Positions 1 through 64,000 of a stretch of DNA of 64,000 bases are shown in pieces (positions within the stretch are counted from its first letter, which is position 1; the number at the start of each line of letters is the position of its first letter). A program made the position numbers and the translations under genes. The DNA lies in contig NZ_CP031963.1 of assembly GCF_003443675.1 (NCBI RefSeq), positions 2,193,501 through 2,257,500 on the forward strand. The letters run 5' to 3'. The notes under the pieces were generated by a model. That model saw nothing but the letters and a program-made list of their open reading frames with translations. It searched no databases and was not told the DNA's origin. Source of the DNA: Aquimarina sp. BL5 (lineage in GTDB: Bacteria; Bacteroidota; Bacteroidia; Flavobacteriales; Flavobacteriaceae).

Positions 1-2
1 GA

Positions 3-485
3 GTGGCAAAAGCTTTTGCTATGACAGGATGGAGAATCGGTTATATAGGAGCGCCACAAGCTATCGCCAGAGCTTGTAACAAGATGCAAGGTCAAGTAAC
101 TAGTGGAGCTAATTGTATCGCTCAGAGAGCGGTAATTACTGCGCTAGAAGCACCCGTTAGCAACATCCAATATATGGTTGATGAATTTAAAAATCGTAGA
201 AAACTGATTTTAGGTCTACTAGCTGATATTCCAGGATTCGAATGTAACGAACCTGAAGGTGCTTTCTACGTTTTCCCGGATGTTTCTTATTACTTCGGAA
301 AAACAATTAGCGGAAAGATTATAGAAAATGCTTCTGATTTCTCTATGTTTTTATTAGAGAACGCAAATGTAGCAACAGTTACGGGCGATGCTTTCGGAAA
401 TGGAAATTGCATTAGAATTTCTTATGCAGCCAGCACTGAACAAATTACTGAAGCAGTAAGCAGAATCAAAAAAGCACTACTGTAG
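3..485 (+). CDS. Aminotransferase class I (aspartate aminotransferase-like), C-terminal part
   Basis: This is the C-terminal 160 residues of a pyridoxal-phosphate aminotransferase cut by the left edge of the window. The first visible codon is GTG but it lies inside the protein, so it is not a start. The motif AKAFAMTGWRIGY is the PLP-lysine segment of class I aspartate/aromatic aminotransferases, where the Lys forms the Schiff base and the later Arg binds phosphate. The C-terminus (NCIRISYAAS) contains the Arg that binds the substrate alpha-carboxylate. Such enzymes interconvert aspartate and oxaloacetate. The exact substrate cannot be told from the fragment. A strong intrinsic terminator follows at 516. 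Confidence 0.93.
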   Translation: MAKAFAMTGWRIGYIGAPQAIARACNKMQGQVTSGANCIAQRAVITALEAPVSNIQYMVDEFKNRRKLILGLLADIPGFECNEPEGAFYVFPDVSYYFGKTISGKIIENASDFSMFLLENANVATVTGDAFGNGNCIRISYAASTEQITEAVSRIKKALL

Positions 486-515
486 CTTAACAAAATCATA
501 TAACTTTTATTAAAA

Positions 516-550
516 AACCGATGATTTCATAAAAATCATCGGTTTTCTGT
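516..550 (+). terminator. Intrinsic terminator after the aminotransferase gene
   Basis: A 12-bp perfect stem (AACCGATGATTT with AAATCATCGGTT) has a 5-nt loop and a T-rich tail, starting 31 bp after the stop codon. Confidence 0.85.
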
Positions 551-685
551 TTTTCTAAAAATAAATTAATGTTTTTGGAGTTATGGTCATAATACTTTTA
601 ACTGTTTTGGGGAAAACACTTATAAGAAAGAGACAAATTGTGGTTTGAACATATTTAACATTCTTAAAACCTACTTTTTGCATTT

Positions 686-964
686 ATGGACATTCTTGAA
701 AAAGAACGTATTGTTCGAAAAAATGTGCTTCAAATTTTCAAAGAAAATTTTAAAGCACCATATTCAGAAGATGAAATCTTAAATTACACGCCTTCTGATG
801 TAGAAAACACTGCACCTTATTACGAATCTATTCTTGATATCTTTTTTATCGAACAAGAATATCTACAAAGCGTAAAAGGCTGTGTAAAAGACACTATTAA
901 AAAAGTCGCAGAACTTTGGCACATAAACCCATATGCCTTTGGCCCTTGGGAAGAATCTTTTTGA
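686..964 (+). CDS. Hypothetical protein, 92 aa
   Basis: This is a small acidic, apparently cytoplasmic protein without signal peptide or membrane segment. I do not recognise a domain. It is rich in Glu, Lys and aromatic residues and ends in WHINPYAFGPWEESF, which looks like a folded globular tail. It is read from its own upstream region after the terminator at 516, and the next gene is convergent. Codon use matches the neighbours, which supports a real gene, but no function is assigned. Confidence 0.6.
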   Translation: MDILEKERIVRKNVLQIFKENFKAPYSEDEILNYTPSDVENTAPYYESILDIFFIEQEYLQSVKGCVKDTIKKVAELWHINPYAFGPWEESF

Positions 965-1100
965 CACTCTCTGCCAATAATTATAATATAAATTCGATAT
1001 AAACCTAATAGGAACTTTTAGCTCTTCATCTTTAAAGGAAGTAGCTTGGGTAAATATACTTTACCTCGTAATAGATTCTAATTCAATCTAATAAAATTCA

Positions 1101-1140
1101 CTTGTCTTCGACAGTTCTACTGAACCTGTCGAAGTGCAAT
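1101..1140. repeat. Palindromic intergenic repeat (CTTCGACAG / CTGTCGAAG)
   Basis: A 9-bp perfect inverted repeat, CTTCGACAG (1106-1114) and CTGTCGAAG (1126-1134), has an 11-nt spacer and sits in the gap between two convergent genes. A degenerate relative (CACTTCGAC...TTCAGT) occurs near 43780. It looks like a dispersed REP-type element. It lacks a clear T-tract, so it is a weak terminator candidate. Confidence 0.5.
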
Positions 1141-1203
1141 CTACCTGAAATGGATTTGACCGACATAAATTTCCATATATCGAATTGATGCTAGATAATC
1201 TAA

Positions 1204-2700
1204 TCACCTATTTCTCCAAAAGAAAGGAGTCAATAGAATCAATACAGTAAATAGTTCTAATCTTCCGATAAGCATTAAGAAAGAACACCACCATTTACCA
1301 AATGCCGGTAATACATCAAAGTTATTTACTGGGCTTAGCTTACCCAATGCTGGACCAACGTTTCCGAGAGATGATGCAGCTCCACCAATGGCTGTTTCGA
1401 AATCCAATCCTAACATTCCCAACACCAAAGATCCTATAATAAAGGATAACATATACAGTATAAAAAAGGCTAATATATTAAATACAATTTCTTTGGAAAC
1501 AGCCCTTGTATTATACCTCACTGGAACGATGGCACGAGGATGTAAGGTTCGTTTAAACTCTAGAATACCATTTTTTATAGTAATAAGATGCCTTACTATC
1601 TTCATTCCTCCAGCTGTGGATCCTGCAGAACCTCCTAAAAAGAATAACCCAAAAAAGACGATCTTTAAAAAAGGAGTCCACACCGTAAAATCCGCAGAAA
1701 CAAATCCTGTAGTGGTGATTACAGCTAACACCTGAAATAGCGCATGCCTAAAAGCGCTCTCTGCCTCACCATAAACCATTGGATGGTCTATAACAGAGTT
1801 CGCTGGATCTGCTTTCAAATAAATAATTAAAGCCGATACAGCAGTAAAAGCAACCAAAAAGATCATATACCATTTAAACTCTTCATCCTTTAGAAACTTT
1901 CCGAACTTTCCTTTAAAACCAAAATAACTCAATATAAAATTCATCCCCGCCAGAAACATAAATAGCATAATAATATATTGAATAAGTGGCTGGTCATTCC
2001 AATACGCAACACTAGCATTTTTAGTAGAGAATCCTCCTGTAGACAATGTGCTCAATGCATGGTTTATCGCATCAAAGAAATCCATTCCTGCAAGTTTCAG
2101 TAAAATAGTTTCCGCAGCAGTGTATCCAAAGTAGATCAACCATAATCTTTTTGCTGTATCCGTAATTCTCGGATGTAATTTATCAGCACTGGGTCCAGGT
2201 GCTTCTGCTGCAAACAACTGCATTCCTCCTATTCCCAGTAATGGTAAAATAGCCACTGCCAGTACGATAATTCCCATTCCACCAATCCAATGGGTAAGAC
2301 TACGCCAAAACAAAATTCCTTTTGGAACAATTTCTATTTCATTAAGAATAGAAGCACCTGTAGTAGTGTATCCAGACATCGTCTCGAAAAAAGCATTTGT
2401 AAACGACGGAATTGCTTCAGAAAACAGATAAGGTAGCGTTCCACTTAAGGACATAAATATCCAACCAAACGTAACTACAATATACCCTTCTCTTTTATTT
2501 ATCGATTTTTGATGCTCCTTAGTAAGAAACATTAAAATGATCCCCAAAAACATCGTTGATAATGCTGCTAGCATAATTTGCATAGTAACACCATCTTTGT
2601 AAATAAAACTTACAATGGTTGCTATAAGCATAAACCCTCCATTACAGAGCAATAAAAGCCCCATAATGTGAGTAATAATTTTAAAGTTTAGTTTGGACAT
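1204..2700 (-). CDS. trkH: TrkH-family potassium uptake channel subunit
   Basis: This is a 498-residue polytopic inner-membrane protein of the TrkH/KtrB superfamily. It forms the K+ pore as four repeated M1-P-M2 units. Visible signatures include GYTTTGASIL and LSTGGFSTKN, which are selectivity-filter-like loops, and GGSAGSTAGGMKIVR, the hallmark loop in the third to fourth repeat. The length is normal for the family. The start ATG lies 1 bp after the trkA stop, so the two subunits are translationally close and surely in one operon, with trkA upstream. Trk systems take up K+ using the proton or Na+ gradient. Confidence 0.95.
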   Translation of the reverse strand: MSKLNFKIITHIMGLLLLCNGGFMLIATIVSFIYKDGVTMQIMLAALSTMFLGIILMFLTKEHQKSINKREGYIVVTFGWIFMSLSGTLPYLFSEAIPSFTNAFFETMSGYTTTGASILNEIEIVPKGILFWRSLTHWIGGMGIIVLAVAILPLLGIGGMQLFAAEAPGPSADKLHPRITDTAKRLWLIYFGYTAAETILLKLAGMDFFDAINHALSTLSTGGFSTKNASVAYWNDQPLIQYIIMLFMFLAGMNFILSYFGFKGKFGKFLKDEEFKWYMIFLVAFTAVSALIIYLKADPANSVIDHPMVYGEAESAFRHALFQVLAVITTTGFVSADFTVWTPFLKIVFFGLFFLGGSAGSTAGGMKIVRHLITIKNGILEFKRTLHPRAIVPVRYNTRAVSKEIVFNILAFFILYMLSFIIGSLVLGMLGLDFETAIGGAASSLGNVGPALGKLSPVNNFDVLPAFGKWWCSFLMLIGRLELFTVLILLTPFFWRNR

Positions 2701-2701
2701 G

Positions 2702-4051
2702 TTATAAGAAAAGGTTTTCTATTTTCTTAATAGACTTCGGCAAACAACAAACTACGACTCGATCACCTGCTTTGATGTAAAAACCTCCTAACGGAATCAT
2801 TCCTACTCCATCTCTGATTACTCCAGCGATAATGGCAGAACGAGGAAAATCTAAATCTCTAATTAAATTATCACTTACCTCGGAAGTTGGCTTAACAACG
2901 AATTCCAACAACTCTGCATTCATATTATTAAGCTTGGTCATCGCTACCACCTCGCCCTTTCTAATAAATCTAAATATGTTATTTGCTGCTAACAGTTTTT
3001 TATTAATTAACGTATCGATCCCTATAGAATGTGACAGCTGAAAATAATCCATATTTTCTACCAAGGCGATTGTTTTACGAACTCCTTTTGATTTTGCTAC
3101 TAGGCAAGACATAATATTAGTCTCAGAATTACCTGTTACCGCAATAAAAGCGTCCATATCATCAATATTCTCTTCTTCTAACAACTCTACATTACGCCCA
3201 TCACCATTTATAATCAAGGCATTAGGCAGATCATCCGCCAAATCAAAAGCTTTCTCCTTATCTGTTTCGATAAGTTTCACTCTAAATTTATGATCACATA
3301 GATCACAGGTAGTTTTATAACCAATTTTACTACCTCCCAGAATCATTACTTTTTTAATTTGCTCTTTAACCTTACCTGTTAATTTATACAGTTCCTCTAC
3401 TCCACCCTTCGAAGTAACAAAATATACCTGATCGCCTTCCTTAAACTTCGTATCCCCTCTAGGAATAATTGTGTACTGTGTTCCTGATCGCTGAATCGCA
3501 ATTGGCATAAAATGAAGCTCCGGGAATATCTCAGCAGCTTCTCTAACAGTTTTATCTACAAACAGTGCTGTACTAGATAGTGTTGTTCCCACCATTGTTA
3601 GTGCGCCATCCTCAAACTCATAACTATCACTAAACGCGGATTGATTGAGCAATAATTCTATTTCGCTAGCTGCCAAAGCTTCAGGAGAGATTAATTCATC
3701 TATACCAAACTTGATAAAACCAACTTCTTCCTTATTCTCTATAAACTCTGTATTAGAAATTCTGGCGATTGTACGTTTAGCTCCAAGCTGTTTTGCTAAT
3801 ACACACACAGTAATATTAGTAGTCTCACTAGAAGTAACGCTAATCACCATGTCCACGCTCTGAACCCTAGCATCTTTTAGAATACTAATAGAAGTAGCAT
3901 CTCCCTTAATTACTCTAATATCCAGATGGCTATCGGCGTAATTCAAGCATTCCTTATCAGGATCAATAAGTGTAATGTCCTGAGATTCAAATGAAAGCAA
4001 TTTTGCCAAATGAAATCCAACTTCACCAGCACCGGCAATAATAATTTTCAT
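2702..4051 (-). CDS. trkA: TrkA, NAD-binding regulatory subunit of Trk potassium uptake
   Basis: This 449-residue cytoplasmic protein has two tandem RCK units. The first Rossmann motif is GAGEVGFHLAKLL at the N-terminus and the second is GGSKIGYKTTCDL near residue 232, each followed by a TrkA-C domain. TrkA gates the TrkH pore in response to nucleotide binding. It is the first gene of the trkA-trkH operon. A candidate Bacteroidetes -7 box (TATCTTTG on the minus strand, 4149-4156) lies about 100 bp upstream of the ATG. The rest of the roughly 290-bp gap up to 4343 shows nothing else recognisable. Confidence 0.96.
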   Translation of the reverse strand: MKIIIAGAGEVGFHLAKLLSFESQDITLIDPDKECLNYADSHLDIRVIKGDATSISILKDARVQSVDMVISVTSSETTNITVCVLAKQLGAKRTIARISNTEFIENKEEVGFIKFGIDELISPEALAASEIELLLNQSAFSDSYEFEDGALTMVGTTLSSTALFVDKTVREAAEIFPELHFMPIAIQRSGTQYTIIPRGDTKFKEGDQVYFVTSKGGVEELYKLTGKVKEQIKKVMILGGSKIGYKTTCDLCDHKFRVKLIETDKEKAFDLADDLPNALIINGDGRNVELLEEENIDDMDAFIAVTGNSETNIMSCLVAKSKGVRKTIALVENMDYFQLSHSIGIDTLINKKLLAANNIFRFIRKGEVVAMTKLNNMNAELLEFVVKPTSEVSDNLIRDLDFPRSAIIAGVIRDGVGMIPLGGFYIKAGDRVVVCCLPKSIKKIENLFL

Positions 4052-4342
4052 CTGTATATTTTATTATTTATCATCAAAAGATAAAATTAAACTTCAGCAC
4101 ATCAACCCCAAATAGGGTGAAAATTTAGCGCTGAAAAATAAAAGACTACAAAGATAGTGGAATTTCAGAAACTGGTGAAATAATTAGGCAATAGCAACTT
4201 AATAAGCTGTTATTTGATCTGTTATCTCGAAAAAACTCATCAAATACATTTCAGAAGTTAAAAACAACAATTGGGTGATTTGTTTTTAAAAAAATTCAGT
4301 AATAGTGACATCTTAGCAGTATAAACATTAACTTCTTAATCA

Positions 4343-5140
4343 ATGAGAACAAAACTTTTAATACTAGCCTTATTATTAACTAACACTATTTTTGTTAGTG
4401 CCCAAATGGATGACAAATTCTATTACCCTAAAAAGGATTTGAAACCTATCGAATGGAAAAACTATGAAGAATTAAAGTTTAATGTAGAAACAGATACAAT
4501 TTCCGCATTAATCTTAAAACCTGTTACGAAACCCAAAGCCACCATCTTCTATTTTCACGGAGCAGGCGGAAACATCACTTATTATCTACCACTTACCAAA
4601 ATATTGGCAGAAAACAACTTTCAGGTGGTTATGGTAGATTTCCGGGGTTATGGTAAGTCAACAGGAACTCCAACTCATAAAAATATAGCCAAAGACGGTC
4701 AGCAATTTTTCGAAATGCTTGTTGAACGAGAAGAAATTAAAGAAACGCCAAAAATAATTTATGGAATTTCTATAGGAACCCAAATTGCTACACTTTTAGC
4801 AAAAAATAATCAAGACAAAATCGATGGATTGGTTTTAGAAGGAGCCATGGCTTCATTCACGGATATTGCTATGCATGCCACACCTCAATACAGAGAGTTT
4901 TTAGAAAAAAATTATATCTCACCATATGCAGCAAAAGAAGACATAAAAAGTATTGATAAAATTCAAAAACTATTTATACACAGCAAAGAAGATAAAGATG
5001 TCCCCTATACACAAGGAAAAGTTATTTATGATAACGCATCAGGTGTTAAAGACTTTATAGAGTTTACAGGAGCGCATTTGTACGGGCTAAAATATGAGAA
5101 AGAGCAAATACTCGAAAAGATTGAGGAAATGACTAAATAA
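4343..5140 (+). CDS. Exported alpha/beta-hydrolase
   Basis: This 265-residue protein has a Sec signal peptide (cleavage after VSAQ, about residue 21). The fold is alpha/beta hydrolase: the oxyanion loop YFHGAGGN is near residue 70, the nucleophile elbow GISIG places Ser143, the acid Asp lies in HSKEDKDVP, and the catalytic His lies in GAHLYG near the C-terminus. Such periplasmic or outer-membrane-facing hydrolases cleave esters or peptides, and the substrate cannot be inferred. It stands alone between divergent trkA and a GC-rich intergenic repeat. Confidence 0.85.
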   Translation: MRTKLLILALLLTNTIFVSAQMDDKFYYPKKDLKPIEWKNYEELKFNVETDTISALILKPVTKPKATIFYFHGAGGNITYYLPLTKILAENNFQVVMVDFRGYGKSTGTPTHKNIAKDGQQFFEMLVEREEIKETPKIIYGISIGTQIATLLAKNNQDKIDGLVLEGAMASFTDIAMHATPQYREFLEKNYISPYAAKEDIKSIDKIQKLFIHSKEDKDVPYTQGKVIYDNASGVKDFIEFTGAHLYGLKYEKEQILEKIEEMTK

Positions 5141-5155
5141 AAGAAGGCTGCTTTT

Positions 5156-5245
5156 TGGCGTCCGGGCGGGCTATCCGTTACAATTCCTCGCATCTCTCCG
5201 TCGCGGCGGATCGAGCTGCGGGATTTCCGCTACTATCCCTGACGC
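5156..5245. repeat. GC-rich structured intergenic element
   Basis: About 90 bp of strikingly GC-rich sequence lies in an AT-rich gap of about 315 bp. Its ends are imperfect inverted repeats (GCGTCCGGG near 5158 and CCCTGACGC at 5237-5245, 8 of 9 paired). It also contains related internal segments CTATCCGTTACAAT and TTCCGCTACTATCCC. It contains no ORF of note. From memory similar elements are scattered between genes in Flavobacteriia, but I could not verify this. The rest of the gap to 5455 holds only the ubiE promoter. Confidence 0.55.
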
Positions 5246-5455
5246 ATAATACTGAACCCAACAGGCTTAAAAAAACCTATTAAGCTCCATAACTACTCAT
5301 AATTACAAAAACAACAATAAACTGAATCAGTACGAAATTAACAAAACCCTATACTACACACTAAGACGGTGTAAATAATCTAATCATTCACAACAAAATG
5401 ACAATCTTTTCCTACGATCCATATCAAAAATGTATATTTGCCTAAATTTTTTTGA

Positions 5456-6184
5456 ATGTCAGAAAAAATAACTCCATACAAGGATAAAAACAAAACCAAA
5501 AAAGAACAGGTTACCGAAATGTTTGATACGATTTCGGGCAACTATGATGGTCTTAATAGAGTAATTTCTTTTGGGGTTGATATAAAGTGGCGTAAGAAAG
5601 TTGTAAAAATTGTTACAGATTCTAAACCTAGCCGGGTTCTTGACGTGGCAACTGGAACCGGAGATCTGGCTATCAATCTTGCTAAAACAGGTGCTTCAGA
5701 AATTATTGGTTTAGATATTTCGGCAGGAATGCTGGCTGTGGGAAAAGATAAGATAAAAGCAAAAAAACTAGATCAGATAATCTCTATGGTAAAAGGAGAT
5801 GGAGAAAGCTTACCATATGAAGAAAATTATTTTGATGCGATTACGGTAGCTTTTGGTGTAAGAAATTTTGAATACTTAGAACAAGGACTTTCAGAAATAT
5901 ATAGAGTACTTAAACCAGGTGGTATATTTGTCGTTTTAGAAACCTCTGTCCCAACTAAAACCCCATATAAACAGGGGTACAAACTGTATACTTCTTCAAT
6001 TTTACCTTTAATTGGCAAGATCTTTTCTAAAGACAGATCTGCATACTCATACCTTAGCGAAAGTGCTGCAGCTTTTCCTTATGGAGATGCTTTCAACAAT
6101 ATTTTGAGAAAAATTGGGTTTATAGAAGTCGAGGATAATCCGCAAACTTTTGGTGTTGCCACAATTTATACAGCCACAAAATAA
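5456..6184 (+). CDS. ubiE: Demethylmenaquinone methyltransferase
   Basis: This 242-residue SAM-dependent class I methyltransferase catalyses the last step of menaquinone synthesis (2-demethylmenaquinone to menaquinone). The SAM-binding motif LDVATGTGDLAINLA starts near residue 63. FGVRNFEYLEQGLSEIYRVLKPGG is the family-typical post-I region. A -7 box TATATTTG (5433-5440) lies 16 bp before the ATG, so the leader is very short. The stop overlaps the gap to porT by one base, indicating co-transcription. The order ubiE-porT is a conserved pairing in Flavobacteriia. Confidence 0.96.
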   Translation: MSEKITPYKDKNKTKKEQVTEMFDTISGNYDGLNRVISFGVDIKWRKKVVKIVTDSKPSRVLDVATGTGDLAINLAKTGASEIIGLDISAGMLAVGKDKIKAKKLDQIISMVKGDGESLPYEENYFDAITVAFGVRNFEYLEQGLSEIYRVLKPGGIFVVLETSVPTKTPYKQGYKLYTSSILPLIGKIFSKDRSAYSYLSESAAAFPYGDAFNNILRKIGFIEVEDNPQTFGVATIYTATK

Positions 6185-6185
6185 T

Positions 6186-6908
6186 ATGAAAAAAGTTTTT
6201 ATAGCAATAGCTGTTATCGTTTGTACTCAGAATGTGAGTGCACAATTGTTTTCTAAAGAACGTGTTAAAAATCTTCAGAATTATGATAAACCACGATTAA
6301 GTTGGGGGTATATTCTGGGTTTTAACAGCTATGATTTTAATTTTGATTACAAAGCAACACCAGAAGGAGAAGATCCTATACTGGATGGAGACATCCAAGT
6401 TGCTAAATCCGTAGGGTTTAATGTTGGATTATTAGGTAACCTTAGAATTAATGATTATTTAGACTTAAGACTGGAGCCTCAGGTATCTTTTGTAAGAAGA
6501 GACCTAACTTTTAACTCACCCGATCTTGATGACAACCAAACTCAAAGAGAAGTTACATCAACCTATGTACATATTCCATTATTACTAAAAGTTTCTACCA
6601 AAAGGCTTAACAATTTTAAACCTTTTATTGTAGGAGGAGTTTCTACTTCTCTTAATTTATCAAGTAATGAAGATAATCCTGATGATAATAGCGTTGGGCA
6701 ATTTAGAACTAAGACAAGGACTAATTATTTTGAGCTAGGTTTTGGAATAGATTTTTATATGTACTATTTTAAATTTACGCCTTCGATACGAGGAGTATTC
6801 GCTATGTCTGATGAATTAGTAGCTGATAACGACCCTAATAGTCCTTATACTTCGTCTATAGATAAAATGTCATCTAGAGGGATTTTTATCAATTTTACAT
6901 TTCAATAA
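6186..6908 (+). CDS. porT: PorT-family outer-membrane beta-barrel protein of the type IX secretion system
   Basis: This 240-residue protein has a Sec signal peptide (MKKVFIAIAVIVCTQNVSAQ) and alternating amphipathic strands of an eight-stranded-type outer-membrane barrel, ending in an aromatic residue pair (INFTFQ). An in-frame ATG exists 36 bp upstream, but it lies inside ubiE. The start at 6186 is chosen because the signal peptide begins there, one base after the ubiE stop. PorT is required for type IX secretion and gliding in Bacteroidetes, and the ubiE-porT-rRNA methyltransferase-BamA-like order matches the known locus. The family call rests on context plus the barrel pattern. Confidence 0.82.
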   Translation: MKKVFIAIAVIVCTQNVSAQLFSKERVKNLQNYDKPRLSWGYILGFNSYDFNFDYKATPEGEDPILDGDIQVAKSVGFNVGLLGNLRINDYLDLRLEPQVSFVRRDLTFNSPDLDDNQTQREVTSTYVHIPLLLKVSTKRLNNFKPFIVGGVSTSLNLSSNEDNPDDNSVGQFRTKTRTNYFELGFGIDFYMYYFKFTPSIRGVFAMSDELVADNDPNSPYTSSIDKMSSRGIFINFTFQ

Positions 6909-6914
6909 AAAAAA

Positions 6915-7646
6915 CTAGTCCCGTCTAAATTCATTTAGAATAATTGCAGTCGCCGTTGCCACATTTAGGCTTTCGGTTATTTGAGTATTCCCAAATCTTG
7001 GTATTGCAATTCTTTTGGACACTAATTTTTCTATTTCTTTAGAAATACCATTAGCTTCATTACCCATTACAATAATTCCTTTTTGAGATAATTTTTCTTG
7101 ATAAATTATTTCTCCATCCATAAAAGTACCATATATCGGTCTTTCATTTTTTTGAGAAGTTAAAAAATCCTGTAGATTAGTGTAGATAATATTCACTCTT
7201 GTAACAGAACCCATAGTAGCCTGAATTACTTTTGGATTAAAACAATCTACTGTTTGCTCCGAACAAACTAAATCAGTAATACCAAACCAATCACATAAAC
7301 GAATAATCGTTCCCAGATTACCCGGATCCCGAATATCATCTAATGCCAGCACTAATCCCTGATAATTTACAGGTTTAACTTTTGGAATATAAAATACTGC
7401 TACCGCAAACTGAGGTGTTGTTAAGAAACTAATACTTTTTAATTCCGTTTCAGTTACCACAAAGGTTTTGTCAGATGACGTTTCGAAATAAGAAGCTTCT
7501 AATGCAAAAAGAGAATGAAGTTCTAAATCTGCTTCTAAAAGCTCACTAATTACCTTTTTCCCTTCCGCTACAAACAATCCATATTGTTTTCGGTATTTTT
7601 TTTGATGTAAACTATTTATTAATTTCTTTTGGTTTTTGCTAACCAT
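6915..7646 (-). CDS. TrmH/SpoU-family RNA 2'-O-ribose methyltransferase
   Basis: This 243-residue SPOUT methyltransferase has the SpoU motifs in order: motif 1 RDPGNLGTIIRLCDWFG, motif 2 MGNEANGIS, and motif 3 IPRFGNTQITESLNVATATAIIL, which forms the trefoil knot that binds SAM. The N-terminal part (KKYRKQYGLFVAEGKKVISELL) is the L30e-like RNA-binding domain of TsnR/RlmB-type enzymes. The open frame extends further upstream to 7841, but the start MVSKNQ at 7646 is chosen because the domain begins there and the longer form would overlap tamL. It is convergent with porT and divergent from tamL, with only 37 bp between start codons. Confidence 0.92.
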   Translation of the reverse strand: MVSKNQKKLINSLHQKKYRKQYGLFVAEGKKVISELLEADLELHSLFALEASYFETSSDKTFVVTETELKSISFLTTPQFAVAVFYIPKVKPVNYQGLVLALDDIRDPGNLGTIIRLCDWFGITDLVCSEQTVDCFNPKVIQATMGSVTRVNIIYTNLQDFLTSQKNERPIYGTFMDGEIIYQEKLSQKGIIVMGNEANGISKEIEKLVSKRIAIPRFGNTQITESLNVATATAIILNEFRRD

Positions 7647-7683
7647 ACAAATAATGTATTTTTGACACAATAATGAATTTCGA

Positions 7684-10248
7684 TTGAAACACCTGCACAC
7701 AAAAATAGTATTTGTTGTATTAACTACAATTTTTTTAATTTCATGTAATGCAATTAAAAGAGTGCCAGAAGAGGAATACCTATTAACTAAAAATGAAATT
7801 TTTGTTGATAGCACCAAAACTAATGACACTAAACTATTCAATCAACTGTATCAAAAACCTAATGCTAAGATTGCCTGGACACCACTTAGACTGCATATTT
7901 ACAATCTTGCCAAAGTACATCCCGACTCTTCTTATCAAAATTGGCTTCACAAAAAACCTAACAGAGAACGAAAATTAAATAATTTCTTGTCTAAAAAACA
8001 AGTAGATCGATTAGGTGTTGGGTATACTGGCGTAAACAATTGGCTAAAAAAAACCGGAGAAGCTCCGGTCATAGTTGATGAATCAAAAGCGAAACGTTCT
8101 CTTAAAAGATTACAATCATATTACTGGAATAATGGGTGGTTTAATGTAGAAACGGATTATAAAATTAATTTGGAAGAAAACCAAAGAGCATCTGTAGCAT
8201 ATTACGTTAAGCCTCATAAACCATATTTTATTGATTCTCTTCATACTAAAATAGAATCCAAAGTAGCAGATTCTATTTACAAACTGAATCAAAGTGAATC
8301 ATCTATAATCTCTGGAAAACAGTATAGGACCTTAGACATAGAGACTGAGAGGGAAAGGTTAACGCGATTATACAGAAATTCTGGACTGTATCATTTCGAA
8401 AAAGAATTTATAAAATTTGATGCCGATACTATAAACACAAACCAAAAAATACAACTTAACTTACTAATTAACAATCGACAAATAACCGAAGGAGAAGACA
8501 CTAAAAGAACTCCTTTTCAGGTTCATAAGATTAGTAAAGTAAACGTATTTACGGATTATTCTTATCAAAACAAAGATGAAAAACCTAAAGACAGCGTATC
8601 TTATAATGGCTATAACATATATAGTTATGACAAACTAAGATACACCCGTAAGGCAATCACTAATTCTATTCTAATAACACCAGGAGAAATTTTTAGAGAT
8701 AATGACCGAACACTTACTTATAACCAGATCAGTAACTTAAAAACTTTTAAATACCCTAACATACGTTATAGCGTAGACCCGGATGATCCTAATGGAACTG
8801 ATCTAATAGCAAATGTTTTACTGACTCCCAGAAAAAAATACAGTACCAATGTAGAATTTGACGTATCCACATCTAACATTCAGGTATTCGGAATTGGTTT
8901 TAGTGGCTCTTTTTTGATAAGAAATGTTTTTGGTGGTGCAGAAATCTTTGAAATCTCAGCAAGGGGAAGTGTAGGTTCCTCAAAGGATCCAGTAGATCCA
9001 GATGGACAGTTTTTTGATATTTCGGAAATTGGTGTTGATCTCAAATTATCATTCCCTAAAATAATATTCCCATTACAGACAAGAAGAATTATCCCGAAAT
9101 ACATGTCACCAACGACAAATCTTATTTTTGGTATTAATTCACAACAAAATATAGGACTTGATAAGCAAAATGCTTCTGGAATATTTAATTATCAATGGAA
9201 GCCAAGTACAAAGCTAACAAATCAGATTGATTTAGTAAACGTACAATATGTCCGAAATCTGAATACTGGTAACTATTTTAATGTATACTCTAACTCATTT
9301 ACCAGACTTAATAATATCGCGACAGAAGTACTCGACCCTAATTCACCCTTCTTTGATCCAGAAAACACAAATCAAAATTTTTTATCTATTCCGTCGGGTG
9401 CCAATAGTTTCATAGCCCAATCTCTTGGAGATATTCCTGATACAGATTTAACAGCAGATCAATTACAGGAAATCAGAAATATCAATGAACGAAAAGAAAG
9501 ACTAACAGAAGACAACCTGATTTTTGCCTCTAATTACACTTATCTAAAAAACAATCGAGAAAATCTTTATGACGAAAACTTCTCTAGATTTAGAGCGAAA
9601 ATTGAATTTGCAGGAAACGTACTGAGTACAGTTTCTAATCTTGTGGGGTTAAAAGAAAACTCAAATAATCGATTTGAAATATTCGGTGTCGAGTTTTCTC
9701 AATACATCAAAACAGAATTAGATTATATTAAACATTGGGATTTAGGTAGAAAAAGTGTGTTAGCTATTAGAGCATTCGGTGGCATCGCTCTACCTTACGG
9801 AAATGCCAATAGCATTCCATTTGCTAGAAGTTTCTTTGGTGGGGGACCAAACGACAATCGCGCCTGGTTACCTTACGACCTAGGTCCGGGAAGCAGTGGC
9901 GGCAGAAATGAATTTAATGAAGCTAATATGAAACTGGCAATAAATGCAGAATATAGATATAAGATCTTAGGAGCTCTTAATGGTGCTTTTTTTATTGATG
10001 CTGGCAACATCTGGAATGTATTAGATAATGTAGAAGAAGAAGATGCTGTTTTTTCTAGGTGGGATGATCTCCAGGAAATTGCTGTAGGTAGTGGACTGGG
10101 ACTACGATATGATTTTGATTTCTTTGTCGTAAGGCTAGATTTGGGTTTCAAAACATTTAATCCCGCAAGAATTGAAGACCAAAGGTGGTTTAAAGGATAT
10201 AATTTTTCTGAAGGTGTTTATAATGTCGGAATCAATTATCCCTTCTAA
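7684..10248 (+). CDS. tamL: TamL-type BamA/TamA-family outer-membrane lipoprotein
   Basis: This 854-residue protein begins with a lipoprotein signal peptide whose lipobox LISC places the acylated Cys at residue 21. POTRA-like modules follow (for example residues 110-180 and 270-370), then a C-terminal Omp85 barrel with the loop-6 type motif RSFFGGGPNDNRAW and a terminal NYPF. A lipid-anchored TamA-like protein is typical of Bacteroidetes (TamL) and acts in outer-membrane protein or envelope assembly. No ATG fits, and TTG at 7684 is chosen because the signal peptide starts there. A -7 box TATTTTTG (7657-7664) is 19 bp upstream. Confidence 0.88.
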   Translation: MKHLHTKIVFVVLTTIFLISCNAIKRVPEEEYLLTKNEIFVDSTKTNDTKLFNQLYQKPNAKIAWTPLRLHIYNLAKVHPDSSYQNWLHKKPNRERKLNNFLSKKQVDRLGVGYTGVNNWLKKTGEAPVIVDESKAKRSLKRLQSYYWNNGWFNVETDYKINLEENQRASVAYYVKPHKPYFIDSLHTKIESKVADSIYKLNQSESSIISGKQYRTLDIETERERLTRLYRNSGLYHFEKEFIKFDADTINTNQKIQLNLLINNRQITEGEDTKRTPFQVHKISKVNVFTDYSYQNKDEKPKDSVSYNGYNIYSYDKLRYTRKAITNSILITPGEIFRDNDRTLTYNQISNLKTFKYPNIRYSVDPDDPNGTDLIANVLLTPRKKYSTNVEFDVSTSNIQVFGIGFSGSFLIRNVFGGAEIFEISARGSVGSSKDPVDPDGQFFDISEIGVDLKLSFPKIIFPLQTRRIIPKYMSPTTNLIFGINSQQNIGLDKQNASGIFNYQWKPSTKLTNQIDLVNVQYVRNLNTGNYFNVYSNSFTRLNNIATEVLDPNSPFFDPENTNQNFLSIPSGANSFIAQSLGDIPDTDLTADQLQEIRNINERKERLTEDNLIFASNYTYLKNNRENLYDENFSRFRAKIEFAGNVLSTVSNLVGLKENSNNRFEIFGVEFSQYIKTELDYIKHWDLGRKSVLAIRAFGGIALPYGNANSIPFARSFFGGGPNDNRAWLPYDLGPGSSGGRNEFNEANMKLAINAEYRYKILGALNGAFFIDAGNIWNVLDNVEEEDAVFSRWDDLQEIAVGSGLGLRYDFDFFVVRLDLGFKTFNPARIEDQRWFKGYNFSEGVYNVGINYPF

Positions 10249-10335
10249 AAACAATCCCTGTTTTTCATTCTTAAATATAAAATTCATTCCGTATTATTTT
10301 ACTATTTTTGTAGGCTTATTAACTAAAAGTAAATT

Positions 10336-11403
10336 ATGAGTCACAACATCAAACCAGGAGTTGCTACAGGAGACGAAGTGCAGGCTATCTTTAATTACGC
10401 CAAAGAAAAAGCCTTTGCTTTACCAGCAGTAAATGTAATTGGATCCAATTCAATTAATGCTGTATTGGAAACTGCTGCAGAATTAAACTCGCCTGTAATT
10501 GTTCAGTTCTCTAATGGAGGTGCACAATTTAATGCAGGAAAAGGACTTTCTAATGAAGACCAAAAAGCCGCAATTGCAGGAGCTACTGCAGGAGCAAGAC
10601 ACGTTCACTTAATGGCCGAAGCCTATGGAGTACCAGTAATTTTGCATACTGACCACTGCGCAAAAAAATTACTACCATGGATAGACGGATTATTAGATGC
10701 CGGAGAAGCATTTTATAAAGAAACAGGAAAACCTCTTTATAGTTCTCATATGATTGACCTATCAGAAGAACCAATTGAGGAGAACATAGAGATTTGTAAA
10801 GAATACCTTGCTCGAATGAGTAAAATGGGTATGACTTTAGAAATCGAACTTGGAATTACAGGAGGTGAAGAAGATGGCGTAGACAATAGTGATGTAGATG
10901 ATTCTAAGCTGTACACGCAACCAGAAGAAGTTGCCTATGCTTACGAAGAATTAAGTAAAGTTAGCGATAAATTCACTGTTGCAGCTGCTTTTGGTAACGT
11001 TCACGGTGTTTATAAACCTGGTAATGTTAAATTAACTCCAAAAATCCTTAAGAATTCTCAAGAATTTATTTCTGAAAAATATGGTGTAGAACATAACCAC
11101 ATTGACTTTGTATTTCACGGAGGAAGCGGTTCTACTTTAGAAGAAATCAGAGAAGCTATCGGGTACGGAGTAATTAAAATGAATATTGATACAGATCTTC
11201 AATTTGCATTTTGTGAAGGTATTAGAGATTACATGACTGGTAAAATCGAGTACTTAAAAACACAAATTGGAAATCCTGACGGAGCCGAGGAACCTAATAA
11301 GAAACATTACGATCCTAGAAAATGGTTAAGAGAAGGAGAAATTACCTTTAAAAACCGACTTAAAAAGGCTTTTGAAGATTTAAATAATGTAAATACATTA
11401 TAA
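10336..11403 (+). CDS. fbaA: Class II fructose-1,6-bisphosphate aldolase
   Basis: This 355-residue zinc-dependent aldolase of the E. coli FbaA type cleaves fructose-1,6-bisphosphate to DHAP and glyceraldehyde-3-phosphate in glycolysis and gluconeogenesis. Visible motifs are VILHTDHCAKKLLPW with the catalytic Asp and zinc His, FGNVHGVYKPGNV with a second zinc His, and FHGGSGST for phosphate binding. The length matches the family. The -7 box TATTTTTG (10303-10310) stands 25 bp before the ATG. A terminator at 11419 separates it from accD. Confidence 0.97.
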   Translation: MSHNIKPGVATGDEVQAIFNYAKEKAFALPAVNVIGSNSINAVLETAAELNSPVIVQFSNGGAQFNAGKGLSNEDQKAAIAGATAGARHVHLMAEAYGVPVILHTDHCAKKLLPWIDGLLDAGEAFYKETGKPLYSSHMIDLSEEPIEENIEICKEYLARMSKMGMTLEIELGITGGEEDGVDNSDVDDSKLYTQPEEVAYAYEELSKVSDKFTVAAAFGNVHGVYKPGNVKLTPKILKNSQEFISEKYGVEHNHIDFVFHGGSGSTLEEIREAIGYGVIKMNIDTDLQFAFCEGIRDYMTGKIEYLKTQIGNPDGAEEPNKKHYDPRKWLREGEITFKNRLKKAFEDLNNVNTL

Positions 11404-11418
11404 TAAGATAGGAAACCA

Positions 11419-11456
11419 AGCTGAAACTCAACATAGTAAAGAGTTTCAGCTTTTTT
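11419..11456 (+). terminator. Intrinsic terminator after fbaA
   Basis: An 11-bp perfect stem AGCTGAAACTC / GAGTTTCAGCT has an 11-nt loop and ends in six T. It begins 16 bp after the fbaA stop and just before accD. Confidence 0.88.
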
Positions 11457-11471
11457 AATACAAATTAATTT

Positions 11472-12344
11472 ATGGCTTGGTTTAAGAGAACTCAAAAAGG
11501 TATACAGACTGCTACTGAGGACAAGAAAGATGTTCCAAAAGGGCTTTGGTATAAATCCCCAACAGGTAAGATAGTTGACGCAGAACAATTGGAGAAAAAT
11601 TTTTATGTGAGTCCAGAAGACGGATATCACGTAAGAATTGGTAGTAAAGAATATTTCGAAATTCTTTTTGATGACAATAAGTTTAAAGAATTAGATAAAA
11701 ATCTAACCTCTAAGGACCCTCTTAAATTCGAAGACAAAAAGAAGTATACTGACCGTCTTAAGGATGCTCAGGAAAAAACAAATTTAAAGGATGCCGTTAG
11801 AACTGCAGTTGGAAAGTCAAATGGTAATGATTTAGTTATCGCTTGCATGGATTTTTCATTTATCGGAGGTTCTATGGGAAGCGTTGTTGGTGAAAAAATC
11901 GCAAGAGCCGCTGATCACGCTCTTAAAAACAAAATTCCTTTTATGATCATCTCTAAATCTGGAGGGGCTCGTATGATGGAGGCAGCTTTATCATTAATGC
12001 AATTGGCTAAAACTTCTGCCAAACTTGCTCAGTTAGCAGACGCAGGAATTCCTTATATCTCTCTATGTACAGATCCTACCACAGGAGGTACTACAGCATC
12101 TTTTGCTATGCTCGGAGATATTAATATCGCAGAACCAGGTGCACTAATCGGATTTGCTGGTCCACGTGTAGTTAGAGATACTACAGGAAAAGAACTTCCT
12201 GAAGGTTTCCAGACAGCAGAGTTCCTTAAAGAACATGGTTTTCTGGATTTTATTACTCCAAGACAAAACCTAAAAGAAAAAATAAATCTATATCTGAATC
12301 TAATCCTAAATAGACCTTTAGCTTCTAATTATGTGACGTCCTGA
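11472..12344 (+). CDS. accD: Acetyl-CoA carboxylase carboxyltransferase beta subunit, C-terminus rewritten by an IS element
   Basis: This 290-residue subunit transfers CO2 from carboxybiotin to acetyl-CoA, making malonyl-CoA for fatty-acid synthesis. The crotonase-fold core is clear ([51 protein letters not shown]). The N-terminal zinc ribbon of E. coli AccD is not functional here: the CPxC positions read SPTG and SPED, with no Cys in the first 100 residues, probably a clade trait. The IS3 element begins at 12338, so the last codons (after V-T) and the TGA stop come from the IS inverted repeat. The native terminator now lies beyond the IS at 13735. Confidence 0.95.
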
Positions 12345-12371
12345 ATAATCGTTACAGGAATTAATAAATAC

Positions 12372-12398
12372 AAGGTAGCAATTTTAATTTGCTACCTT
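12372..12398 (-). terminator. Hairpin at the 3' end of the IS transposase gene
   Basis: A 10-bp perfect stem AAGGTAGCAA / TTGCTACCTT has a 7-nt loop. The orfB stop codon falls in the loop. T-runs are present on the plus side, so it may act on both strands and also stop accD read-through. Confidence 0.6.
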
Positions 12399-13208
12399 TT
12401 GTTTTTTGTAGCTTTTTCTTTTTAATTTATTTTGTTGATGCATTTGATCAGGTGTTAACATTGAATTAGATAAATGAGGTCTTATCTGATTATAAATGCG
12501 GATTGCATTTTGAACCAGTTTGGTTTTGATTTGCATTGAAGTATCATACTTGTCAATAGCAAATTCTTGTTTAAGAATTCCATTAATTCTTTCTGCTATG
12601 GCATTTTCGTAAGGGTCATATTTTTCAGTCATACTAGGGCTAATATTATTGATGTTTAATGTTTTTTGATATTCATTGGAACAATACTGTAATCCTCTAT
12701 CGGAATGATGAATTATAGGTTTTTCATTATAATCTCTATTAGAAATAGCCATATCTAAAGCTGTTAAAGATCCTTTTACACTTAGACTATTTGATACATT
12801 ATATCCCATTATTTTTTTAGAATAAGCATCCGTGATTAAAGCCAAATAACATGGATTTTCCCTATTTCCTATATAAGTTATATCACTGACCCATACTTGT
12901 TCTGGTCTGATAAATTCAACATCTTTTATTCGATTTTTATGTTTTCTAAATCTATGATGAGAATCCGTAGTTACATGATAATTCTTTTTAGGTAAAATCA
13001 ACAAGTTATTAGCCTTTAGTATTTTAAATAGCTTATCGCGACCAACTCCGATTACTTTGAGTTGAGATTTTAAAAGATGAAATAATTTTCTTGTACCGAT
13101 TCTAGGCATTGATATGCGAATGGTATTTACTAAATCAATTACCTTTTTACTTAGTTTTTGTTTGTCTTGATAAGACCGAATAGCTCTATAATACACCTGT
13201 CTATTCAC
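12384..13208 (-). CDS. IS3-family transposase OrfB (DDE integrase core)
   Basis: This rve integrase-type catalytic part has the DDE triad visible as VWVSDITY (Asp), IIHHSDRG (Asp) and AIAERINGILKQE (Glu), preceded by the HTH_21-like segment SMPRIGTRKLFHLL. The stand-alone start is GTG at 13208. The open frame runs further upstream to about 13283 (ITATCDLLGVNRQVYYRA is the classic OrfB beginning) and overlaps orfA in the -1 frame. The functional product is therefore expected as an OrfAB fusion of about 429 residues made by frameshifting at 13283-13289. No disabling mutation is seen. Confidence 0.93.
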   Translation of the reverse strand: MNRQVYYRAIRSYQDKQKLSKKVIDLVNTIRISMPRIGTRKLFHLLKSQLKVIGVGRDKLFKILKANNLLILPKKNYHVTTDSHHRFRKHKNRIKDVEFIRPEQVWVSDITYIGNRENPCYLALITDAYSKKIMGYNVSNSLSVKGSLTALDMAISNRDYNEKPIIHHSDRGLQYCSNEYQKTLNINNISPSMTEKYDPYENAIAERINGILKQEFAIDKYDTSMQIKTKLVQNAIRIYNQIRPHLSNSMLTPDQMHQQNKLKRKSYKKQKVAN

Positions 13209-13231
13209 CCCGAGTAAATCACAGGTAGCAG

Positions 13232-13672
13232 TTATGCTTTCTTGTTTTTCTTGGCTATATTTTTCGATAACTCGGGTACGTGCTTTTTTCTGATCGGAAT
13301 ATTAAATTCCTCTTCGGCGATATCAATCATCATATCAAATATAATTGCTTTCTTATCCGCACGCTCTGCTAAAAATTCAGCTCTTGCTTTTTGTTTCTCT
13401 AAAAGCTTGACTTGCTGTTCTAATTCTAAAATACGTTGTTCAGGTGTTTTGGACATGGATCTATTTACACTAAAATCATAATCAAATTTACCATATTTTT
13501 TTAACCAAGTGCGAATCGTAGATCTTGCTTGAATACCATACTTATCCAAAGCTTGAGTTCTTGTTAATAAGCCTTGTTCAATCTCATGAACAACTTGTAG
13601 CTTAAAGGATAAACTGTAATCCTTCTGTGTACGCTTTACATAATTTGAATGTAATGACTCCATAAATAACAT
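13232..13672 (-). CDS. IS3-family transposase OrfA (helix-turn-helix)
   Basis: This 146-residue OrfA has an N-terminal HTH (about residues 15-65, including TRTQALDKYGIQARSTIRTWLKKYG) that binds the terminal repeats and a Leu/Glu-rich coiled coil (about 75-110) for dimerisation. A second in-frame ATG (MESLHSN) lies three codons after the first and may be the real start. The A AAA AAG heptamer at codons 128-130 lets ribosomes slip to the orfB frame. OrfA alone usually inhibits transposition in this family. Confidence 0.92.
   Translation of the reverse strand: MLFMESLHSNYVKRTQKDYSLSFKLQVVHEIEQGLLTRTQALDKYGIQARSTIRTWLKKYGKFDYDFSVNRSMSKTPEQRILELEQQVKLLEKQKARAEFLAERADKKAIIFDMMIDIAEEEFNIPIRKKHVPELSKNIAKKNKKA
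13283..13289 (-). other. Programmed -1 frameshift site (A AAA AAG) in the IS transposase
   Basis: The heptamer fits X XXY YYZ exactly in the orfA frame: Arg(AGA)-Lys(AAA)-Lys(AAG). After slipping, the -1 frame is open through ARTRVIEKYSQEKQES into OrfB. This is the standard IS3 way of making the OrfAB transposase. Confidence 0.85.
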
Positions 13673-13734
13673 TTTAGTGTAACGATATTTCAGGACGAGA
13701 CATTAGATCAAAAAAAATCAATTTAAAATTTACG

Positions 13735-13758
13735 ACCCGGTTTTTACCGGGTTTTTTT
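13735..13758 (+). terminator. Displaced accD terminator
   Basis: The stem ACCCGG / CCGGGT with a 6-nt loop is followed by a run of T. It lies 38 bp beyond the right IS end and is best read as the original accD terminator, separated from its gene by the insertion. Confidence 0.7.
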
Positions 13759-13817
13759 ACACCCATAAATAACATTGTTCAAACCTTTTTCAGTATTTCT
13801 TATATTATTGTTGCACA

Positions 13818-13850
13818 AAAAAAGCGTCTTCCGAAGAAAACGCTTTTAAT
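13818..13850 (-). terminator. Intrinsic terminator of the 13876 lipoprotein gene
   Basis: The stem AAAAGCG / CGCTTTT has an inner TCTTC / GAAGA pairing. On the minus strand it ends in a T-run, just after the lipoprotein gene stop. Confidence 0.7.
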
Positions 13851-13875
13851 TTTTAACCCTGTTTAAAACCAAACT

Positions 13876-14706
13876 TTACAACAATATCTCTCTTTCTACC
13901 CCTTGGTCATTTGTAAAAACGGCTTTATTATCACAAGACCCATCACCGTAATCCAATGATCCACTAAAGCCAGTTCTTACCAACTCTACTACTCCACTGA
14001 CCAAAAACCTACAGCTGGCTTCACGTCGCAAAGAATTAGTAATAGTAGTGCTATGCATATTACCATTTGCAAAATTAGTTTGCCATGAACCTGTAATTAA
14101 GAAAACATTATCTCCCCAATTACCATTAAAAGCGCCTTCTATCCATTCACGAGTCTTAGACCCTGTTCTTGAAGCTTGCGTACCATCTGCAAATGTTACT
14201 GTAAAATCAAGATTCATTGAATATTGTGGATTACCATTATCGTTAGCTTTAAGCCTGGTAATTGTTCTGGAACCGGTAAATCCTAAATCATCAATAAAAA
14301 AATCTTCCAGACTATAATTAATCACCAATGACATATCTTCTACACTTAACTCATACGACATAAGAATCTTTCCTTTGACAATATGCCCACTTCTTATCGC
14401 ACATCCGTCTGTACCAAAATCGATAGTAACATTTTTGGAAGTACTTGTTAATTCTATCGTTACTGTAGCGCAATCAGGCAAAAAGCGATTATTACCACTT
14501 TTAGCCAAGCCTTCTTCATCTTCAAAGCCTTGTAATGCGAGGTCACTTAGCACTTCGGCACCATCATCAATCTTTGCAGTAAGTGTCGCTTCTTCACTAT
14601 CAATACTATCAAGTGGTAATTCATCTATCGTCTCTTCACTATTACATCCTACTAAAACTATGGAAAAGAATGCAATAAAACCAAATTTCAAAATGTTGTT
14701 CTTCAT
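13876..14706 (-). CDS. Hypothetical lipoprotein, 276 aa
   Basis: The signal peptide ends in the lipobox LVGC, so Cys21 is the lipidated residue, followed by an acidic linker (NSEETIDELPLDSIDSEE). The rest is predicted beta-rich with repeated Gly/Thr strands (TIDFGTDGC, GFTGSRTITRL, GNWGDNVFLITGSW). Two pairs of Cys (CAT...GCA, SCRF...SCDN) could form disulfides in the periplasm or at the surface. I do not recognise a named domain. It stands alone with its own terminator and is divergent from rpsO. Confidence 0.75.
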   Translation of the reverse strand: MKNNILKFGFIAFFSIVLVGCNSEETIDELPLDSIDSEEATLTAKIDDGAEVLSDLALQGFEDEEGLAKSGNNRFLPDCATVTIELTSTSKNVTIDFGTDGCAIRSGHIVKGKILMSYELSVEDMSLVINYSLEDFFIDDLGFTGSRTITRLKANDNGNPQYSMNLDFTVTFADGTQASRTGSKTREWIEGAFNGNWGDNVFLITGSWQTNFANGNMHSTTITNSLRREASCRFLVSGVVELVRTGFSGSLDYGDGSCDNKAVFTNDQGVEREILL

Positions 14707-14807
14707 TATCTTAATTTTTAATGTTACCCTTCTATGACTTAATCACTTAGAAAAGGTTTAATCAAAAATGTTTTTTTTACTAAAAGTATTTATAATCTAA
14801 AAAGTAT

Positions 14808-14815
14808 TATATTTG
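14808..14815 (+). promoter_or_regulatory. rpsO promoter -7 box
   Basis: TATATTTG matches the Bacteroidetes TAnnTTTG consensus exactly and lies 54 bp before the rpsO ATG. No clear -33 TTG is seen at the usual distance. Confidence 0.65.
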
Positions 14816-14869
14816 CACGCTGATAGCAGAATGCTATTTATACATAAAAATCATTTAAATAATATTGGA

Positions 14870-15139
14870 ATGTATTTAACGAAAGAAGTTAAAGAAGAAA
14901 TCTTCGCAAAACACGGAAAAGGTAAAAACGATTCTGGTTCTGCTGAAGGACAAATTGCACTGTTTACACACAGAATTACACATTTAACTGAGCACTTAAA
15001 AAAGAATCGTAAAGATTATAATACAGAGCGTTCATTAGTAAAGCTTGTAGGTAAGCGTAGAGATCTTTTAGATTATCTTATTAAGAAAGATATTATGAGA
15101 TATCGTGCAATTGTAAAAGAATTAGGATTAAGAAAATAA
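14870..15139 (+). CDS. rpsO: 30S ribosomal protein S15
   Basis: This is 89 residues, exactly the bacterial S15 length, starting MYLTKEVKEEIFAKHGKG. It binds the 16S rRNA central domain early in 30S assembly. The motif HLKKNRKDYNTERSLVKLVGKRRDLLDYL is diagnostic. The frame is open 19 codons further upstream, but the ATG at 14870 gives the family length. It is followed by a terminator and then pnp, the usual rpsO-pnp pair, here apparently as separate transcripts. Confidence 0.98.
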   Translation: MYLTKEVKEEIFAKHGKGKNDSGSAEGQIALFTHRITHLTEHLKKNRKDYNTERSLVKLVGKRRDLLDYLIKKDIMRYRAIVKELGLRK

Positions 15140-15143
15140 TCAA

Positions 15144-15172
15144 AAAAGAGAGGCTGTATGCCTCTCTTTTTA
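15144..15172 (+). terminator. Intrinsic terminator after rpsO
   Basis: The stem AAAAGAGAGGC / GCCTCTCTTTT with a 5-nt loop runs into a T-tract, five bases after the rpsO stop. Confidence 0.88.
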
Positions 15173-15211
15173 ATTATACTCTTCTCCTTTTTATTGAAGT
15201 TTAAATAAAAA

Positions 15212-15319
15212 CATTTTGATCCAAAGGTGATCAAAATGAATGCCTTAGTTTTTCATTGGTCGCGCAACTACAACAACAACAACACAACCTTGTCCGCCCG
15301 AGTAAGACGGAAACCAATG
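15212..15319 (+). other. Structured pnp leader: perfect 10-bp inverted repeat plus a long-range pairing
   Basis: CATTTTGATC (15212-15221) and GATCAAAATG (15229-15238) form a perfect 10-bp hairpin with a 7-nt loop and no T-tract. Further on, CATTGGT (15254-15260) can pair with ACCAATG (15313-15319), enclosing a CAA-repeat and a GC-rich stretch. pnp leaders are known to be structured for autoregulation in other bacteria. A role here is inference. Confidence 0.4.
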
Positions 15320-15389
15320 TTTAATTAAACCTATTGGTAATTATTAATGAAACACATTAGTAGTACTATTAGGTCAGAATCAAAAAAAT

Positions 15390-17594
15390 ATGATTCCAAA
15401 AGTTTATAGAGAGGTCATAGACCTTGGTGACGGTAGAGAAATATCTATTGAAACCGGAAAATTAGCAAAACAGGCACATGGATCTGTTGTTGTTCAATCA
15501 GGCAAGTGTATGTTATTATGCACAGTGGTATCTAATTACAAGCAAAGTGATGTAGATTTTTTACCATTAACAGTAGATTATCGTGAAAAATTTGCTGCTG
15601 CTGGTCGTTATCCTGGTGGTTTCTTCAAAAGAGAAGCAAGACCAAGTGACGGAGAAGTATTAACAATGAGATTAGTAGATCGTGTATTACGCCCTTTGTT
15701 CCCGAAAGATTATCATTCTGAAACACAGGTAATGATTCAATTAATGTCTCATGATGATGACGTTATGCCTGATGCAATGGCTGGATTAGCAGCTTCTGCA
15801 GCGATACAACTTTCTGATTTCCCTTTTGAGTGTGCTATCTCTGAAGCAAGAGTAGGACGTGTAGATGGTAAGTTTATTATCAATCCAACAAGAGCTCAAC
15901 TAGAAGTATCTGATATCGATATGATGATTGGTGCATCTGCGGATTCTGTAATGATGGTTGAAGGAGAGATGGACGAAATTTCTGAAGAAGAAATGACCGA
16001 AGCTATCAAGTTTGCTCATGAAGCGATCAAAGTACAATGTGCTGCTCAAGTAAAACTAGCTGAAGCTTTCGGAAAGAAAGAAGTACGTGAATACGAACCT
16101 GAAAGAAATGATGAAGATTTAGCTAAGAAAGTTTATGACATGGCATATGACAAAGTATATGCTGTAGCAAAACTAGGATCTTCTAAGCATGAAAGAGGAG
16201 CTGCGTTCGCAGAAATAAAAGAAGAAATAAAAGCTACATTCTCTGAAGAAGAGTTAGAAGATTTTGGAGATTTAGTGTCTAAATATTATTCGAAAGCAGA
16301 AAAAGCTGCTGTTCGTGATCTAACATTAAACGAAGGATTACGTCTTGATGGTAGAAAAACTACAGATATCAGACCTATCTGGTGTGAAGTAGATTATTTG
16401 CCTTCTACACACGGTTCTTCTATTTTTACAAGAGGAGAAACACAAGCATTAGCTACCGTAACCCTAGGAACTTCTAGAGAAGCTAATCAAATCGATATGC
16501 CTTCTTATGAAGGTGAGGAAACATTTTATCTTCATTATAACTTCCCTCCTTTCTGTACAGGTGAAGCACGCCCAATAAGAGGTACTTCACGTAGAGAGGT
16601 TGGACATGGTAACTTAGCACAGCGTGCACTTAAAGGAATGATTCCTGACGATTGCCCTTATACAGTACGTGTTGTTTCTGAAGTATTAGAATCTAACGGT
16701 TCTTCGTCTATGGCAACTGTTTGTTCTGGTACTATGGCATTAATGGATGCTGGTGTACAAATGAAAAAACCAGTTTCTGGTATCGCTATGGGATTAATCT
16801 CTGACGCTGATTCTGGAAAATACGCTGTATTATCTGATATTTTAGGTGATGAAGATCACTTAGGAGATATGGATTTTAAAGTTACCGGAACTGCAGATGG
16901 TATTACTGCTTGCCAGATGGATATTAAAGTAAAAGGATTAAGCTACGAGATTTTAGTAAATGCATTAAAACAAGCTCGTGACGGACGTTTACATATTCTA
17001 GAAAAGTTAACGGATACTATTGCTACACCTAATAATGATGTGAAAGCACACGCTCCAAAAATGGTTACAAGAACAATTCCTGGAGAATATATTGGAGCAT
17101 TAATTGGTCCTGGTGGAAAAGTAATTCAAGAATTACAAAAAGCAACAGGGTGTACTATTGTTATTAATGAAGATCCTGTAACGGAAGAAGGTATTGTAGA
17201 AATACTAGGAACAGGTCAAGAAGGAATCGATGCGGTATTAGCAAAAATCGATTCTATCACATTTAAGCCAGTTGTTGGTAGTATATATGAAGTTAAAGTA
17301 GTCAAAATGTTAGATTTTGGTGCTGTAGTAGAATATATGGATGCGCCAGGTAATGAAGTACTACTTCACGTTTCTGAATTAGCTTGGGAGCGTACTGAAA
17401 ATGTGAGTGACGTTGTGAATATGGGTGATGTTATGGATGTTAAATATTTCGGTATTGACTCTAGAACTCGTAAAGAAAAAGTTTCTAGAAAAGCATTATT
17501 ACCGAGACCTCCAAGGCCTGAAGGTAGTAAGTCTAGAGATGACAAGCCAAGAGGTGATAGAAAACCGAGAAACAATGATCAAAAAGAGAATTAA
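15390..17594 (+). CDS. pnp: Polyribonucleotide nucleotidyltransferase (PNPase)
   Basis: This 734-residue phosphorolytic 3'-5' exoribonuclease acts in mRNA turnover as a trimer. It contains two RNase PH domains (about 10-230 and 310-550, with [21 protein letters not shown] and [13 protein letters not shown]), a KH domain ([20 protein letters not shown], near 565) and an S1 domain (about 630-700, [19 protein letters not shown]). A basic disordered tail ([20 protein letters not shown]) ends the protein. Length and order are normal. A long structured leader precedes it and a strong terminator follows. Confidence 0.98.
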
Positions 17595-17617
17595 TAAGCT
17601 CTCTTAATGACGAATAG

Positions 17618-17655
17618 AAAACGCCTTCAAAATTTGAAGGCGTTTTTGTTTTTTC
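17618..17655 (+). terminator. Intrinsic terminator after pnp
   Basis: The stem AAACGCCTTCAAA / TTTGAAGGCGTTT is nearly loop-free and is followed by a T-run. Confidence 0.88.
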
Positions 17656-17665
17656 ACCAAAAACA

Positions 17666-17723
17666 TTGATTTTACAAAAATGAATAGTATATTTGTATTG
17701 GTTGACCAATTTGGTCAACCAAT
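17666..17723 (+). promoter_or_regulatory. Promoter with a perfect 27-bp palindromic operator for the PL6 lyase gene
   Basis: A -33 TTG (17666-17668) is followed after 19 bp by the -7 box TATATTTG (17688-17695). The palindrome 17697-17723 has arms ATTGGTTGACCAA and TTGGTCAACCAAT around a central T and covers the expected transcription start. Each arm itself reads TTGGT-N2-ACCAA, the form bound by GntR/FadR-type regulators. The position implies repression relieved by an inducer, probably an alginate product. Confidence 0.75.
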
Positions 17724-17753
17724 TTATAAACAAAAAAAGTAAAGCCCTAAATT

Positions 17754-20258
17754 ATGAAAAACAAATATGTAAAGGTATTTACCTTCCTACTTGTATTGAT
17801 AGCTTTTCACAATTACACCTACTCTCAGATTGTAAATAACGAATCAGAATTGCAAACTGCTATCACAAATGCTTCAGCCGGAACTACCATTACCTTAGCA
17901 AATGGAACCTGGACTGATATATTCATTAATATTAATAAAAATGGTACCCAGAGTAATCCTATTACCATTAAAGCGCAAACTTCTGGATCAGTATTTTTTG
18001 AAGGAAATTCCAGAGTAAGTATGGGTGGTTCTTACATCATTTTTGACGGTGTAATTTTTCAAAACCCATCTAATTTAGAAGTTAGTGGAAGTATCATCGA
18101 GCCCGTAATTGAACTTAGAGATTCTAGCAACAACGAATGTGATCATTGTACAATTACGAATATCAAAATAGATAGTTACAATGGTACCGCTGCTCAAGAG
18201 ATGTTAACATTTAAATGGATTATCGTTTATGGACAATACAATGAAATAAGTTTTAGTTCATTTATCGGTAAATACGGTATAGGAAGTATCATAAACGACA
18301 ATAGAAACGCTACTTCTACTGAATTTGCAGAGCCAGATTTCACAAAAATACACCATAATTACTTTGCTGATCGTACTCCCGTAGGTGTTGTAAATGATGA
18401 AAATGATCAGGATGCCATTAGAATTGGAAATAGTAGCACTTCATTACACCCATCTAATACGGAAGTATATGATAATCTATTCTATAATTGGTCTGGAGAA
18501 GTAGAGATCATTTCTAATAAGAGTGGTGAGAATAAATATTACAATAATACTTTTAGAGATTACCAAGGAACACTTACCTTAAGACATGGAGACGATTGTG
18601 AAGTTTATAATAACTTCTTTTTCGCTGAAAACAATCTTTTCTCTGGTGGTATTAGAGTAATTGGAGAAGGACATAAGGTATACAATAATTATATTGAAGG
18701 AGTAAACTCTGAAAAACCAGATGGTGGTAACACAAAGACAGCTGGAGCAATTAACGTGAGTAATGGTCGTCCTAATTCAGCACTTAATGGATATTTTCAG
18801 GTTATCGATGCCACTATTGTAAACAACACCTTTGTAAATTGTGATTATGGTTTTAGAATTGGAACTAATGTAGGTAGTGATTTAACCTTGGCTCCTGAAA
18901 ACCTTATAATCGCCAATAATATTATGATCAACACCAGTGAAAATGCATTTGATGAACAAACAACTCCAATAGGTTCTTCTGTTTATCAAGGGAATATTAC
19001 TCAAAATGGCGCTTGGGATCTTACCACAGGAACCAATAATAATCAAGTAGTTACTGATGGGCTTTTAGAAAATGGCACTTTATATTATGAATTAGGAACC
19101 AATAGTCCGGCTATTGATGCTTCAGTAGGGAACTATTCTTTTGTAACTACCGATATTTTGGGTGGAAATCGTTCTGGAACTACCGATGCTGGTGCTGAGG
19201 AATTCAACTCTGGCGGCTCACGTATTCCACACACAACTGCAGATGTGGGTGTTTCTATTGGTTTTGGCGGTACAGGTATTGACGCTCCGAGATTAACTGC
19301 GAACCCTACATCATTAAATGTTGCCAGAAGTGCAGGAAGCACTTTATTTGATATTGATTCTAATGTTGATTGGACAATTACGGATAACGCAGATTGGTTA
19401 ACTCTTAACATTTCTTCGGGAAGTAACTCTGCAATAATTACGGCTAATTTTACAGAAAACACTACTTCTGCAGAGCGAACAGCTACTGTAACTATTAATG
19501 AAGTTACAGGAGGAAGTAATTTAACCACTATGTTAACCATTACACAGTCTAATGTTTTTTCTGAAGAAATCACTATAGTTGGTGCGACAGCTATAGGAAC
19601 TGAACAAGGAAAACCGAATGTAGGACCCCAGTTTACTTGGGATGATAATATAACAGATGCAGAATATTGGACAGGAGATGCAAATACAGAACCAGAAGTT
19701 TCCATAACCTTTAACCTAGCCTGTATCCGCTCTTTAAGTCAAATTGGAATCCATATATTAAAGGCTGATGAAAGAACTATCAATTTTGATATTGCCGTAG
19801 CTGACGATCAAGCAGGACCATTTACCAATGTATTAAGTAATCAAGATAGTGCAATTGAAACAGGTGCAGAAAATACAGAACAATTTTTTGATCTTAATAA
19901 CGTAACAGGTAGGTATCTAAAGTTCATCTCTAACGGAAATAATACTGGATCTGGTTTTGCAAGTATTGTAGAGGTAAACATTTATGGAAATACAGAATGC
20001 GATGCAACACTAGGTATAGATGACAATCTTCTTTCTTCTAGAGGAATTTTATTATACCCTATCCCAGCAAAAAACCAACCTATTGTTATCGAATCTAAAA
20101 CAACAATCGGAACAGTAGAAATATATGATTTACACGGTAGATTGATATTTCAAAAAGAAATTAACAATAATATTGGAGAATTAGAAACCAGTAATTTTAG
20201 TACAGGAACTTACATCGCTAAAGTACAAGGAGCTTACGGTCGTTTTATAATTCAGTAA
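17754..20258 (+). CDS. PL6-family polysaccharide lyase (alginate lyase / chondroitinase B-like), type IX secreted
   Basis: This 834-residue multidomain enzyme begins with a signal peptide (about 1-25) and a right-handed beta-helix PL6 domain (about 26-490). Lys256 (SNKSGENK) and Arg277 (TLRHGDD) match the catalytic Lys/Arg pair of chondroitinase B in identity and in 21-residue spacing. A BACON-like Ig domain (about 515-600), an F5/8-type C discoidin-like domain (about 605-760) for carbohydrate binding, and a type IX C-terminal sorting domain (about 768-834, ILLYPIPAK...GTYIAKV) follow. Alginate is the likeliest substrate in a marine flavobacterium. No SusCD pair is adjacent, so it is a lone lyase under its own operator. 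Confidence 0.88.
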   Translation: MKNKYVKVFTFLLVLIAFHNYTYSQIVNNESELQTAITNASAGTTITLANGTWTDIFININKNGTQSNPITIKAQTSGSVFFEGNSRVSMGGSYIIFDGVIFQNPSNLEVSGSIIEPVIELRDSSNNECDHCTITNIKIDSYNGTAAQEMLTFKWIIVYGQYNEISFSSFIGKYGIGSIINDNRNATSTEFAEPDFTKIHHNYFADRTPVGVVNDENDQDAIRIGNSSTSLHPSNTEVYDNLFYNWSGEVEIISNKSGENKYYNNTFRDYQGTLTLRHGDDCEVYNNFFFAENNLFSGGIRVIGEGHKVYNNYIEGVNSEKPDGGNTKTAGAINVSNGRPNSALNGYFQVIDATIVNNTFVNCDYGFRIGTNVGSDLTLAPENLIIANNIMINTSENAFDEQTTPIGSSVYQGNITQNGAWDLTTGTNNNQVVTDGLLENGTLYYELGTNSPAIDASVGNYSFVTTDILGGNRSGTTDAGAEEFNSGGSRIPHTTADVGVSIGFGGTGIDAPRLTANPTSLNVARSAGSTLFDIDSNVDWTITDNADWLTLNISSGSNSAIITANFTENTTSAERTATVTINEVTGGSNLTTMLTITQSNVFSEEITIVGATAIGTEQGKPNVGPQFTWDDNITDAEYWTGDANTEPEVSITFNLACIRSLSQIGIHILKADERTINFDIAVADDQAGPFTNVLSNQDSAIETGAENTEQFFDLNNVTGRYLKFISNGNNTGSGFASIVEVNIYGNTECDATLGIDDNLLSSRGILLYPIPAKNQPIVIESKTTIGTVEIYDLHGRLIFQKEINNNIGELETSNFSTGTYIAKVQGAYGRFIIQ

Positions 20259-20272
20259 TCATAAATAATATA

Positions 20273-20314
20273 CAAAAACGCTTTTAACTCCATCTTTTAA
20301 AAGCGTTTTTGTTT
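20273..20314 (+). terminator. Intrinsic terminator after the PL6 lyase gene
   Basis: The stem AAAAACGCTTTTAA / TTAAAAGCGTTTTT is followed by TGTTTT. It may also serve the convergent gene ending at 20334. Confidence 0.85.
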
Positions 20315-20333
20315 TAAATAAAGAAGAATTACT

Positions 20334-20894
20334 TCAATTAAATTTATATTGAAAAACAACATTTCCGCTATACGTTGTGTTTATAGAATTAAAGTTTACA
20401 AAGGGACTTAAACCAAAAGCAAATCTTTTAGCCGGATAAAACAAAAACTTAGTATTCATAGACATTCCCAGAACATTCTTTTGATCCACAGCACCCCTTT
20501 TTGTTATAATTTTATGATGATACAGACCTATGCCAACGTTACCCTCTATTTTGAACCATCTCGTTAATTCTAGTTCCCTTCCATATAATAAATTAACTCC
20601 ATAAAAACCCTGTAACTCAGGATCTCCTCCAAAGTTTATAATTACCAATTCGGTTCCCGATTCTAGACGAAAAGAAAAAATATTTTTATTATACGACATA
20701 GAAATAAGACTATTAACAGTTATTCCACTATGATCATATAAATCATTATTTTTAGGTTTAGTATGATATATCCCAAAACCTGACTGTATAGATCTGAATT
20801 TGAATTTATTGTTTTTTAAAGAGGTGTTACCTTGTTGACCAAAAGTAATTATTGATAACAACATCGCTATCTTGGTAATAAAAAATCTTCTCAT
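20334..20894 (-). CDS. Hypothetical outer-membrane-type beta protein, 186 aa
   Basis: A Sec signal peptide (MRRFFITKIAMLLSIITFGQQ) is followed by alternating strands that resemble a small outer-membrane barrel (FRLESGTELVIINFGG, FKIEGNVGIGLYHH, RFAFGLSPFVNFNS), ending in VVFQYKFN with a terminal aromatic pattern. No named family is recognised. It is one of three neighbouring genes whose upstream regions share the -7 box TATGTTTG and the distal palindrome exactly 60 bp apart, so it is probably co-regulated with the desaturase neighbours. Confidence 0.72.
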   Translation of the reverse strand: MRRFFITKIAMLLSIITFGQQGNTSLKNNKFKFRSIQSGFGIYHTKPKNNDLYDHSGITVNSLISMSYNKNIFSFRLESGTELVIINFGGDPELQGFYGVNLLYGRELELTRWFKIEGNVGIGLYHHKIITKRGAVDQKNVLGMSMNTKFLFYPAKRFAFGLSPFVNFNSINTTYSGNVVFQYKFN

Positions 20895-20924
20895 AATAAG
20901 AAAGTTTAAAATTGTTTAGTATTC

Positions 20925-20999
20925 CAAACATACTGGCAATAAATCGACCACAGTTGTCAAAATTACAAGGGTAAAAATATATCCTTTCGATAATCGCAA
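20925..20999 (-). promoter_or_regulatory. Promoter of the 20894 gene with distal palindromic operator
   Basis: The -7 box TATGTTTG (20925-20932, minus) and the site TTTCGATAATCGCAA (20985-20999) are 60 bp apart start to start. Between them lies GTTGTC at offset 28, also present in the 22691 promoter. The arrangement equals those at 21801, 22721 and 26747. Confidence 0.7.
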
Positions 21000-21019
21000 T
21001 CAATACTTTGTATCATAAA

Positions 21020-21050
21020 AAAACCTTTTAAATATTATTAAAAGGTTTTT
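21020..21050 (-). terminator. Hairpin terminator after the 21073 gene remnant
   Basis: The stem AAACCTTTTAA / TTAAAAGGTTT has a short loop and T-runs on both sides, so it is bidirectional. It sits just downstream of the broken gene. Confidence 0.7.
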
Positions 21051-21072
21051 AATAATAGTTGAATAAACCAAT

Positions 21073-21774
21073 TCAAAAGAGTCTTCCCAACACAACTCCA
21101 AACTGCAAACCATATACACTTTTCACTCCATTTAGATTACCATAAGTAGAGAGTTCTAAACCTACTACTCGATTAAAAGTGTATCGTAAAGATATTTTTG
21201 AGAATCCTCCAAAAATTACTTTTTTACTCTCCTTACTTCTTCTATAGTCTAAAGAAGGGCCTCTAGATATCCCAGGAAAACAGAAACCTCCGAATCCACA
21301 GGAAGAAGCTGGAGAAAACTCGGCTTTATACTCATAATCTTCACTATATATTATAGAAGGCCCACCTGCAATAAATATTTTAAGAGATTTCTTTTTGTTA
21401 AGTGCAAAAGATTTGAACACATTAGGTGATAGTGAATACAATCTATTGTCTCGTTCACCACCATAAGGAAACCTTTTTTCTGTTCCTTCTGGTAATTCAG
21501 TACCTTCAAAATTTTCTATCTCCTCGATTGGAGGAATTCCTTTAGTACTTTCAGGTGTATAAGCTGAACTTGTAAAATCAAAACCATACCCTCATCCATT
21601 CTTCCGTTCGAACATTAAACCCGCGTAAATATCCAAATCGTTACTTTCGTCGCTTACTATCGTACTGAGTCCATTAGTAAAAGCAATTGATTTTTTATCA
21701 GTTTTCACATCTTGACCTGAACAATAGTTGGAAATGTACAGTAGTAAAACGAATAGTTTAATTAATCTTCTCAT
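21073..21774 (-). pseudogene. Outer-membrane-type protein gene interrupted by one in-frame TGA
   Basis: The start ATG at 21774 opens a signal peptide (MRRLIKLFVLLLYISNYCSGQ). After 60 codons (ending FERKNG) a TGA at 21592-21594 interrupts the frame. The same frame then continues without a shift (GYGFDFTSSAYTPES...) for 172 codons to a terminal GVVLGRLF. The continuation has barrel-like strands and would give a protein of about 233 residues, like its neighbours. One base change (for example TGG Trp to TGA) explains it. It keeps a perfect promoter and operator. Alternatives are a sequencing error or a very recent loss. Confidence 0.75.
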
Positions 21775-21800
21775 TATAAAAATTTTATTGTTTAGTGATT

Positions 21801-21875
21801 CAAACATACTAGTCATTCGCCGACTGTGGTTGCTAAAAACACGCTTTGTAAAAATTTTCATTGTGATTATCACAA
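21801..21875 (-). promoter_or_regulatory. Promoter of the 21774 pseudogene with perfect palindromic operator
   Basis: The -7 box TATGTTTG (21801-21808, minus) and TTGTGATTATCACAA (21861-21875, perfect 15-bp palindrome) are exactly 60 bp apart. The operator begins one base after the last base of the upstream gene's stop. Confidence 0.75.
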
Positions 21876-22691
21876 CTAAAAAAGTTGATACGTAATTCCG
21901 ATTTTATGAGATCTTATTCCTATACTTTGATTCTCTTGTGTATCGACACCGGTAAATTGTGATAAATAACTCACTACTAATCGTTTATATCGATAACTTA
22001 TCATACCTCCAGTAATTGACGCATCTGTATCTCTAATGGTGTTTAATCCTAAGAATACACCTAAACTTACAGAGTTATCGGTATTAATTTTATATACCGC
22101 TTCACTTTCGGTAATAATGGTAAAAAAAGATTTCTTATTAAATATATTATAATCTTGTAAAGTGATATCGTCAATTTCTTCTAATCTATCCTGATAAGGT
22201 CCAAACTCATAGTTATACATAACTTTTAGCCCTATAGGCCTAAACTCGAATTTGGAAGTGGATACCCTAAAATTAACCCCCGCTTTTAATCCTACGTTAT
22301 AAAAATCTAACTTTTCATCTAAAGCTATAATAGGAAGGCCTGTAGTAATGTCTAATTCCTCTCCTTTAAAGGTAAACGTACCATATGCCGCACTAGCACC
22401 ATAAAAGAAGTTCAACCACTTTTGTGAAAAAGATTTGTATACATCTAGAGACGCTACGGTTTTTCTGTCATCTTCCTCTTGTCTAAATTGTTGTTGTCTT
22501 GCTATATCTATGGCTCCGGAAGCATAGATTACAGCTGTATTCTCTCCTTCATATAGGGGTTTTGCGATGTATGAATTTACCGAGCCGTAACTGGCTGTTG
22601 TATAGGCTTTGGACAATCTAGAGACCGAACAACTAGTTATGGATTGAACTACTATTAAAAGTATTCCCACTTTAATACATTTTTTCATCAT
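21876..22691 (-). CDS. Hypothetical outer-membrane-associated lipoprotein, 271 aa
   Basis: The lipobox SITSC gives a lipidated Cys at about residue 21 (MMKKCIK start at 22691, with a second possible ATG one codon later). The frame is open for 12 more codons upstream, but these overlap the -7 box TATGTTTG, so the shorter start is chosen. The body is strand-rich with many Tyr/Phe-Lys alternations (VMYNYEFGPYQD, MISYRYKRLVVSYLSQF) and ends in IGITYQLF, the C-terminal signature of barrel proteins. No named family is recognised. The promoter matches the other members of this cluster. Confidence 0.72.
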   Translation of the reverse strand: MMKKCIKVGILLIVVQSITSCSVSRLSKAYTTASYGSVNSYIAKPLYEGENTAVIYASGAIDIARQQQFRQEEDDRKTVASLDVYKSFSQKWLNFFYGASAAYGTFTFKGEELDITTGLPIIALDEKLDFYNVGLKAGVNFRVSTSKFEFRPIGLKVMYNYEFGPYQDRLEEIDDITLQDYNIFNKKSFFTIITESEAVYKINTDNSVSLGVFLGLNTIRDTDASITGGMISYRYKRLVVSYLSQFTGVDTQENQSIGIRSHKIGITYQLF

Positions 22692-22720
22692 AATATTGCT
22701 TTTAAAATTGTTTAGTGATT

Positions 22721-22795
22721 CAAACATAGTGGCTATTCGTTAACTACAGTTGTCGAAAACACAAGACTAAAATTTGGCTCTTGCGATAATCACAA
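22721..22795 (-). promoter_or_regulatory. Promoter of the 22691 gene with palindromic operator
   Basis: The -7 box TATGTTTG (22721-22728, minus) and TTGCGATAATCACAA (22781-22795) are exactly 60 bp apart. The 18 bp around the -7 box (TTTAGTGATTCAAACATA) are identical to the 21801 promoter. Confidence 0.75.
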
Positions 22796-22811
22796 TGCAG
22801 AAATCTTCATA

Positions 22812-22842
22812 AAAAAAGCACTTTCAAAAAAAATGAAAGTGC
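22812..22842 (-). terminator. Intrinsic terminator of the desaturase operon
   Basis: The stem GCACTTTCA / TGAAAGTGC is followed on the minus strand by seven T. It lies about 30 bp after the 22871 gene stop. Confidence 0.82.
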
Positions 22843-22870
22843 CTCACTACTATTCTATGATTTATAAAAC

Positions 22871-23929
22871 TTACTTTTTTGCCCCTAAAGTTTTTAAATG
22901 CAATAAGTGAGCTACTACTCCTCCTAAATAAGATGTTTGATTAGGTATAATATCATTACTTTTCAAAATCTTATATAGAATCTTATTTAGTTCTGGGTAA
23001 TAGATATGATGTATATGAGGAAAAAGATGATGTGCAATATGATTGTTGAATCCTCCAAAAATGAAATTAGCCACATTACTAAACGGATAAAAATCATTAG
23101 AACTTTCTATTTGATTCATCAACCAAGAAGTTTTGATAAATCCAAAGTCATCAGTTTCAGGGTACATAACACCCTCAATATGATGTGTCATAAAAAAAGT
23201 GAACAATAAAAACAAAGATTGCACTAAATGCATCATTATGAACCCTGTAAAAATCCAATACCATTCTTGATTTACGAATATCAATGGTACTACTAATAAA
23301 TATGATATATAAAATATTTTCTGACACCAGAAAGAAATTTTATATCGCATAGTTTTAGTTTTTCCGGTAATTGTTTTACTAAAGAAAATTTTAAAATCTT
23401 TAATGAACACCCAAAATAAGGAATACGTAGTGTATAAAATCGGAGCGTACCAATGCTGAAATTTATGAAACCATTTGATTCGTGAACCAGGAACTACTCT
23501 AATGAGATTTGTAATCTCTAGATCTGTATCATACCCTTCTACATTAGGCGCATGATGATGTGAACTCACATGCCTCTCTTTCCAAGCTTCCGCATGTGCA
23601 CCTACCATAGTATAAAGCAATACAAAACAAGTATGATTCAGTTTTTTATCGCTAAAAATAGTATTATGCGAAAAGTCATGTGCAAAATTAAAAGCAAACA
23701 ACAACGAAATTAAACCGAATGCAATATAAGCCACAACCAACATAAATGGATGATTTATAACATAAAGACTTATGTAAGCGATGAGCGTTAAGATAAAGTA
23801 AATAATACCTTTTAATACAATCCGGTTTTTAAACCGATAACGACAAAAATTCAATTTCTCGTTAACCTCTTTCTGAATAGAAAGAAATAATTCTGAATGA
23901 GATGGGTTAGAAATATGTTTAGATTTCAT
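22871..23929 (-). CDS. Membrane fatty-acid desaturase (second of pair)
   Basis: This 352-residue integral membrane di-iron desaturase has the three His boxes in order: HDFSH (about 88), HVSSHHH (about 120) and HIAHHLFPH (about 300). Two pairs of membrane helices lie between them. There is no cytochrome b5 domain, so electrons must come from a separate ferredoxin or similar donor. It inserts double bonds in acyl chains of lipids or acyl-CoA/ACP and so tunes membrane fluidity. The start overlaps the upstream desaturase by 11 bp, indicating coupled translation. The regiospecificity is not predictable. Confidence 0.9.
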   Translation of the reverse strand: MKSKHISNPSHSELFLSIQKEVNEKLNFCRYRFKNRIVLKGIIYFILTLIAYISLYVINHPFMLVVAYIAFGLISLLFAFNFAHDFSHNTIFSDKKLNHTCFVLLYTMVGAHAEAWKERHVSSHHHAPNVEGYDTDLEITNLIRVVPGSRIKWFHKFQHWYAPILYTTYSLFWVFIKDFKIFFSKTITGKTKTMRYKISFWCQKIFYISYLLVVPLIFVNQEWYWIFTGFIMMHLVQSLFLLFTFFMTHHIEGVMYPETDDFGFIKTSWLMNQIESSNDFYPFSNVANFIFGGFNNHIAHHLFPHIHHIYYPELNKILYKILKSNDIIPNQTSYLGGVVAHLLHLKTLGAKK

Positions 23930-25016
23930 AATTAAGAGGTTTAAATGTAACTTGAGTTCCCATTTTTTTCAGAAATCTAAAATGTGATCGTAACGCTTGA
24001 CTATATGTCATCTCCATATATGTAACTCCATATTTCTCTGCCACCGTTCTAAATATCGGTAGTAATTTTATATAATGTACGTGACAAATATTAGGTAATA
24101 GATGATGTAACGCGTGCGCATTAAAACCGCCTAACGTCCAATTTAAAAAAGTGCTATTCACATTATAATCTACAGAAGTACACATCTGTAATTTAGGCCA
24201 ACTCATACTAAGTTTCCCATTTGAATCAGGCTCAGGATGCACCACATAGTCGGATAAATGTGATACTCCCAATACCGCTGTAAAAACTATGGACACCAGG
24301 AAATGATTTAATAAAAATGCTGTTAAAATATATTCCCAGCCAAATGGCAATAGGATACTTGGGATCACAATCATGTAAGTGATGTAAGCTATCTTGAAAA
24401 AGATAAGCTTAATAATCTCCCAAGTTGGAATAGTAATCTTAATCGTTCTACTAGAACGATTAAAAATCATTAAAAACTCTCGGAATAAGAACCAATTAAG
24501 GGAATAGAATAAATATAAAAAAGGGACATACAAATACTGGAATCTATGATACCTTTTTAAATCTTGGCCTGTTGTCATTCTTACCAGAGGATTATTAAGG
24601 ACATCTATATCGCTTCCTTCTATATTGGTATACAGATGATGAGACTCATTATGATTCTTACCCCATACATATGAGTTATTCCCTTGTAGATTAAAACTTA
24701 ATTGAAATAAAAGTTTATTCCAAAATTTACTTTTTACCGCAACTCCATGCGCTGCATCATGAGAAACATTAAATGCATTTAATAATACAGATATACCTAG
24801 ACCAATATAGAAAACGAAGAATGTTACTATATTTGATGAAGTGAGCATCAAAAAATAAAACAAAAATACTAAGGTAAAATACAGAGCTATTTTAAAAATC
24901 ATCTTTCTATTTCCTGTTTTATCTATTTGATTACTTTCAAAATAATTCCTGATTCGTTCATTAAGCTCCTTATAAAACTCTGAGCCTTCATCTTTAGAAA
25001 ACTTTATTTTTTTCAT
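23919..25016 (-). CDS. Membrane fatty-acid desaturase (first of pair)
   Basis: This 365-residue desaturase is paralogous to the next gene, with His boxes HDAAHG, HNESHHLYTN and HALHHLLPNICH and the same helix layout. The start MKKIKFSKDEG at 25016 is chosen over an ORF opening 16 codons earlier, because those codons overlap the putative promoter (TACAATTG, 25044-25051). It is the first gene of a two-gene operon. A half-match to the cluster palindrome (TGTGATTA, 25108-25115) lies upstream with spacing close to, but not exactly, that of the other sites. Two desaturases in tandem could act successively to make dienoic acids, or on different chains. Confidence 0.9.
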   Translation of the reverse strand: MKKIKFSKDEGSEFYKELNERIRNYFESNQIDKTGNRKMIFKIALYFTLVFLFYFLMLTSSNIVTFFVFYIGLGISVLLNAFNVSHDAAHGVAVKSKFWNKLLFQLSFNLQGNNSYVWGKNHNESHHLYTNIEGSDIDVLNNPLVRMTTGQDLKRYHRFQYLYVPFLYLFYSLNWFLFREFLMIFNRSSRTIKITIPTWEIIKLIFFKIAYITYMIVIPSILLPFGWEYILTAFLLNHFLVSIVFTAVLGVSHLSDYVVHPEPDSNGKLSMSWPKLQMCTSVDYNVNSTFLNWTLGGFNAHALHHLLPNICHVHYIKLLPIFRTVAEKYGVTYMEMTYSQALRSHFRFLKKMGTQVTFKPLNYEI

Positions 25017-25180
25017 AATTATTTCTTTTAAAATTTGACATATCAATTGTAGCGTGATAACCAAAGACGTTGGTCTTGGTATCTCGATAGCAACATTTAT
25101 TTATTGGTGTGATTAATAAATTGATAGTATCTAAAACAGCAATACTTTGCTAACTCTTAGGTCTCTAAAAAAGTGACAAC

Positions 25181-25567
25181 CTACTTTCTCTTACGCGAAG
25201 TAATATCTCTAAATACGCCAAGTTGTACTTTTCCAGTTTTTGATAAAAAAACTAATAATTGTTCTTTACCAGAACGTACGTTTATTTTTTGAGTTCGCCA
25301 ATGTTTGATAAATGACAATATTGAAATGACTCTATTGCTTGATGAAACACTAAAAATTCCATCCTTTAAAGATCCTTTTATATATTTTGAAATCCTCTGA
25401 GTTTCTGATTTCATTAGACTAATTTTTAAAGTCTCCCCGTCCATTAGTTTAATACGTGTATACAATTTTTCTTTTACCGGAATAAGACCAACCAAGTCTC
25501 CAGTAAGTACATAAAATGCCTCGAATCCATAATCCCCTTCGATGCTTAAGTTGCTAGTGATGTTCAT
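25181..25567 (-). CDS. Hypothetical protein, 128 aa, in operon with the 26718 gene
   Basis: No signal peptide or membrane span is seen. The protein is basic at its C-terminus (DITSRKRK) and strand-rich. The phrase IKLMDGETLKISLMKSETQRISKY resembles the short ligand- or modification-type barrels but is not enough for a family call. It starts 2 bp after the upstream gene ends, so it is co-transcribed and possibly translationally coupled. It belongs to the palindrome-controlled unit at 26747-26821. Confidence 0.6.
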   Translation of the reverse strand: MNITSNLSIEGDYGFEAFYVLTGDLVGLIPVKEKLYTRIKLMDGETLKISLMKSETQRISKYIKGSLKDGIFSVSSSNRVISILSFIKHWRTQKINVRSGKEQLLVFLSKTGKVQLGVFRDITSRKRK

Positions 25568-25569
25568 AA

Positions 25570-26718
25570 TTATGATGTTTTTGATTTCACTTTCTTTTTA
25601 AACTGCCAATTAATAAAAGGTAAAGAACGTCTCTCATTCTTATTCCAAAGACCTAATTGTATTCCTCTAAAATCTTTACAAGAATTAAACAACCCAACTT
25701 GTACTCCCTTTCCCTTTCTGGATTGATTCCTTACTCCGGAAATCATAACACCTTCAAAATCATAAGTCATCGTATGCACACCTGTTAGCGAAAAACCTTT
25801 CATAGTATAAATACCTGTATATACTCCTCCTATCGTCACTCCAGATTGTCTTGATTTACTCATTGATCCCACAGCACTAATCGTTAATCCCTTTATAAAA
25901 ACATTCATATCATCTTTATTACGTGCTAAACTAGAGTCAGAAGTAAATAATAAACCATTCATGAATCCAAAAGTATATGCGAACAAGTTAATAGGCTCAA
26001 CCTCTATAAGAAATCCCTTTACTTTTAAAGATGCTTCATCATTAAATGGAGCTGTACTTATAGATAAAGCGAACCCATTTACCTCATCCACATTAAAAGG
26101 GACAATACCTATCTTTCTAGAAACATATGTCTCCCTTTTAATAATAGGTTTAGGTTTTTCCTGTAAACCTTCATAATAGTAAGTTTGTCCATCTGATTCG
26201 TAGATTAAGTCTAATCCTTGTGCAGTCAACAAAAGGCCTGATTCATATAAATTAATATCATTAGAATACACCTGTATATTTTTGATTTCTACAGACTTGT
26301 TTTTTAGATCACTCTCAAATATAAAGTTATATTTTTTTAGGTTTATTTTTTCATACAACCCTAAGGACCTATCTGATATTAAAAACAATTTGTCTAGATT
26401 CTTCACTGGAACTGAAATTGTATCAAAACCAATATTATGTTTTTTTGCGACTGCTCCATTAAAAGTATTAGTAACATATATTGTATCTTTCTTTATATCT
26501 ACTAACCTACCATTATATCGTTCTCCACTTTTTAATTTTAAGTCATACAAAACATTTTCGTACAAATAAAATCCTGTAGGATTAGCTTTCAACATATTAT
26601 CCTTTTGTTCAAAGCTTTTTCCTTTTTTGATCAGTAACAGATTCGTTTCCTGAGCTTTTAAGTTTATCCAATTCATCAATAAGATGAAAGCGAACACTTT
26701 TACAACTTTACTTTTCAT
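25570..26718 (-). CDS. Exported protein with LA_2272-like surface repeats, 382 aa
   Basis: The start MKSKVVKVFAF at 26718 opens a Sec signal peptide ending LKAQ. The frame continues 8 codons upstream, but these precede the signal peptide. The N-terminal half contains YNGRLVDIKKDTIYV-type strands. The C-terminal third shows repeated G(V/L)x-h-G-h motifs (GVTIGGVYTGIYT, GFSLTGVHTMTYDFEGVMISGV, GVQVGLFNSCKDFRGIQLGLWN) typical of the LA_2272 surface-repeat proteins of Bacteroidetes and Leptospira. The function is unknown. It is the first gene of a two-gene unit whose promoter carries the cluster palindrome. Confidence 0.75.
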   Translation of the reverse strand: MKSKVVKVFAFILLMNWINLKAQETNLLLIKKGKSFEQKDNMLKANPTGFYLYENVLYDLKLKSGERYNGRLVDIKKDTIYVTNTFNGAVAKKHNIGFDTISVPVKNLDKLFLISDRSLGLYEKINLKKYNFIFESDLKNKSVEIKNIQVYSNDINLYESGLLLTAQGLDLIYESDGQTYYYEGLQEKPKPIIKRETYVSRKIGIVPFNVDEVNGFALSISTAPFNDEASLKVKGFLIEVEPINLFAYTFGFMNGLLFTSDSSLARNKDDMNVFIKGLTISAVGSMSKSRQSGVTIGGVYTGIYTMKGFSLTGVHTMTYDFEGVMISGVRNQSRKGKGVQVGLFNSCKDFRGIQLGLWNKNERRSLPFINWQFKKKVKSKTS

Positions 26719-26746
26719 TTTTTCATTTTTTAATAATTTCACAAGT

Positions 26747-26821
26747 CAAAACTATTGTGATAATTACAAGACAGAAAGTGATAAATGCGAATAGAAATTT
26801 ATTTTTTTGTGATTATCACAA
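26747..26821 (-). promoter_or_regulatory. Promoter of the 26718 operon with perfect palindromic operator
   Basis: The -7 box TAGTTTTG (26747-26754, minus) and TTGTGATTATCACAA (26807-26821) are again exactly 60 bp apart. A second near-palindrome TTGTGATAATTACAA (26755-26769) lies immediately upstream of the -7 box, where binding would block RNA polymerase. Confidence 0.75.
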
Positions 26822-26845
26822 AATATAAAGAACTAAATTCGTTAT

Positions 26846-26900
26846 TTGCGATAAAAGTAATAATCGCAAGAGGTTAAGTATTTTTTTGTGATAATCGCAA
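26846..26900 (+). promoter_or_regulatory. Operator sites before the HTH regulator gene
   Basis: TTGTGATAATCGCAA (26886-26900) matches the cluster palindrome. Half-sites TTGCGAT (26846-26852) and ATCGCAA (26863-26869) form a split inverted repeat. A weak -7 box (TACTTTAC, 26923-26930) follows. Together with 26807 they suggest that one regulator controls both divergent units, including its own gene. Confidence 0.55.
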
Positions 26901-26968
26901 AAATTAACTTATTTTTCTATTTTACTTTACAACACTAAACAACATTGTCAATCATCAAAAAGCCTGAA

Positions 26969-27937
26969 ATGATACAAGAAAATTTCTTAGAACTCATCAA
27001 AAAACAAATCAGCTCTAAAACTTCATTAATAGATGAAGTGGCCACTGCATTAGATATTAGTTATGATGCTGCACATAGAAGGATTAGTAAAAAAAGTAAA
27101 ATATCTTTAGAAGAAGGTGTAACATTAGCCAAATATTTCAGCCTATCCATAGATCAACTATTCTCTAGTGAAGATGAGCATATAGTAGCCGTAAAAAAGA
27201 CTGCTCCAGTTCAAGATATGGATAGCCTACTGGCTTATTATGAAAACTCATACAAATCATTATCTCCTCTTATTAATAATAAAGATGTAGAAATGATCTA
27301 TTCTGCGAAAGATTTACCCATCTTCTACACATCAGATGACAACTTACTTTCTAAATTTAAAATGTATGTCTGGTTAAAAATCATGGATTCTGATCTAGGT
27401 GATGTAAGATTTACAGGATTTAATCCATCATTATCGCTTCTAGAAGCAGCTAAACGTTTAGGTAATATGTATAATGATCTAAACTCTATAGAAATATGGG
27501 ATATCACTACCATAAATAGCACACTAAAACAAATACACTTTTATTTTGAATCGAATTCACTTACCTCTAAGGATGCTCTAGAAATATGTGATGATCTTGG
27601 AGAATTAATTAATAAGATTTCTAAAAAAATAATTGAACAAAAAGATAATTTCAAATTCTATTATAACGAACTGCTATTGATGAACAATAGAGTATTGGTC
27701 AAAACACCTACGGAAAGGTCATTATATGTGCCTTTTACAATTCTTTCCTATTACAGAACCAATGACGTAATAACCTGTGATCAAGCAGAACAATTCTTAA
27801 AGATCCAGATGGAAGGATCTAAGCTGTTAAGTACCGCAGGAGAAAAAGAAAGAAACTTATTTTTTAATAAGATGCATAAAAAGATTGAAGCACTGCGATC
27901 TCTTATTGTAGCAAAAAATGTTTTAGAGTTTGAATAA
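26969..27937 (+). CDS. HTH transcriptional regulator (BetR-like N-terminus), probable regulator of the desaturase cluster
   Basis: This 322-residue cytoplasmic protein has an N-terminal helix-turn-helix (about residues 12-60): SKTSLIDEVATALDISYDAAHRRISKK is followed by SLEEGVTLAKYFSLSIDQLF, like the BetR/Xre-type heads seen in many Flavobacteriia. The remaining 250 residues are alpha-helical and of unknown fold, probably a sensor or dimerisation part. ATG at 26969 is chosen over a TTG eight codons earlier, because the HTH starts close to it. It is divergent from the 26718 operon, and palindromic sites fill the gap. That it binds them is inference from position. Confidence 0.75.
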   Translation: MIQENFLELIKKQISSKTSLIDEVATALDISYDAAHRRISKKSKISLEEGVTLAKYFSLSIDQLFSSEDEHIVAVKKTAPVQDMDSLLAYYENSYKSLSPLINNKDVEMIYSAKDLPIFYTSDDNLLSKFKMYVWLKIMDSDLGDVRFTGFNPSLSLLEAAKRLGNMYNDLNSIEIWDITTINSTLKQIHFYFESNSLTSKDALEICDDLGELINKISKKIIEQKDNFKFYYNELLLMNNRVLVKTPTERSLYVPFTILSYYRTNDVITCDQAEQFLKIQMEGSKLLSTAGEKERNLFFNKMHKKIEALRSLIVAKNVLEFE

Positions 27938-28114
27938 ATTTGTAATTAAACAGCTAATGATACGACTAAAAGTCCAACGATTCAAGTCAAAAAAATAGAT
28001 GATTGAAAAAATAATTTTACTTTTTTGTAACATTTTGGTAACAATACACGTATAATAAATAAAAGCAACGCCCTAAATAAAGTATTCACAAATAAAAATT
28101 CAAGGATAACATAG

Positions 28115-28978
28115 ATGAGACAACTTAAGATTACGAAGCAGGTAACGAATCGTGAAACTGCATCGCTGGATAAGTATTTGCAGGAAATAGGTAAAGTAGA
28201 TCTTATTACCGCGGATGAAGAGGTAGAATTAGCTCAGCGAATAAAAGCTGGTGATGAGAGAGCCCTTGAAAAATTAACAAAAGCAAATTTACGATTTGTA
28301 GTATCTGTAGCAAAACAATATCAAAACCAAGGACTTACATTACCGGATTTAATTAATGAAGGTAACTTAGGATTGATTAAAGCGGCAAAACGTTTTGATG
28401 AGACCAGAGGTTTTAAGTTTATTTCATATGCTGTATGGTGGATTCGTCAATCTATATTACAAGCGTTGGCAGAACAGTCACGTATTGTTCGTTTACCATT
28501 AAACAAAATTGGATCTATTAATAAGATCAATAAAACATATGCATTCTTAGAGCAATCTCATGAGCGTCCACCAAGTGCGGAAGAAATTGCAAAAGAACTG
28601 GATATGACTATAAACGACGTTAAGGAGTCTATGAAAAACTCTGGACGTCACGTAAGTATGGATGCTCCTTTAGTAGAAGGAGAAGACTCTAACCTTTATG
28701 ATGTATTAAATTCTGGTGAGTCTCCTAATCCAGATAGATCTTTATTACACGAATCTCTTCGTACAGAGATAGAACGTGCTTTAGAGACACTTACACCAAG
28801 AGAAGCAGATGTGATTCGTTTATATTTTGGTCTAGGAGATCAACATCCTATGACACTAGAAGAAATTGGAGAAACTTTTGATCTAACACGTGAACGTGTT
28901 CGTCAAATTAAAGAAAAAGCTATTCGTAGATTAAAACATACATCTCGTAGTAAAATATTAAAAACTTATTTAGGATAA
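28115..28978 (+). CDS. rpoD: Primary RNA polymerase sigma factor
   Basis: This 287-residue sigma-70 of the short Bacteroidetes RpoD/SigA type has region 1.2 ([20 protein letters not shown]), region 2 ([37 protein letters not shown] with [17 protein letters not shown] for -10 recognition), region 3 and region 4 ([15 protein letters not shown]...[23 protein letters not shown]). It directs transcription from TAnnTTTG/TTTG promoters such as those listed here. It stands alone with a strong terminator downstream. Confidence 0.97.
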
Positions 28979-29047
28979 CTTTTAATTTCCTAAATTGCGA
29001 TTACAAACAGTTTATAACATAACTGTTCGTTTTTTGATTGATGAATG

Positions 29048-29075
29048 ACCTCCGGCTGATTACCGGAGGTTTTTT
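29048..29075 (+). terminator. Intrinsic terminator after rpoD
   Basis: The stem ACCTCCGG / CCGGAGGT with a 7-nt loop is followed by six T. Confidence 0.85.
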
Positions 29076-29197
29076 CATGTATACGCATGATTTTAAAATT
29101 TTAACAAAAATTTCCCTGCGAACTTTTAAAATCATTTTGTGTTCTTCAAGTATTTATTGACACAAAAAATAGTATCTTTAAGAAAGATTCATATCAG

Positions 29198-29605
29198 ATG
29201 TGGCAAACTATTAGTTATGTAAGTACCGTAGATCCCTCACTAAGAGATGATGATATAGAGAAATTGTTTGAGTTCGTTAAATCGAAAAATAATGACCTTA
29301 AAATTACAGGAATCTTAATGTACTCTGACGGTAATTTCCTTCAGGTATTAGAAGGAAAAAAAGATCTAATCGATTCCTTATTTCTAAAAATAAAACAGGA
29401 CTCTAGACATTACAATATTATCAAAATCTTTGATAGAGCTATAGTAAACCCATGTTTTTCTAAATACCATTCTAATTTCACTGTAGTAGGTGAATCTTAT
29501 GATTATAGTGAACTTCAAACTTTTCTAAGTGAAGAAAAATCCTTTAATCCAGATAATTACAAAAGCATCTCTTATCTAGCTAATAAATTCATGAAACTAT
29601 CGTAG
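29198..29605 (+). CDS. BLUF-domain blue-light photoreceptor (copy 1)
   Basis: This 135-residue single-domain BLUF protein binds FAD and senses blue light. Tyr7 (TISYVS), Asn31 (KNND) and Gln49 (FLQVLEG) correspond to AppA Tyr21, Asn45 and Gln63 with identical spacing (24 and 18 residues). The typical ITGILMYSDGNF core and DSRHYNI are present. The usual Trp/Met pair of strand 5 is missing (RAIVNPCFSKYHSNF). A C-terminal helix of about 40 residues ends YLANKFMKLS. With no output domain it must act through a partner. It is the first of three tandem paralogues. Confidence 0.92.
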   Translation: MWQTISYVSTVDPSLRDDDIEKLFEFVKSKNNDLKITGILMYSDGNFLQVLEGKKDLIDSLFLKIKQDSRHYNIIKIFDRAIVNPCFSKYHSNFTVVGESYDYSELQTFLSEEKSFNPDNYKSISYLANKFMKLS

Positions 29606-29739
29606 TGAATGTTATATTCTGTGTTTTTTTAACGTTTCGTAAAAGTAATTCCTACAAAAGAATAAACAAACGATAAAAAGTAAATTTAACATAAATATTC
29701 CCCAAAAAATAACTAACTTTAGTTTATAAGAAAACTAAT

Positions 29740-30144
29740 ATGTTGCATACTATATCTTATGTGAGTACTTCGAAAAAACTCTCTGATTTTCAAATCAATG
29801 AGTTATTGTGTATTTCAAAACTGAAAAATGATGATCTTAATATTACTGGAATTTTGATGCATTCTGATCAAAACTTTTTTCAAATTATAGAAGGTGAAAA
29901 AAAAATCATATTAAATCTTTATCAAAAAATTGAGGACGATTTAAGACATTTCAACCTTATTAAAATATTTGACAGACCCATTCAAATTCCTTCTTTTAAA
30001 AATTTTCATAGTAGTTATATTACAGTTCGCGGAAAAAAAGATCACGTCGAACTTCAGCAGTTCCTAAGGCAAGAAAAAGCAAATAATCGAAAAAGTTTTA
30101 AGAACATTTCATATTTAACTAATAAATTTTTGGGACTTTCTTAA
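29740..30144 (+). CDS. BLUF-domain blue-light photoreceptor (copy 2)
   Basis: This 134-residue BLUF protein keeps Tyr7 (TISYVS), Asn30 (KNDD) and Gln48 (FFQIIEG), with one residue less in the first loop. It starts MLHT instead of MWQT and is the most divergent of the three copies (MHSDQNFF, RQEKANNRKSFKNISYL). The same C-terminal helix ends YLTNKFLGLS. Its own upstream gap of about 135 bp contains a -7-like TAACTTTA (29714-29721), so it may be transcribed separately. The output partner is unknown. Confidence 0.9.
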   Translation: MLHTISYVSTSKKLSDFQINELLCISKLKNDDLNITGILMHSDQNFFQIIEGEKKIILNLYQKIEDDLRHFNLIKIFDRPIQIPSFKNFHSSYITVRGKKDHVELQQFLRQEKANNRKSFKNISYLTNKFLGLS

Positions 30145-30257
30145 AATATAAGATCAAAAAAACGGATAAGACTAAAGTATTAAACAAATGTTAATTTTTT
30201 TAAGATTAGGGATAACTCCCTACATTAATATTAAATTTAATAAACATTAATTCTATC

Positions 30258-30665
30258 ATGTGGCAAACCATCAGCTATGTAAGTACAGCAAATCGATTAT
30301 TAACTAACTCTGATGTTAATGAACTATTAGATTTTGTTAAGGTTAAGAATAATAGTCTAAACATAACTGGTATTTTAATGTATTCTGATGGAAATTTTTT
30401 TCAAATCCTCGAAGGTGAAAAAACTATTATAAAGGAATTATTTAAAAAAATACTTCTTGATTCTATGCATTATGATATAATCAAGATATTTGATCATGAA
30501 ATGGAGGAACCATCATTCTCTAAATATAATTCTAGTTTTTCTACGATTAACAAAAGATCTGAACATTCGGAATTAAAGCAATTTTTAGAAAAAGAAAAAT
30601 CTTATAATCCTGAAACATTCAAAAGCGTATCTTATTTAACAAACAAATTTATGGAGCTTTCTTAA
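30258..30665 (+). CDS. BLUF-domain blue-light photoreceptor (copy 3)
   Basis: This 135-residue BLUF protein begins MWQTISYVST, like copy 1, and keeps Tyr7, Asn31 and Gln49 (FFQILEG). As in the other copies the strand-5 Trp/Met region is replaced (HEMEEPSFSKYNSSF), and the C-terminal helix ends YLTNKFMELS. The shared unusual features show that the three genes arose by tandem duplication and then diverged, perhaps to give different photocycle speeds or partners. It is followed by rpe, which has its own promoter. Confidence 0.92.
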   Translation: MWQTISYVSTANRLLTNSDVNELLDFVKVKNNSLNITGILMYSDGNFFQILEGEKTIIKELFKKILLDSMHYDIIKIFDHEMEEPSFSKYNSSFSTINKRSEHSELKQFLEKEKSYNPETFKSVSYLTNKFMELS

Positions 30666-30715
30666 CCATAATTTCAAAAGTTTAGTAGTACTTTTGTGGC
30701 AAATAATACAATTTT

Positions 30716-31375
30716 ATGTCTTCAAAACTAATTGCCCCTTCAGTATTAGCTGCTGATTTCGCTAATTTACAGCGTGATGTAGAAATGATCAATAACAGTA
30801 ATGCCGATTGGTTTCATATCGATATTATGGATGGTGTTTTTGTTCCTAACATCTCCTTTGGAATGCCTGTCTTAAGAGATATTGTAAAACATGCTTCGAA
30901 AACTATTGATGTACACTTGATGATTGTAGATCCTGATCGATATATAAAGACTTTTGCTGATTTAGGAAGTAATATCCTTACCGTTCATTATGAAGCCTGC
31001 ACTCATCTGCACAGGACACTACAAGCAATAAAAGCGGAGGGCATGAAAGCTGGTGTAGCTATAAACCCTCATACTAATGTAAGTTTACTTGAAGATACTA
31101 TTAAGGATATTGACTTAGTATGTATTATGAGTGTTAATCCAGGTTTTGGCGGACAATCTTTTATAGAAAACACTTATAAAAAAGTAAGGCAGCTTAAAGA
31201 AATCATTGATCGCAATAATGCTGATACATTGATTGAAATTGATGGAGGAGTTACTAACAAAAATGCCAAGCAACTGGTCGATGCAGGAGCAGATGTATTA
31301 GTGGCAGGGAGTTATGTTTTTAAAAGTGAAGATCCAATCCAAACCATAAAAGGGTTGAAAGAGATAATTTCTTAA
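30716..31375 (+). CDS. rpe: Ribulose-phosphate 3-epimerase
   Basis: This 219-residue TIM barrel interconverts ribulose-5-phosphate and xylulose-5-phosphate in the pentose phosphate pathway. Motifs are SVLAADFANL, HIDIMDGVFVPNISFG (metal His/Asp), VDVHLMIVDPDRY, MSVNPGFGGQSFIE (phosphate loop) and IEIDGGVT. The -7 box TACTTTTG (30689-30696) is 20 bp upstream. The stop overlaps the ypdA start by one base, so it leads a three-gene operon with ypdA and a DinB gene. Confidence 0.97.
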   Translation: MSSKLIAPSVLAADFANLQRDVEMINNSNADWFHIDIMDGVFVPNISFGMPVLRDIVKHASKTIDVHLMIVDPDRYIKTFADLGSNILTVHYEACTHLHRTLQAIKAEGMKAGVAINPHTNVSLLEDTIKDIDLVCIMSVNPGFGGQSFIENTYKKVRQLKEIIDRNNADTLIEIDGGVTNKNAKQLVDAGADVLVAGSYVFKSEDPIQTIKGLKEIIS

Positions 31376-32340
31376 TGAAACACATAGATCTAATAATAAT
31401 TGGTGGAGGTCCGATCGGTATTGCATGCGGTCTGGAAGCTAAGAAAAAGGGACTAAATTATCTTATTATAGAAAAAGGACCAATCGTTAATTCTCTTTTT
31501 AATTATCCTGTAAACATGCAGTTTTTCTCTTCTTCGGAAAAACTGGAGATCGATGAAATTCCTTTTATTAGCAATGAATCGAAACCAAAAAGAAATGAGG
31601 CATTAGAGTATTATCGAAGGATTGTCACTTCTAACGATTTAAACATTCATCTTTTTGAAAAAGTAAATTCTGTAAATAAAGAAGAAAACATCTTTCATAT
31701 AAAAACGGATAAACAAGAATATACTGCTTCATACATTATTCTGGCAACCGGATTTTATGATATCCCGAATACGATTAATGTTCCGGGAGAAGGGCTTCCA
31801 AAAGTTTCACATTATTATAAAGACCCTCATTTCTTTGCAAAACAAAAACTAGCAGTTATCGGTGCTAGTAATTCTGCAGTGGATGCTGCTTTAGAATGTT
31901 ACCGAAAAGGAGCTGATGTAAGTATGATTATTAGAGGTCCAGAAATTGGTAAACGTGTAAAATATTGGGTAAAACCAGATATCGAAAATAGAATCGCAGA
32001 AGGCAGCATCAAAGCATATTATAACGCTACAGTTAAAGAAATAAAACCTCAGCAAATCATCCTAAATACTCCTAATGGAGAAATAAGCGTAGAAAATGAT
32101 TATGTATTAGCTTTGACTGGTTACACTCCCAATTTTGATTTTCTTAAAAAAATTGGAATTCAACTTTCTGATGATGAAAAAATGTATCCCAACTATAATG
32201 AGGAAACCATGGAATCTAACATTGATAATCTATATCTAGCTGGAGTGATATGTGGTGGTATGGATACTCATATATGGTTTATAGAAAATTCTAGAATACA
32301 CGCAAAAACAATAATAAAACATATAATTTCAGGAAAATAA
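31375..32340 (+). CDS. ypdA: YpdA-family FAD/NAD(P)-binding reductase (bacillithiol disulfide reductase type)
   Basis: This 321-residue flavoprotein of the YpdA family has an N-terminal FAD motif (IIGGGPIGIACGLEAKKKG), a second nucleotide motif (VIGASNSAVDAALECYRKGADV) and the C-terminal AGVICGGMDTHIWFIENSR, which is typical of YpdA. It lacks the CxxC redox pair of thioredoxin reductase. In Firmicutes YpdA reduces bacillithiol disulfide with NADPH, and many Bacteroidetes make bacillithiol. It overlaps rpe by 1 bp, which could link NADPH production by the pentose phosphate pathway to thiol reduction. Confidence 0.9.
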   Translation: MKHIDLIIIGGGPIGIACGLEAKKKGLNYLIIEKGPIVNSLFNYPVNMQFFSSSEKLEIDEIPFISNESKPKRNEALEYYRRIVTSNDLNIHLFEKVNSVNKEENIFHIKTDKQEYTASYIILATGFYDIPNTINVPGEGLPKVSHYYKDPHFFAKQKLAVIGASNSAVDAALECYRKGADVSMIIRGPEIGKRVKYWVKPDIENRIAEGSIKAYYNATVKEIKPQQIILNTPNGEISVENDYVLALTGYTPNFDFLKKIGIQLSDDEKMYPNYNEETMESNIDNLYLAGVICGGMDTHIWFIENSRIHAKTIIKHIISGK

Positions 32341-32341
32341 G

Positions 32342-32875
32342 ATGTTTAGTAAAAATCCTGTTGCTGTATTTAAAAAAAGATCTGAAAAATGGTATCAAGA
32401 TCTTCAGAATTACAGCCAGGAAAGTTTATATCATAAACCATCTTCTGACCAATGGACTCTTGCTGAATTATATGATCATATTATGCGCGTAGCAAAGACA
32501 TACCAACTCCCAAATTTCCATAAATGTATAGATAATGATACTAGAAATGGAAAACCTAAGAACAGTGCAGCGTATTTAATCTTTAATCTGAATATCACTC
32601 CTTCTCGTAACATCAAAATGGAATCTTTTCCTTCTAAAATTGTAGCTGACTTTACTCCTGAAATACTGGATAGAGATATATTAGAAAATAACTTCAAAGA
32701 ATTTATAGCAGAAACAATATCCAAAGAATCATTAGTAAAGAAATGTGATACAAAAATAAAACATAGTCATCCGTTCTTTGGGATGATTAATGCTATAGAG
32801 TGGTTTTCTCTAATCGAAATTCATATGAGACATCACGAACGTCAGAAGAAACGATTGGAATCTATGAATAAATAA
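32342..32875 (+). CDS. DinB-superfamily protein (possible bacillithiol S-transferase)
   Basis: This 177-residue four-helix DinB/YfiT-fold protein has the metal-binding His triad visible as LYDHIMRV (about 45) and EIHMRHHERQ (about 160-165). DinB proteins include the bacillithiol S-transferases (BstA), and the position directly after ypdA (1 bp gap) supports a bacillithiol role, though the substrate is not determined. It is the last gene of rpe-ypdA-dinB, with a terminator right after. Confidence 0.82.
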   Translation: MFSKNPVAVFKKRSEKWYQDLQNYSQESLYHKPSSDQWTLAELYDHIMRVAKTYQLPNFHKCIDNDTRNGKPKNSAAYLIFNLNITPSRNIKMESFPSKIVADFTPEILDRDILENNFKEFIAETISKESLVKKCDTKIKHSHPFFGMINAIEWFSLIEIHMRHHERQKKRLESMNK

Positions 32876-32906
32876 TGAAAGGCCGTCTTAGTAAGACAGC
32901 CTTTCA
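32876..32906 (+). terminator. Hairpin terminator after the DinB gene
   Basis: The long stem TGAAAGGC-CGTCTTA / TAAGAC-AGCCTTTCA has a short loop, but the T-tract is weak (ATTATTTAT). It may serve both convergent genes. Confidence 0.65.
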
Positions 32907-32948
32907 TTATTTATATGAAGTATTTTCCAACCTATTTAAGCAGGTTTC

Positions 32949-33653
32949 TTAATCATTAGATAAAATACTAAGGATATACCAGAAAAGTAACATTAGTGAA
33001 GCGAACAACCCTAAGGATGCTCCCACATACTGATCCTCAGAATATTTATGAACCATATTGGATGTTTGATATAATATAGAAGCTGAAGCTAAAACAACCA
33101 TTCCAACGCTAAACCACAATCCAAGATTAAATCCAAATAGCAATCCGGCTACAATTAAACCTAATGCAATAAAAAAGCCAATTGTTAACATTGATTTTAG
33201 GAAAGAGAAATCTTTCTTTGTTAACAAAACTACCCCAGAAAGACCTGTAAACAAGGCTAATGTTAAAATTGCTGCTTGACTTAAAATATCTCCTCCTCCA
33301 TTTCCTGCAATTATCATCGCATACCCAATCAAAGGAATAAAAATAAACGCTTCTGCTACCACATATAGAAGCAAACCTAAATACTGTTGCTTGATATCAT
33401 GACTTTTATGTGCCATTTTTTCGGCATAACTAGTTGCCAACATAAAACCTCCTAGCATTAACATCCAACTCCAGCCTTGTGCCATCGAAAACGCAAAGTT
33501 TACAAGGGGTTCGATCTGAAAAAACACCCATTCTACAATCACAAATAACAATACAGCCATCGCCAGATGCGTATAGGTTTTTTTATAAAAAGCTACTCTT
33601 TTTTCATCCGTAAGTGAACTTACTACAGGTGCTACTTGCTGAAATCCTTCCAT
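32949..33653 (-). CDS. Bax inhibitor-1 / YccA-family membrane protein
   Basis: This 234-residue protein with seven predicted membrane helices belongs to the BI-1 (UPF0005) family. The family signature appears as SYAEKMAHKSHDIKQQYLGLLLYVVAEAFIFIPL and ILTLALFTGLSGVVLLTKKDFSF, with acidic residues in the last helices (SMLTIGFFIALGLIV). Homologues such as BsYetJ are pH-dependent Ca2+ leak channels. E. coli YccA modulates FtsH proteolysis. The upstream region contains an inverted repeat ACGATAAA / TTTATCGT (33684-33706) around the promoter. It is monocistronic and convergent with the DinB gene. Confidence 0.92.
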   Translation of the reverse strand: MEGFQQVAPVVSSLTDEKRVAFYKKTYTHLAMAVLLFVIVEWVFFQIEPLVNFAFSMAQGWSWMLMLGGFMLATSYAEKMAHKSHDIKQQYLGLLLYVVAEAFIFIPLIGYAMIIAGNGGGDILSQAAILTLALFTGLSGVVLLTKKDFSFLKSMLTIGFFIALGLIVAGLLFGFNLGLWFSVGMVVLASASILYQTSNMVHKYSEDQYVGASLGLFASLMLLFWYILSILSND

Positions 33654-33832
33654 GTTATTCTTTTTTTATCAAAATTGTTAAGTACGATAAATATAGTTTT
33701 TATCGTTTAATATAAGTGTCATAGTTGAGTAAAATGTTACCCTACTTTTTGCTTTTTTTACAAATTAATTATCAAATAACTTATATACCACAAGCATACA
33801 AGATTCAAAATGTTTTAATACCAGTTTTAAAA

Positions 33833-34690
33833 CTAAAAATATCTAAAATTTAACATACGACCGACGTATGTATAAATATCCGGGAATTGTTCTTTAAGTT
33901 TCTCAGGAGATTCCATAAAAACTTCTACTAACACTGCTATAAATTCAAATTTATCTGTAAAAGCATATTCTCTTAATATTTTAGATTCAATAATCTTATT
34001 TCGTAATTCGAGAGAAGAAAGGTGTTTCTCTAGTTCTAAAAAAGTATCGTAAAATATTTCCGAGCTAATATTATTACTCTTCAGCGAACAATAATGGATG
34101 GCATGGGTGATTTCGTGAATCCCCAGATTTATTCCATCTTGCTGATGTAAATTTCCTATATTAAAATGTTCCCAGGATAACACTAATGCCTTAGATCTTG
34201 GATTGAACTCTCCATTATTTTCTGTTTTATTCAGAATAGAGTAATATGAAGATGGGTACAAAATAATAGTTTCTACATATTCTAACAAATAATTACGCAT
34301 CCCAAAGGTTAACTGAATTACCATCATCGTAATTTGCATCCGTTTATCGTCATCAATGACAAGTCCTTCTCTACCGACAAACTTGGTGCTTTCTAAAAAT
34401 TGTACAACTCGATGCTCAAAATATCGTTTTCTCTGTTTGTCTAATTGATTATATAATGTATTTGTTTTTAAAATGGACAATAAATGAGTTGGTAATTTTT
34501 TAGGAACAAAATAAAAATGCACAAAAAAAGGTTTCTTGTAAAATTTTGCATATACTGTTTCTAGATATCGAAAAACATAATACAAACATATCGAAACAAT
34601 ACCAACGGTAAGTATGATTCCAAGGAATTTCGGAATCCCAGGTTCAGGTTTTTCCTGAAAGGACAATGTGTATGAAAAATTAAAAATCAA
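33833..34690 (-). CDS. MtfA-family zinc-dependent peptidase
   Basis: This 285-residue protein has one N-terminal membrane helix (about 22-45) and an M90/MtfA-type domain with the zinc motif HEITHAIH near residue 190 and an upstream FFxHR-like region (RYFEHRVVQFLESTKFVGREG). MtfA in E. coli is an aminopeptidase that binds the regulator Mlc. The substrate here is unknown. It is separated from the LuxR-type gene by about 200 bp without recognisable features. Confidence 0.82.
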   Translation of the reverse strand: MIFNFSYTLSFQEKPEPGIPKFLGIILTVGIVSICLYYVFRYLETVYAKFYKKPFFVHFYFVPKKLPTHLLSILKTNTLYNQLDKQRKRYFEHRVVQFLESTKFVGREGLVIDDDKRMQITMMVIQLTFGMRNYLLEYVETIILYPSSYYSILNKTENNGEFNPRSKALVLSWEHFNIGNLHQQDGINLGIHEITHAIHYCSLKSNNISSEIFYDTFLELEKHLSSLELRNKIIESKILREYAFTDKFEFIAVLVEVFMESPEKLKEQFPDIYTYVGRMLNFRYF

Positions 34691-34893
34691 AAAGGCTAAG
34701 TAGGTTTACAAAGTCACAAAATAATGCTTTTGAGATAAAAACTCTGTTAAATCAATTACTAAAACGTTAATCCTTAAATAATAGTATTAAAAAAGAACAC
34801 GAGCTTTAGACAATAAAAGCACCACGAGTGTGGGATTCTTAAAAAAACTATTGATCAAAAAACATATATATTATAGATAATCAAAGAGAACAT

Positions 34894-37671
34894 CTAAAAA
34901 CTCATCAAAAATTGAGTCAAATTATCATCTGAACTTAGATTTAATTTTTTTCTAAGCTTATGTCGATTTACATCCACACTTTGAGGACTTATCCCAAGTA
35001 AAGGAGCTATTTCTTTTGAAGACAAATTCATTTTAAGGTACGCACACAATCTTAAATCCTTCGAGGTTAAACCGGGATGTTGTTTGGACAATCTTTCATA
35101 AAACTCCTGATGAGACTTATCAAAGTTTATCTTAAACAATTTACTCTCCTTATCAGTAATATAATATTCTACAAGCCTCTTTAAATCAGTGTAATTACTA
35201 TCTTTTGATCGAACATTTGGAGACTCTTGGATTTTCACAATCTTATCTCTAATTTTCTTCAAAATCTTATTTTTATTAAGATTTACATAAGCAATCTGAG
35301 TAAGCTCTCTGTTTTTTGCCTTTATTTCATCTTCTAGCTTAGAATTTTTGAGTTCTATGATTTTACGTTCTTGTTCTAATTTTTGGGCTTTGTATTCTTC
35401 CTCCTGCTTATTCAGTTTTTCTTCTTTCTGCTTCAGAAGTTGATTTTTTTGCTTCTTCATTTTATAGCGATTAATAGAAAATGCTACAAATACTATCCCA
35501 CTAATCAATAATAAATAAAGTATATACGCCAAGGGAGTTCTATAAATAGGTGGATTTACTGTAAAGAAAATAGAAGACTCTCTTACAGTTCCATCATACT
35601 TAGCTCTGATATAGAATGTATAATCCCCTTCAGTCAGGTTATACAATGTATGCTCTGTTGAAGTTGTCCAATCACTCCAGTCTTCCTCGTCTATTTTTGA
35701 TTGATAACTTACTTTCTTACCGTATATAGGCAAAGCATACCTTATTTTAAGGTCGTTGTCCTGAAAAGGTATTTCTGAATTTTTTAAATAAGAAACACTA
35801 GTATTAACCGAAACAAAATCTCGAATTAACACCTCTTCTCTAACACTATCTACAGGTGTCAAATTATCTCTAGCATATACTGAAAAACCGCTATAAATAG
35901 GAATAAGTTCTAATTCATCATCTAGTGTAAAAGAATTTAAAACATCCGGGACCAATTGATCCTGAAGCTCTTCTAGGTTTATTAAACCCTTTTTATTTTC
36001 TATTACAATACTTCCATTATCTACATACCAGATTTCGTCTTTCTTCTCAATAATACGAGGTGCATATCCTTTTTTATATCCTAGCTCTTTTTTAACAAAA
36101 GAATCATTTTCTGGCTCATATGTGTAAGAATAAAAACCTGACGTAATGACAATTTGTTTTCTAACCTTAGACATTGATAAAACAGTTCCTTCAAAATCAC
36201 TAAGAGGAAAAAAAGCTTCTTCTACAAGTGTATTGTTGTCGTCTAAACTAAACTTAAATACACCTTCTGATCTTAAGGCTAGCCATATGTGATTATTCTT
36301 ATCAACTTCTAGATATCTTACAGATTTATTAAATCCTTTAAGTTGGTATTCTTTCCAATTATCATCAACTTTCTCATATAACGAGACTCCATTATAATGA
36401 GGTGAAAGAATAAGATCTTTATCCTTATACCTAAAACTTCTAAAATCCCAGGCTCCTTTACTAAAGCCCATTTTACTTAATGTTTTTCCGCTCAAAGTGT
36501 ATGCGCCTGTATCATGCCCAACCAATACCTCTTCATTCACAGAGACAATATTCCAAACTTGCCCTTTTAATAATTGCTCAAAATCTTCTTCCTGAACTGT
36601 CGATTCACCGTCCAACAGATACAATCCCTGGTTAGTGCCTATATAATAAGAACCTTTATCTTTTATTGCAGCATATGTTGTTCCTAGTTTACCGTAGTAA
36701 TCATAAAAATATTTCAAAGAAGAGTTTAATTTTAAATAATCAACTCCATAATCTAATGCTAACCAAAGATTATGTTCATCATCCTGAAATATTGACAAAA
36801 CCGTATTATTCTGTAATCCTTTTAACTTGTTAATATTTTCGGTTTTTCCATTATCCAAATCAAGTATATACAATCCATTCGATACCGTTCCTAACGCAAT
36901 CCTATCCTCTTCAAGTTTTAAAAAGGAGAAAATTTGTGCTTCTTTCACTTCCTCGGATAAAGAAAAATCTAATGGAACAACTTCATCATTATTAAGTGTA
37001 AAAAGTCCTTTTGTATCACTTATGAGAATTAAATTTTCACCAACTTTAGTGACTCCTATAATATTCGCATTTAATTCTTTGCTATTATATATGGGCAACA
37101 AACTTGTTCCAGATAATTTAAAAATACCATACTCATAATCATTTACATATAAGTCACCATTTATTTTATAACTCCATCTAAAACAACAAGGAGCTGGTAT
37201 TTTGGTAATGATATTACCTTGATTAATATATAAATTACTAAAAGTCTGAAAAACGACTTCATTATCTATTTCGTGTATTCTCCAATACTCTTCTGCACTA
37301 TCAGAAACACTTTTACTGACCTTATTTAATAATGAAATTTTATAAGCATCATTATTATCATTAATTAATAATCCAAAATGACCATCCGCACCAAAATAAA
37401 TCGAATCCTTATTCTTAACAAATAAACTTCTATTAACCATGACGTCGTTAGTCGCCACAGCATTCCATTCACTTCCATCAAAAATTAAGACTTTATTTTC
37501 GTTTGCTACATATACAATTCCATTTTCGTCTTGTTCAATATCCCAAGATTGTGCACCAAATCCCATATTTTTAGTGTCATAATGGATGATCTCAGGCAAA
37601 ATCTTATTTTCAATAGATTGCGAAAAAGAAAAGAATTGAAATAGGAAAAATAAAAAACAAATACGATTCAT
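34894..37671 (-). CDS. Membrane-anchored LuxR-type regulator with beta-propeller sensor and Y_Y_Y domain
   Basis: This 925-residue protein has a signal peptide (1-19), two seven-bladed-type propeller halves (about 30-590, repeats such as ILSIFQDDEHNLWLALDYGVDYL and RYLEVDKNNHIWLALRSEGVFKF), a Y_Y_Y domain (about 620-705), one membrane helix (about 711-732), a long coiled coil (about 737-813) and a C-terminal LuxR HTH (about 870-925, SSKEIAPLLGISPQSVDVNRHKLRKKL). It has the periplasmic half of a hybrid two-component sensor but no kinase, so the signal must pass straight to the HTH. It lies alone, with no PUL adjacent. Target genes are unknown. Confidence 0.88.
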   Translation of the reverse strand: MNRICFLFFLFQFFSFSQSIENKILPEIIHYDTKNMGFGAQSWDIEQDENGIVYVANENKVLIFDGSEWNAVATNDVMVNRSLFVKNKDSIYFGADGHFGLLINDNNDAYKISLLNKVSKSVSDSAEEYWRIHEIDNEVVFQTFSNLYINQGNIITKIPAPCCFRWSYKINGDLYVNDYEYGIFKLSGTSLLPIYNSKELNANIIGVTKVGENLILISDTKGLFTLNNDEVVPLDFSLSEEVKEAQIFSFLKLEEDRIALGTVSNGLYILDLDNGKTENINKLKGLQNNTVLSIFQDDEHNLWLALDYGVDYLKLNSSLKYFYDYYGKLGTTYAAIKDKGSYYIGTNQGLYLLDGESTVQEEDFEQLLKGQVWNIVSVNEEVLVGHDTGAYTLSGKTLSKMGFSKGAWDFRSFRYKDKDLILSPHYNGVSLYEKVDDNWKEYQLKGFNKSVRYLEVDKNNHIWLALRSEGVFKFSLDDNNTLVEEAFFPLSDFEGTVLSMSKVRKQIVITSGFYSYTYEPENDSFVKKELGYKKGYAPRIIEKKDEIWYVDNGSIVIENKKGLINLEELQDQLVPDVLNSFTLDDELELIPIYSGFSVYARDNLTPVDSVREEVLIRDFVSVNTSVSYLKNSEIPFQDNDLKIRYALPIYGKKVSYQSKIDEEDWSDWTTSTEHTLYNLTEGDYTFYIRAKYDGTVRESSIFFTVNPPIYRTPLAYILYLLLISGIVFVAFSINRYKMKKQKNQLLKQKEEKLNKQEEEYKAQKLEQERKIIELKNSKLEDEIKAKNRELTQIAYVNLNKNKILKKIRDKIVKIQESPNVRSKDSNYTDLKRLVEYYITDKESKLFKINFDKSHQEFYERLSKQHPGLTSKDLRLCAYLKMNLSSKEIAPLLGISPQSVDVNRHKLRKKLNLSSDDNLTQFLMSF

Positions 37672-37993
37672 TAATTGCTCTATTTAAGCTAAGGTAGTCT
37701 CTCAAATATACCAAAAATAATCTTAACAGTATGGATTAGAGTCGCCATAAAAACAATTCAATAAATTTCCTTAATTTTTTTAATCTCAATTAAAAACAAG
37801 AACATCTATACAAATAACCGTGTTTCATACTATAAAAATCCATTTTCAGAACACCATCATTCTTTCTAAGAGTAAAATGAAACCGTAATTTACAACAGTC
37901 TTTTTTAATTCTTTTTTTCTTAATTCTTTTAATATTATGAGTTACAGGTTATGTTTTTTGTTCAAATTACATTGAAAACACAATGTTTCGGAA
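37672..37993. other. Intergenic gap before raiA, nothing recognised
   Basis: This is AT-rich sequence between divergent genes, with runs of T near 37890-37930. I see no ORF, hairpin with T-tract or repeat. Confidence 0.5.
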
Positions 37994-38036
37994 TGATATT
38001 TATCATATTTAAAAATAAAGAGAGTTCCTATTTTTG
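37994..38036 (+). promoter_or_regulatory. Fnr-type promoter of raiA
   Basis: TGATATTTATCA (37994-38005, perfect dyad) is centred 29.5 bp before the -7 box TATTTTTG (38029-38036), placing the site near -41, a class II activator position. Confidence 0.8.
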
Positions 38037-38060
38037 AGATAGATTTAAAATGCTATAATA

Positions 38061-38363
38061 ATGACAATAAACATTCAATTCGTACAAATGCCAACAAGCG
38101 AATACATGGAAGGTTATGTACAGGAAAAATTAGAGAAATTATATAAAAAGTATGATTGGATTATCAAATCGGATGTATTTTTTAAAAAAGAAAAAGACCC
38201 GAAAGGAAGCGGAAAAATTTGTGATATAGAATTAAGTCTTCCTGGTCCTAAAATATACGCTACCTCTAATGAAAAAAATTATGAGATGGCTGTCAAAGAA
38301 ACTCTTAGTGACCTGGAAAGGCAACTCAAGAAAAGAAAACAAGAAATGAAGCCTTATATGTAA
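38061..38363 (+). CDS. raiA: Ribosome hibernation factor, HPF/RaiA family (short form)
   Basis: This 100-residue sigma-54 modulation/S30EA-type protein (MTINIQFVQMPTSEYMEGYVQEKLEKL...) ends in a basic stretch (LERQLKKRKQEMKPYM) that contacts 16S rRNA. It binds the decoding region of idle 30S subunits and inactivates ribosomes in stationary or stress conditions. There is no long C-terminal dimerisation domain. It is controlled by a perfect Fnr-type site, so ribosome silencing is predicted to be induced with the micro-oxic genes downstream. Confidence 0.92.
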   Translation: MTINIQFVQMPTSEYMEGYVQEKLEKLYKKYDWIIKSDVFFKKEKDPKGSGKICDIELSLPGPKIYATSNEKNYEMAVKETLSDLERQLKKRKQEMKPYM

Positions 38364-38381
38364 GTAAGGATTTCAAAAAAC

Positions 38382-38424
38382 TGATAAATATCATATTTTA
38401 TGATCATCAAACGAACTACTTTTA
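38382..38424 (+). promoter_or_regulatory. Fnr-type promoter reading into a protein-free gap
   Basis: TGATAAATATCA (38382-38393) is centred 29.5 bp before TACTTTTA (38417-38424, 7 of 8 with the -7 consensus). This is the same geometry as at raiA, the usp genes and cco, but no protein gene follows on this strand. Confidence 0.7.
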
Positions 38425-38428
38425 TATG

Positions 38429-38653
38429 GTAGTTAATTACTAATTCTTTAGTATAAGGATTAGTTAAAAAATAAGTTGTTCTTGTTGTAAAACAGTTGCA
38501 ACTGAAACAGAGAAATTGACTATATTTTTTCAGGAAAATAACCTGATTTTCGATATTTAGTAATAAATGGAACATTGAAGGTAATCGTATCGAAAAATAA
38601 AATTAATTTCTTTGTAGGAAACAGGTAGGTTTACGCTTACCTGTTTCTGTTTT
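38429..38653 (+). ncRNA. Candidate Fnr-controlled small RNA, about 225 nt
   Basis: The transcript is predicted from the promoter at 38382-38424 to the terminator at 38618-38653. No ORF longer than a few codons with a start exists in it: the only clear ATG, near 38567, stops after three codons. Structured elements inside are the 12-bp perfect palindrome CAGTTGCAACTG (38493-38504) and the TCAGG / CCTGA hairpin (38530-38546). The gene lies between raiA and a convergent acetyltransferase gene, both of which have their own Fnr-type sites. The design resembles the FNR-activated FnrS sRNA of enterobacteria, but no sequence relation is claimed. The alternative is a raiA 3' processed RNA or antisense control of the acetyltransferase mRNA end. 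Confidence 0.55.
38618..38653 (+). terminator. Strong intrinsic terminator of the candidate sRNA
   Basis: The 10-bp perfect stem GAAACAGGTA / TACCTGTTTC has a 10-nt loop and the tail TGTTTTTA. It is 250 bp beyond raiA, too far to be simply its terminator, and on the plus strand. Confidence 0.8.
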
Positions 38654-38791
38654 TATCAAGAAATTTCAACTAGTTTTCATAAGATTAATTGCGTGTTGTA
38701 TACATCTAATTTAGAAGATAAAGCCCAATAGTAAATAATCCTGGATTTTTGCAAATCAAGTAGACTAGAATTAAATTGTTAGAGCACGTCT

Positions 38792-39538
38792 TTATTCAAT
38801 TAGCTTTTCCAAATGTCTTTCTACTTTCATTTCTAAACTCACTAATTCTCCTTTGTAAAAAACACTATTTATGATCCACGGGATTGGCATTTTTAGTCCA
38901 TCTTCTTGAGATTTAATCTTGATAATTTCTAAAGGAATATTTTTCTTTTTCGCATATTCTCTAAGTGATTCATTCGTGTAAAATTCCGTGAATGGACACG
39001 TATTGGAATAGTATGCTGTGATTCCATTTTTATTCGGACAATTTCCTGACTTTGCGCTTTCCATAAATTTTGGAAACTCAGCATTATAATTAGTTTTTAA
39101 TCCCCAAAGTTTAAAATAAGGTTTTGCCTCGTCAATAATTTCAAATCCTTGGTGTTTAAGAAATTTTGGGTCAGTCATAAAAGGCCTTTTCTTATCGCTA
39201 GAAACTGCAATAATTCCATCCATTTCTTTAGAGTCGGCTAAACATTGTTCCAACAACTTTTTTCCATTACCTTTTCTCTTGAATTGTCCAGAAACCCAAA
39301 AGCAATTTATAACCATAAAATTTTTTCCGATTAATGGAAGCCAAGAACTTTCTATTGGAACATATTCGATAAATACTTTTCCTCTAACATCAACCTTTTG
39401 AAAGTTGTAGCCATTTTTAAATTCTTTCTTCAGCCACTCTTTTTTCTTCTCATATCCATTCTGACATTTTTTGTCACTTATAGCACAACAAATATGCTCG
39501 TCTTGAATATTCTTATCGGTAAGTTTTAGAATTTCCAT
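38792..39538 (-). CDS. GNAT acetyltransferase with YoaP-like C-terminal domain
   Basis: This 248-residue protein has an N-terminal GNAT fold (about 1-150): VINCFWVSGQFKRKGNGKKLLEQCL contains the R/Q-x-x-G-x-G/A acetyl-CoA loop. The C-terminal YoaP-type domain (about 165-248) contains AYYSNTCPFTEFYTNE and the fixed phrase MPIPWIINSVFYKGE. YoaP-like proteins are of unknown acceptor specificity. It is preceded by a perfect Fnr-type promoter and so belongs to the micro-oxic set. Confidence 0.85.
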   Translation of the reverse strand: MEILKLTDKNIQDEHICCAISDKKCQNGYEKKKEWLKKEFKNGYNFQKVDVRGKVFIEYVPIESSWLPLIGKNFMVINCFWVSGQFKRKGNGKKLLEQCLADSKEMDGIIAVSSDKKRPFMTDPKFLKHQGFEIIDEAKPYFKLWGLKTNYNAEFPKFMESAKSGNCPNKNGITAYYSNTCPFTEFYTNESLREYAKKKNIPLEIIKIKSQEDGLKMPIPWIINSVFYKGELVSLEMKVERHLEKLIE

Positions 39539-39552
39539 TTTTTCGGTTTTAT

Positions 39553-39595
39553 CAAAAGTAGAATGGTTGTAATTTCTTTCCTATGATAATCATCA
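39553..39595 (-). promoter_or_regulatory. Fnr-type promoter of the YoaP-like acetyltransferase gene
   Basis: TGATAATCATCA-type dyad (39584-39595) is centred 29.5 bp from the perfect -7 box TACTTTTG (39553-39560, minus). The predicted start is only about 10 bp before the ATG. Confidence 0.78.
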
Positions 39596-39645
39596 ACTTT
39601 TCCGAGTTAGTCCTGGTGTTCCTCAAATGCCCTACCTCCTTTATG

Positions 39646-40527
39646 TTATACATCCTTTTTCGTTTTTCCAAAACCGTAGGTAAGTTGACCCAAAAAACTT
39701 TTAGGTATTTTTTCATCACCCGGAAAACCAATTTCAATGGTACCACTATCTTCGGGTATATAATTAGTTTTGAAAATATAATCCCAGAGACTCAAACTAA
39801 TCCCAAAATTAACACCATAAGAACCTTTGGGCAAAATATAAGAATGATGATATAAATGCATCACCGGATTGTTGAGAATATACTTCAGTGGTCCCCAAGT
39901 AATTTTAATATTAGCATGATTAAAATGGCCTATTGCTATCGCCAAAAAATGTACTATATAGGCTTGTTCCGGCTCAAAACCACCTAGAATCATTACTCCA
40001 ATGGTTTTTAAGGGTTTATAGAATATATTTTCCATCCAATGATAACGAAGATGCGCTGCAAATCCCATTTCCTTCACTGAATGATGAATTTTATGAAACG
40101 TCCAAAGAAATGGATATTTATGCAATAACACATGCGTAAACCATTGTACAAAGTCTAATATGATAAAAAAGACAACTAATTGGATCCATTTTGGTAAAGC
40201 TGATATATCGATAATCGTTAAACTTTTAGTAGAAATTCCTAGATCACCAAAAAACACCCCTAACAACTCATAAAAACCACCTATAACAATAGCAAAAACA
40301 AAAAAATTGAAAAACATATAAAATCCATCTAACCAAAAATCTTTTCTGAAAGTAGATTGCTCTTTTCTCCAAGGAAATGTTACTTCCAATACCCAAACTA
40401 ATAATGAAATTATAATCAATCCCCAGAAATAATTTGTGTACCATGGAACTTCTAGTACTATAGAATTCCAAGTCCATTGTACATTATTTTTAAAAGCATT
40501 TATGAATGAATTGATATATATTTCCAT
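39646..40527 (-). CDS. Sterol desaturase / fatty-acid hydroxylase-family membrane protein
   Basis: This 293-residue di-iron membrane oxygenase has the His clusters HVLLH, HKIHHS, HFNHANI and HLYHHSY of the FA_hydroxylase (ERG3) superfamily, plus four to five predicted helices (FWGLIIISLLVWVLEV, FFNFFVFAIVIGGF and others). These enzymes use O2 to hydroxylate or desaturate lipid chains or carotenoids. The substrate is unknown. It has no Fnr-type site and is divergent from acyP by function, not by strand. It seems monocistronic. Confidence 0.88.
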   Translation of the reverse strand: MEIYINSFINAFKNNVQWTWNSIVLEVPWYTNYFWGLIIISLLVWVLEVTFPWRKEQSTFRKDFWLDGFYMFFNFFVFAIVIGGFYELLGVFFGDLGISTKSLTIIDISALPKWIQLVVFFIILDFVQWFTHVLLHKYPFLWTFHKIHHSVKEMGFAAHLRYHWMENIFYKPLKTIGVMILGGFEPEQAYIVHFLAIAIGHFNHANIKITWGPLKYILNNPVMHLYHHSYILPKGSYGVNFGISLSLWDYIFKTNYIPEDSGTIEIGFPGDEKIPKSFLGQLTYGFGKTKKDV

Positions 40528-40717
40528 AGCATCTAGTTTACAGCAGAGATAACATCATACTTCTATAACGTATCACTAAAACAACTCTTTTTTATAATGT
40601 ATCAAATAACCTAAAGAGTTTTAAATATTAAAGGTAGAAAAAGTTATTATCTGTTTCGGTAACAAAAGTTACAATCTGCACTATTTAAACAGAACATCTT
40701 GCAACAGTAACTAGAAA

Positions 40718-40990
40718 TTAATATAAGATCTCAAAAAACTTATAAAATAAAGGAACATCTTCTTCTTTAGAAACATCACTCACCTCAGCAAACTTTGGTC
40801 CTTGGGTACACCATTCTAAAAATATTTTGAGCTGATTTTCATTTCCTTCTGCTTCAATGTAAACACTACCATCTGATTGATTTTTCACTATTCCTTTTAT
40901 ATTTAATTCCAGTGCTTTTTCTAAAGTACTTTTTCGATACCACACTCCCTGGACTTTCCCTTTTACTGAGATTTTATAATGTTTAAGCAT
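40718..40990 (-). CDS. acyP: Acylphosphatase
   Basis: This 90-residue protein hydrolyses acyl phosphates such as carbamoyl or acetyl phosphate. The signature GKVQGVWYRKSTLEKA (catalytic Arg, near residue 17) and the second motif GIVKNQSDGSVYIEAEG (catalytic Asn) are both intact. The length is exactly that of the family. It is monocistronic and divergent from the adjacent universal stress gene. Confidence 0.95.
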   Translation of the reverse strand: MLKHYKISVKGKVQGVWYRKSTLEKALELNIKGIVKNQSDGSVYIEAEGNENQLKIFLEWCTQGPKFAEVSDVSKEEDVPLFYKFFEILY

Positions 40991-41074
40991 AGTTACAAAG
41001 GTTTATCCATTTATTTTATAGATTGGATTTGTTTACAACAATATCCTACTCAAAATACTAAAAAACAAATTCAA

Positions 41075-41117
41075 TGACAATTATCATATTAATTACTCTG
41101 AACATCTTCTAATTTTG
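41075..41117 (+). promoter_or_regulatory. Fnr-type promoter of the first universal stress gene
   Basis: TGACAATTATCA (41075-41086) is centred 29.5 bp before the perfect -7 box TAATTTTG (41110-41117). Confidence 0.82.
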
Positions 41118-41138
41118 ATTTTGTAAAAACAATTAATC

Positions 41139-41975
41139 ATGAAAAAAATCCTCGTCCCAATTGACTTTTCTGAATACTCAGAATATGCATTACAAGTTGC
41201 CGCTGATATTGCAAGAAAGCAACACGCAGAAATCATTGTATTACATATGCTTGGCTTATCAGAAGCTATTCTTACCAAAGATGAAGCTCAAGAAGCTGCG
41301 GAGGCTATTTATTATTTAAAACTAGCAGAAAAAAGATTTAAGACATTCTTAGATAAAGAATATCTGAAAGGCATTAAAATCACAGAAACTGTACAGAACT
41401 ATAAAGTATTTAGTGAATTAAATGAAGTAGCTAATGAAAATGAAATAGATCTTATTGTGATGGGGTCTCACGGTAGTAGTGGATTAAGTGAGGTGTTTGT
41501 TGGCTCTAATACAGAAAAAGTAGTTCGTACTTCTGATATCCCAGTTTTGGTAATCAAAAATCAGATTGATGAATTCGATTTAAAAGAAGTAGTGTTTGCC
41601 TGTGATTTTAAAATGGAAAATATCCGTGCGTATCATAACGCCAATCGATTATTCACTTTATTTAATGCTACCGTACATATGGTGTATGTAAATCTACCAG
41701 GTGATCGATTTAGGAATTCTAATCAAATTGAAGAGCGAGTAAAAGAATTTCTTTTCAAAGCAGATTCAGGCAATTTAGAAAATTTTGATAAAGTAGTAGT
41801 TCAGAATGATTATTCTGTAGAGAATGGTATTTTTAACTATTGTCAAAAAATAAACGCAGATGTTATTGCAATACCAACTCATGGCAGAAGAGGATTATCA
41901 CACTTTTTTAATGGAAGTATTGGAGAGGATATTGCTAATCACTCTAATAAACCTGTAATTACATTTAAGATCTAA
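41139..41975 (+). CDS. Universal stress protein, two UspA domains
   Basis: This 278-residue protein has tandem Usp domains. The first starts KKILVPIDFSEYSEYALQVA and contains the nucleotide-binding type loop MGSHGSSGLSEVFVGSNTEKVVRTSDIPVLVI. The second is shorter (DLKEVVFACDFKME...IPTHGRRGLSHFFNGSIGEDIANHSNKPVITF). Such double Usp proteins bind ATP and accumulate under energy or oxygen limitation. The Fnr-type promoter supports that here. A terminator follows and no other gene shares the transcript. Confidence 0.93.
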   Translation: MKKILVPIDFSEYSEYALQVAADIARKQHAEIIVLHMLGLSEAILTKDEAQEAAEAIYYLKLAEKRFKTFLDKEYLKGIKITETVQNYKVFSELNEVANENEIDLIVMGSHGSSGLSEVFVGSNTEKVVRTSDIPVLVIKNQIDEFDLKEVVFACDFKMENIRAYHNANRLFTLFNATVHMVYVNLPGDRFRNSNQIEERVKEFLFKADSGNLENFDKVVVQNDYSVENGIFNYCQKINADVIAIPTHGRRGLSHFFNGSIGEDIANHSNKPVITFKI

Positions 41976-42015
41976 GATCTTAGATTATATATATATTAAA
42001 GTTAAGTTTGTATGG

Positions 42016-42056
42016 AGTCGTCTGAAAATTATCCTTTCAGACGGCTTATTTTTTAT
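42016..42056. terminator. Bidirectional terminator between usp and deoD
   Basis: The stem AGTCGTCTGAAA / TTTCAGACGGCT with a 7-nt loop is followed by a T-rich tail on the plus strand. It lies between two convergent genes. Confidence 0.8.
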
Positions 42057-42096
42057 AACGGTCTTACCTTAACAAAACTAGAACTGTCGGTTCATT

Positions 42097-42795
42097 TTAT
42101 AAAGTTCCCAACGCTATTTCTATCATTTTACTGAAGGTAGTTTCTCTTTCTTCGGAAGTAGTTCTTTCTCCAGTAACAAGAGAGTCAGAAATGGTGAGAA
42201 TTGCTAACGCTTTCACATTGAATTTTGCTGCAATCGTGTATAAACCTGCAGCTTCCATTTCTACACAAAGCACTCCAAATGCTGCCCATTTTTTATAAGA
42301 GTCAAAGTCATCTTCATAAAATTCATCTGCAGATAAAACGTTTCCTGCCTTAATAGGAATATTATGTTCCCGAGCATATAAAGCAGCTTTCATAAATAGT
42401 TCAAAATTAGCGGTGGGAGAATAATCTGCATTGATAAATCTAGAGTTATTAATCCCAGAAGTTGAAGAAGCAGCCATAGCAATCACAATATCTCTAAGCT
42501 TAACATCTTTCTGATAAGATCCAGAAGAACCTACCCTAATCAAATTTTGCGCACCAAAATCATTAATCAATTCATGACAATAAATCAATGAAGACGGAAT
42601 ACCCATTCCTGTTCCTTGCACAGAAACTCTCTTCCCACGATAACTACCAGTATATCCCAGCATTCCGCGAACCTTATTATAGCATACCGAATCTTCTAAA
42701 AATGTTTCAGCAATCCACTTTGCCCTCAGAGGATCTCCGGGTAATAAAACAGTTTCTGCTATCTCACCTCTTTTTGCTGCGATATGTGTACTCAT
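42097..42795 (-). CDS. deoD: Purine-nucleoside phosphorylase
   Basis: This 232-residue hexameric PNP of the DeoD type cleaves purine nucleosides phosphorolytically. The motifs [28 protein letters not shown] (phosphate loop), [39 protein letters not shown] and [16 protein letters not shown] (ribose Glu) are intact, as is the late catalytic Asp in ISDSLVTGE. It is the last gene of trxA-deoC-deoD, 6 bp after deoC. Confidence 0.96.
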
Positions 42796-42801
42796 CTGAT
42801 T

Positions 42802-43446
42802 TTATTTTGAAGTTACCAAAGCTACTCCTGAAGAGGTTCCAAGTCGGGAAACACCCATATTAATATATCTTTCGGCAGTTTCTATGTCTCTAATCCCACC
42901 AGAAGCTTTTATTTTTATCTTATCCTGAACCATATCTCTCATTAACTTTATATCTTCTACAGTAGCTCCCTCTGTTCCAAAACCTGTAGAAGTTTTTATA
43001 AAGTCTGCTCCCGCATCAATGGATAATTGGCAAGCAATTTTCTTTTCTTCATTAGTAAGATAACAATTTTCAAAAATGACTTTTAATATAGTATCCCCAA
43101 CAGCTCTTTTAATCGCAGCAATCTCATCCTGAACAATTTTGTGATAACCTGATTTGAGTAATCCTATATTAAGAACCATGTCTATTTCATTTGCTCCTTC
43201 TTCAATACATTGTTTTGCTTCAAATACTTTAGCCTTAATAGTCATTGCGCCTAATGGAAACCCTACTACAGCTGCTATTTTTACATCAGTTTTCATTAAT
43301 TCACTGTAAGCCAGACCAACATATGCACCATTGACGCATACCGAATAGAAATTATACTTCTTTGCTTCTTTACATAACTTCTTTATATCCTCTACCGTGG
43401 CAGTTGCTTTTAGAATGGTGTGATCAATATATCTATTAAGATCCAT
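42802..43446 (-). CDS. deoC: Deoxyribose-phosphate aldolase
   Basis: This 214-residue class I aldolase splits 2-deoxyribose-5-phosphate into acetaldehyde and glyceraldehyde-3-phosphate. The Schiff-base Lys lies in FIKTSTGFGTEGAT and the assisting Lys in KIKASGGIRDIETA. The Asp of NEIDMVLNIG is the proton relay. The length and all active residues are normal. Together with deoD it salvages deoxynucleosides. It starts 2 bp after the trxA stop, so the three genes form one tight operon. Confidence 0.96.
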   Translation of the reverse strand: MDLNRYIDHTILKATATVEDIKKLCKEAKKYNFYSVCVNGAYVGLAYSELMKTDVKIAAVVGFPLGAMTIKAKVFEAKQCIEEGANEIDMVLNIGLLKSGYHKIVQDEIAAIKRAVGDTILKVIFENCYLTNEEKKIACQLSIDAGADFIKTSTGFGTEGATVEDIKLMRDMVQDKIKIKASGGIRDIETAERYINMGVSRLGTSSGVALVTSK

Positions 43447-43448
43447 AG

Positions 43449-43748
43449 CTATTTATGAGAATTTATGACTCCAATAATATCATGTTTTTGCAAAACACCA
43501 GATTGTCTCCAGAGCTGCTTTCCTTCTTTAAACAAAAGCATAGTTGGCACTCCTCTTACCTGATATTTAGCTGCTAAAGGTTGATTTTTATCAACATCAA
43601 TTTTTACAATTTTTATGGCAGTACCTAGCTCTTCTTTCACCTCTTTCAGAATTGGCCCTAACATTTTACAAGGACCACACCAATCTGCATAAAAATCTAC
43701 TAGTACCGGTGTTTCGGAATCAATAATATTGCTAAAGCTATCTTTCAT
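43449..43748 (-). CDS. trxA: Thioredoxin
   Basis: This 99-residue protein has the thioredoxin active site DFYADWCGPCKM and the cis-Pro loop RGVPTMLLF. It reduces disulfides in the cytoplasm. It heads an operon with deoC and deoD, an unusual partnership. A link is that ribonucleotide reductase uses thioredoxin, so thiol supply and deoxynucleotide salvage could be balanced. This is inference. Confidence 0.95.
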   Translation of the reverse strand: MKDSFSNIIDSETPVLVDFYADWCGPCKMLGPILKEVKEELGTAIKIVKIDVDKNQPLAAKYQVRGVPTMLLFKEGKQLWRQSGVLQKHDIIGVINSHK

Positions 43749-43859
43749 CTATTTATAATTTATTGTTTTTTAAGGATCCCACTTCGACTCAATTCAGTGT
43801 AAGGATGAAATCACCAATTAATCATATCAATTGGTATAATCCATATTTTATGGCTTATT

Positions 43860-44489
43860 TCATTTTCCGTTTCTATTTATAAGTTGAAAATACTCTTTTT
43901 TTGTAAAAACATATTCATAGAATTTGAAAGAATATAGGATCCATCCAAAAGCCATTATAAATATACCTCGCTGGTACAATCCTCTATAATCAGAATGTAC
44001 AATCATTAAATAGGATACGATTAAAGCTATAATCCCAACAGATATGGCCATTATTTTTTGATACCTCCATCTAATAATAAAACTAACGACTAAACAGTAG
44101 GTACAAAATGAAATTCCTGTTATTGTTGAAAAAACAGAGTGCATTTCATTCTGAAACGAATCGTAAACCACTCCACGATCGATAGGTGCGTGCATAAATA
44201 TTCCTGTTAAAACGAAAGAAAGGCAAAAAATAAAAAGAGCGAATATTTGAACACGATGCTTTCCCACAACTTTGAAACCGTTGATAAAAGTTATAAAACC
44301 CAATAGGATAAAAACAAAATTCATTATCCAGTTATTTGGTGTATTTTGAGCTCCTAATTCACTTAAGGTATTTTCCGATATCAAATAGTCCGGATCCGAA
44401 AAAAAAGGTAATATGAATCCTGTTAATATCATAAGGATATATACTACCAAAAAAAGAACATAACTCTTTTCTGAATTTTTAGTATTCAT
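43860..44489 (-). CDS. DUF998-like membrane protein
   Basis: This 209-residue protein has six predicted helices (for example YVLFLVVYILMILTGFILPFF, WIMNFVFILLGFITFINGF, IFALFIFCLSFVLTGIFMH). The pattern and the motif ENTLSELGAQNTPNNWIMN agree with DUF998/frag1-type proteins, whose role is unknown. It starts 2 bp after the preceding lipoprotein gene stop and is co-transcribed with it. Confidence 0.72.
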   Translation of the reverse strand: MNTKNSEKSYVLFLVVYILMILTGFILPFFSDPDYLISENTLSELGAQNTPNNWIMNFVFILLGFITFINGFKVVGKHRVQIFALFIFCLSFVLTGIFMHAPIDRGVVYDSFQNEMHSVFSTITGISFCTYCLVVSFIIRWRYQKIMAISVGIIALIVSYLMIVHSDYRGLYQRGIFIMAFGWILYSFKFYEYVFTKKEYFQLINRNGK

Positions 44490-44491
44490 TG

Positions 44492-45379
44492 TTATCCTAT
44501 TAATGGTTGATCATTATATTTTTTAATAAGGTGCATTATCTCTTTAATTGGAATTTCGATAGAATAAGTTCCGGTATATGAAGGGCAAATAATACAATCA
44601 TCAAAATAGAATTCTACAGTATCATCATTAACCACAAAATTGTTTTTATACACCTTAAAATCTTCTTCTGATAACTCCCAACATTCATAATACAATTCTC
44701 CAGAATTTATACTATTGGTTATTGTTTTATTTATAGTTGTAAGTAATTCTTTTTCCGAATTATTGATAAAAAAATCATTGTAATAAATGAATTTATGATT
44801 ATTGAGATCAAAGTTTAGACACTCGAACATATACGTAGAATGCTTCATTCCTGAATAATAGTTTTCTTTATAAAGCAGTACACTGATAAGGTTACTTTTC
44901 ACAGCATATACTTTATAATCAATTATTCTTTTATCCATACATCTCCCGATCCCGAGAGAATCACAGAATATTACTTTATCTTCTAAAATCTCATTTTCTG
45001 TAGCTTCTATATTCAAGTAATTTTCTGCTATGAAATCATTAAACTGAACATTATCAACATCCATTTCTTCATTGAGATAAGGATATTTATAGTTCAAAAT
45101 ATAGAAATCCTCTTCCTTATATAACTTTTTAGCAATTACCAGCTCTTGTAATTTATTCTTGTCATCTTCCGTAGTAATAAGACGTTCTACCTTTATGGAT
45201 TTTGTTTTTTCCTGATTTAGTTCTAGCGTTTCTTCTGAGAAATATTGGGTACTATCTGTATTTTGATCAAGAAGCTGTTCACGCTCTATAACATCTTTTT
45301 TTGGGTTTTCTTTTATTTGAGTTCTAGTATTACACGCCATCAAACTTATGACAGCAACACTAATGATTAGGGTTTTCAT
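44492..45379 (-). CDS. Lipoprotein with DUF3298-type C-terminal domain
   Basis: The signal peptide ends LMAC, so Cys16 is lipidated, followed by a long polar linker. The C-terminal part (about 85-295) has the DUF4163/DUF3298 arrangement seen in RsiV and PdaC: YPYLNEEMDVDNVQFNDFIAENY..., SVLLYKENYYSGMKHSTYMFECLNFDL, and VEFYFDDCIICPSYTGTYSIEIPIKEI. It probably sits in the periplasm or outer membrane. A weak Fnr-type site (TGATATCAATCA, 45432-45443) lies upstream, but the spacing to a -7-like TACCTTTA is 2 bp short. Confidence 0.75.
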   Translation of the reverse strand: MKTLIISVAVISLMACNTRTQIKENPKKDVIEREQLLDQNTDSTQYFSEETLELNQEKTKSIKVERLITTEDDKNKLQELVIAKKLYKEEDFYILNYKYPYLNEEMDVDNVQFNDFIAENYLNIEATENEILEDKVIFCDSLGIGRCMDKRIIDYKVYAVKSNLISVLLYKENYYSGMKHSTYMFECLNFDLNNHKFIYYNDFFINNSEKELLTTINKTITNSINSGELYYECWELSEEDFKVYKNNFVVNDDTVEFYFDDCIICPSYTGTYSIEIPIKEIMHLIKKYNDQPLIG

Positions 45380-45453
45380 ATTATGATTTTTTGCTTTTTA
45401 TAAAGGTAGTTTTGAGGGTACTCAAAAAATATGATATCAATCAGTTAAGAAGT

Positions 45454-45486
45454 AAAAAAAAGCGAGTTTCTTTTATAGAAACTCGC
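45454..45486 (-). terminator. Intrinsic terminator after the 94-aa gene
   Basis: The stem GCGAGTTTC / GAAACTCGC with a 7-nt loop has eight T on the minus strand, 28 bp after the 45514 gene. Confidence 0.85.
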
Positions 45487-45513
45487 CCTTGTAAATAATC
45501 AATATGTAAAATA

Positions 45514-45798
45514 TTAAAACAAGCCGTTCCCAATAATTATCAAACTATTTACCACTAAACTTGTAATCAGAAGATCTAATACCAATTTAGGTTTCTGAAC
45601 GGTTAATATAGCAGCATTATGCGCACTACATACCGTAACTGTTAGAAAAACCAGAAACATTTGTAAAAAACCATTCCCATCAAACAAAGTAGTCATAATG
45701 GCGATGGAACCTAAACAGGTCGATGCTATGATTGCCAGAGCAGAGTATCCTATATAGTTTTCAGAAAAATCAGCATTCATTTTTGCGTATAGTGTCAT
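45514..45798 (-). CDS. Small membrane protein, 94 aa, in the Fnr-type set
   Basis: Three predicted helices (YSALAIIASTCLGSIAIMTTLF, FLQMFLVFLTVTVCSAHNAAIL, LVLDLLITSLVVNSLIIIG) follow a short polar start. I do not recognise the family. It is preceded by a clear Fnr-type promoter, so it is probably made with the cbb3 oxidase genes. It is monocistronic with its own terminator. Confidence 0.75.
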   Translation of the reverse strand: MTLYAKMNADFSENYIGYSALAIIASTCLGSIAIMTTLFDGNGFLQMFLVFLTVTVCSAHNAAILTVQKPKLVLDLLITSLVVNSLIIIGNGLF

Positions 45799-45822
45799 AG
45801 TAGTTTGTTTTTTAATTTGAAG

Positions 45823-45865
45823 TAAAATTAGAGATGCTACGGTTGTTAAAATATGACAAAAGTCA
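45823..45865 (-). promoter_or_regulatory. Fnr-type promoter of the 94-aa membrane protein gene
   Basis: TGACAAAAGTCA (45854-45865) is centred 29.5 bp from TAATTTTA (45823-45830, minus, 7 of 8 with the -7 consensus). Confidence 0.75.
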
Positions 45866-45891
45866 GTTCTTAGATTTTATATTATTAAAGA

Positions 45892-46296
45892 TCATTTATT
45901 AAGAATTATGTGAAGTCTTCCGAGCATCATTAATTCGGACTTATTTTTACCAGAAAAAGCATTGGCAATACTATTAGAAGTATTCCAAATCAATTGTTTA
46001 ATTCTATCCGTAAAAAGTGATTTATGATTATTATAGAAAGAAGAAAACTCATTAAAACTAGCTTCTGCCTCGAGTGCTGAATAATCTAACCAATCAAAAA
46101 CGATTTCGATCTGGAAAGCAGCATCTGCACCAAACTCATCTTCCAGATCATCAACAGCTAGCCATTCTGATTTTACGAGGTTTCTTAAAGATACATATTC
46201 AGATGTTCGTACTACTTTATCAGCTGCTGCTATAGCATAAAATAGTTTGCCTAAATTTTGGTAAAATGTAATCCCTATATTTTCTGTTGTATCCAT
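45892..46296 (-). CDS. Hypothetical TerB-like helical protein, 134 aa
   Basis: This all-helical cytoplasmic protein contains KLFYAIAAADKVVRTSEYVSLRNLVKSEW, whose D-x-V and spacing resemble the TerB/DjlA N-terminal helical domain (about 10-75). A second helical part follows (FNEFSSFYNNHKSLFTDRIKQLIW). The TerB relation is a guess. The gene is divergent from the histidine kinase gene and shares with it one Fnr-type site, so both are probably induced together. Confidence 0.68.
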   Translation of the reverse strand: MDTTENIGITFYQNLGKLFYAIAAADKVVRTSEYVSLRNLVKSEWLAVDDLEDEFGADAAFQIEIVFDWLDYSALEAEASFNEFSSFYNNHKSLFTDRIKQLIWNTSNSIANAFSGKNKSELMMLGRLHIILNK

Positions 46297-46324
46297 TTTC
46301 TACAAAATTTATTGGTTTATGGGA

Positions 46325-46399
46325 TAAATTTAATAAGTAGTTCCAACCTTTTTTATGATAAAAATCAGCTACTATAACAGGACAAAATTGTTACTTTTG
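46325..46399. promoter_or_regulatory. Bidirectional Fnr-type promoter of the TerB-like and histidine kinase genes
   Basis: TGATAAAAATCA (46356-46367) lies 30.5 bp from the plus-strand -7 box TACTTTTG (46392-46399) and 29.5 bp from the minus-strand TAAATTTA (46325-46332). The kinase ATG (46404) falls on the expected transcription start. Confidence 0.78.
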
Positions 46400-46403
46400 A
46401 AGA

Positions 46404-47633
46404 ATGAAAGTTTTCGAAAAAAACAACAATATTTTCAGAATACTTTCTGAAGCTATTTCAGAAGGAATAATTGTAGTGAATAAGGATCAAATAATTGTTG
46501 CTACTAATGAATCTGCAAATAACATCTTTGGGTATGAAAAAAATGAATTAGTTGGCAAAGAGTTGACTATTTTAATTCCAAAAAAACATCACAACACACA
46601 CGGTGGATATGTAGATAAATTTATAGCAGATAGTGGAAAAAGGAAAATGGGACTAGGACGTGATCTTTTTGGTGTGCGAAAAAATGGCAACAAATTTCCG
46701 GTTGAAGTGGGATTAAACCCTTTTGAAATTTATGATAACTCTTATGTAATGGCTTTAATAAGCGATATTACATTGCGTAAAGAACAGGAAGTAAAAATTC
46801 AAGAATTAAATACTGAACTAGAGCAAAAAATAAAAAAACGAACGCAAGAACTTTACACTACAATAAAGGAACTAGAAGAAGAGATAAAGCTTCGTGAAAA
46901 AGCAGAAGCGGTTACAAAAGAAGCCTTAAAAAAAGAACAGCAACTAAATGAACTAAAAACCAAGTTTCTCTCTCTGGTATCTCACGAGTTTAAGACACCC
47001 TTAAGTGGAATTCTTACCTCAACAACATTGATCGGAAAATACACTAAGGAAGAGCAGCAAGAAAAGAGAGATAAACATCTTGCTACTATAAAAAATAAAG
47101 TAAAATATCTTGATAACATTCTTAATGATTTCTTGTCTGTAGAACGTCTGGAAAGTGGCAAGGTAAAATATAAGTTCGCTACCTTTCCTTTGAGTAAAGT
47201 AATTAATGAAGTGATATATGATGCAAATATGTTGCTTAAAGATGGACAAAGAATAAAATATCCTCAGGATATTGATGAGCACATCATTGATTTTGATGAG
47301 AAAATATTAGAATTGGTATTAACCAATCTAATCCGAAATGCGATAAAATATTCTGGAGAGAATACTGAGATTGACCTTCAGGTAGTTTTTGAGAATGACC
47401 TTCTTACATTTCATATCATTGATCAAGGAATTGGTATTCCGGAAAAAGAACAACAATTCATCTTTAATCGATATTTTAGAGCAGAAAACGCTTTATTAGA
47501 TCAAGGTACTGGAATCGGGTTGAATATCGTAAAAAGTCATTTGGAAAATCTGGGCGGTAATATTACTTTTACAAGTAAAGAAAACCAAGGCTCGACCTTT
47601 ACAGTACAAATACCTGTAGCAAAACAATCTTAA
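46404..47633 (+). CDS. PAS sensor histidine kinase of the micro-oxic island
   Basis: This 409-residue cytoplasmic kinase has an N-terminal PAS domain (about 10-125) of the FixL-like kind (PKKHHNTHGGYVDKF...KMGLGRDLFGVRKNGNKFPVEVGLNPF), a coiled-coil linker (about 128-185), HisKA with phospho-acceptor His194 (LVSHEFKTPLSG) and HATPase_c with N box (TNLIRNAIKYSGE), G1 (DQGIGIP), F (NRYFRA) and G2 (GTGIGLNIV). At the position of the FixL haem His there seems to be a basic residue, so haem binding is doubtful. There are no membrane helices. The response regulator follows after 3 bp. An Fnr-type site before it suggests positive feedback. Confidence 0.93.
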   Translation: MKVFEKNNNIFRILSEAISEGIIVVNKDQIIVATNESANNIFGYEKNELVGKELTILIPKKHHNTHGGYVDKFIADSGKRKMGLGRDLFGVRKNGNKFPVEVGLNPFEIYDNSYVMALISDITLRKEQEVKIQELNTELEQKIKKRTQELYTTIKELEEEIKLREKAEAVTKEALKKEQQLNELKTKFLSLVSHEFKTPLSGILTSTTLIGKYTKEEQQEKRDKHLATIKNKVKYLDNILNDFLSVERLESGKVKYKFATFPLSKVINEVIYDANMLLKDGQRIKYPQDIDEHIIDFDEKILELVLTNLIRNAIKYSGENTEIDLQVVFENDLLTFHIIDQGIGIPEKEQQFIFNRYFRAENALLDQGTGIGLNIVKSHLENLGGNITFTSKENQGSTFTVQIPVAKQS

Positions 47634-47636
47634 CTA

Positions 47637-48695
47637 ATGATAAAAACCGTTTTATTAATAGAGGATGATACTGCTCTTAGAGAAAACACAGCAGAGCTGC
47701 TGGAGCTATCAGACTATAATGTGATTACATCTCCTAACGGGAAAATAGGTATTACTAAAGCAAAAGAAGAAAAGCCTGATATCATCGTCTGTGATATTAT
47801 GATGCCAGAAGTTGATGGTTATGGAGTTTTGGAGGCATTATCTCATGATACTAATACGAACCAAATACCCTTTATTTTCGTGTCTGCTAAAACAGAACAC
47901 AAGGAAATACGAAAAGGAATGGATTTAGGTGCTGATGATTATCTGACTAAACCATTTGAAGAAGATGAACTACTGAGTGCCATAGAAAGTCGTTTAGCAA
48001 AAGCTCAGATAATTTCTAAAATATTACAGGAACAAGTTCAAGTACCAAAGGAGAATTCAGAAAATGGTTTAAGAAATCTGAATGAGCTTAAAAACTTTTT
48101 TGACGATCACGGAGATATCTCTCAATGTAAGAAAGGTGATTCTATTTTTAAGGAAGGAGATCATTCTAATAAAATCTATTTGATTCTAAAAGGTGTGGTA
48201 AAGACACATAAGATGGATGAGAATGGTAAAGAACTTATTACCGCTCTCTTTAAAGAAGATGATTTTTTAGGTTTTACATCATTTACAGACAATACACCTT
48301 ATCAAGAATCAGCTACCGCAGTGGAAGACACTGAACTTGCAGGTGTATCAAAAATAGATCTAAAGGATATATTAGAAAAAAGTAAAAACATTTCCTTAGA
48401 ACTCATGGAATTGCTGAGTGATAATCTTTCTGAAATAAAAGAGCAGTTATTACAAATGGCATATAGTTCCGTACGAAAAAAAACGGCTCAAACCATTTTG
48501 CAATTTGCTCAAGTATTAAATAAAAAACCAGAAGATAGTATTAAAATATCCAGAAATGATCTGGCTAGTGTTGCCGGTATCGCTACAGAAAGTTTAATCC
48601 GTACACTATCTACCTTTAAAAAAGACCGACTTATTGAAATTGAAGGACGTAATATTAAAATTTTGGATTTGCCAGGGCTTCAACTAGTAGAATAA
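47637..48695 (+). CDS. Response regulator fused to a Crp/Fnr-type transcription factor
   Basis: This 352-residue protein has REC (about 1-122, acidic pair EDD, phospho-Asp53 in VCDIMMP, Lys in LTKPFEED), a cyclic-nucleotide-binding-like beta-roll (about 158-265, GDSIFKEGDHSNKIYLILKGVV) and a C-terminal HTH_Crp (about 290-350, SRNDLASVAGIATESLIRTLSTFKKD). The recognition helix keeps Glu and Arg at the FNR positions that read TGA...TCA. There is no N-terminal Fe-S Cys cluster, so oxygen is sensed elsewhere, presumably by the kinase. It unites in one chain what FixJ and FixK do as two proteins. It is the best candidate to bind the Fnr-type sites in this region. Confidence 0.92.
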   Translation: MIKTVLLIEDDTALRENTAELLELSDYNVITSPNGKIGITKAKEEKPDIIVCDIMMPEVDGYGVLEALSHDTNTNQIPFIFVSAKTEHKEIRKGMDLGADDYLTKPFEEDELLSAIESRLAKAQIISKILQEQVQVPKENSENGLRNLNELKNFFDDHGDISQCKKGDSIFKEGDHSNKIYLILKGVVKTHKMDENGKELITALFKEDDFLGFTSFTDNTPYQESATAVEDTELAGVSKIDLKDILEKSKNISLELMELLSDNLSEIKEQLLQMAYSSVRKKTAQTILQFAQVLNKKPEDSIKISRNDLASVAGIATESLIRTLSTFKKDRLIEIEGRNIKILDLPGLQLVE

Positions 48696-48706
48696 AATAT
48701 CTAAAC

Positions 48707-48749
48707 TGATTTTTGTCATACTTTTCATAAATACATCCTAATACATTTG
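48707..48749 (+). promoter_or_regulatory. Fnr-type promoter of usp-hemN
   Basis: TGATTTTTGTCA (48707-48718) is centred 29.5 bp before the perfect -7 box TACATTTG (48742-48749). Confidence 0.82.
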
Positions 48750-48770
48750 TTGCATTAGAAAGTATTAAAG

Positions 48771-49610
48771 ATGAAGAATATCCTTATTCCGACAGATTTT
48801 TCGGAAAACTCATGGAATTCAATTACTTACGCTTTGTCGTTTTTTAAAAAAGTAAAATGTAATTTCCATTTGTTGCATGTCTCTCCATATCAGGAAGTGA
48901 TAGGAAGTGATTCTTTTTTCGAATCCAAAGATCACGTTCTCGAAAAAGCTACTCGCAGTGATAAAGAGCAAATGCAATTATTGCTAAAAAAAATCCAAAA
49001 ATTACCATTAAATACGAAGCATCGTTTCTTTACCATATACGAGCATATCTTTTTTGTAGATACTATTAGAAAACATGTCGAGGAGAAAAATATAGACTTC
49101 ATAGTAATGGGTACCAAAGGTGCTTCTGGATTAAAAGAAAAAACAATAGGCAGTAATACAGGTGATGTTATTACGAAAGTTAAATGTCCTGTACTTGTAA
49201 TTCCTGAAAAAGCAAAATACAATAACATTAATGAGATTGCTTTTCCAACGGATTATAACATCTTTTACAGGAATAAGGTATTGAATACGATTACTGAAGT
49301 ACTCAACTTAAATCATGCGGCACTAAGAATATTACATATTTCCAAAAAAGAGAAAGAACTTTCAGAGCTACAAAAAAAAAATAAAGATTTTCTTAATGAT
49401 TACTTAGGAGAAAATGAAGAACATAGTTTTCATTTTTTGTCCAATCCAAATATAGAGCAAGCAGTACAGTGCTTTACAGAAAGTAGAGATATTGGTATGA
49501 TTACTATGGTTGCCAAAAACCTCAACTTTTTCCAAAGAATCTTATTTCATCCAACCGTAGAAAAGATAAGTTATCATACCAGAATCCCCTTTTTAGTATT
49601 ACACGAATAA
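48771..49610 (+). CDS. Universal stress protein, two Usp domains
   Basis: This 279-residue tandem Usp protein has a first domain with MKNILIPTDFSENSWNSITYAL and the ATP-loop MGTKGASGLKEKTIGSNTGDVITKVKCPVLVIP. The second (INEIAFPTDYNIF...ITMVAKNLNFFQRILFHPTVEKISYHTRIPFLVLHE) has lost the glycine loop. It is paralogous to the 41139 gene. It is preceded by a perfect Fnr-type promoter and followed after 21 bp by hemN in the same unit. Confidence 0.92.
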   Translation: MKNILIPTDFSENSWNSITYALSFFKKVKCNFHLLHVSPYQEVIGSDSFFESKDHVLEKATRSDKEQMQLLLKKIQKLPLNTKHRFFTIYEHIFFVDTIRKHVEEKNIDFIVMGTKGASGLKEKTIGSNTGDVITKVKCPVLVIPEKAKYNNINEIAFPTDYNIFYRNKVLNTITEVLNLNHAALRILHISKKEKELSELQKKNKDFLNDYLGENEEHSFHFLSNPNIEQAVQCFTESRDIGMITMVAKNLNFFQRILFHPTVEKISYHTRIPFLVLHE

Positions 49611-49631
49611 AAACCCAATAAAACTAATAGA

Positions 49632-50996
49632 ATGAATTCTAATTTAGTAGATAAATATAACGTTCCAGGACCTAGATACACGAGTTACCCTACAGTTCCA
49701 TATTGGGATAATAGTACATTTTCGTTAAGAAATTGGACACAATCAGTTCAGAAATCTTTTATTCAAAGTAATGACTCAGAAGGAATCAGCTTATATATTC
49801 ACTTACCTTTTTGTGAAAGCATGTGTACTTTTTGTGGATGTAATAAGCGAATTACTAAAATACATCATGTAGAAATACCATATATCAATGCTCTGCTAAA
49901 AGAATGGCAATTATATCTTAATTTATTCGAAACCAGACCAAAAATCAAGGAATTGCATTTAGGTGGTGGAACACCTACATTTTTTTCTCCAGAAAATTTA
50001 GCATTCTTGATTAAAGGGTTATTCTGGTCCGCAAAATCGGCTTCAGCCTGTGAATTTAGTTTTGAAGGACATCCAAATAACACCACTCGAGAACACCTAC
50101 AAGCGTTATATGATGTAGGTTTCAGAAGAGTGAGTTTTGGTGTACAAGATTATAATGAAACTGTTCAGAAAGCAATTCATAGAGTACAACCATTCGAGAA
50201 TGTAAAACATGTTACAGAGATTGCCAGAGAAATCGGTTATACTTCTATTGGTCACGACATTATATTCGGATTACCTTTTCAGACCGAAGAAGCAGTTATT
50301 CACACCATACAGAAAACTAAAGAACTATTACCTGATCGCTTAGCATTTTATAGCTATGCACATGTTCCTTGGCAAAAAGGAAACGGTCAACGTGGATTTA
50401 ATGAGTCTGATCTTCCAACAGGGGAACAAAAACGAAAACAGTATGAAATAGGTAAAGAACTATTATCCAAAGTTGGTTATGTAGAAATTGGGATGGATCA
50501 TTTTGCACTGAAAAGTGACTCGTTATATAAATCAATGAAAAATAAAAGTTTACATCGTAATTTTATGGGATATACGGTTTCTAAAACTAATATGATGATC
50601 GGTTTAGGTGTGTCTTCTATTAGTGATAGTTGGTATGGTTTTGCCCAAAATGTTAAGGGTATAGAAGAATATCAAAATTTAGTTAATGAAGGCATCATTC
50701 CCGTATACAGAGGTCATATACTAACTAAAGAAGATGAAATCATCAGGCAACATATCTTAAATCTTATGTGTCATTTTAAGACCGATTGGAGTATAAACCC
50801 TCTTCATTTTGATGAATTAGCAGATGTATCTGCACGCTTAAGAGAAATGGAAAATGATGGTTTAGTAGAAATTACCAACCACTATATTAAAGTGACTGAA
50901 AAAGGACGACCCTTTGTTCGTAATATCTGTATGGCTTTTGACTTACGACTGCAAAAAAACAAACCCAATACGCAATTATTTTCTATGACGGTTTAG
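49632..50996 (+). CDS. hemN: Oxygen-independent coproporphyrinogen III oxidase
   Basis: This 454-residue radical-SAM enzyme makes protoporphyrinogen IX when O2 is scarce. The 4Fe-4S motif reads CESMCTFCGCNKR (CxxxCxxC plus the family-specific fourth Cys). LHLGGGTPTFFSPENL and SFGVQDYNETVQKAIHRVQPFE are the next HemN signatures. The start SNLVDKYNVPGPRYTSYPTVPYW carries the N-terminal trip-wire typical of true HemN, not HemW. It is placed behind a Usp gene with Fnr-type control, which fits haem supply for the cbb3 oxidase. Confidence 0.97.
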   Translation: MNSNLVDKYNVPGPRYTSYPTVPYWDNSTFSLRNWTQSVQKSFIQSNDSEGISLYIHLPFCESMCTFCGCNKRITKIHHVEIPYINALLKEWQLYLNLFETRPKIKELHLGGGTPTFFSPENLAFLIKGLFWSAKSASACEFSFEGHPNNTTREHLQALYDVGFRRVSFGVQDYNETVQKAIHRVQPFENVKHVTEIAREIGYTSIGHDIIFGLPFQTEEAVIHTIQKTKELLPDRLAFYSYAHVPWQKGNGQRGFNESDLPTGEQKRKQYEIGKELLSKVGYVEIGMDHFALKSDSLYKSMKNKSLHRNFMGYTVSKTNMMIGLGVSSISDSWYGFAQNVKGIEEYQNLVNEGIIPVYRGHILTKEDEIIRQHILNLMCHFKTDWSINPLHFDELADVSARLREMENDGLVEITNHYIKVTEKGRPFVRNICMAFDLRLQKNKPNTQLFSMTV

Positions 50997-51147
50997 AAAA
51001 CAAAAAGATTTCAGGTTTTATATATTACATTTAGTAATGATGAGATCATTATCTATGACTTTGATCATACCCGCTAGAGGACAACAAACATCTTTTTATC
51101 GTAAATTTTACTGATCATTAATCTATGATTTACTAATTTTTTAAAAA

Positions 51148-51190
51148 TGATTTAGGTCATACCTTATGATCTATTTAGATGGTAAATTGT
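51148..51190 (+). promoter_or_regulatory. Fnr-type promoter of the DUF6799 gene
   Basis: TGATTTAGGTCA (51148-51159) is centred 29.5 bp before TAAATTGT (51183-51190, 6 of 8 with the -7 consensus). Another site TGACTTTGATCA (51056-51067) lies further up without a fitting -7 box. Confidence 0.65.
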
Positions 51191-51212
51191 AGTAAATTTA
51201 AACCTTAAGATC

Positions 51213-51821
51213 ATGAGAAAACTAATATTATTTTTTGGATTGTTAATCCTAGGAACGGTAATTCTTAACGCTCAAAATCAAGATCCTGAAAAAACCATGC
51301 TTATGTATGTAGATGGTGACATGCTACAAGTAATTGATGGAGATATCACACCTCTTCAAGAAAGTATTATTTTACAGGATTGTAGAGTACTTAACTCAGA
51401 CGGCAGTTTTAAGGCGATGGATGGGTATCAATCTCGTTTAAAAGAAGGAGAATGTATGGATATGTACGGTATTGAATATCGTAATGAGTATCAATATCGA
51501 TATAAAACAAAGAAAGAGAATAAAGGTCTTACACAAACACAACTAACTAGTAAATATCAAAACAAACTTCATTACATAAAAATATCTGGTAAAGTATATC
51601 AGGTAACTAATATATCTCAGAAACCGTTACGCGATAATTTTGATCTTGCTAACGGAGTTATAGTAGATCCATATGGTATATATAAGGAATCTGGTAAAGA
51701 ACAAATTCGATTAATAGATGGTGATTGTATTAACCTAAGTGGAGTTAAATTTGAGAATAGTTATGATCAAAGAAAAATCCTGGTAAAGAAAATCAAAAAG
51801 ACAAACAATGAAGTTCAATAA
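51213..51821 (+). CDS. Exported DUF6799-type protein, 202 aa
   Basis: A Sec signal peptide (ending LNAQ, about residue 21) is followed by two copies of a DUF6799-like unit. In each, a DGD/DGC phrase precedes a hydrophobic strand (MLMYVDGDMLQVIDGDITPLQESIILQDCRVLNSDGSF and HYIKISGKVYQVTNISQKPLRDNFDLANGVIVDPYG). It probably sits in the periplasm. The function is unknown, but copper or oxidase-related roles would fit the location between hemN and the cco operon. It is monocistronic with a terminator at 51848. Confidence 0.72.
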   Translation: MRKLILFFGLLILGTVILNAQNQDPEKTMLMYVDGDMLQVIDGDITPLQESIILQDCRVLNSDGSFKAMDGYQSRLKEGECMDMYGIEYRNEYQYRYKTKKENKGLTQTQLTSKYQNKLHYIKISGKVYQVTNISQKPLRDNFDLANGVIVDPYGIYKESGKEQIRLIDGDCINLSGVKFENSYDQRKILVKKIKKTNNEVQ

Positions 51822-51847
51822 AAAGTGATATTACTAGATGAATACAG

Positions 51848-51873
51848 AGCCTTTCTAAGCGAAAGGCTTTTTT
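51848..51873. terminator. Terminator shared by the DUF6799 gene and the cco operon
   Basis: The stem AGCCTTTC / GAAAGGCT with a 5-nt loop has T-runs on the plus side. It lies between convergent stops. Confidence 0.78.
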
Positions 51874-51874
51874 A

Positions 51875-52579
51875 TTAGTGACATTCGAAATTTGCAGAAA
51901 CAATTTCAGTTGATTGTTTTGGAGAAACATATGGAATTCCTAATCCCATTCCTCTTAAGATAAATAACAATCCCATCATAACTACAAACACCGGAATTGC
52001 TTTTTGAATATGTTTTCTTATCCACTTTCCTTTGAACAAATTTCTTGCGTAAACAACTGCTGTCATAAGGGGAACTGTTCCTAATCCAAAAAGTAATACA
52101 TACATACTACTTTCCATAATACTACCTAGAGCAATTGCTGCAAAAACTGCCATATATATCAATCCACAGGGAAGAAAACCATTCAGAAAACCAATAGTCA
52201 AAAATGTATCTGGTGTTTTCTTTTTAAGTTCTTTCCCTAAAGCATTCTTGACGTTTGAGATTACTTTATATACGGGTTTAGAGAAATTGTATTTCATGAA
52301 TATTGATGATGGAATCAAAACCAATAAAATCATTAAAACACCTATACTTATAGATAGTCCCTGCTGCATTCCAAAAATGTTCAGGCTCTTGCCTACTAGT
52401 CCAAAAAACAATCCAATAATACTATACGCTAGTAAACGACCCAAATGATATAAAGAGATCTGAAAAAATTTCTTAAGATGATTCTTATGATCCAAAGGCA
52501 GCATAAAAGCAATAGGGCCACACATTCCAATGCAGTGAAAACTTCCCAAAAGGCCTAATATGAATGCTGATAATAACAT
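51875..52579 (-). CDS. Sulfite exporter TauE/SafE-family protein (CcoH-SafE type) of the cbb3 locus
   Basis: This 234-residue protein with six predicted helices has the motif GLLGSFHCIGMCGPIAFMLPL in the first helix, typical of the DsbD-like/SafE proteins that accompany cbb3 operons. A second similar glycine-rich helix begins IGFLNGFLPCGLIYMAV. Cys pairs in these helices could carry electrons or bind copper. It ends the cco operon, 0 bp after fixH. A role in copper delivery to the oxidase is inferred from context. Confidence 0.88.
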   Translation of the reverse strand: MLLSAFILGLLGSFHCIGMCGPIAFMLPLDHKNHLKKFFQISLYHLGRLLAYSIIGLFFGLVGKSLNIFGMQQGLSISIGVLMILLVLIPSSIFMKYNFSKPVYKVISNVKNALGKELKKKTPDTFLTIGFLNGFLPCGLIYMAVFAAIALGSIMESSMYVLLFGLGTVPLMTAVVYARNLFKGKWIRKHIQKAIPVFVVMMGLLFILRGMGLGIPYVSPKQSTEIVSANFECH

Positions 52580-53026
52580 TTAATACGTGAATGATTCTTT
52601 AAATAAGTAAGAAGTATTCTCATAGCTCCAATTTACAGTAATATTCCATCTCCCCTCTATCAACTTATTTTGCGGCACTAATATTTCCGAACTCTGAAGC
52701 GTGATTGGAATTTCGAAATCCAATTTTTTATTTGATGGTCGATACAAAGAAATACTACCTGATAGTTTTGTATAGTTCTTGTCTTTGGGAAACACCACTA
52801 GTAATCCTTCTGCTATCTTTTTAACTTCTACATTATTATGCAATGCGTTTCCCTTTTGTTCAGCATTAATTTCGTTCTGAAAAGCCAGTTCTTGTTTGTA
52901 GTAATCTTCCGTTACCAAATCGTGTTCGTACTTTTTATCTGTATTCATTCGTACTACGAAGTATAGTATAAAACTTATAAATCCTATAAATACCAGTACA
53001 ATAGCGGTACCCCAGTTTACTTTCAT
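52580..53026 (-). CDS. ccoH: FixH/CcoH-family protein
   Basis: This 148-residue protein has one N-terminal helix (WGTAIVLVFIGFISFILYFVVRM) and a periplasmic beta domain. NTDKKYEHDLVTEDYYKQELAFQNEINAE is the FixH hallmark. It is thought to help assemble the cbb3 oxidase. Its stop abuts the SafE start, and 174 bp separate it from ccoG. That gap contains a double hairpin repeat (53083-53119). Confidence 0.9.
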   Translation of the reverse strand: MKVNWGTAIVLVFIGFISFILYFVVRMNTDKKYEHDLVTEDYYKQELAFQNEINAEQKGNALHNNVEVKKIAEGLLVVFPKDKNYTKLSGSISLYRPSNKKLDFEIPITLQSSEILVPQNKLIEGRWNITVNWSYENTSYLFKESFTY

Positions 53027-53082
53027 CTTTTTTACATTTTGATTTTTTTATTAACTCATAACTCAACTTCATCAACCCTCTC

Positions 53083-53119
53083 TGTCCGACTTAGCGGACA
53101 TCTCTCCCAAAGGGAGAGA
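53083..53119. repeat. Double hairpin repeat inside the cco operon
   Basis: Two adjacent perfect inverted repeats are present: TGTCCG / CGGACA (53083-53100) and TCTCTCCC / GGGAGAGA (53101-53119, 3-nt loop). The short GC-rich pair stands out from the AT-rich surroundings and resembles a dispersed intergenic repeat that I have seen in this phylum but cannot verify. Confidence 0.55.
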
Positions 53120-53200
53120 AGCTGAAATTGTTCTCTGATTCTAAATTTCAACTTTAGTTTTACAACCATCAACTAACAACAGGTAACTATAAACTAACAA

Positions 53201-54625
53201 TCATCTATAGCTTCTTGGTCCAAGAAAAGCTGTTGTTGTCGTTTCTACCAGTTCGTCATTAGAATATACTCCTATTTTTATTTTGTCCCTATCTCCACTT
53301 AGGGCAGATGTATTGATTTCTATAAATAATGTCCCTTCTGCCAATCCCTGTTTAGGTACCGTAAAGTTTTTATGAGTTACTAATTCAATAGTTCCTTTAT
53401 GAGATAATAATTCAAAACGAACATTTTCTATCTCATCTATGGTTTTATTAACCAGTTTATAGGTATACACATTACTGATGATATTATTATCTTTTCTCTC
53501 ATAGAGCTGACCTGGTAATCTTAAGATATTGGCTTCTACATCGTTTCTTAAAAAAGACATTCCTAAAAAAACACCTGTCAATATAACCAGTACTGCTGTA
53601 TATCCTTTTAGGCGTGGTGTAAACTTAAATTTCTCCTTTTTTGCTATATTATCTTCACTTGCATAGCGAATCAATCCTTTAGGTAGGTTTACACTCTCCA
53701 TCATATGATCACAGGCATCGATACAGGCTGTGCAATTCACACACTCCAATTGTGTACCATTACGAATATCAATTCCTGTTGGGCAGACATGAACACATTG
53801 GAAACAGTCTATACAATCTCCTTTTCCTGTAGTAGATCTATCTTCATTTTTCTTAAACTTAGCACGCCCAGCTTCTTTTTCTCCACGCTTATAATCATAG
53901 GCAACTACAATAGATTTAGCATCTAATAACACACCTTGTAATCGACCATATGGACAAGCAATAATACAAACCTGTTCTCTAAACCAGGCAAATACAAAAT
54001 AAAATACTGCTGTAAATATGAGTAATGAGATTAATGTACTCACGTGCTTAAAAGGGCCATCGACAAAAACATATTGAATAAGTTTATCACTCCCGATCAG
54101 ATAGGCTAAAAACACATTAGCAATCAAGAAAGAGATAATAAAAAAAACAAACCATTTCAGCACACGTTTTTTAATTTTATCAGCATTCCAAGGTTGTTTA
54201 TCCAGCCGTATTTGTTTTCCTCGGTCTCCTTCTATCCAGTATTCTATTCTTCGGAAAACCATTTCCATAAATATTGTTTGCGGACATATCCAACCACAGA
54301 ATAATCGTCCAAAAGCTACCGTAAATAATATTACAAAGACTACCCCAATAATCATTGATATTACAAACAGATGAAAATCCTGAGGCCAGAAAGGAGCTCC
54401 GAAAATGTTGAAACGTCGCTCTAAAACATTAAATAACAAAAACTGGTTGCCGCTAATTTTGATAAATGGCGCAGAAAACAAAAAGATCAATAACCCATAA
54501 CTTACCCATTTTCGATATTTATAAAATTTACCGCTAGGTTTTTTAGGATATACCCAAGCACGTTTTCCTTCTTCGTTAATCGTACCGATAGAATCTCTAA
54601 ATGTTTCGTTTTCTGGTGTTTCCAA
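53201..54625 (-). CDS. ccoG: Cytochrome oxidase accessory protein CcoG
   Basis: This 474-residue membrane ferredoxin-type protein has five helices. The 4Fe-4S sites are CIDCFQCVHVCPTGIDI and CVNCTACIDACDHMM, with further Cys in FCGWICPQTIF and CIIACPYGRLQ. The C-terminal Ig-like domain (about 370-474, FRNDVEANILRLPGQLYERK) matches CcoG (RdxA/FixG). CcoG is believed to reduce Cu(II) for insertion into CcoN. It starts 21 bp after ccoP. Confidence 0.95.
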   Translation of the reverse strand: METPENETFRDSIGTINEEGKRAWVYPKKPSGKFYKYRKWVSYGLLIFLFSAPFIKISGNQFLLFNVLERRFNIFGAPFWPQDFHLFVISMIIGVVFVILFTVAFGRLFCGWICPQTIFMEMVFRRIEYWIEGDRGKQIRLDKQPWNADKIKKRVLKWFVFFIISFLIANVFLAYLIGSDKLIQYVFVDGPFKHVSTLISLLIFTAVFYFVFAWFREQVCIIACPYGRLQGVLLDAKSIVVAYDYKRGEKEAGRAKFKKNEDRSTTGKGDCIDCFQCVHVCPTGIDIRNGTQLECVNCTACIDACDHMMESVNLPKGLIRYASEDNIAKKEKFKFTPRLKGYTAVLVILTGVFLGMSFLRNDVEANILRLPGQLYERKDNNIISNVYTYKLVNKTIDEIENVRFELLSHKGTIELVTHKNFTVPKQGLAEGTLFIEINTSALSGDRDKIKIGVYSNDELVETTTTAFLGPRSYR

Positions 54626-54646
54626 GTGGGAATTATTTTTAATACA

Positions 54647-55588
54647 TTACTCGTTAATTACTACGGTAGTAGAATCAACAATCTTTTCAGGGATCTCTTC
54701 ATTTGGAGCTCCTGGATCAATCCAAATTTCACCTTGTGCTTCTTTGGGATCTACCGGAGTGGTTCCTCCCAACGTAATTACGTAACTCGCTACTTGAGCC
54801 ATTTCTGCCGGCTTCAAAGTTTGTTTCCAAGCTACCATTCCTTTTCCGTCTCGACCTCCTTCAGAAATGGTTTGGAATACATTTTTGATTCCACCACCCA
54901 AAATCCAATTCGGATCTGTTAGATTAGGGCCTATACCTCCTCCTCCATCTGCCTTATGACAAGCCACACAATTAGTGGTAAAAATCGCTTTACCAGCACT
55001 GATATCTGAAGCTTCTGTTAGTAATACTACTGTGTTTACATCTACTAAATCTTTAGCCGTTTTCTTATACGCCTCTATTGCTACTAATGCTTCAGCTACT
55101 TCTGTTTCGTATTCTTCTGTCTGCGTATAATCATTAAATACGTGAAAACGTGCTAAATAAATCACTCCAAACAAAATGGTTGCATAAAAACCATATACCC
55201 ACCAAGGCGGAAGGTTGTTATCAAGCTCTTTAATACCGTCATAATTATGGTCCAAAATAATCTCGCCTTCCTCTTCTACAGGTTTACTATCCAATAATTT
55301 TAGATAGATATCCTTAATCCATCGGAATTGCTTTTCTTTTTTAGCATTTCGAACTACTAAATAGCGTTCCTGAGCTTCGGATTTTAGTGATTTAAATAAT
55401 ACACTTCGCAATGCTTCTACACAAATCTCAATAGCTATTGCAAATAATAAAATTATTCCCATTACCACCCAAGTAAGCGGTTCCGCAATAAATGCAGATT
55501 CTTCTCCTGATGCTACTGCCCATTCTATTAAAAGATATGCTATAAATAGAAAGATAATAACTCTTATATAAGATACTGTACTTCTCAT
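54647..55588 (-). CDS. ccoP: cbb3 oxidase subunit CcoP, single-haem form
   Basis: This 313-residue subunit has two N-terminal helices (IIFLFIAYLLIEWAV, WVVMGIILLFAIAIEI), then the cbb3 N-terminal region with NNLPPWWVYGFYATILFGVIYLARFHVF, then one cytochrome c domain (NCVACHKADG near residue 210, Met ligand in GMVAWKQ). Proteobacterial CcoP has two haem c sites, and here only one CxxCH is present. It transfers electrons toward CcoNO. It overlaps ccoQ by 4 bp. Confidence 0.93.
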   Translation of the reverse strand: MRSTVSYIRVIIFLFIAYLLIEWAVASGEESAFIAEPLTWVVMGIILLFAIAIEICVEALRSVLFKSLKSEAQERYLVVRNAKKEKQFRWIKDIYLKLLDSKPVEEEGEIILDHNYDGIKELDNNLPPWWVYGFYATILFGVIYLARFHVFNDYTQTEEYETEVAEALVAIEAYKKTAKDLVDVNTVVLLTEASDISAGKAIFTTNCVACHKADGGGGIGPNLTDPNWILGGGIKNVFQTISEGGRDGKGMVAWKQTLKPAEMAQVASYVITLGGTTPVDPKEAQGEIWIDPGAPNEEIPEKIVDSTTVVINE

Positions 55589-55776
55589 AGTATTAGCTCG
55601 TTTTCGTTTTCTGATTCAAATGGAATCTCACTCACTTCTTTAATATGTTCTTTCTTTGCTGAAATTACCCACCAGAATAAGGCAGTAAAAAAGATGAAAA
55701 ATATAAGTAGGGATATGATAGGATATATCTCTACACCTTCGATACTTTCCATATGTCCTTTTATAAATTTAAACAT
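55585..55776 (-). CDS. ccoQ: CcoQ-type small oxidase subunit
   Basis: This 63-residue single-helix protein (YPIISLLIFFIFFTALFWWVI) has a charged cytoplasmic tail (SAKKEHIKEVSEIPFESENENELIL). Size, membrane topology and place between ccoNO and ccoP identify it as CcoQ/FixQ, a subunit that stabilises the cbb3 complex. It overlaps ccoP by 4 bp, a sign of coupled translation. Confidence 0.88.
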   Translation of the reverse strand: MFKFIKGHMESIEGVEIYPIISLLIFFIFFTALFWWVISAKKEHIKEVSEIPFESENENELIL

Positions 55777-55787
55777 GATTTATTTCT

Positions 55788-57980
55788 TTAGTTTGAATTT
55801 GCAGTTTCGTTTTTAACTTTGATGTCAGTTCCTAATCGCTGTATATAAGCGATCAAGGCAATTACTTCTCTATCTCTCATCTCTATAAAATTCAATCCGT
55901 TTTCCTTCGCATACTTTTTATCAGCTTCATAGGTTTTCGCAAAATCTGGATCATCATACAGGTTTTTCTCAACCTGAGTAGCCTGTTCATCCATCCATTT
56001 CTGAGCTCTTGCTATTTCTTCAGGAGTATACGGAACTCCAAGAGTAACCATGACTTCCATCTTAGCTTCTGTATCGGATCGATCCAATTCATTTTTAAGC
56101 AACCACTTGTAGCTCGGCATAATAGATCCCGATGAAGTACTCTGCGGATCATAAAAGTGATTCAAGTGCCAATTATCAGAGTATTTCCCTCCAATTCGCA
56201 TTAAATCTGGACCAGTACGTTTACTTCCCCAAAGGAAAGGATGGTCGTATACATATTCACCAGCTTTAGAATATTCTCCATATCGCTCTACCTCACTACG
56301 GAAAGGTCTGATCATCTGGGAGTGGCAAGACACGCAACTTTCTCTTATATAGAGATCCCTACCTTCTAACTCTAAGGGTGTGTAGGGTTTTACACTGGTG
56401 ATTGTGGGTATATTAGAATCCACCATCAGTGTAGGAACAATCTGCACAGCTCCACCAATAAGAATTGCGATGGTAGCAAAAATGGTCAACTTCACAGGTC
56501 TTCTTTCTAACCAAGTATGATATCCTTCCTTTGCAGTTCTATGTTTAGTCACTTTGGTTAATGGAGCTGCCTCTGCTAATTCATCCGTTACTTTTGCCCC
56601 AGCTCTAATGGTTTTAATCACATTATAAACCATGATAAACATCCCGAAGATGAACATACTACCACCAATAGCACGCATCCAATACATTGGAATGATTTCG
56701 TTTACAGTTTCTAAGAAATTACCATACACTAAACTTCCATCAGGATTGAATTGTTTCCACATAGATGCTTGTACAAATCCTGCTACATACATAGGCAATG
56801 CATACATAATGATACCTAAGGTACCTATCCAGAAATGTACATTTGCTAATCCTGTAGACCATAATTTGGTTTTAAACAATTTAGGAATTAACCAATACGC
56901 CATCCCAAAGGTGAAGAAACCATTCCAGGCTAAAGCACCGACGTGTACGTGAGCAATAACCCAATCACTAAAATGTGCAATCGCGTTTACATTTTTTAAG
57001 GAAAGCATGGGTCCTTCGAACGTAGCCATACCATATCCCGTAATCGCCACCACCATAAATTTAAGTACAGGATCCGTACGTACTTTATCCCAAGCGCCGC
57101 GCAACGTTAATAATCCGTTGATCATACCACCCCAAGAAGGTGCAATTAACATAATAGAGAAAGCTACTCCCAGGTTTTGCGCCCAATCTGGTAATGAAGA
57201 ATATAATAAATGGTGCGGTCCTGCCCAGATGTAGATAAATATCAAAGACCAAAAATGAACAATAGATAATCGATAAGAATATACGGGTCTATTTGCTGCT
57301 TTTGGAACAAAATAATACATCAATCCTAAAAACGGAGTAGTCAAGAAAAATGCTACTGCATTATGTCCGTACCACCATTGTACTAAAGCATCCTGAACAC
57401 CTGCGTATACCGAATAACTTTTTAGCGCGCTAACCGGTAAAGCTAAACTATTAAAAATATGCAGTACAGCGACTGTTACTACAGTAGCCAAGTAAAACCA
57501 AATTGCTACATACAGGTGACGTTGTCTACGTTTTAGAATTGTACCGATCAAGTTCCAACCAAAAACTACCCAAATAACAGCGATAGCAATATCAAAAGGC
57601 CATTCTAGCTCAGCATATTCTTTAGAACTTGTGTATCCTAAGGGTAATGTAATTGCTGCTCCTACTATGATTAATTGCCAACACCAAAAATTAATATTAC
57701 TAAGCGTATCATTAAACATTCGTGTTTTTAGCAATCGCTGGGTAGAATAATACACTCCAGCAAATATGGCATTCCCGACAAAAGCAAAAATTACCGCATT
57801 GGTATGCAAAGGCCGCAAGCGCCCGAAACTCAACCACGAAATACCATCGGTAAGATTAGGAAATAAAAACATAAATGCCAGCAGTAATCCAACTGACATC
57901 CCTACAATTCCCCAAAGAAGTGTGGCGTACAAGAATTTTTTTACGATTTTGTTATCGTAATAGAATTGTTCCATTTTCAT
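55788..57980 (-). CDS. ccoN: Fused cbb3 oxidase subunits I and II (CcoN-CcoO)
   Basis: This protein of about 730 residues has CcoN (about 1-460) with haem/CuB ligands in [35 protein letters not shown] and [16 protein letters not shown] transmembrane link leads to CcoO with haem c motif CVSCHSQ (about 550) and [12 protein letters not shown]. The O2-reducing, proton-pumping core thus sits in one chain, as is usual in Bacteroidetes. The start MKMEQFYY at 57980 (or the ATG two codons later) is chosen, because an ORF opening 38 codons earlier would run inside ccoS. Confidence 0.96.
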
Positions 57981-57981
57981 A

Positions 57982-58176
57982 TTATACTTGATTGTTTTTA
58001 GTGGATACTGAAGTTTTTTCTTTGGATTCTTTGACCAATTCATCATCAAAAAGTATTCTGATAGATGGCGTATAGGTATCATCATATTGCCCATTCTTTA
58101 CGGAAAGAATAAAAGCAACAAAAAAAACAATGGCTACAACAATACTAATAGTCAGTAAAACATAAATAACACCCAT
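57982..58176 (-). CDS. ccoS: cbb3 oxidase maturation protein CcoS
   Basis: This 64-residue protein starts [33 protein letters not shown], with one helix and the family phrase [17 protein letters not shown]. CcoS is needed for cofactor insertion in the oxidase. It is the first gene of ccoS-NO-Q-P-G-H-safE and begins about 20 bp after a perfect Fnr-type promoter. The P-type ATPase gene ccoI, often found before ccoS, is not in the window. Confidence 0.93.
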
Positions 58177-58195
58177 AAAGCATTTAATTATGCCC

Positions 58196-58238
58196 CAAAA
58201 GTATGCGTGAACATTTTCTCAAAAAATGACATTTATCA
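58196..58238 (-). promoter_or_regulatory. Fnr-type promoter of the cco operon
   Basis: TGACATTTATCA (58227-58238) is centred 29.5 bp from the perfect -7 box TACTTTTG (58196-58203, minus), the same geometry as at raiA and the usp genes. Confidence 0.83.
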
Positions 58239-58492
58239 GGTTTTGAGGGATTACTTTACATTATAACTTAGCGTTATTGAAGCTTACTAAGATAATGTAC
58301 GCTGTCTTTTCGTACCACTTGAACACTTTGTTATATACTTTTAAACTTCTGTTATAGCAAAGTAATTGAACAACTACGTATTTTTAAGTGTCGAATTTTT
58401 CAATTGAAGTAGTTCAAATTTTTAGACGAAATAAAAATGGGTTGTAGATATTTAAGTTAAAATACGTACATCTCTAAAACCAACCCATTATT

Positions 58493-58803
58493 ATGTACAC
58501 AGTACTAAATAAAAATACAATTGAAATGGAAATAGTAACCTTTATTTCGAAAACAAAACGAGGTTTGCCACCAACAGGGTCCTTTCAGTTTATAAACACA
58601 ATGGAAATATTGAGAATAAAGAAGAATATTTTGATCAAGAATTATATGACCAGCGCTATATAATAAAACGTACCAATGCTTGGATGGATAGCTTTAGGTC
58701 TTTGTTTAATCGATTTGATATTGCAACAGGAAGACAAAAAGGTTTTAACCACCTAACATTCTTTATGATAGCAATAAAAAAACTTAAAAAAGAAAAGAGA
58801 TAA
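58493..58803 (+). pseudogene. Internally deleted IS5-type transposase remnant
   Basis: The N-terminal part (from ATG 58493) gives EIVTFISKTKRGLPPTGSFQFINTMEI, as at the start of IS5/IS1031-type transposases. The C-terminal part, in another frame, gives YDQRYIIKRTNAWMDSFRSLFNRFDIATG...FNHLTFFMIAIKKLKK, the end of the same family, stopping at 58803. The catalytic middle is missing. It is clearly dead. It fills most of the gap of about 630 bp between ccoS and the FAD oxidoreductase gene. Nothing else was seen there. Confidence 0.75.
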
Positions 58804-58822
58804 AAGTTTGAATCACTTGATT

Positions 58823-60760
58823 ATGAAAAGAAGGCAATTTATCAATACCGTTGGAAAAGCAACACTGCTACTATTAGCTCCTGTAGAGCTATTGGCAAAA
58901 AGCAAAACTCTTGATGATATTTCTGGAGAATTTATTTTTGTTGAGGCTGAACAATTTATCAATCAAGGAGGATGGGAGTTAGATCAGCAGTCTATGGATC
59001 AAATGGGTTCTCCCTATTTATTAGCTCATGGATTAGGTATTCCTGTAGAAGATGCAACTACTGAGATTGTTTTTCCTAAGGTAGGCAAATATCGGATATG
59101 GGTTCGTACTCGAGATTGGGTCGCTCCCTGGAAGGCACCTGGTGCTCCAGGAAAATTTCAGTTATTACTTGATAATAAGCCTTTAACAGAAACTTTTGGT
59201 ACAAAAGGTGCTGATTGGCATTGGCATGATGGAGGAGTTACAGAAGTATCTAAAAAAATAGAACTATCCCTACATGACTTAACCGGTTTTGAAGGAAGAT
59301 GTGAGGCAATTCTTTTTTGCAAAGATCTAAATTTTAAACCTGTTAATGATGTTACTGCTCTTACTAAATTTAGGAGGAAGTTATTAGGTTTGCCTGAACA
59401 ACCAAAAGATGGAGGTAGTTTTGATTTTGTTGTTAGCGGAGGTGGGTTTGCTGGTACTTGCGCTGCGTTAGCAGCTGCACGAAACGGACTTACCGTGGCG
59501 CTCATACAAGACCGCCCCGTATTAGGAGGAAACGGCAGTTCTGAAGTTCGCGTTTGGCCGGAAGGTCATACAAAACAAAAACCGTATACACATGTAGGAG
59601 AAATTGTTGATGAAATAGCTCCTAGCGCAATAGACTTAGGAAAATACGGAACGCGTAATGCAAGATTGGGTGAGTCATATGATGACCAACGTAAAATAGA
59701 AGTAATCAAAAAAGAACCGCGAATTACATTATTTTTAGAAGAAAGAGTAATTAAAGTACTACAAGAAAATAATGCGGTGAATGCGGTTGTTTCTCAAAAC
59801 ACCCGAACCGCAATCCATACCAAGATTAAAGGTAATTTTTTTGCAGACTGTACAGGAGATGCTACAGTTGGTTTTCTGGCCGGAGCAGATTTTGAAATAT
59901 CTGGTTCTGGATTTATGGGATTCTCTAACATGTGGAATGTAATGGATGCTGCCAATAAAGAAGAAGTCCTTAAATGTGAATGTAAAGATAAAACGGCACT
60001 CACCCTATCGTGTGAGATTGGAGAGGTCGAACAACCTTTTCCACGATGTCCTTGGGCACTAGATTTAAGTGATAAACCATTTCCAGGAAGAGCTAATTAT
60101 AAAGGACAATGGGGATCAGAAGATCCTTTAGGAAATCTTGGAGGTTGGTTTTGGGAAAGTGGTTTTGATAAAGACCCTATCACCGATGTAGAAAAAATTC
60201 GTGACCTTAATTTTCGTGCTATGTATGGCGCTTGGGATGCTTTAAAAAATGTAGATAAATTGTATCCAAACCACCGTCTAGGGTGGTCGGCATTTATTTC
60301 GGGCAAACGAGAATCCAGAAGGCTTATGGGAGATCTAAAATTAACTGCAGACAATTTTAGGGATAAGGTTGATTTTGAAGATGGTGTATTTCCGTGCTCT
60401 TGGGGAATCGATGTGCATACCCCGCACGAATCTTTTGATGAAGATTTAAAAGGAGAAGAGTTTATTTCTTTTGCTACCACAGGAAAAGGGTATGACTATG
60501 AAGGTCCCTACTGGGCACCGTATAGAGCACTGTATAGTCGAAACATTACCAATTTGTTTATGGCTGGGCGTAATATAAGTGTGAGCAGAGAAGGTCTAGG
60601 GCCTGTAAGAGTAATGAAGACCTGCGGAATGATGGGAGAAGCAATAGGCAAAGCCGCCTCAATTTGTATCAATCATAAAACAACTCCTAGAGACGTTTAT
60701 AAAAATCATTTAAACAAATTAAAAGAACTGATGAAACAACCAGGAGCAAAACGAGTTTAG
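58823..60760 (+). CDS. Tat-type exported FAD-dependent oxidoreductase with N-terminal carbohydrate-binding-like domain
   Basis: This 645-residue protein starts MKRRQFINTVGKATLLLLAPVELLA, a Tat-like signal (RRQFIN). A beta-sandwich (about 25-170, FIFVEAEQFINQGGWELDQQ...GKYRIWVRTRDW) resembles the CBM-like heads of polysaccharide-utilisation proteins. An FAD_oxidored domain follows (FVVSGGGFAGTCAALAAARNG near 200, LGGNGSSEVRVW, AGRNISVSREGLGPVRVM near the end). It is found next to glycan enzymes in Bacteroidetes, and probably oxidises a sugar or related compound. ATG 58823 is chosen over a TTG five codons earlier. The next gene is 21 bp on. Confidence 0.82.
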   Translation: MKRRQFINTVGKATLLLLAPVELLAKSKTLDDISGEFIFVEAEQFINQGGWELDQQSMDQMGSPYLLAHGLGIPVEDATTEIVFPKVGKYRIWVRTRDWVAPWKAPGAPGKFQLLLDNKPLTETFGTKGADWHWHDGGVTEVSKKIELSLHDLTGFEGRCEAILFCKDLNFKPVNDVTALTKFRRKLLGLPEQPKDGGSFDFVVSGGGFAGTCAALAAARNGLTVALIQDRPVLGGNGSSEVRVWPEGHTKQKPYTHVGEIVDEIAPSAIDLGKYGTRNARLGESYDDQRKIEVIKKEPRITLFLEERVIKVLQENNAVNAVVSQNTRTAIHTKIKGNFFADCTGDATVGFLAGADFEISGSGFMGFSNMWNVMDAANKEEVLKCECKDKTALTLSCEIGEVEQPFPRCPWALDLSDKPFPGRANYKGQWGSEDPLGNLGGWFWESGFDKDPITDVEKIRDLNFRAMYGAWDALKNVDKLYPNHRLGWSAFISGKRESRRLMGDLKLTADNFRDKVDFEDGVFPCSWGIDVHTPHESFDEDLKGEEFISFATTGKGYDYEGPYWAPYRALYSRNITNLFMAGRNISVSREGLGPVRVMKTCGMMGEAIGKAASICINHKTTPRDVYKNHLNKLKELMKQPGAKRV

Positions 60761-60781
60761 CCTTTAAATAATAGATCCTAT

Positions 60782-61903
60782 ATGAATACTCATTTTTATA
60801 TATTTATTTTAACGTTCCATTTTTTAACCGCGTGCAAAAATAATAGCCCTGTTCAAGATACTAGCAATCAACAAAAAACCACGAGCACTACAGACAGTTT
60901 TACATTGGATTTGGGGAAACCAGATCTCAAATCAAAATTTGAAGACCGTATTTGGAGTATTTGGGGTGGTTCTATGGTAAAAGGAAATGACGGATTGTAT
61001 CACATGTTCTATTCGCGATGGGAAAAAGAATTAGGATGGGCTTGGGTAACCGATTCTGAAATTGCGCATGCAGTTTCTAGCTCTCCATTTGGTCCCTTTA
61101 CATTTAAAGATGTTGCGCTCCCGACAAGAGGAAAAGAATATTGGGATGGATTGTGCACGCACAATCCTACAGTGCATCAATTTGGAAAAAAATACTACTT
61201 ATATTATATGGGAAATACAGGAGATGGTAACGTACCTTCTGCTCCCGGAAAAATGGCGTTAAACCCTATACATCGGAACAATCAACGCATTGGGGTAGCT
61301 GTTTCCGATAGTCCCAATGGTCCTTGGAAAAGATTTGATACTCCGCTCATTGACGTGAGCCCAGAAAATACAGCATTAGATGCATTAATGGTTAGTAATC
61401 CATCCATTACTCAACGTCCTGAAGGCGGATACCTCATGGTTTACAAAGCTGTTGGGAAAAAAAGACCAGGAATTTGGGGAGGACCCGTTGTGCATTGTGT
61501 CGCTACTGCTGATTATCCAACTGGTCCGTTTAACAAATATAATAAAGCTGTTTTTAAAGCAAAAGGGCATGATTTTCCAGCTGAAGATCCTTTTATATGG
61601 CATCAGGAAGGGAAATATCGAGCAATTGTCAAAGACATGCACGGTGCATTTACCAATGCAGGTCGAGCATTAGTGATGTTTGATTCTAAAGATGGTTTTG
61701 ATTGGAAACTATCAAAGAACCCTTTAGTGTCTACATTAGAAATTAATTGGACAAATGGTTATAAACAGCAGGTAGATCATCTGGAACGTCCACAACTTTA
61801 TATAGAAAATGGCAAACCAATTGCTTTGCTTTGTGCCGGTGACATAAAAGAAGATGACAATATAATACAATCATTTAATGTACAAATTCCAATCTTGGAA
61901 TAG
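60782..61903 (+). CDS. Lipoprotein glycoside hydrolase of the five-bladed beta-propeller (GH43/GH117-like) type
   Basis: This 373-residue protein has lipobox LTAC (Cys18), so it faces the periplasm or surface. The propeller begins SIWGGSMVKGNDGLYHMFYSRW and contains THNPTVHQFGKKYYLYYMGN, SDSPNGPWKRFDTPLIDVSPENTALDALMVSNPSI, AEDPFIWHQEGKYRAIVKDMHG and QLYIENGKPIALLCAG, the pattern of GH43/GH117-related clans with catalytic acids in the second and fourth blades. The exact family and substrate cannot be fixed. It follows the FAD oxidoreductase in the same operon, suggesting stepwise breakdown of an unusual sugar. Confidence 0.78.
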   Translation: MNTHFYIFILTFHFLTACKNNSPVQDTSNQQKTTSTTDSFTLDLGKPDLKSKFEDRIWSIWGGSMVKGNDGLYHMFYSRWEKELGWAWVTDSEIAHAVSSSPFGPFTFKDVALPTRGKEYWDGLCTHNPTVHQFGKKYYLYYMGNTGDGNVPSAPGKMALNPIHRNNQRIGVAVSDSPNGPWKRFDTPLIDVSPENTALDALMVSNPSITQRPEGGYLMVYKAVGKKRPGIWGGPVVHCVATADYPTGPFNKYNKAVFKAKGHDFPAEDPFIWHQEGKYRAIVKDMHGAFTNAGRALVMFDSKDGFDWKLSKNPLVSTLEINWTNGYKQQVDHLERPQLYIENGKPIALLCAGDIKEDDNIIQSFNVQIPILE

Positions 61904-62258
61904 TCCGTATTTAAACTTATTTATTACGCTAAATGAAATCATCCAGATAATCCTATTCATATTTGTTTAGGTTGAATCGATAGATAGAATCTCTTTTAAT
62001 ATTGTGATTTATGATTTATACCTAAAGAATTTTAGATTGTAATATCTGGTATAAAGTATTATAATTATTTACAAATGATTAGTTTTATAGATAAAGAGAA
62101 TATATGATTACTTTCGGTAATTAGATAAAACATCTAGGAACGTGATGTATAAAATCAGAGCAAATTTTAATATCGGTTCTAAAGATCATTTCCTTTTTTT
62201 CCAGTAGCTTTAAATCTTATAAATTAAATAAGAAATAAATAATCTACAGATAATTAAC
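61904..62258. other. Intergenic gap, nothing recognised
   Basis: This is AT-rich sequence of 355 bp. I see no ORF, repeat, hairpin with T-tract or Fnr-type site. Confidence 0.5.
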
Positions 62259-63248
62259 ATGAGTTCCGTTTTCCTCGATATAATGAAAAGCAAATCTGAT
62301 TCTGAGTTAGTAACTATACAAGAGCATTATAAGCAATATACTTTGGATGCATTAAATGCTTATTTGATTGAAGTAAAAAAACGAAACTTAAAAATTAATA
62401 ATAATGAAATAGAAAAATGGGTTAAAGAACTTGAACTTCAAAAGTTCAAAGATGATTTATCAATAGCACCTAAGTTTGACTGGGACAGTCTTTCTGTGAA
62501 AAATGAAATTATAGGTATAAGCAAGTTTTTGAGGCTTGAAATTTTTCTAAGAATAAGAGTTCATAGTATAACTCCTAAACCAATAATTTCTAAACCCTTT
62601 TCCGAATTTCCAGCTTTATGTTTATTAAGTAAAAAAGAGCTCCCTAAGGGCTTAAAATCGGTTATAAATGATGATGAATGGCTAGAAATAGCGAGCGAAA
62701 TGCTTATTGTAACTATTTACAATTTACAAAGTTTAGGTATCATATCAGTTACGGCATTTCAAGATAGATTCTCTTATTTTGGACTTATTCAATTTTATAG
62801 AGAATTTCTTTCAATCAAGTTAATTAAGAATAGTAAAACAGGTGATGTTTTATCTGACTTTGTTATTAGTGTTTTAGAAACTATTGACATCAATCAGAAG
62901 ACAAGCCTTTATTTTGATAATATTTTGAAGCTTTTAGTAGACAATATTATAGGAAAGGAAAAAGTTAATTTACCAGAAAAGGAATTTGTTATTAATATTC
63001 TAACGATCTATTCTGAAAGTAATGAGTTTATTGATTTATCCTTTTCTAAAAGTAACTTGGGATTAATAACTAATTACTCGTTAATAATTGACGAAAAACA
63101 AAAAGTTACTTTACAATCTCAATACCAGGATAGTAAGAATATGGAAATAGTATCCAGAGAAGCAAACGATATAGATATTTTCATATTTTCTAGGATTAAA
63201 AAGTACATATCTGATGAATTTTTCAGTCATCAAATAGATACAGGTTAA
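62259..63248 (+). CDS. Hypothetical protein, 329 aa
   Basis: This cytoplasmic, mostly helical and charged protein is not recognised. The N-terminus is a helical segment (SDSELVTIQEHYKQYTLDALNAYLIEVKKRNLKINNNEIEKW) reminiscent of short helical adaptors that pair with PUL or RHS neighbours, and the C-terminus contains a possible strand pair (LGLITNYSLIIDEKQKVTLQSQY). No signal peptide or membrane span is present. The base composition is slightly more AT-rich than its neighbours, a weak sign of transfer. It is followed by an inverted repeat and an AraC-type gene. Confidence 0.6.
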   Translation: MSSVFLDIMKSKSDSELVTIQEHYKQYTLDALNAYLIEVKKRNLKINNNEIEKWVKELELQKFKDDLSIAPKFDWDSLSVKNEIIGISKFLRLEIFLRIRVHSITPKPIISKPFSEFPALCLLSKKELPKGLKSVINDDEWLEIASEMLIVTIYNLQSLGIISVTAFQDRFSYFGLIQFYREFLSIKLIKNSKTGDVLSDFVISVLETIDINQKTSLYFDNILKLLVDNIIGKEKVNLPEKEFVINILTIYSESNEFIDLSFSKSNLGLITNYSLIIDEKQKVTLQSQYQDSKNMEIVSREANDIDIFIFSRIKKYISDEFFSHQIDTG

Positions 63249-63261
63249 AAAAACCTAACAC

Positions 63262-63310
63262 AATATAACAAAACATAATTACCCCATAAATTGGCAACGT
63301 TTGTTATATT
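63262..63310. repeat. Inverted repeat between the 329-aa gene and the AraC-type gene
   Basis: An 11-bp perfect inverted repeat AATATAACAAA (63262-63272) / TTTGTTATATT (63300-63310) has a 27-nt loop. It is too wide for a simple terminator. It may be a remnant of a small mobile repeat or an operator for the AraC-type gene 38 bp on. Confidence 0.45.
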
Positions 63311-63347
63311 AAATATTATAATCCATTCAGAAAAACCAAGATTTAAA

Positions 63348-64000
63348 ATGAATCATAAAATATTTGAACCACAACCGAATTTAGCAGAATGGGTTAAATG
63401 TTATTGGACATTAGAAAGCTCTTTTGAAAACACCCCTTTAAAGAATACTATTATTCCTGATGGAACAATGAAATTGATTTTTCATTATGGAGATACTTAC
63501 AAACATCACCCAGAAGGTAAAGAGAGTATAATTTTGCCAAAATGTTTTTTAATAGGACAGTTAACACGTCCATATGTTGTAGAGCCGCTTGGAGTTACTG
63601 GTTCTTTCGTTGTTCGATTTCAACCTAACGGTTTTTTACCTTTTGCGAATATATCCATAAAAGAAATTCAAAACACAGCTGTACCATTAGATAAACTCTT
63701 TGGAAAAGATGGGGGAGAAATTGGAGAAAAAATTTTAACCGCAGATGCTACTTCTAAGAGAATAGAATTAATAGAAACATTTTTACTAAACCGATTAATT
63801 GACAGAAAAAATATTGACAATATCGTCAAATCAACAGTGGAAATAATTTTAAATGGGAATGGTCAATTTTCAGTAAATGAACTTTCAAAGCAAAACAATA
63901 TTAATCGGAGACAGTTAACTCGCAAATTTTCGTCAACAATTGGTTTAAGTCCCAAACAGCTTTCAAAAACTGTAAGAATTCAAAATACACTAAAAACATT
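63348..64000 (+). CDS. AraC-family transcriptional regulator (partial, runs off the window)
   Basis: The start ATG 63348 opens MNHKIFEPQPNLAEWVKCYWTLES..., the DUF6597-type N-terminal sensor found in many AraC regulators (IIPDGTMKLIFHYGD, LIGQLTRPYVVEPLGVTGSFVVRFQPNGFLPF). The first AraC HTH follows (about 180-217: NGQFSVNELSKQNNINRRQLTRKFSSTIGLSPKQLSKTVRIQ). The second HTH is cut by the right edge. No stop codon is seen in 217 codons. The target is unknown. Confidence 0.9.
   Translation, partial: MNHKIFEPQPNLAEWVKCYWTLESSFENTPLKNTIIPDGTMKLIFHYGDTYKHHPEGKESIILPKCFLIGQLTRPYVVEPLGVTGSFVVRFQPNGFLPFANISIKEIQNTAVPLDKLFGKDGGEIGEKILTADATSKRIELIETFLLNRLIDRKNIDNIVKSTVEIILNGNGQFSVNELSKQNNINRRQLTRKFSSTIGLSPKQLSKTVRIQNTLKT

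Follow-up and report, generated by a model that had tools for sequence, protein, structure and literature searches.

What controls a cluster of ribosome hibernation, universal stress (Usp), haem synthesis and cbb3 oxidase genes in Aquimarina sp. BL5, and in response to what signal? The window analysed here is a stretch of 64,000 nucleotides (contig NZ_CP031963.1, positions 2,193,501 to 2,257,500), in which a sequence-only reading had proposed a 20-kb micro-oxic island of ten promoters sharing an Fnr-like site at one fixed distance from the -7 box.

Promoter architecture

All nine TGAYN4RTCA sites listed by that reading lie where it placed them, and the window holds 14 matches altogether, a number reached by none of 100 shuffled versions (mean 5.2, maximum 10). 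On re-measurement, the distance from site centre to box is 29.5 bp at 37994, 38382, 39584, 41075, 45854, 46356 (minus strand), 48707 and 58227, and 30.5 bp at 46356 on the plus strand, where one site does serve two divergent promoters with boxes on both strands. The original box scores of 6-8 of 8 had counted the n positions; by specified letters alone, the re-measured boxes still match at 5-6 of 6. The tally of ten promoters survives with a changed membership: 51148 is only a weak candidate (box TAAATTGT, 4 of 6 letters), and a minus-strand site at 45432 had been overlooked (box TACCTTTA at 29.5 bp, upstream of a DUF3298 lipoprotein-like gene), giving ten strict promoters plus one weak. Site 51056 has a box of 4 of 6 letters, and sites 16847, 43582 and 62885 have no box of at least 5 of 6 at a gap of 23 or 24 bp (best, 4 of 6). 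Site 43582 sits inside a thioredoxin gene. A gap of 23 or 24 occurs in 10 of 28 site orientations (binomial P ~3e-17, at the box density of the 37994-58238 stretch), upholding the view that the spacing exceeds chance.

The boxes fit TAnnTTTG, the Bacteroidota housekeeping -7 consensus, which begins at -12 in the available part of PMC9723704. With that start, 29.5 bp puts the dyad centre at -41.5 from the predicted transcription starts of these genes, the class II position; our information plot of 174 promoters labels the box from -14. Comparative tests lend support to the class II spacing and to a regulon common to these genes, with the 47637 product as its putative regulator. Pfam and NCBIfam assignments (Table 1) agree with the original impression that the genes form a coherent set, the targets being the classical microoxic ones. 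By eye ccoS had seemed frameshifted, but the gene proved to be intact. The early part of the mechanical ccoNO ORF overlaps ccoS, and the true ccoNO start is therefore probably inside that ORF.

Table 1. Annotated features between positions 37994 and 58238 of the window.
Feature	Position	Strand	Basis or detail
O2-box promoter of hpf	37994..38036	+	site 37994-38005, box 38029-38036 TATTTTTG
hpf, ribosome hibernation-promoting factor	38061..38363	+	PF02482; TIGR00741 over cut-off
O2-box promoter of small RNA	38382..38424	+	site 38382-38393, box 38417-38424 TACTTTTA
Structured small RNA, terminator-like hairpin at end	38429..38655	+	start predicted from box, end from hairpin
Protein with C-terminal YoaP-like domain	38792..39538	-	PF14268
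O2-box promoter	39553..39595	-	site 39584-39595, box 39560-39553 TACTTTTG
O2-box promoter	41075..41117	+	site 41075-41086, box 41110-41117 TAATTTTG
Universal stress protein, two Usp stretches	41139..41975	+	PF00582
DUF3298 lipoprotein-like protein	44492..45379	-	PF11738
O2-box promoter, overlooked earlier	45401..45443	-	site 45432-45443, box 45408-45401 TACCTTTA
94-aa membrane-like protein (by eye)	45514..45798	-	no Pfam/NCBIfam match
O2-box promoter	45823..45865	-	site 45854-45865, box 45830-45823 TAATTTTA
134-aa protein divergent from kinase	45892..46296	-	no family match
Two divergent promoters, one site	46325..46399	.	site 46356-46367, boxes 46332-46325 (-) and 46392-46399 (+)
FixL-like PAS histidine kinase, candidate haem O2 sensor	46404..47633	+	Pfam, PDB matches, residues
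REC-CRP response regulator (receiver, cNMP-binding fold, HTH_Crp_2)	47637..48695	+	Pfam
O2-box promoter	48707..48749	+	site 48707-48718, box 48742-48749 TACATTTG
Universal stress protein	48771..49610	+	PF00582
hemN, oxygen-independent coproporphyrinogen III oxidase	49632..50996	+	TIGR00538 over cut-off
Weak candidate promoter	51148..51190	+	site 51148-51159, box TAAATTGT, 4/6
DUF6799 protein	51213..51821	+	PF20606
ccoP, ccoG, fixH/ccoH, DsbD_2-type protein	51875..55588	-	Pfam
ccoNO fusion, cbb3 oxidase catalytic subunits	55788..58094	-	NF011053 over cut-off; Pfam
ccoS, first gene of cbb3 operon	57982..58176	-	TIGR00847 over cut-off
O2-box promoter of cbb3 operon	58196..58238	-	site 58227-58238, box 58203-58196 TACTTTTG

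Across the 6.01-Mb genome, TGAYN4RTCA followed at 23-24 bp by TAnnTTTR matches 20 times (17 with gap 23) against once for the reversed control; gaps 9-38 together give 82 matches and 54 in the control, so that the 28 gap lengths besides 23-24 average 2.2 each. The island is larger than proposed, with 15 of the 20 matches spread over 53 kb and reaching ~27 kb beyond the window end. Matches at 185584, 1277719, 4921122 and 5425497 lie outside it, none of them assigned to a gene of known low-O2 role.

Around the regulator loci of 80 relatives, gap 23 occurs 434 times and gap 24 23 times, with 0-14 matches at other gaps from 5 to 45. Equal frequency in coding and intergenic DNA, which the sequence-only reading had named as its own refutation, is not what these matches show: only 11 of the 457 lie inside ORFs, counting ORFs of at least 150 aa or matching a reference protein. 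Gene naming for the 457 promoters left 52 with an unnamed gene and 42 with no gene within reach; relatives of the 94-aa and 134-aa proteins of Table 1 stand downstream of 20 and 56, respectively. In 174 non-redundant promoters (the gap-23 set of 434 only, minus similar ones), T directly follows RTCA in 98%, a base that the pattern does not require, and information falls to about zero from ~7 bases past the site up to the box. Over 249 genomes of the family the two-block pattern matches 3502 times, and its reversed control 126 times.

The regulator and its kinase

The 47637 product, already put forward as the regulator of the Fnr-like sites, gains comparative support in that role but is not an Fnr: it is a receiver domain (PF00072) fused to a CRP/FNR DNA-binding half, hereafter REC-CRP. 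PF00027 and PF13545, both over cut-off, place it in the CRP/FNR superfamily, whereas it scores 68.5 bits against a cut-off of 228 for the Fnr subfamily model NF008365. The N-terminal Cys cluster is absent, with the receiver in its place, and in 72 of 80 relatives the whole protein contains 1-2 Cys. Receiver residues E9, D10, D53 and K105 occur in 81 of 81 sequences, and position 83 is S in 80 and T in one; E-S-L-I-R of the recognition helix, like the D53 phosphosite, is invariant in all 81. Seventeen REC-CRP rows cluster together (support 94/90), a result that concerns their grouping and not their place relative to FNR.

FixL supplies the seven best PDB matches of the kinase PAS domain, followed by the DosP PAS. 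His200 of FixL is the proximal haem His and Arg220 the distal Arg; their equivalents are present in 78/78 and 74/78 aligned kinases (that of the window and those of 77 of the 80 loci), in which the FixL residues Arg206 and His214 are not conserved. Because the kinase reaches 108 bits against a cut-off of 850 for the FixL equivalog model NF041777, we term it FixL-like rather than FixL. Its PAS domain is predicted to bind haem and O2, and gene content together with the FixL-type residues points to an oxygen response. At L076, alone among the 80 loci, the regulator lacks a neighbouring kinase. At four REC-CRP loci of genus g239 the kinases match that of the window only from residue 157 on, and their input may be other than O2.

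Promoter counts across genomes

Among the 249 family genomes, those with REC-CRP only (n = 46) have a median of 15 promoters and a minimum of 6, those with REC-CRP and an FNR type (n = 59) a median of 25, those whose only REC-CRP is of a second type, whether FNR is present or not (n = 8), 18, those with the FNR type only (n = 89) 9, and those with neither (n = 47) 0, the reversed control averaging 0.4-0.6 matches. These classes depend on cut-offs set at gaps in the hit lists after viewing the data: about E 1e-100 between the two REC-CRP types, and E 1e-40 for the FNR type. With 59 genomes carrying both, FNR and REC-CRP are not strict alternatives. The sole other genome drawn from the same genus (G177) has neither regulator and no match, and in genus g256 six genomes with REC-CRP have 10-37 matches and three without have 2-3.

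The relatives' FNR-type proteins carry an N-terminal CxxC and a further Cys matching Cys122 of E. coli Fnr, cysteines that suggest an Fe-S cluster. In one FNR-only genome (L136), hemN-usp, another usp and the cbb3 operon stand behind the same boxes, beside the FNR gene. One promoter code would thus appear to have two kinds of reader, REC-CRP and a putative Fe-S FNR type.

The association has exceptions, and partly reflects shared ancestry. Outside the family, in a class sample of 295 genomes minus 9 own-family ones, the median is 4 with REC-CRP (n = 137) and 2 without (n = 149; within-family permutation, 0/20000), but at least 5 matches occur in only 63/137 REC-positive and in 34/149 REC-negative genomes, and the REC-negative mean exceeds the REC-positive one in 6 of 25 mixed families. 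Within the family, six of the 47 genomes with neither regulator have at least 5 matches (G048, 29; G238, 17; G147, 16; G138, 10; G051 and G205, 5 each), implying a third reader or missed homologs. Genomes with neither are often small. Fewer than 5 matches are found in 13 of 89 FNR-only genomes, and two of eight low-count genomes tested (G020 and G026) have the FNR type, which is therefore no guarantee of the promoter code.

A structured small RNA

At 38382 the proposed site and spacing are real, but the promoter serves an RNA instead of a protein gene: no 80-aa ORF lies downstream, nor any 20-aa ATG ORF on the same strand up to 38791. The predicted transcript of ~225 nt has a fold z of -7.2, and 15 of 57 pairs are double-changed among four sequences, a value that none of 500 shuffles reached (mean 6.0) and that compares with 0-4 in slid versions. 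In a 31-copy family alignment, 34 of 41 pairs show compensatory changes, the shuffled and slid controls belonging to the four-sequence test; the alignment derives from 44 matches, the window replacing L148, after antisense, partial and weak matches were dropped. Rfam at gathering scores gave no match in window positions 37600-58900 or in 13 loci.

The search of relatives covered 73 of 81 sources (all except L100-L107). At E 1e-5, a presence threshold chosen after viewing the data, the RNA is found in 38 genomes, 37 of them with REC-CRP (the exception is G138), and in none of the 89 FNR-only genomes; at E 1e-3 it is found in 44, the six additions being three with REC-CRP, two with FNR only and one with neither. 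It often stands in tandem units of ~184 nt, mostly near the REC-CRP gene (distances from 37 of the 38 genomes, G138 having no REC-CRP, with one hand-picked copy per genome). In its predicted low-O2 induction it may be compared with FnrS, an sRNA so induced in enterobacteria, and in its place near a ribosome-hibernation gene with raiA RNA, a structured RNA of Firmicutes. The Rfp RNAs of Flavobacterium psychrophilum, which are flavobacterial sRNAs transcribed from starts of their own (PMC9723704, available part), offer a further parallel, by description and not by sequence. The tandem units, the closeness to REC-CRP and the lack of an Rfam match set it apart from all three, and we found no description of it in the open-access literature, most subscription papers lying outside that scope.

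Discussion

In our view this stretch probably forms the central part of a low-oxygen regulon governed by a single two-component system. The FixL-like kinase would bind O2 on its PAS haem and, as O2 drops, phosphorylate Asp53 of the adjoining REC-CRP; the CRP half would then bind TGAYN4RTCAT centred at -41.5 as a class II activator and recruit RNA polymerase to promoters with a TAnnTTTG box but no distinct -33 element. Both the phosphotransfer and the DNA binding are predicted, as is the direction of regulation. Outputs would include ribosome hibernation, many Usp proteins, anaerobic haem synthesis, cbb3 oxidase, Hsp20, the kinase-regulator pair itself and the structured small RNA, and in many relatives an Fe-S FNR type would read the same code.

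The FNR-type proteins with N-terminal CxxC in relatives sharing this code might suggest that a conventional Fe-S FNR acts at the sites, the two-component pair merely sharing the neighbourhood. For this genome that account is largely refuted and very improbable. Its eight HTH_Crp_2 matches comprise REC-CRP, six CRP-family proteins and a 110-aa frame under cut-off, none with an N-terminal CxxC; an FNR-type query found nothing better than 2.6e-29; and all 46 genomes with REC-CRP but no FNR type have at least 6 promoters. We rejected Fnr as its regulator for want of a CRP-family protein with CxxC. Scarcely credible is the idea that the fixed spacing belongs to a variant core promoter for one sigma factor and marks no regulator site: the gap hardly varies and borders on the footprint expected of RNA polymerase, but the TGAY/RTCA dyad is of CRP/FNR type, and match counts track CRP/FNR-type regulators down to the own-genus genome that lacks both.

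It is also unlikely that this regulator receives through the PAS domain a signal other than O2 (redox, NO or a different ligand), or that the unphosphorylated form activates. PAS domains bind varied ligands, and the kinases at the four g239 loci have no match to the window PAS; against this stand the FixL and DosP structural matches, the invariant haem His and the classical microoxic targets.

Fe-S Fnr regulons share the TGAY/RTCA dyad at -41.5 and the class II layout with the proposed regulon. Unlike Fnr, REC-CRP has a receiver instead of the N-terminal Cys cluster, and its recognition helix reads E-x-x-I-R, against E-x-x-S-R in E. coli Fnr. Like the proposed regulon, the DosR/DevR system has haem sensors, Hsp20 and a CBS protein; both it and OsdR use a NarL-type output domain and belong to a phylum other than Bacteroidota. 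As far as the available parts of the papers show, two-component hypoxia control of many Usp proteins is a common trait of the proposed regulon, DosR/DevR of M. tuberculosis (six Usp; PMC2914252) and OsdR of Streptomyces (PMC5069765). NmpRSTU of Myxococcus xanthus, as accessible in PMC11841059, likewise combines a haem sensor and two-component control with similar targets (Usp, CBS, cbb3 with Cu ATPase, hemN), but differs by its protoglobin sensor and NtrC-like activator. The available text of PMC6515984 describes FixL-FixJ-FixK2 of Bradyrhizobium, which resembles our system in its FixL-type kinase, CRP/FNR-type final activator and microoxic set (cbb3 as fixNOQP, hemN, FixGI, Usp, CBS); there FixLJ induces a separate fixK2, whereas here a single polypeptide joins receiver and CRP half, hence one transcriptional step fewer. 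In Rhizobium leguminosarum, hFixL-FxkR-FixK and FnrN feed the same fixNOQP response (PMC7888657, in part), a FixL-type sensor and an Fnr-type protein again converging; they do so in one cell via a separate FixK, whereas here the two readers are apart in 46 and 89 genomes and together in 59 of 249.

We lean towards reading the family-wide pattern as a change of sensor while the promoter code stayed fixed, accompanied by a dedicated RNA family. If true, REC-CRP in 113 of 249 Flavobacteriaceae genomes would be a one-protein equivalent of FixJ-FixK, with a FixL-like kinase driving its main type; it would read the same -41.5 TGAYN4RTCAT promoters that Fe-S FNR alone reads in 89 genomes, and would bring its own, often tandem, low-oxygen-induced structured RNAs, absent from FNR-only genomes. 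This would be a natural experiment in which a regulon changes sensor and keeps its DNA code, parallel to the DosR dormancy battery. The analysis provides a candidate for the regulator, a promoter rule with which genomes can be scanned, and an RNA for testing.

Oxygen control in Bacteroidota is little described in the literature we searched, and no receiver-CRP oxygen regulator was found in its open-access part, most subscription papers being outside the scope. The regulators predicted in a Flavobacteriales MAG (PMC8510549, available part) were rejected as a match, being MalR-like carbon regulators. The words FNR and Crp do not occur in the main text of PMC9723704; in the F. psychrophilum transcriptome that it reports, as far as available, cbb3 and haem genes rise under O2 limitation.

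Spacing and distribution of the promoters

Across the 6,011,237-bp single-contig genome, of which the window is bases 2193501-2257500, a TGAYN4RTCA site followed at gap 23-24 by a TAnnTTTR box (here an O2-box promoter) occurs 20 times, versus once in a reversed control. Allowing every gap between 9 and 38 raises the counts to 82 in the genome and 54 in the control, which places the signal at gap 23-24. Re-scanning the window recovered all nine sites listed in the sequence-only reading, which had claimed ten promoters; ten strict promoters do emerge when spacing is re-measured, but site 51148 is the stretch's one weak promoter and 45432 had been overlooked. Fifteen of the 20 genome matches fall within 2231494-2284567, an island of 53 kb. 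Past the window end the island holds five matches, four upstream of Usp genes, one of which heads a run with phospholipase-D-like and patatin genes, and one upstream of an Hsp20 gene. Seven Usp genes confirmed there and two in the window bring the island's total to nine; ccoI also lies near these further matches, and outside the island a CBS-domain gene follows another. Two more CRP-family regulator genes were seen near the right end of the island.

Around the REC-CRP genes (a receiver fused to a CRP/FNR DNA-binding half) of 80 named relatives, 1.6 Mb in all, gap 23 gives 434 matches and gap 24 gives 23, against 0-14 at each of the remaining gaps between 5 and 45; the reversed control gives 0 and 1 at gaps 23 and 24. 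Nearly all of these matches (446 of 457) lie outside ORFs that are at least 150 aa long or match a reference protein. Relatives of two unknown-family proteins of the window are found behind 56 and 20 of the 457 promoters (table).

The consensus of 174 non-redundant promoters reads AA(C/A)TGAY-AWWT-RTCAT-WKTTT, about 17 unconstrained bases, then TAnnTTTR, with no separate -33 element evident. T directly follows RTCA in 98%, a base that the search pattern left free, and the dyad is asymmetric, the base preceding TGAY being C (57%) or A (31%). Flavobacterial sigma-A promoters carry their box at -12 to -5 according to PMC9723704, which would place the site centre at -41.5.

Features of the window and of the island's right end
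Feature	Position	Strand	Remarks
Strict O2-box sites	37994, 38382, 39584, 41075, 45432, 45854, 46356, 48707, 58227		46356 has a box in both directions
Structured RNA	38429-38655	+	behind O2-box; often tandem in relatives; no Rfam match
Unknown-family protein	45514-45798	-	relatives behind 20 promoters
Unknown-family protein	45892-46296	-	relatives behind 56 promoters
FixL-like kinase	46404-47633	+	
REC-CRP	47637-48695	+	receiver, cNMP-binding and HTH_Crp_2 domains
CRP-family regulator	L022:5791-6423	-	last gene of a Usp-led run under site 2284525
CRP-family regulator	L022:2248-2892	-	

The probable regulator and its kinase

By sequence, the named proteins nearest to the regulator come from Aquimarina (Flavobacteriaceae). 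The receiver residues, including Asp53, are invariant across 81 REC-CRP sequences, and the recognition helix keeps G-I-A and E-S-L-I-R in all of them; among the best 25 of 107 NCBIfam matches to the REC-CRP product, none reached its cut-off. All seven best PDB matches of the kinase PAS domain are FixL structures, and the haem His is conserved in 78 of 78 aligned kinases and the distal Arg in 74. The two genes are adjacent in 79 of 80 loci (77 aligned, plus L075 and L093, where the kinase overlaps the regulator ORF; the exception is L076). At four loci of one other genus, g239 (L144-L147), REC-CRP stands beside a kinase that matches the window kinase in its catalytic part only, and the REC-CRP output module may thus serve other sensors.

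In the likely mechanism, falling oxygen would empty the haem of the kinase, which would then phosphorylate REC-CRP; its dimers would bind at -41.5 and activate transcription. REC-CRP would combine in a single polypeptide what rhizobia divide between FixJ and FixK. With its hibernation factor, Usp proteins, Hsp20, haem synthesis and cbb3 oxidase, the battery resembles those of FixK2 (PMC6515984), DosR (PMC2914252), OsdR (PMC5069765) and NmpR (PMC11841059), genes of like kind governed by regulators that are unrelated.

Candidate readers of the promoters

In 249 evenly drawn Flavobacteriaceae genomes, with E-value cuts chosen after viewing the match lists, REC-CRP is present in 113, of which 105 have type 1 and 8 only a second, lower-similarity type. 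Median promoter counts are 15 with REC-CRP only (n=46, all at least 6), 25 with REC-CRP and an FNR type (n=59), 18 with the second REC-CRP type only (n=8), 9 with the FNR type only (n=89, 76 with at least 5) and 0 with neither (n=47, six with at least 5). Kinship is handled in the presence-absence statistics of this analysis only through a within-family permutation and two within-genus contrasts. The FNR type, with its N-terminal CxxC and near-identical recognition helix, occurs in 7 of 8 promoter-rich genomes lacking REC-CRP that were inspected, the exception (G048) being 82% complete, and in 2 of 8 promoter-poor ones (G020, G026). The FNR gene of L136, an FNR-only genome, is grouped with hemN, two Usp genes, Hsp20, ccoNOP-GH and ccoI. 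Three strict boxes there stand upstream of hemN-usp, a usp and ccoNO; one more is placed between usp and the Hsp20 pair, oriented away from the latter, and ccoI has none. L137 and L138, stretches of another FNR-only genome, carry one box each, and only the FNR-ccoI neighbourhood is recognisable. An ordinary Fnr is a most improbable reader of the sites in the genome studied here, since its other CRP-family proteins all lack the N-terminal CxxC; REC-CRP is present and the FNR type absent. G177, the only further member of its genus in the sample, has neither regulator and no promoter match.

Seventeen REC-CRP proteins form one group in a tree that does not settle their branching order relative to the FNR type. 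In the class sample of 295 genomes, 141 carry REC-CRP at E 1e-50. Outside the family the median is 4 promoters with it (n=137, 63 with at least 5) and 2 without (n=149, 34 with at least 5), a difference reached in 0 of 20000 within-family permutations, with clear exceptions. Four genomes (G138, G048, G147 and G238) have 10-29 O2-box promoters and neither regulator was found in them, G138 being 99% complete and carrying the RNA described below; they possibly have a third reader or missed homologs.

A structured RNA behind an O2-box promoter

Downstream of site 38382 there is no protein gene in about 370 bp. Folding the RNA from about 38429 gives -61.9 kcal/mol (z -7.2; -5.3 and -5.4 in two relatives). 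Comparison of four sequences shows pairing preserved despite changes on both sides in 15 of 57 pairs (shuffled mean 6.0, slid 0-4), and when 31 copies are aligned with plain MAFFT, double changes appear in 34 of 41 predicted pairs. With a covariance model from the four sequences, 26 of the 249 genomes yield relatives at E 0.01, frequently arranged in tandem as contiguous units some 184 nt long.

TGAYN4RTCA precedes the 5'-most copy at every one of the 24 loci inspected; 20 of these loci came solely from the RNA model, which uses no promoter feature. The site lies 82-98 nt away in 16 loci and 258-280 nt, about one unit further, in 8; a TAnnTT box follows it at exactly gap 23 in 23 of 24 loci, 16 having the form TAnnTTRG. 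A refined model at E 1e-3 finds 44 genomes (40 REC-CRP, 2 FNR only, 2 neither). Tightening the cut to E 1e-5 leaves 38, comprising 37 of 113 with REC-CRP and 1 of 136 without (Fisher P 1e-13, uncorrected for ancestry); none of the 89 FNR-only genomes is among them, and 76 of the 113 REC-CRP genomes have no copy. A copy lies within 3 kb of a REC-CRP gene in 24 of the 37 and within 50 kb in 34. By likeness to FnrS, a known RNA, it would be expected to be a riboregulator that acts on aerobic functions. In one Aquimarina genome (L031:2267-2650) the RNA is present as a tandem pair of diverged copies, in the window as a single copy.
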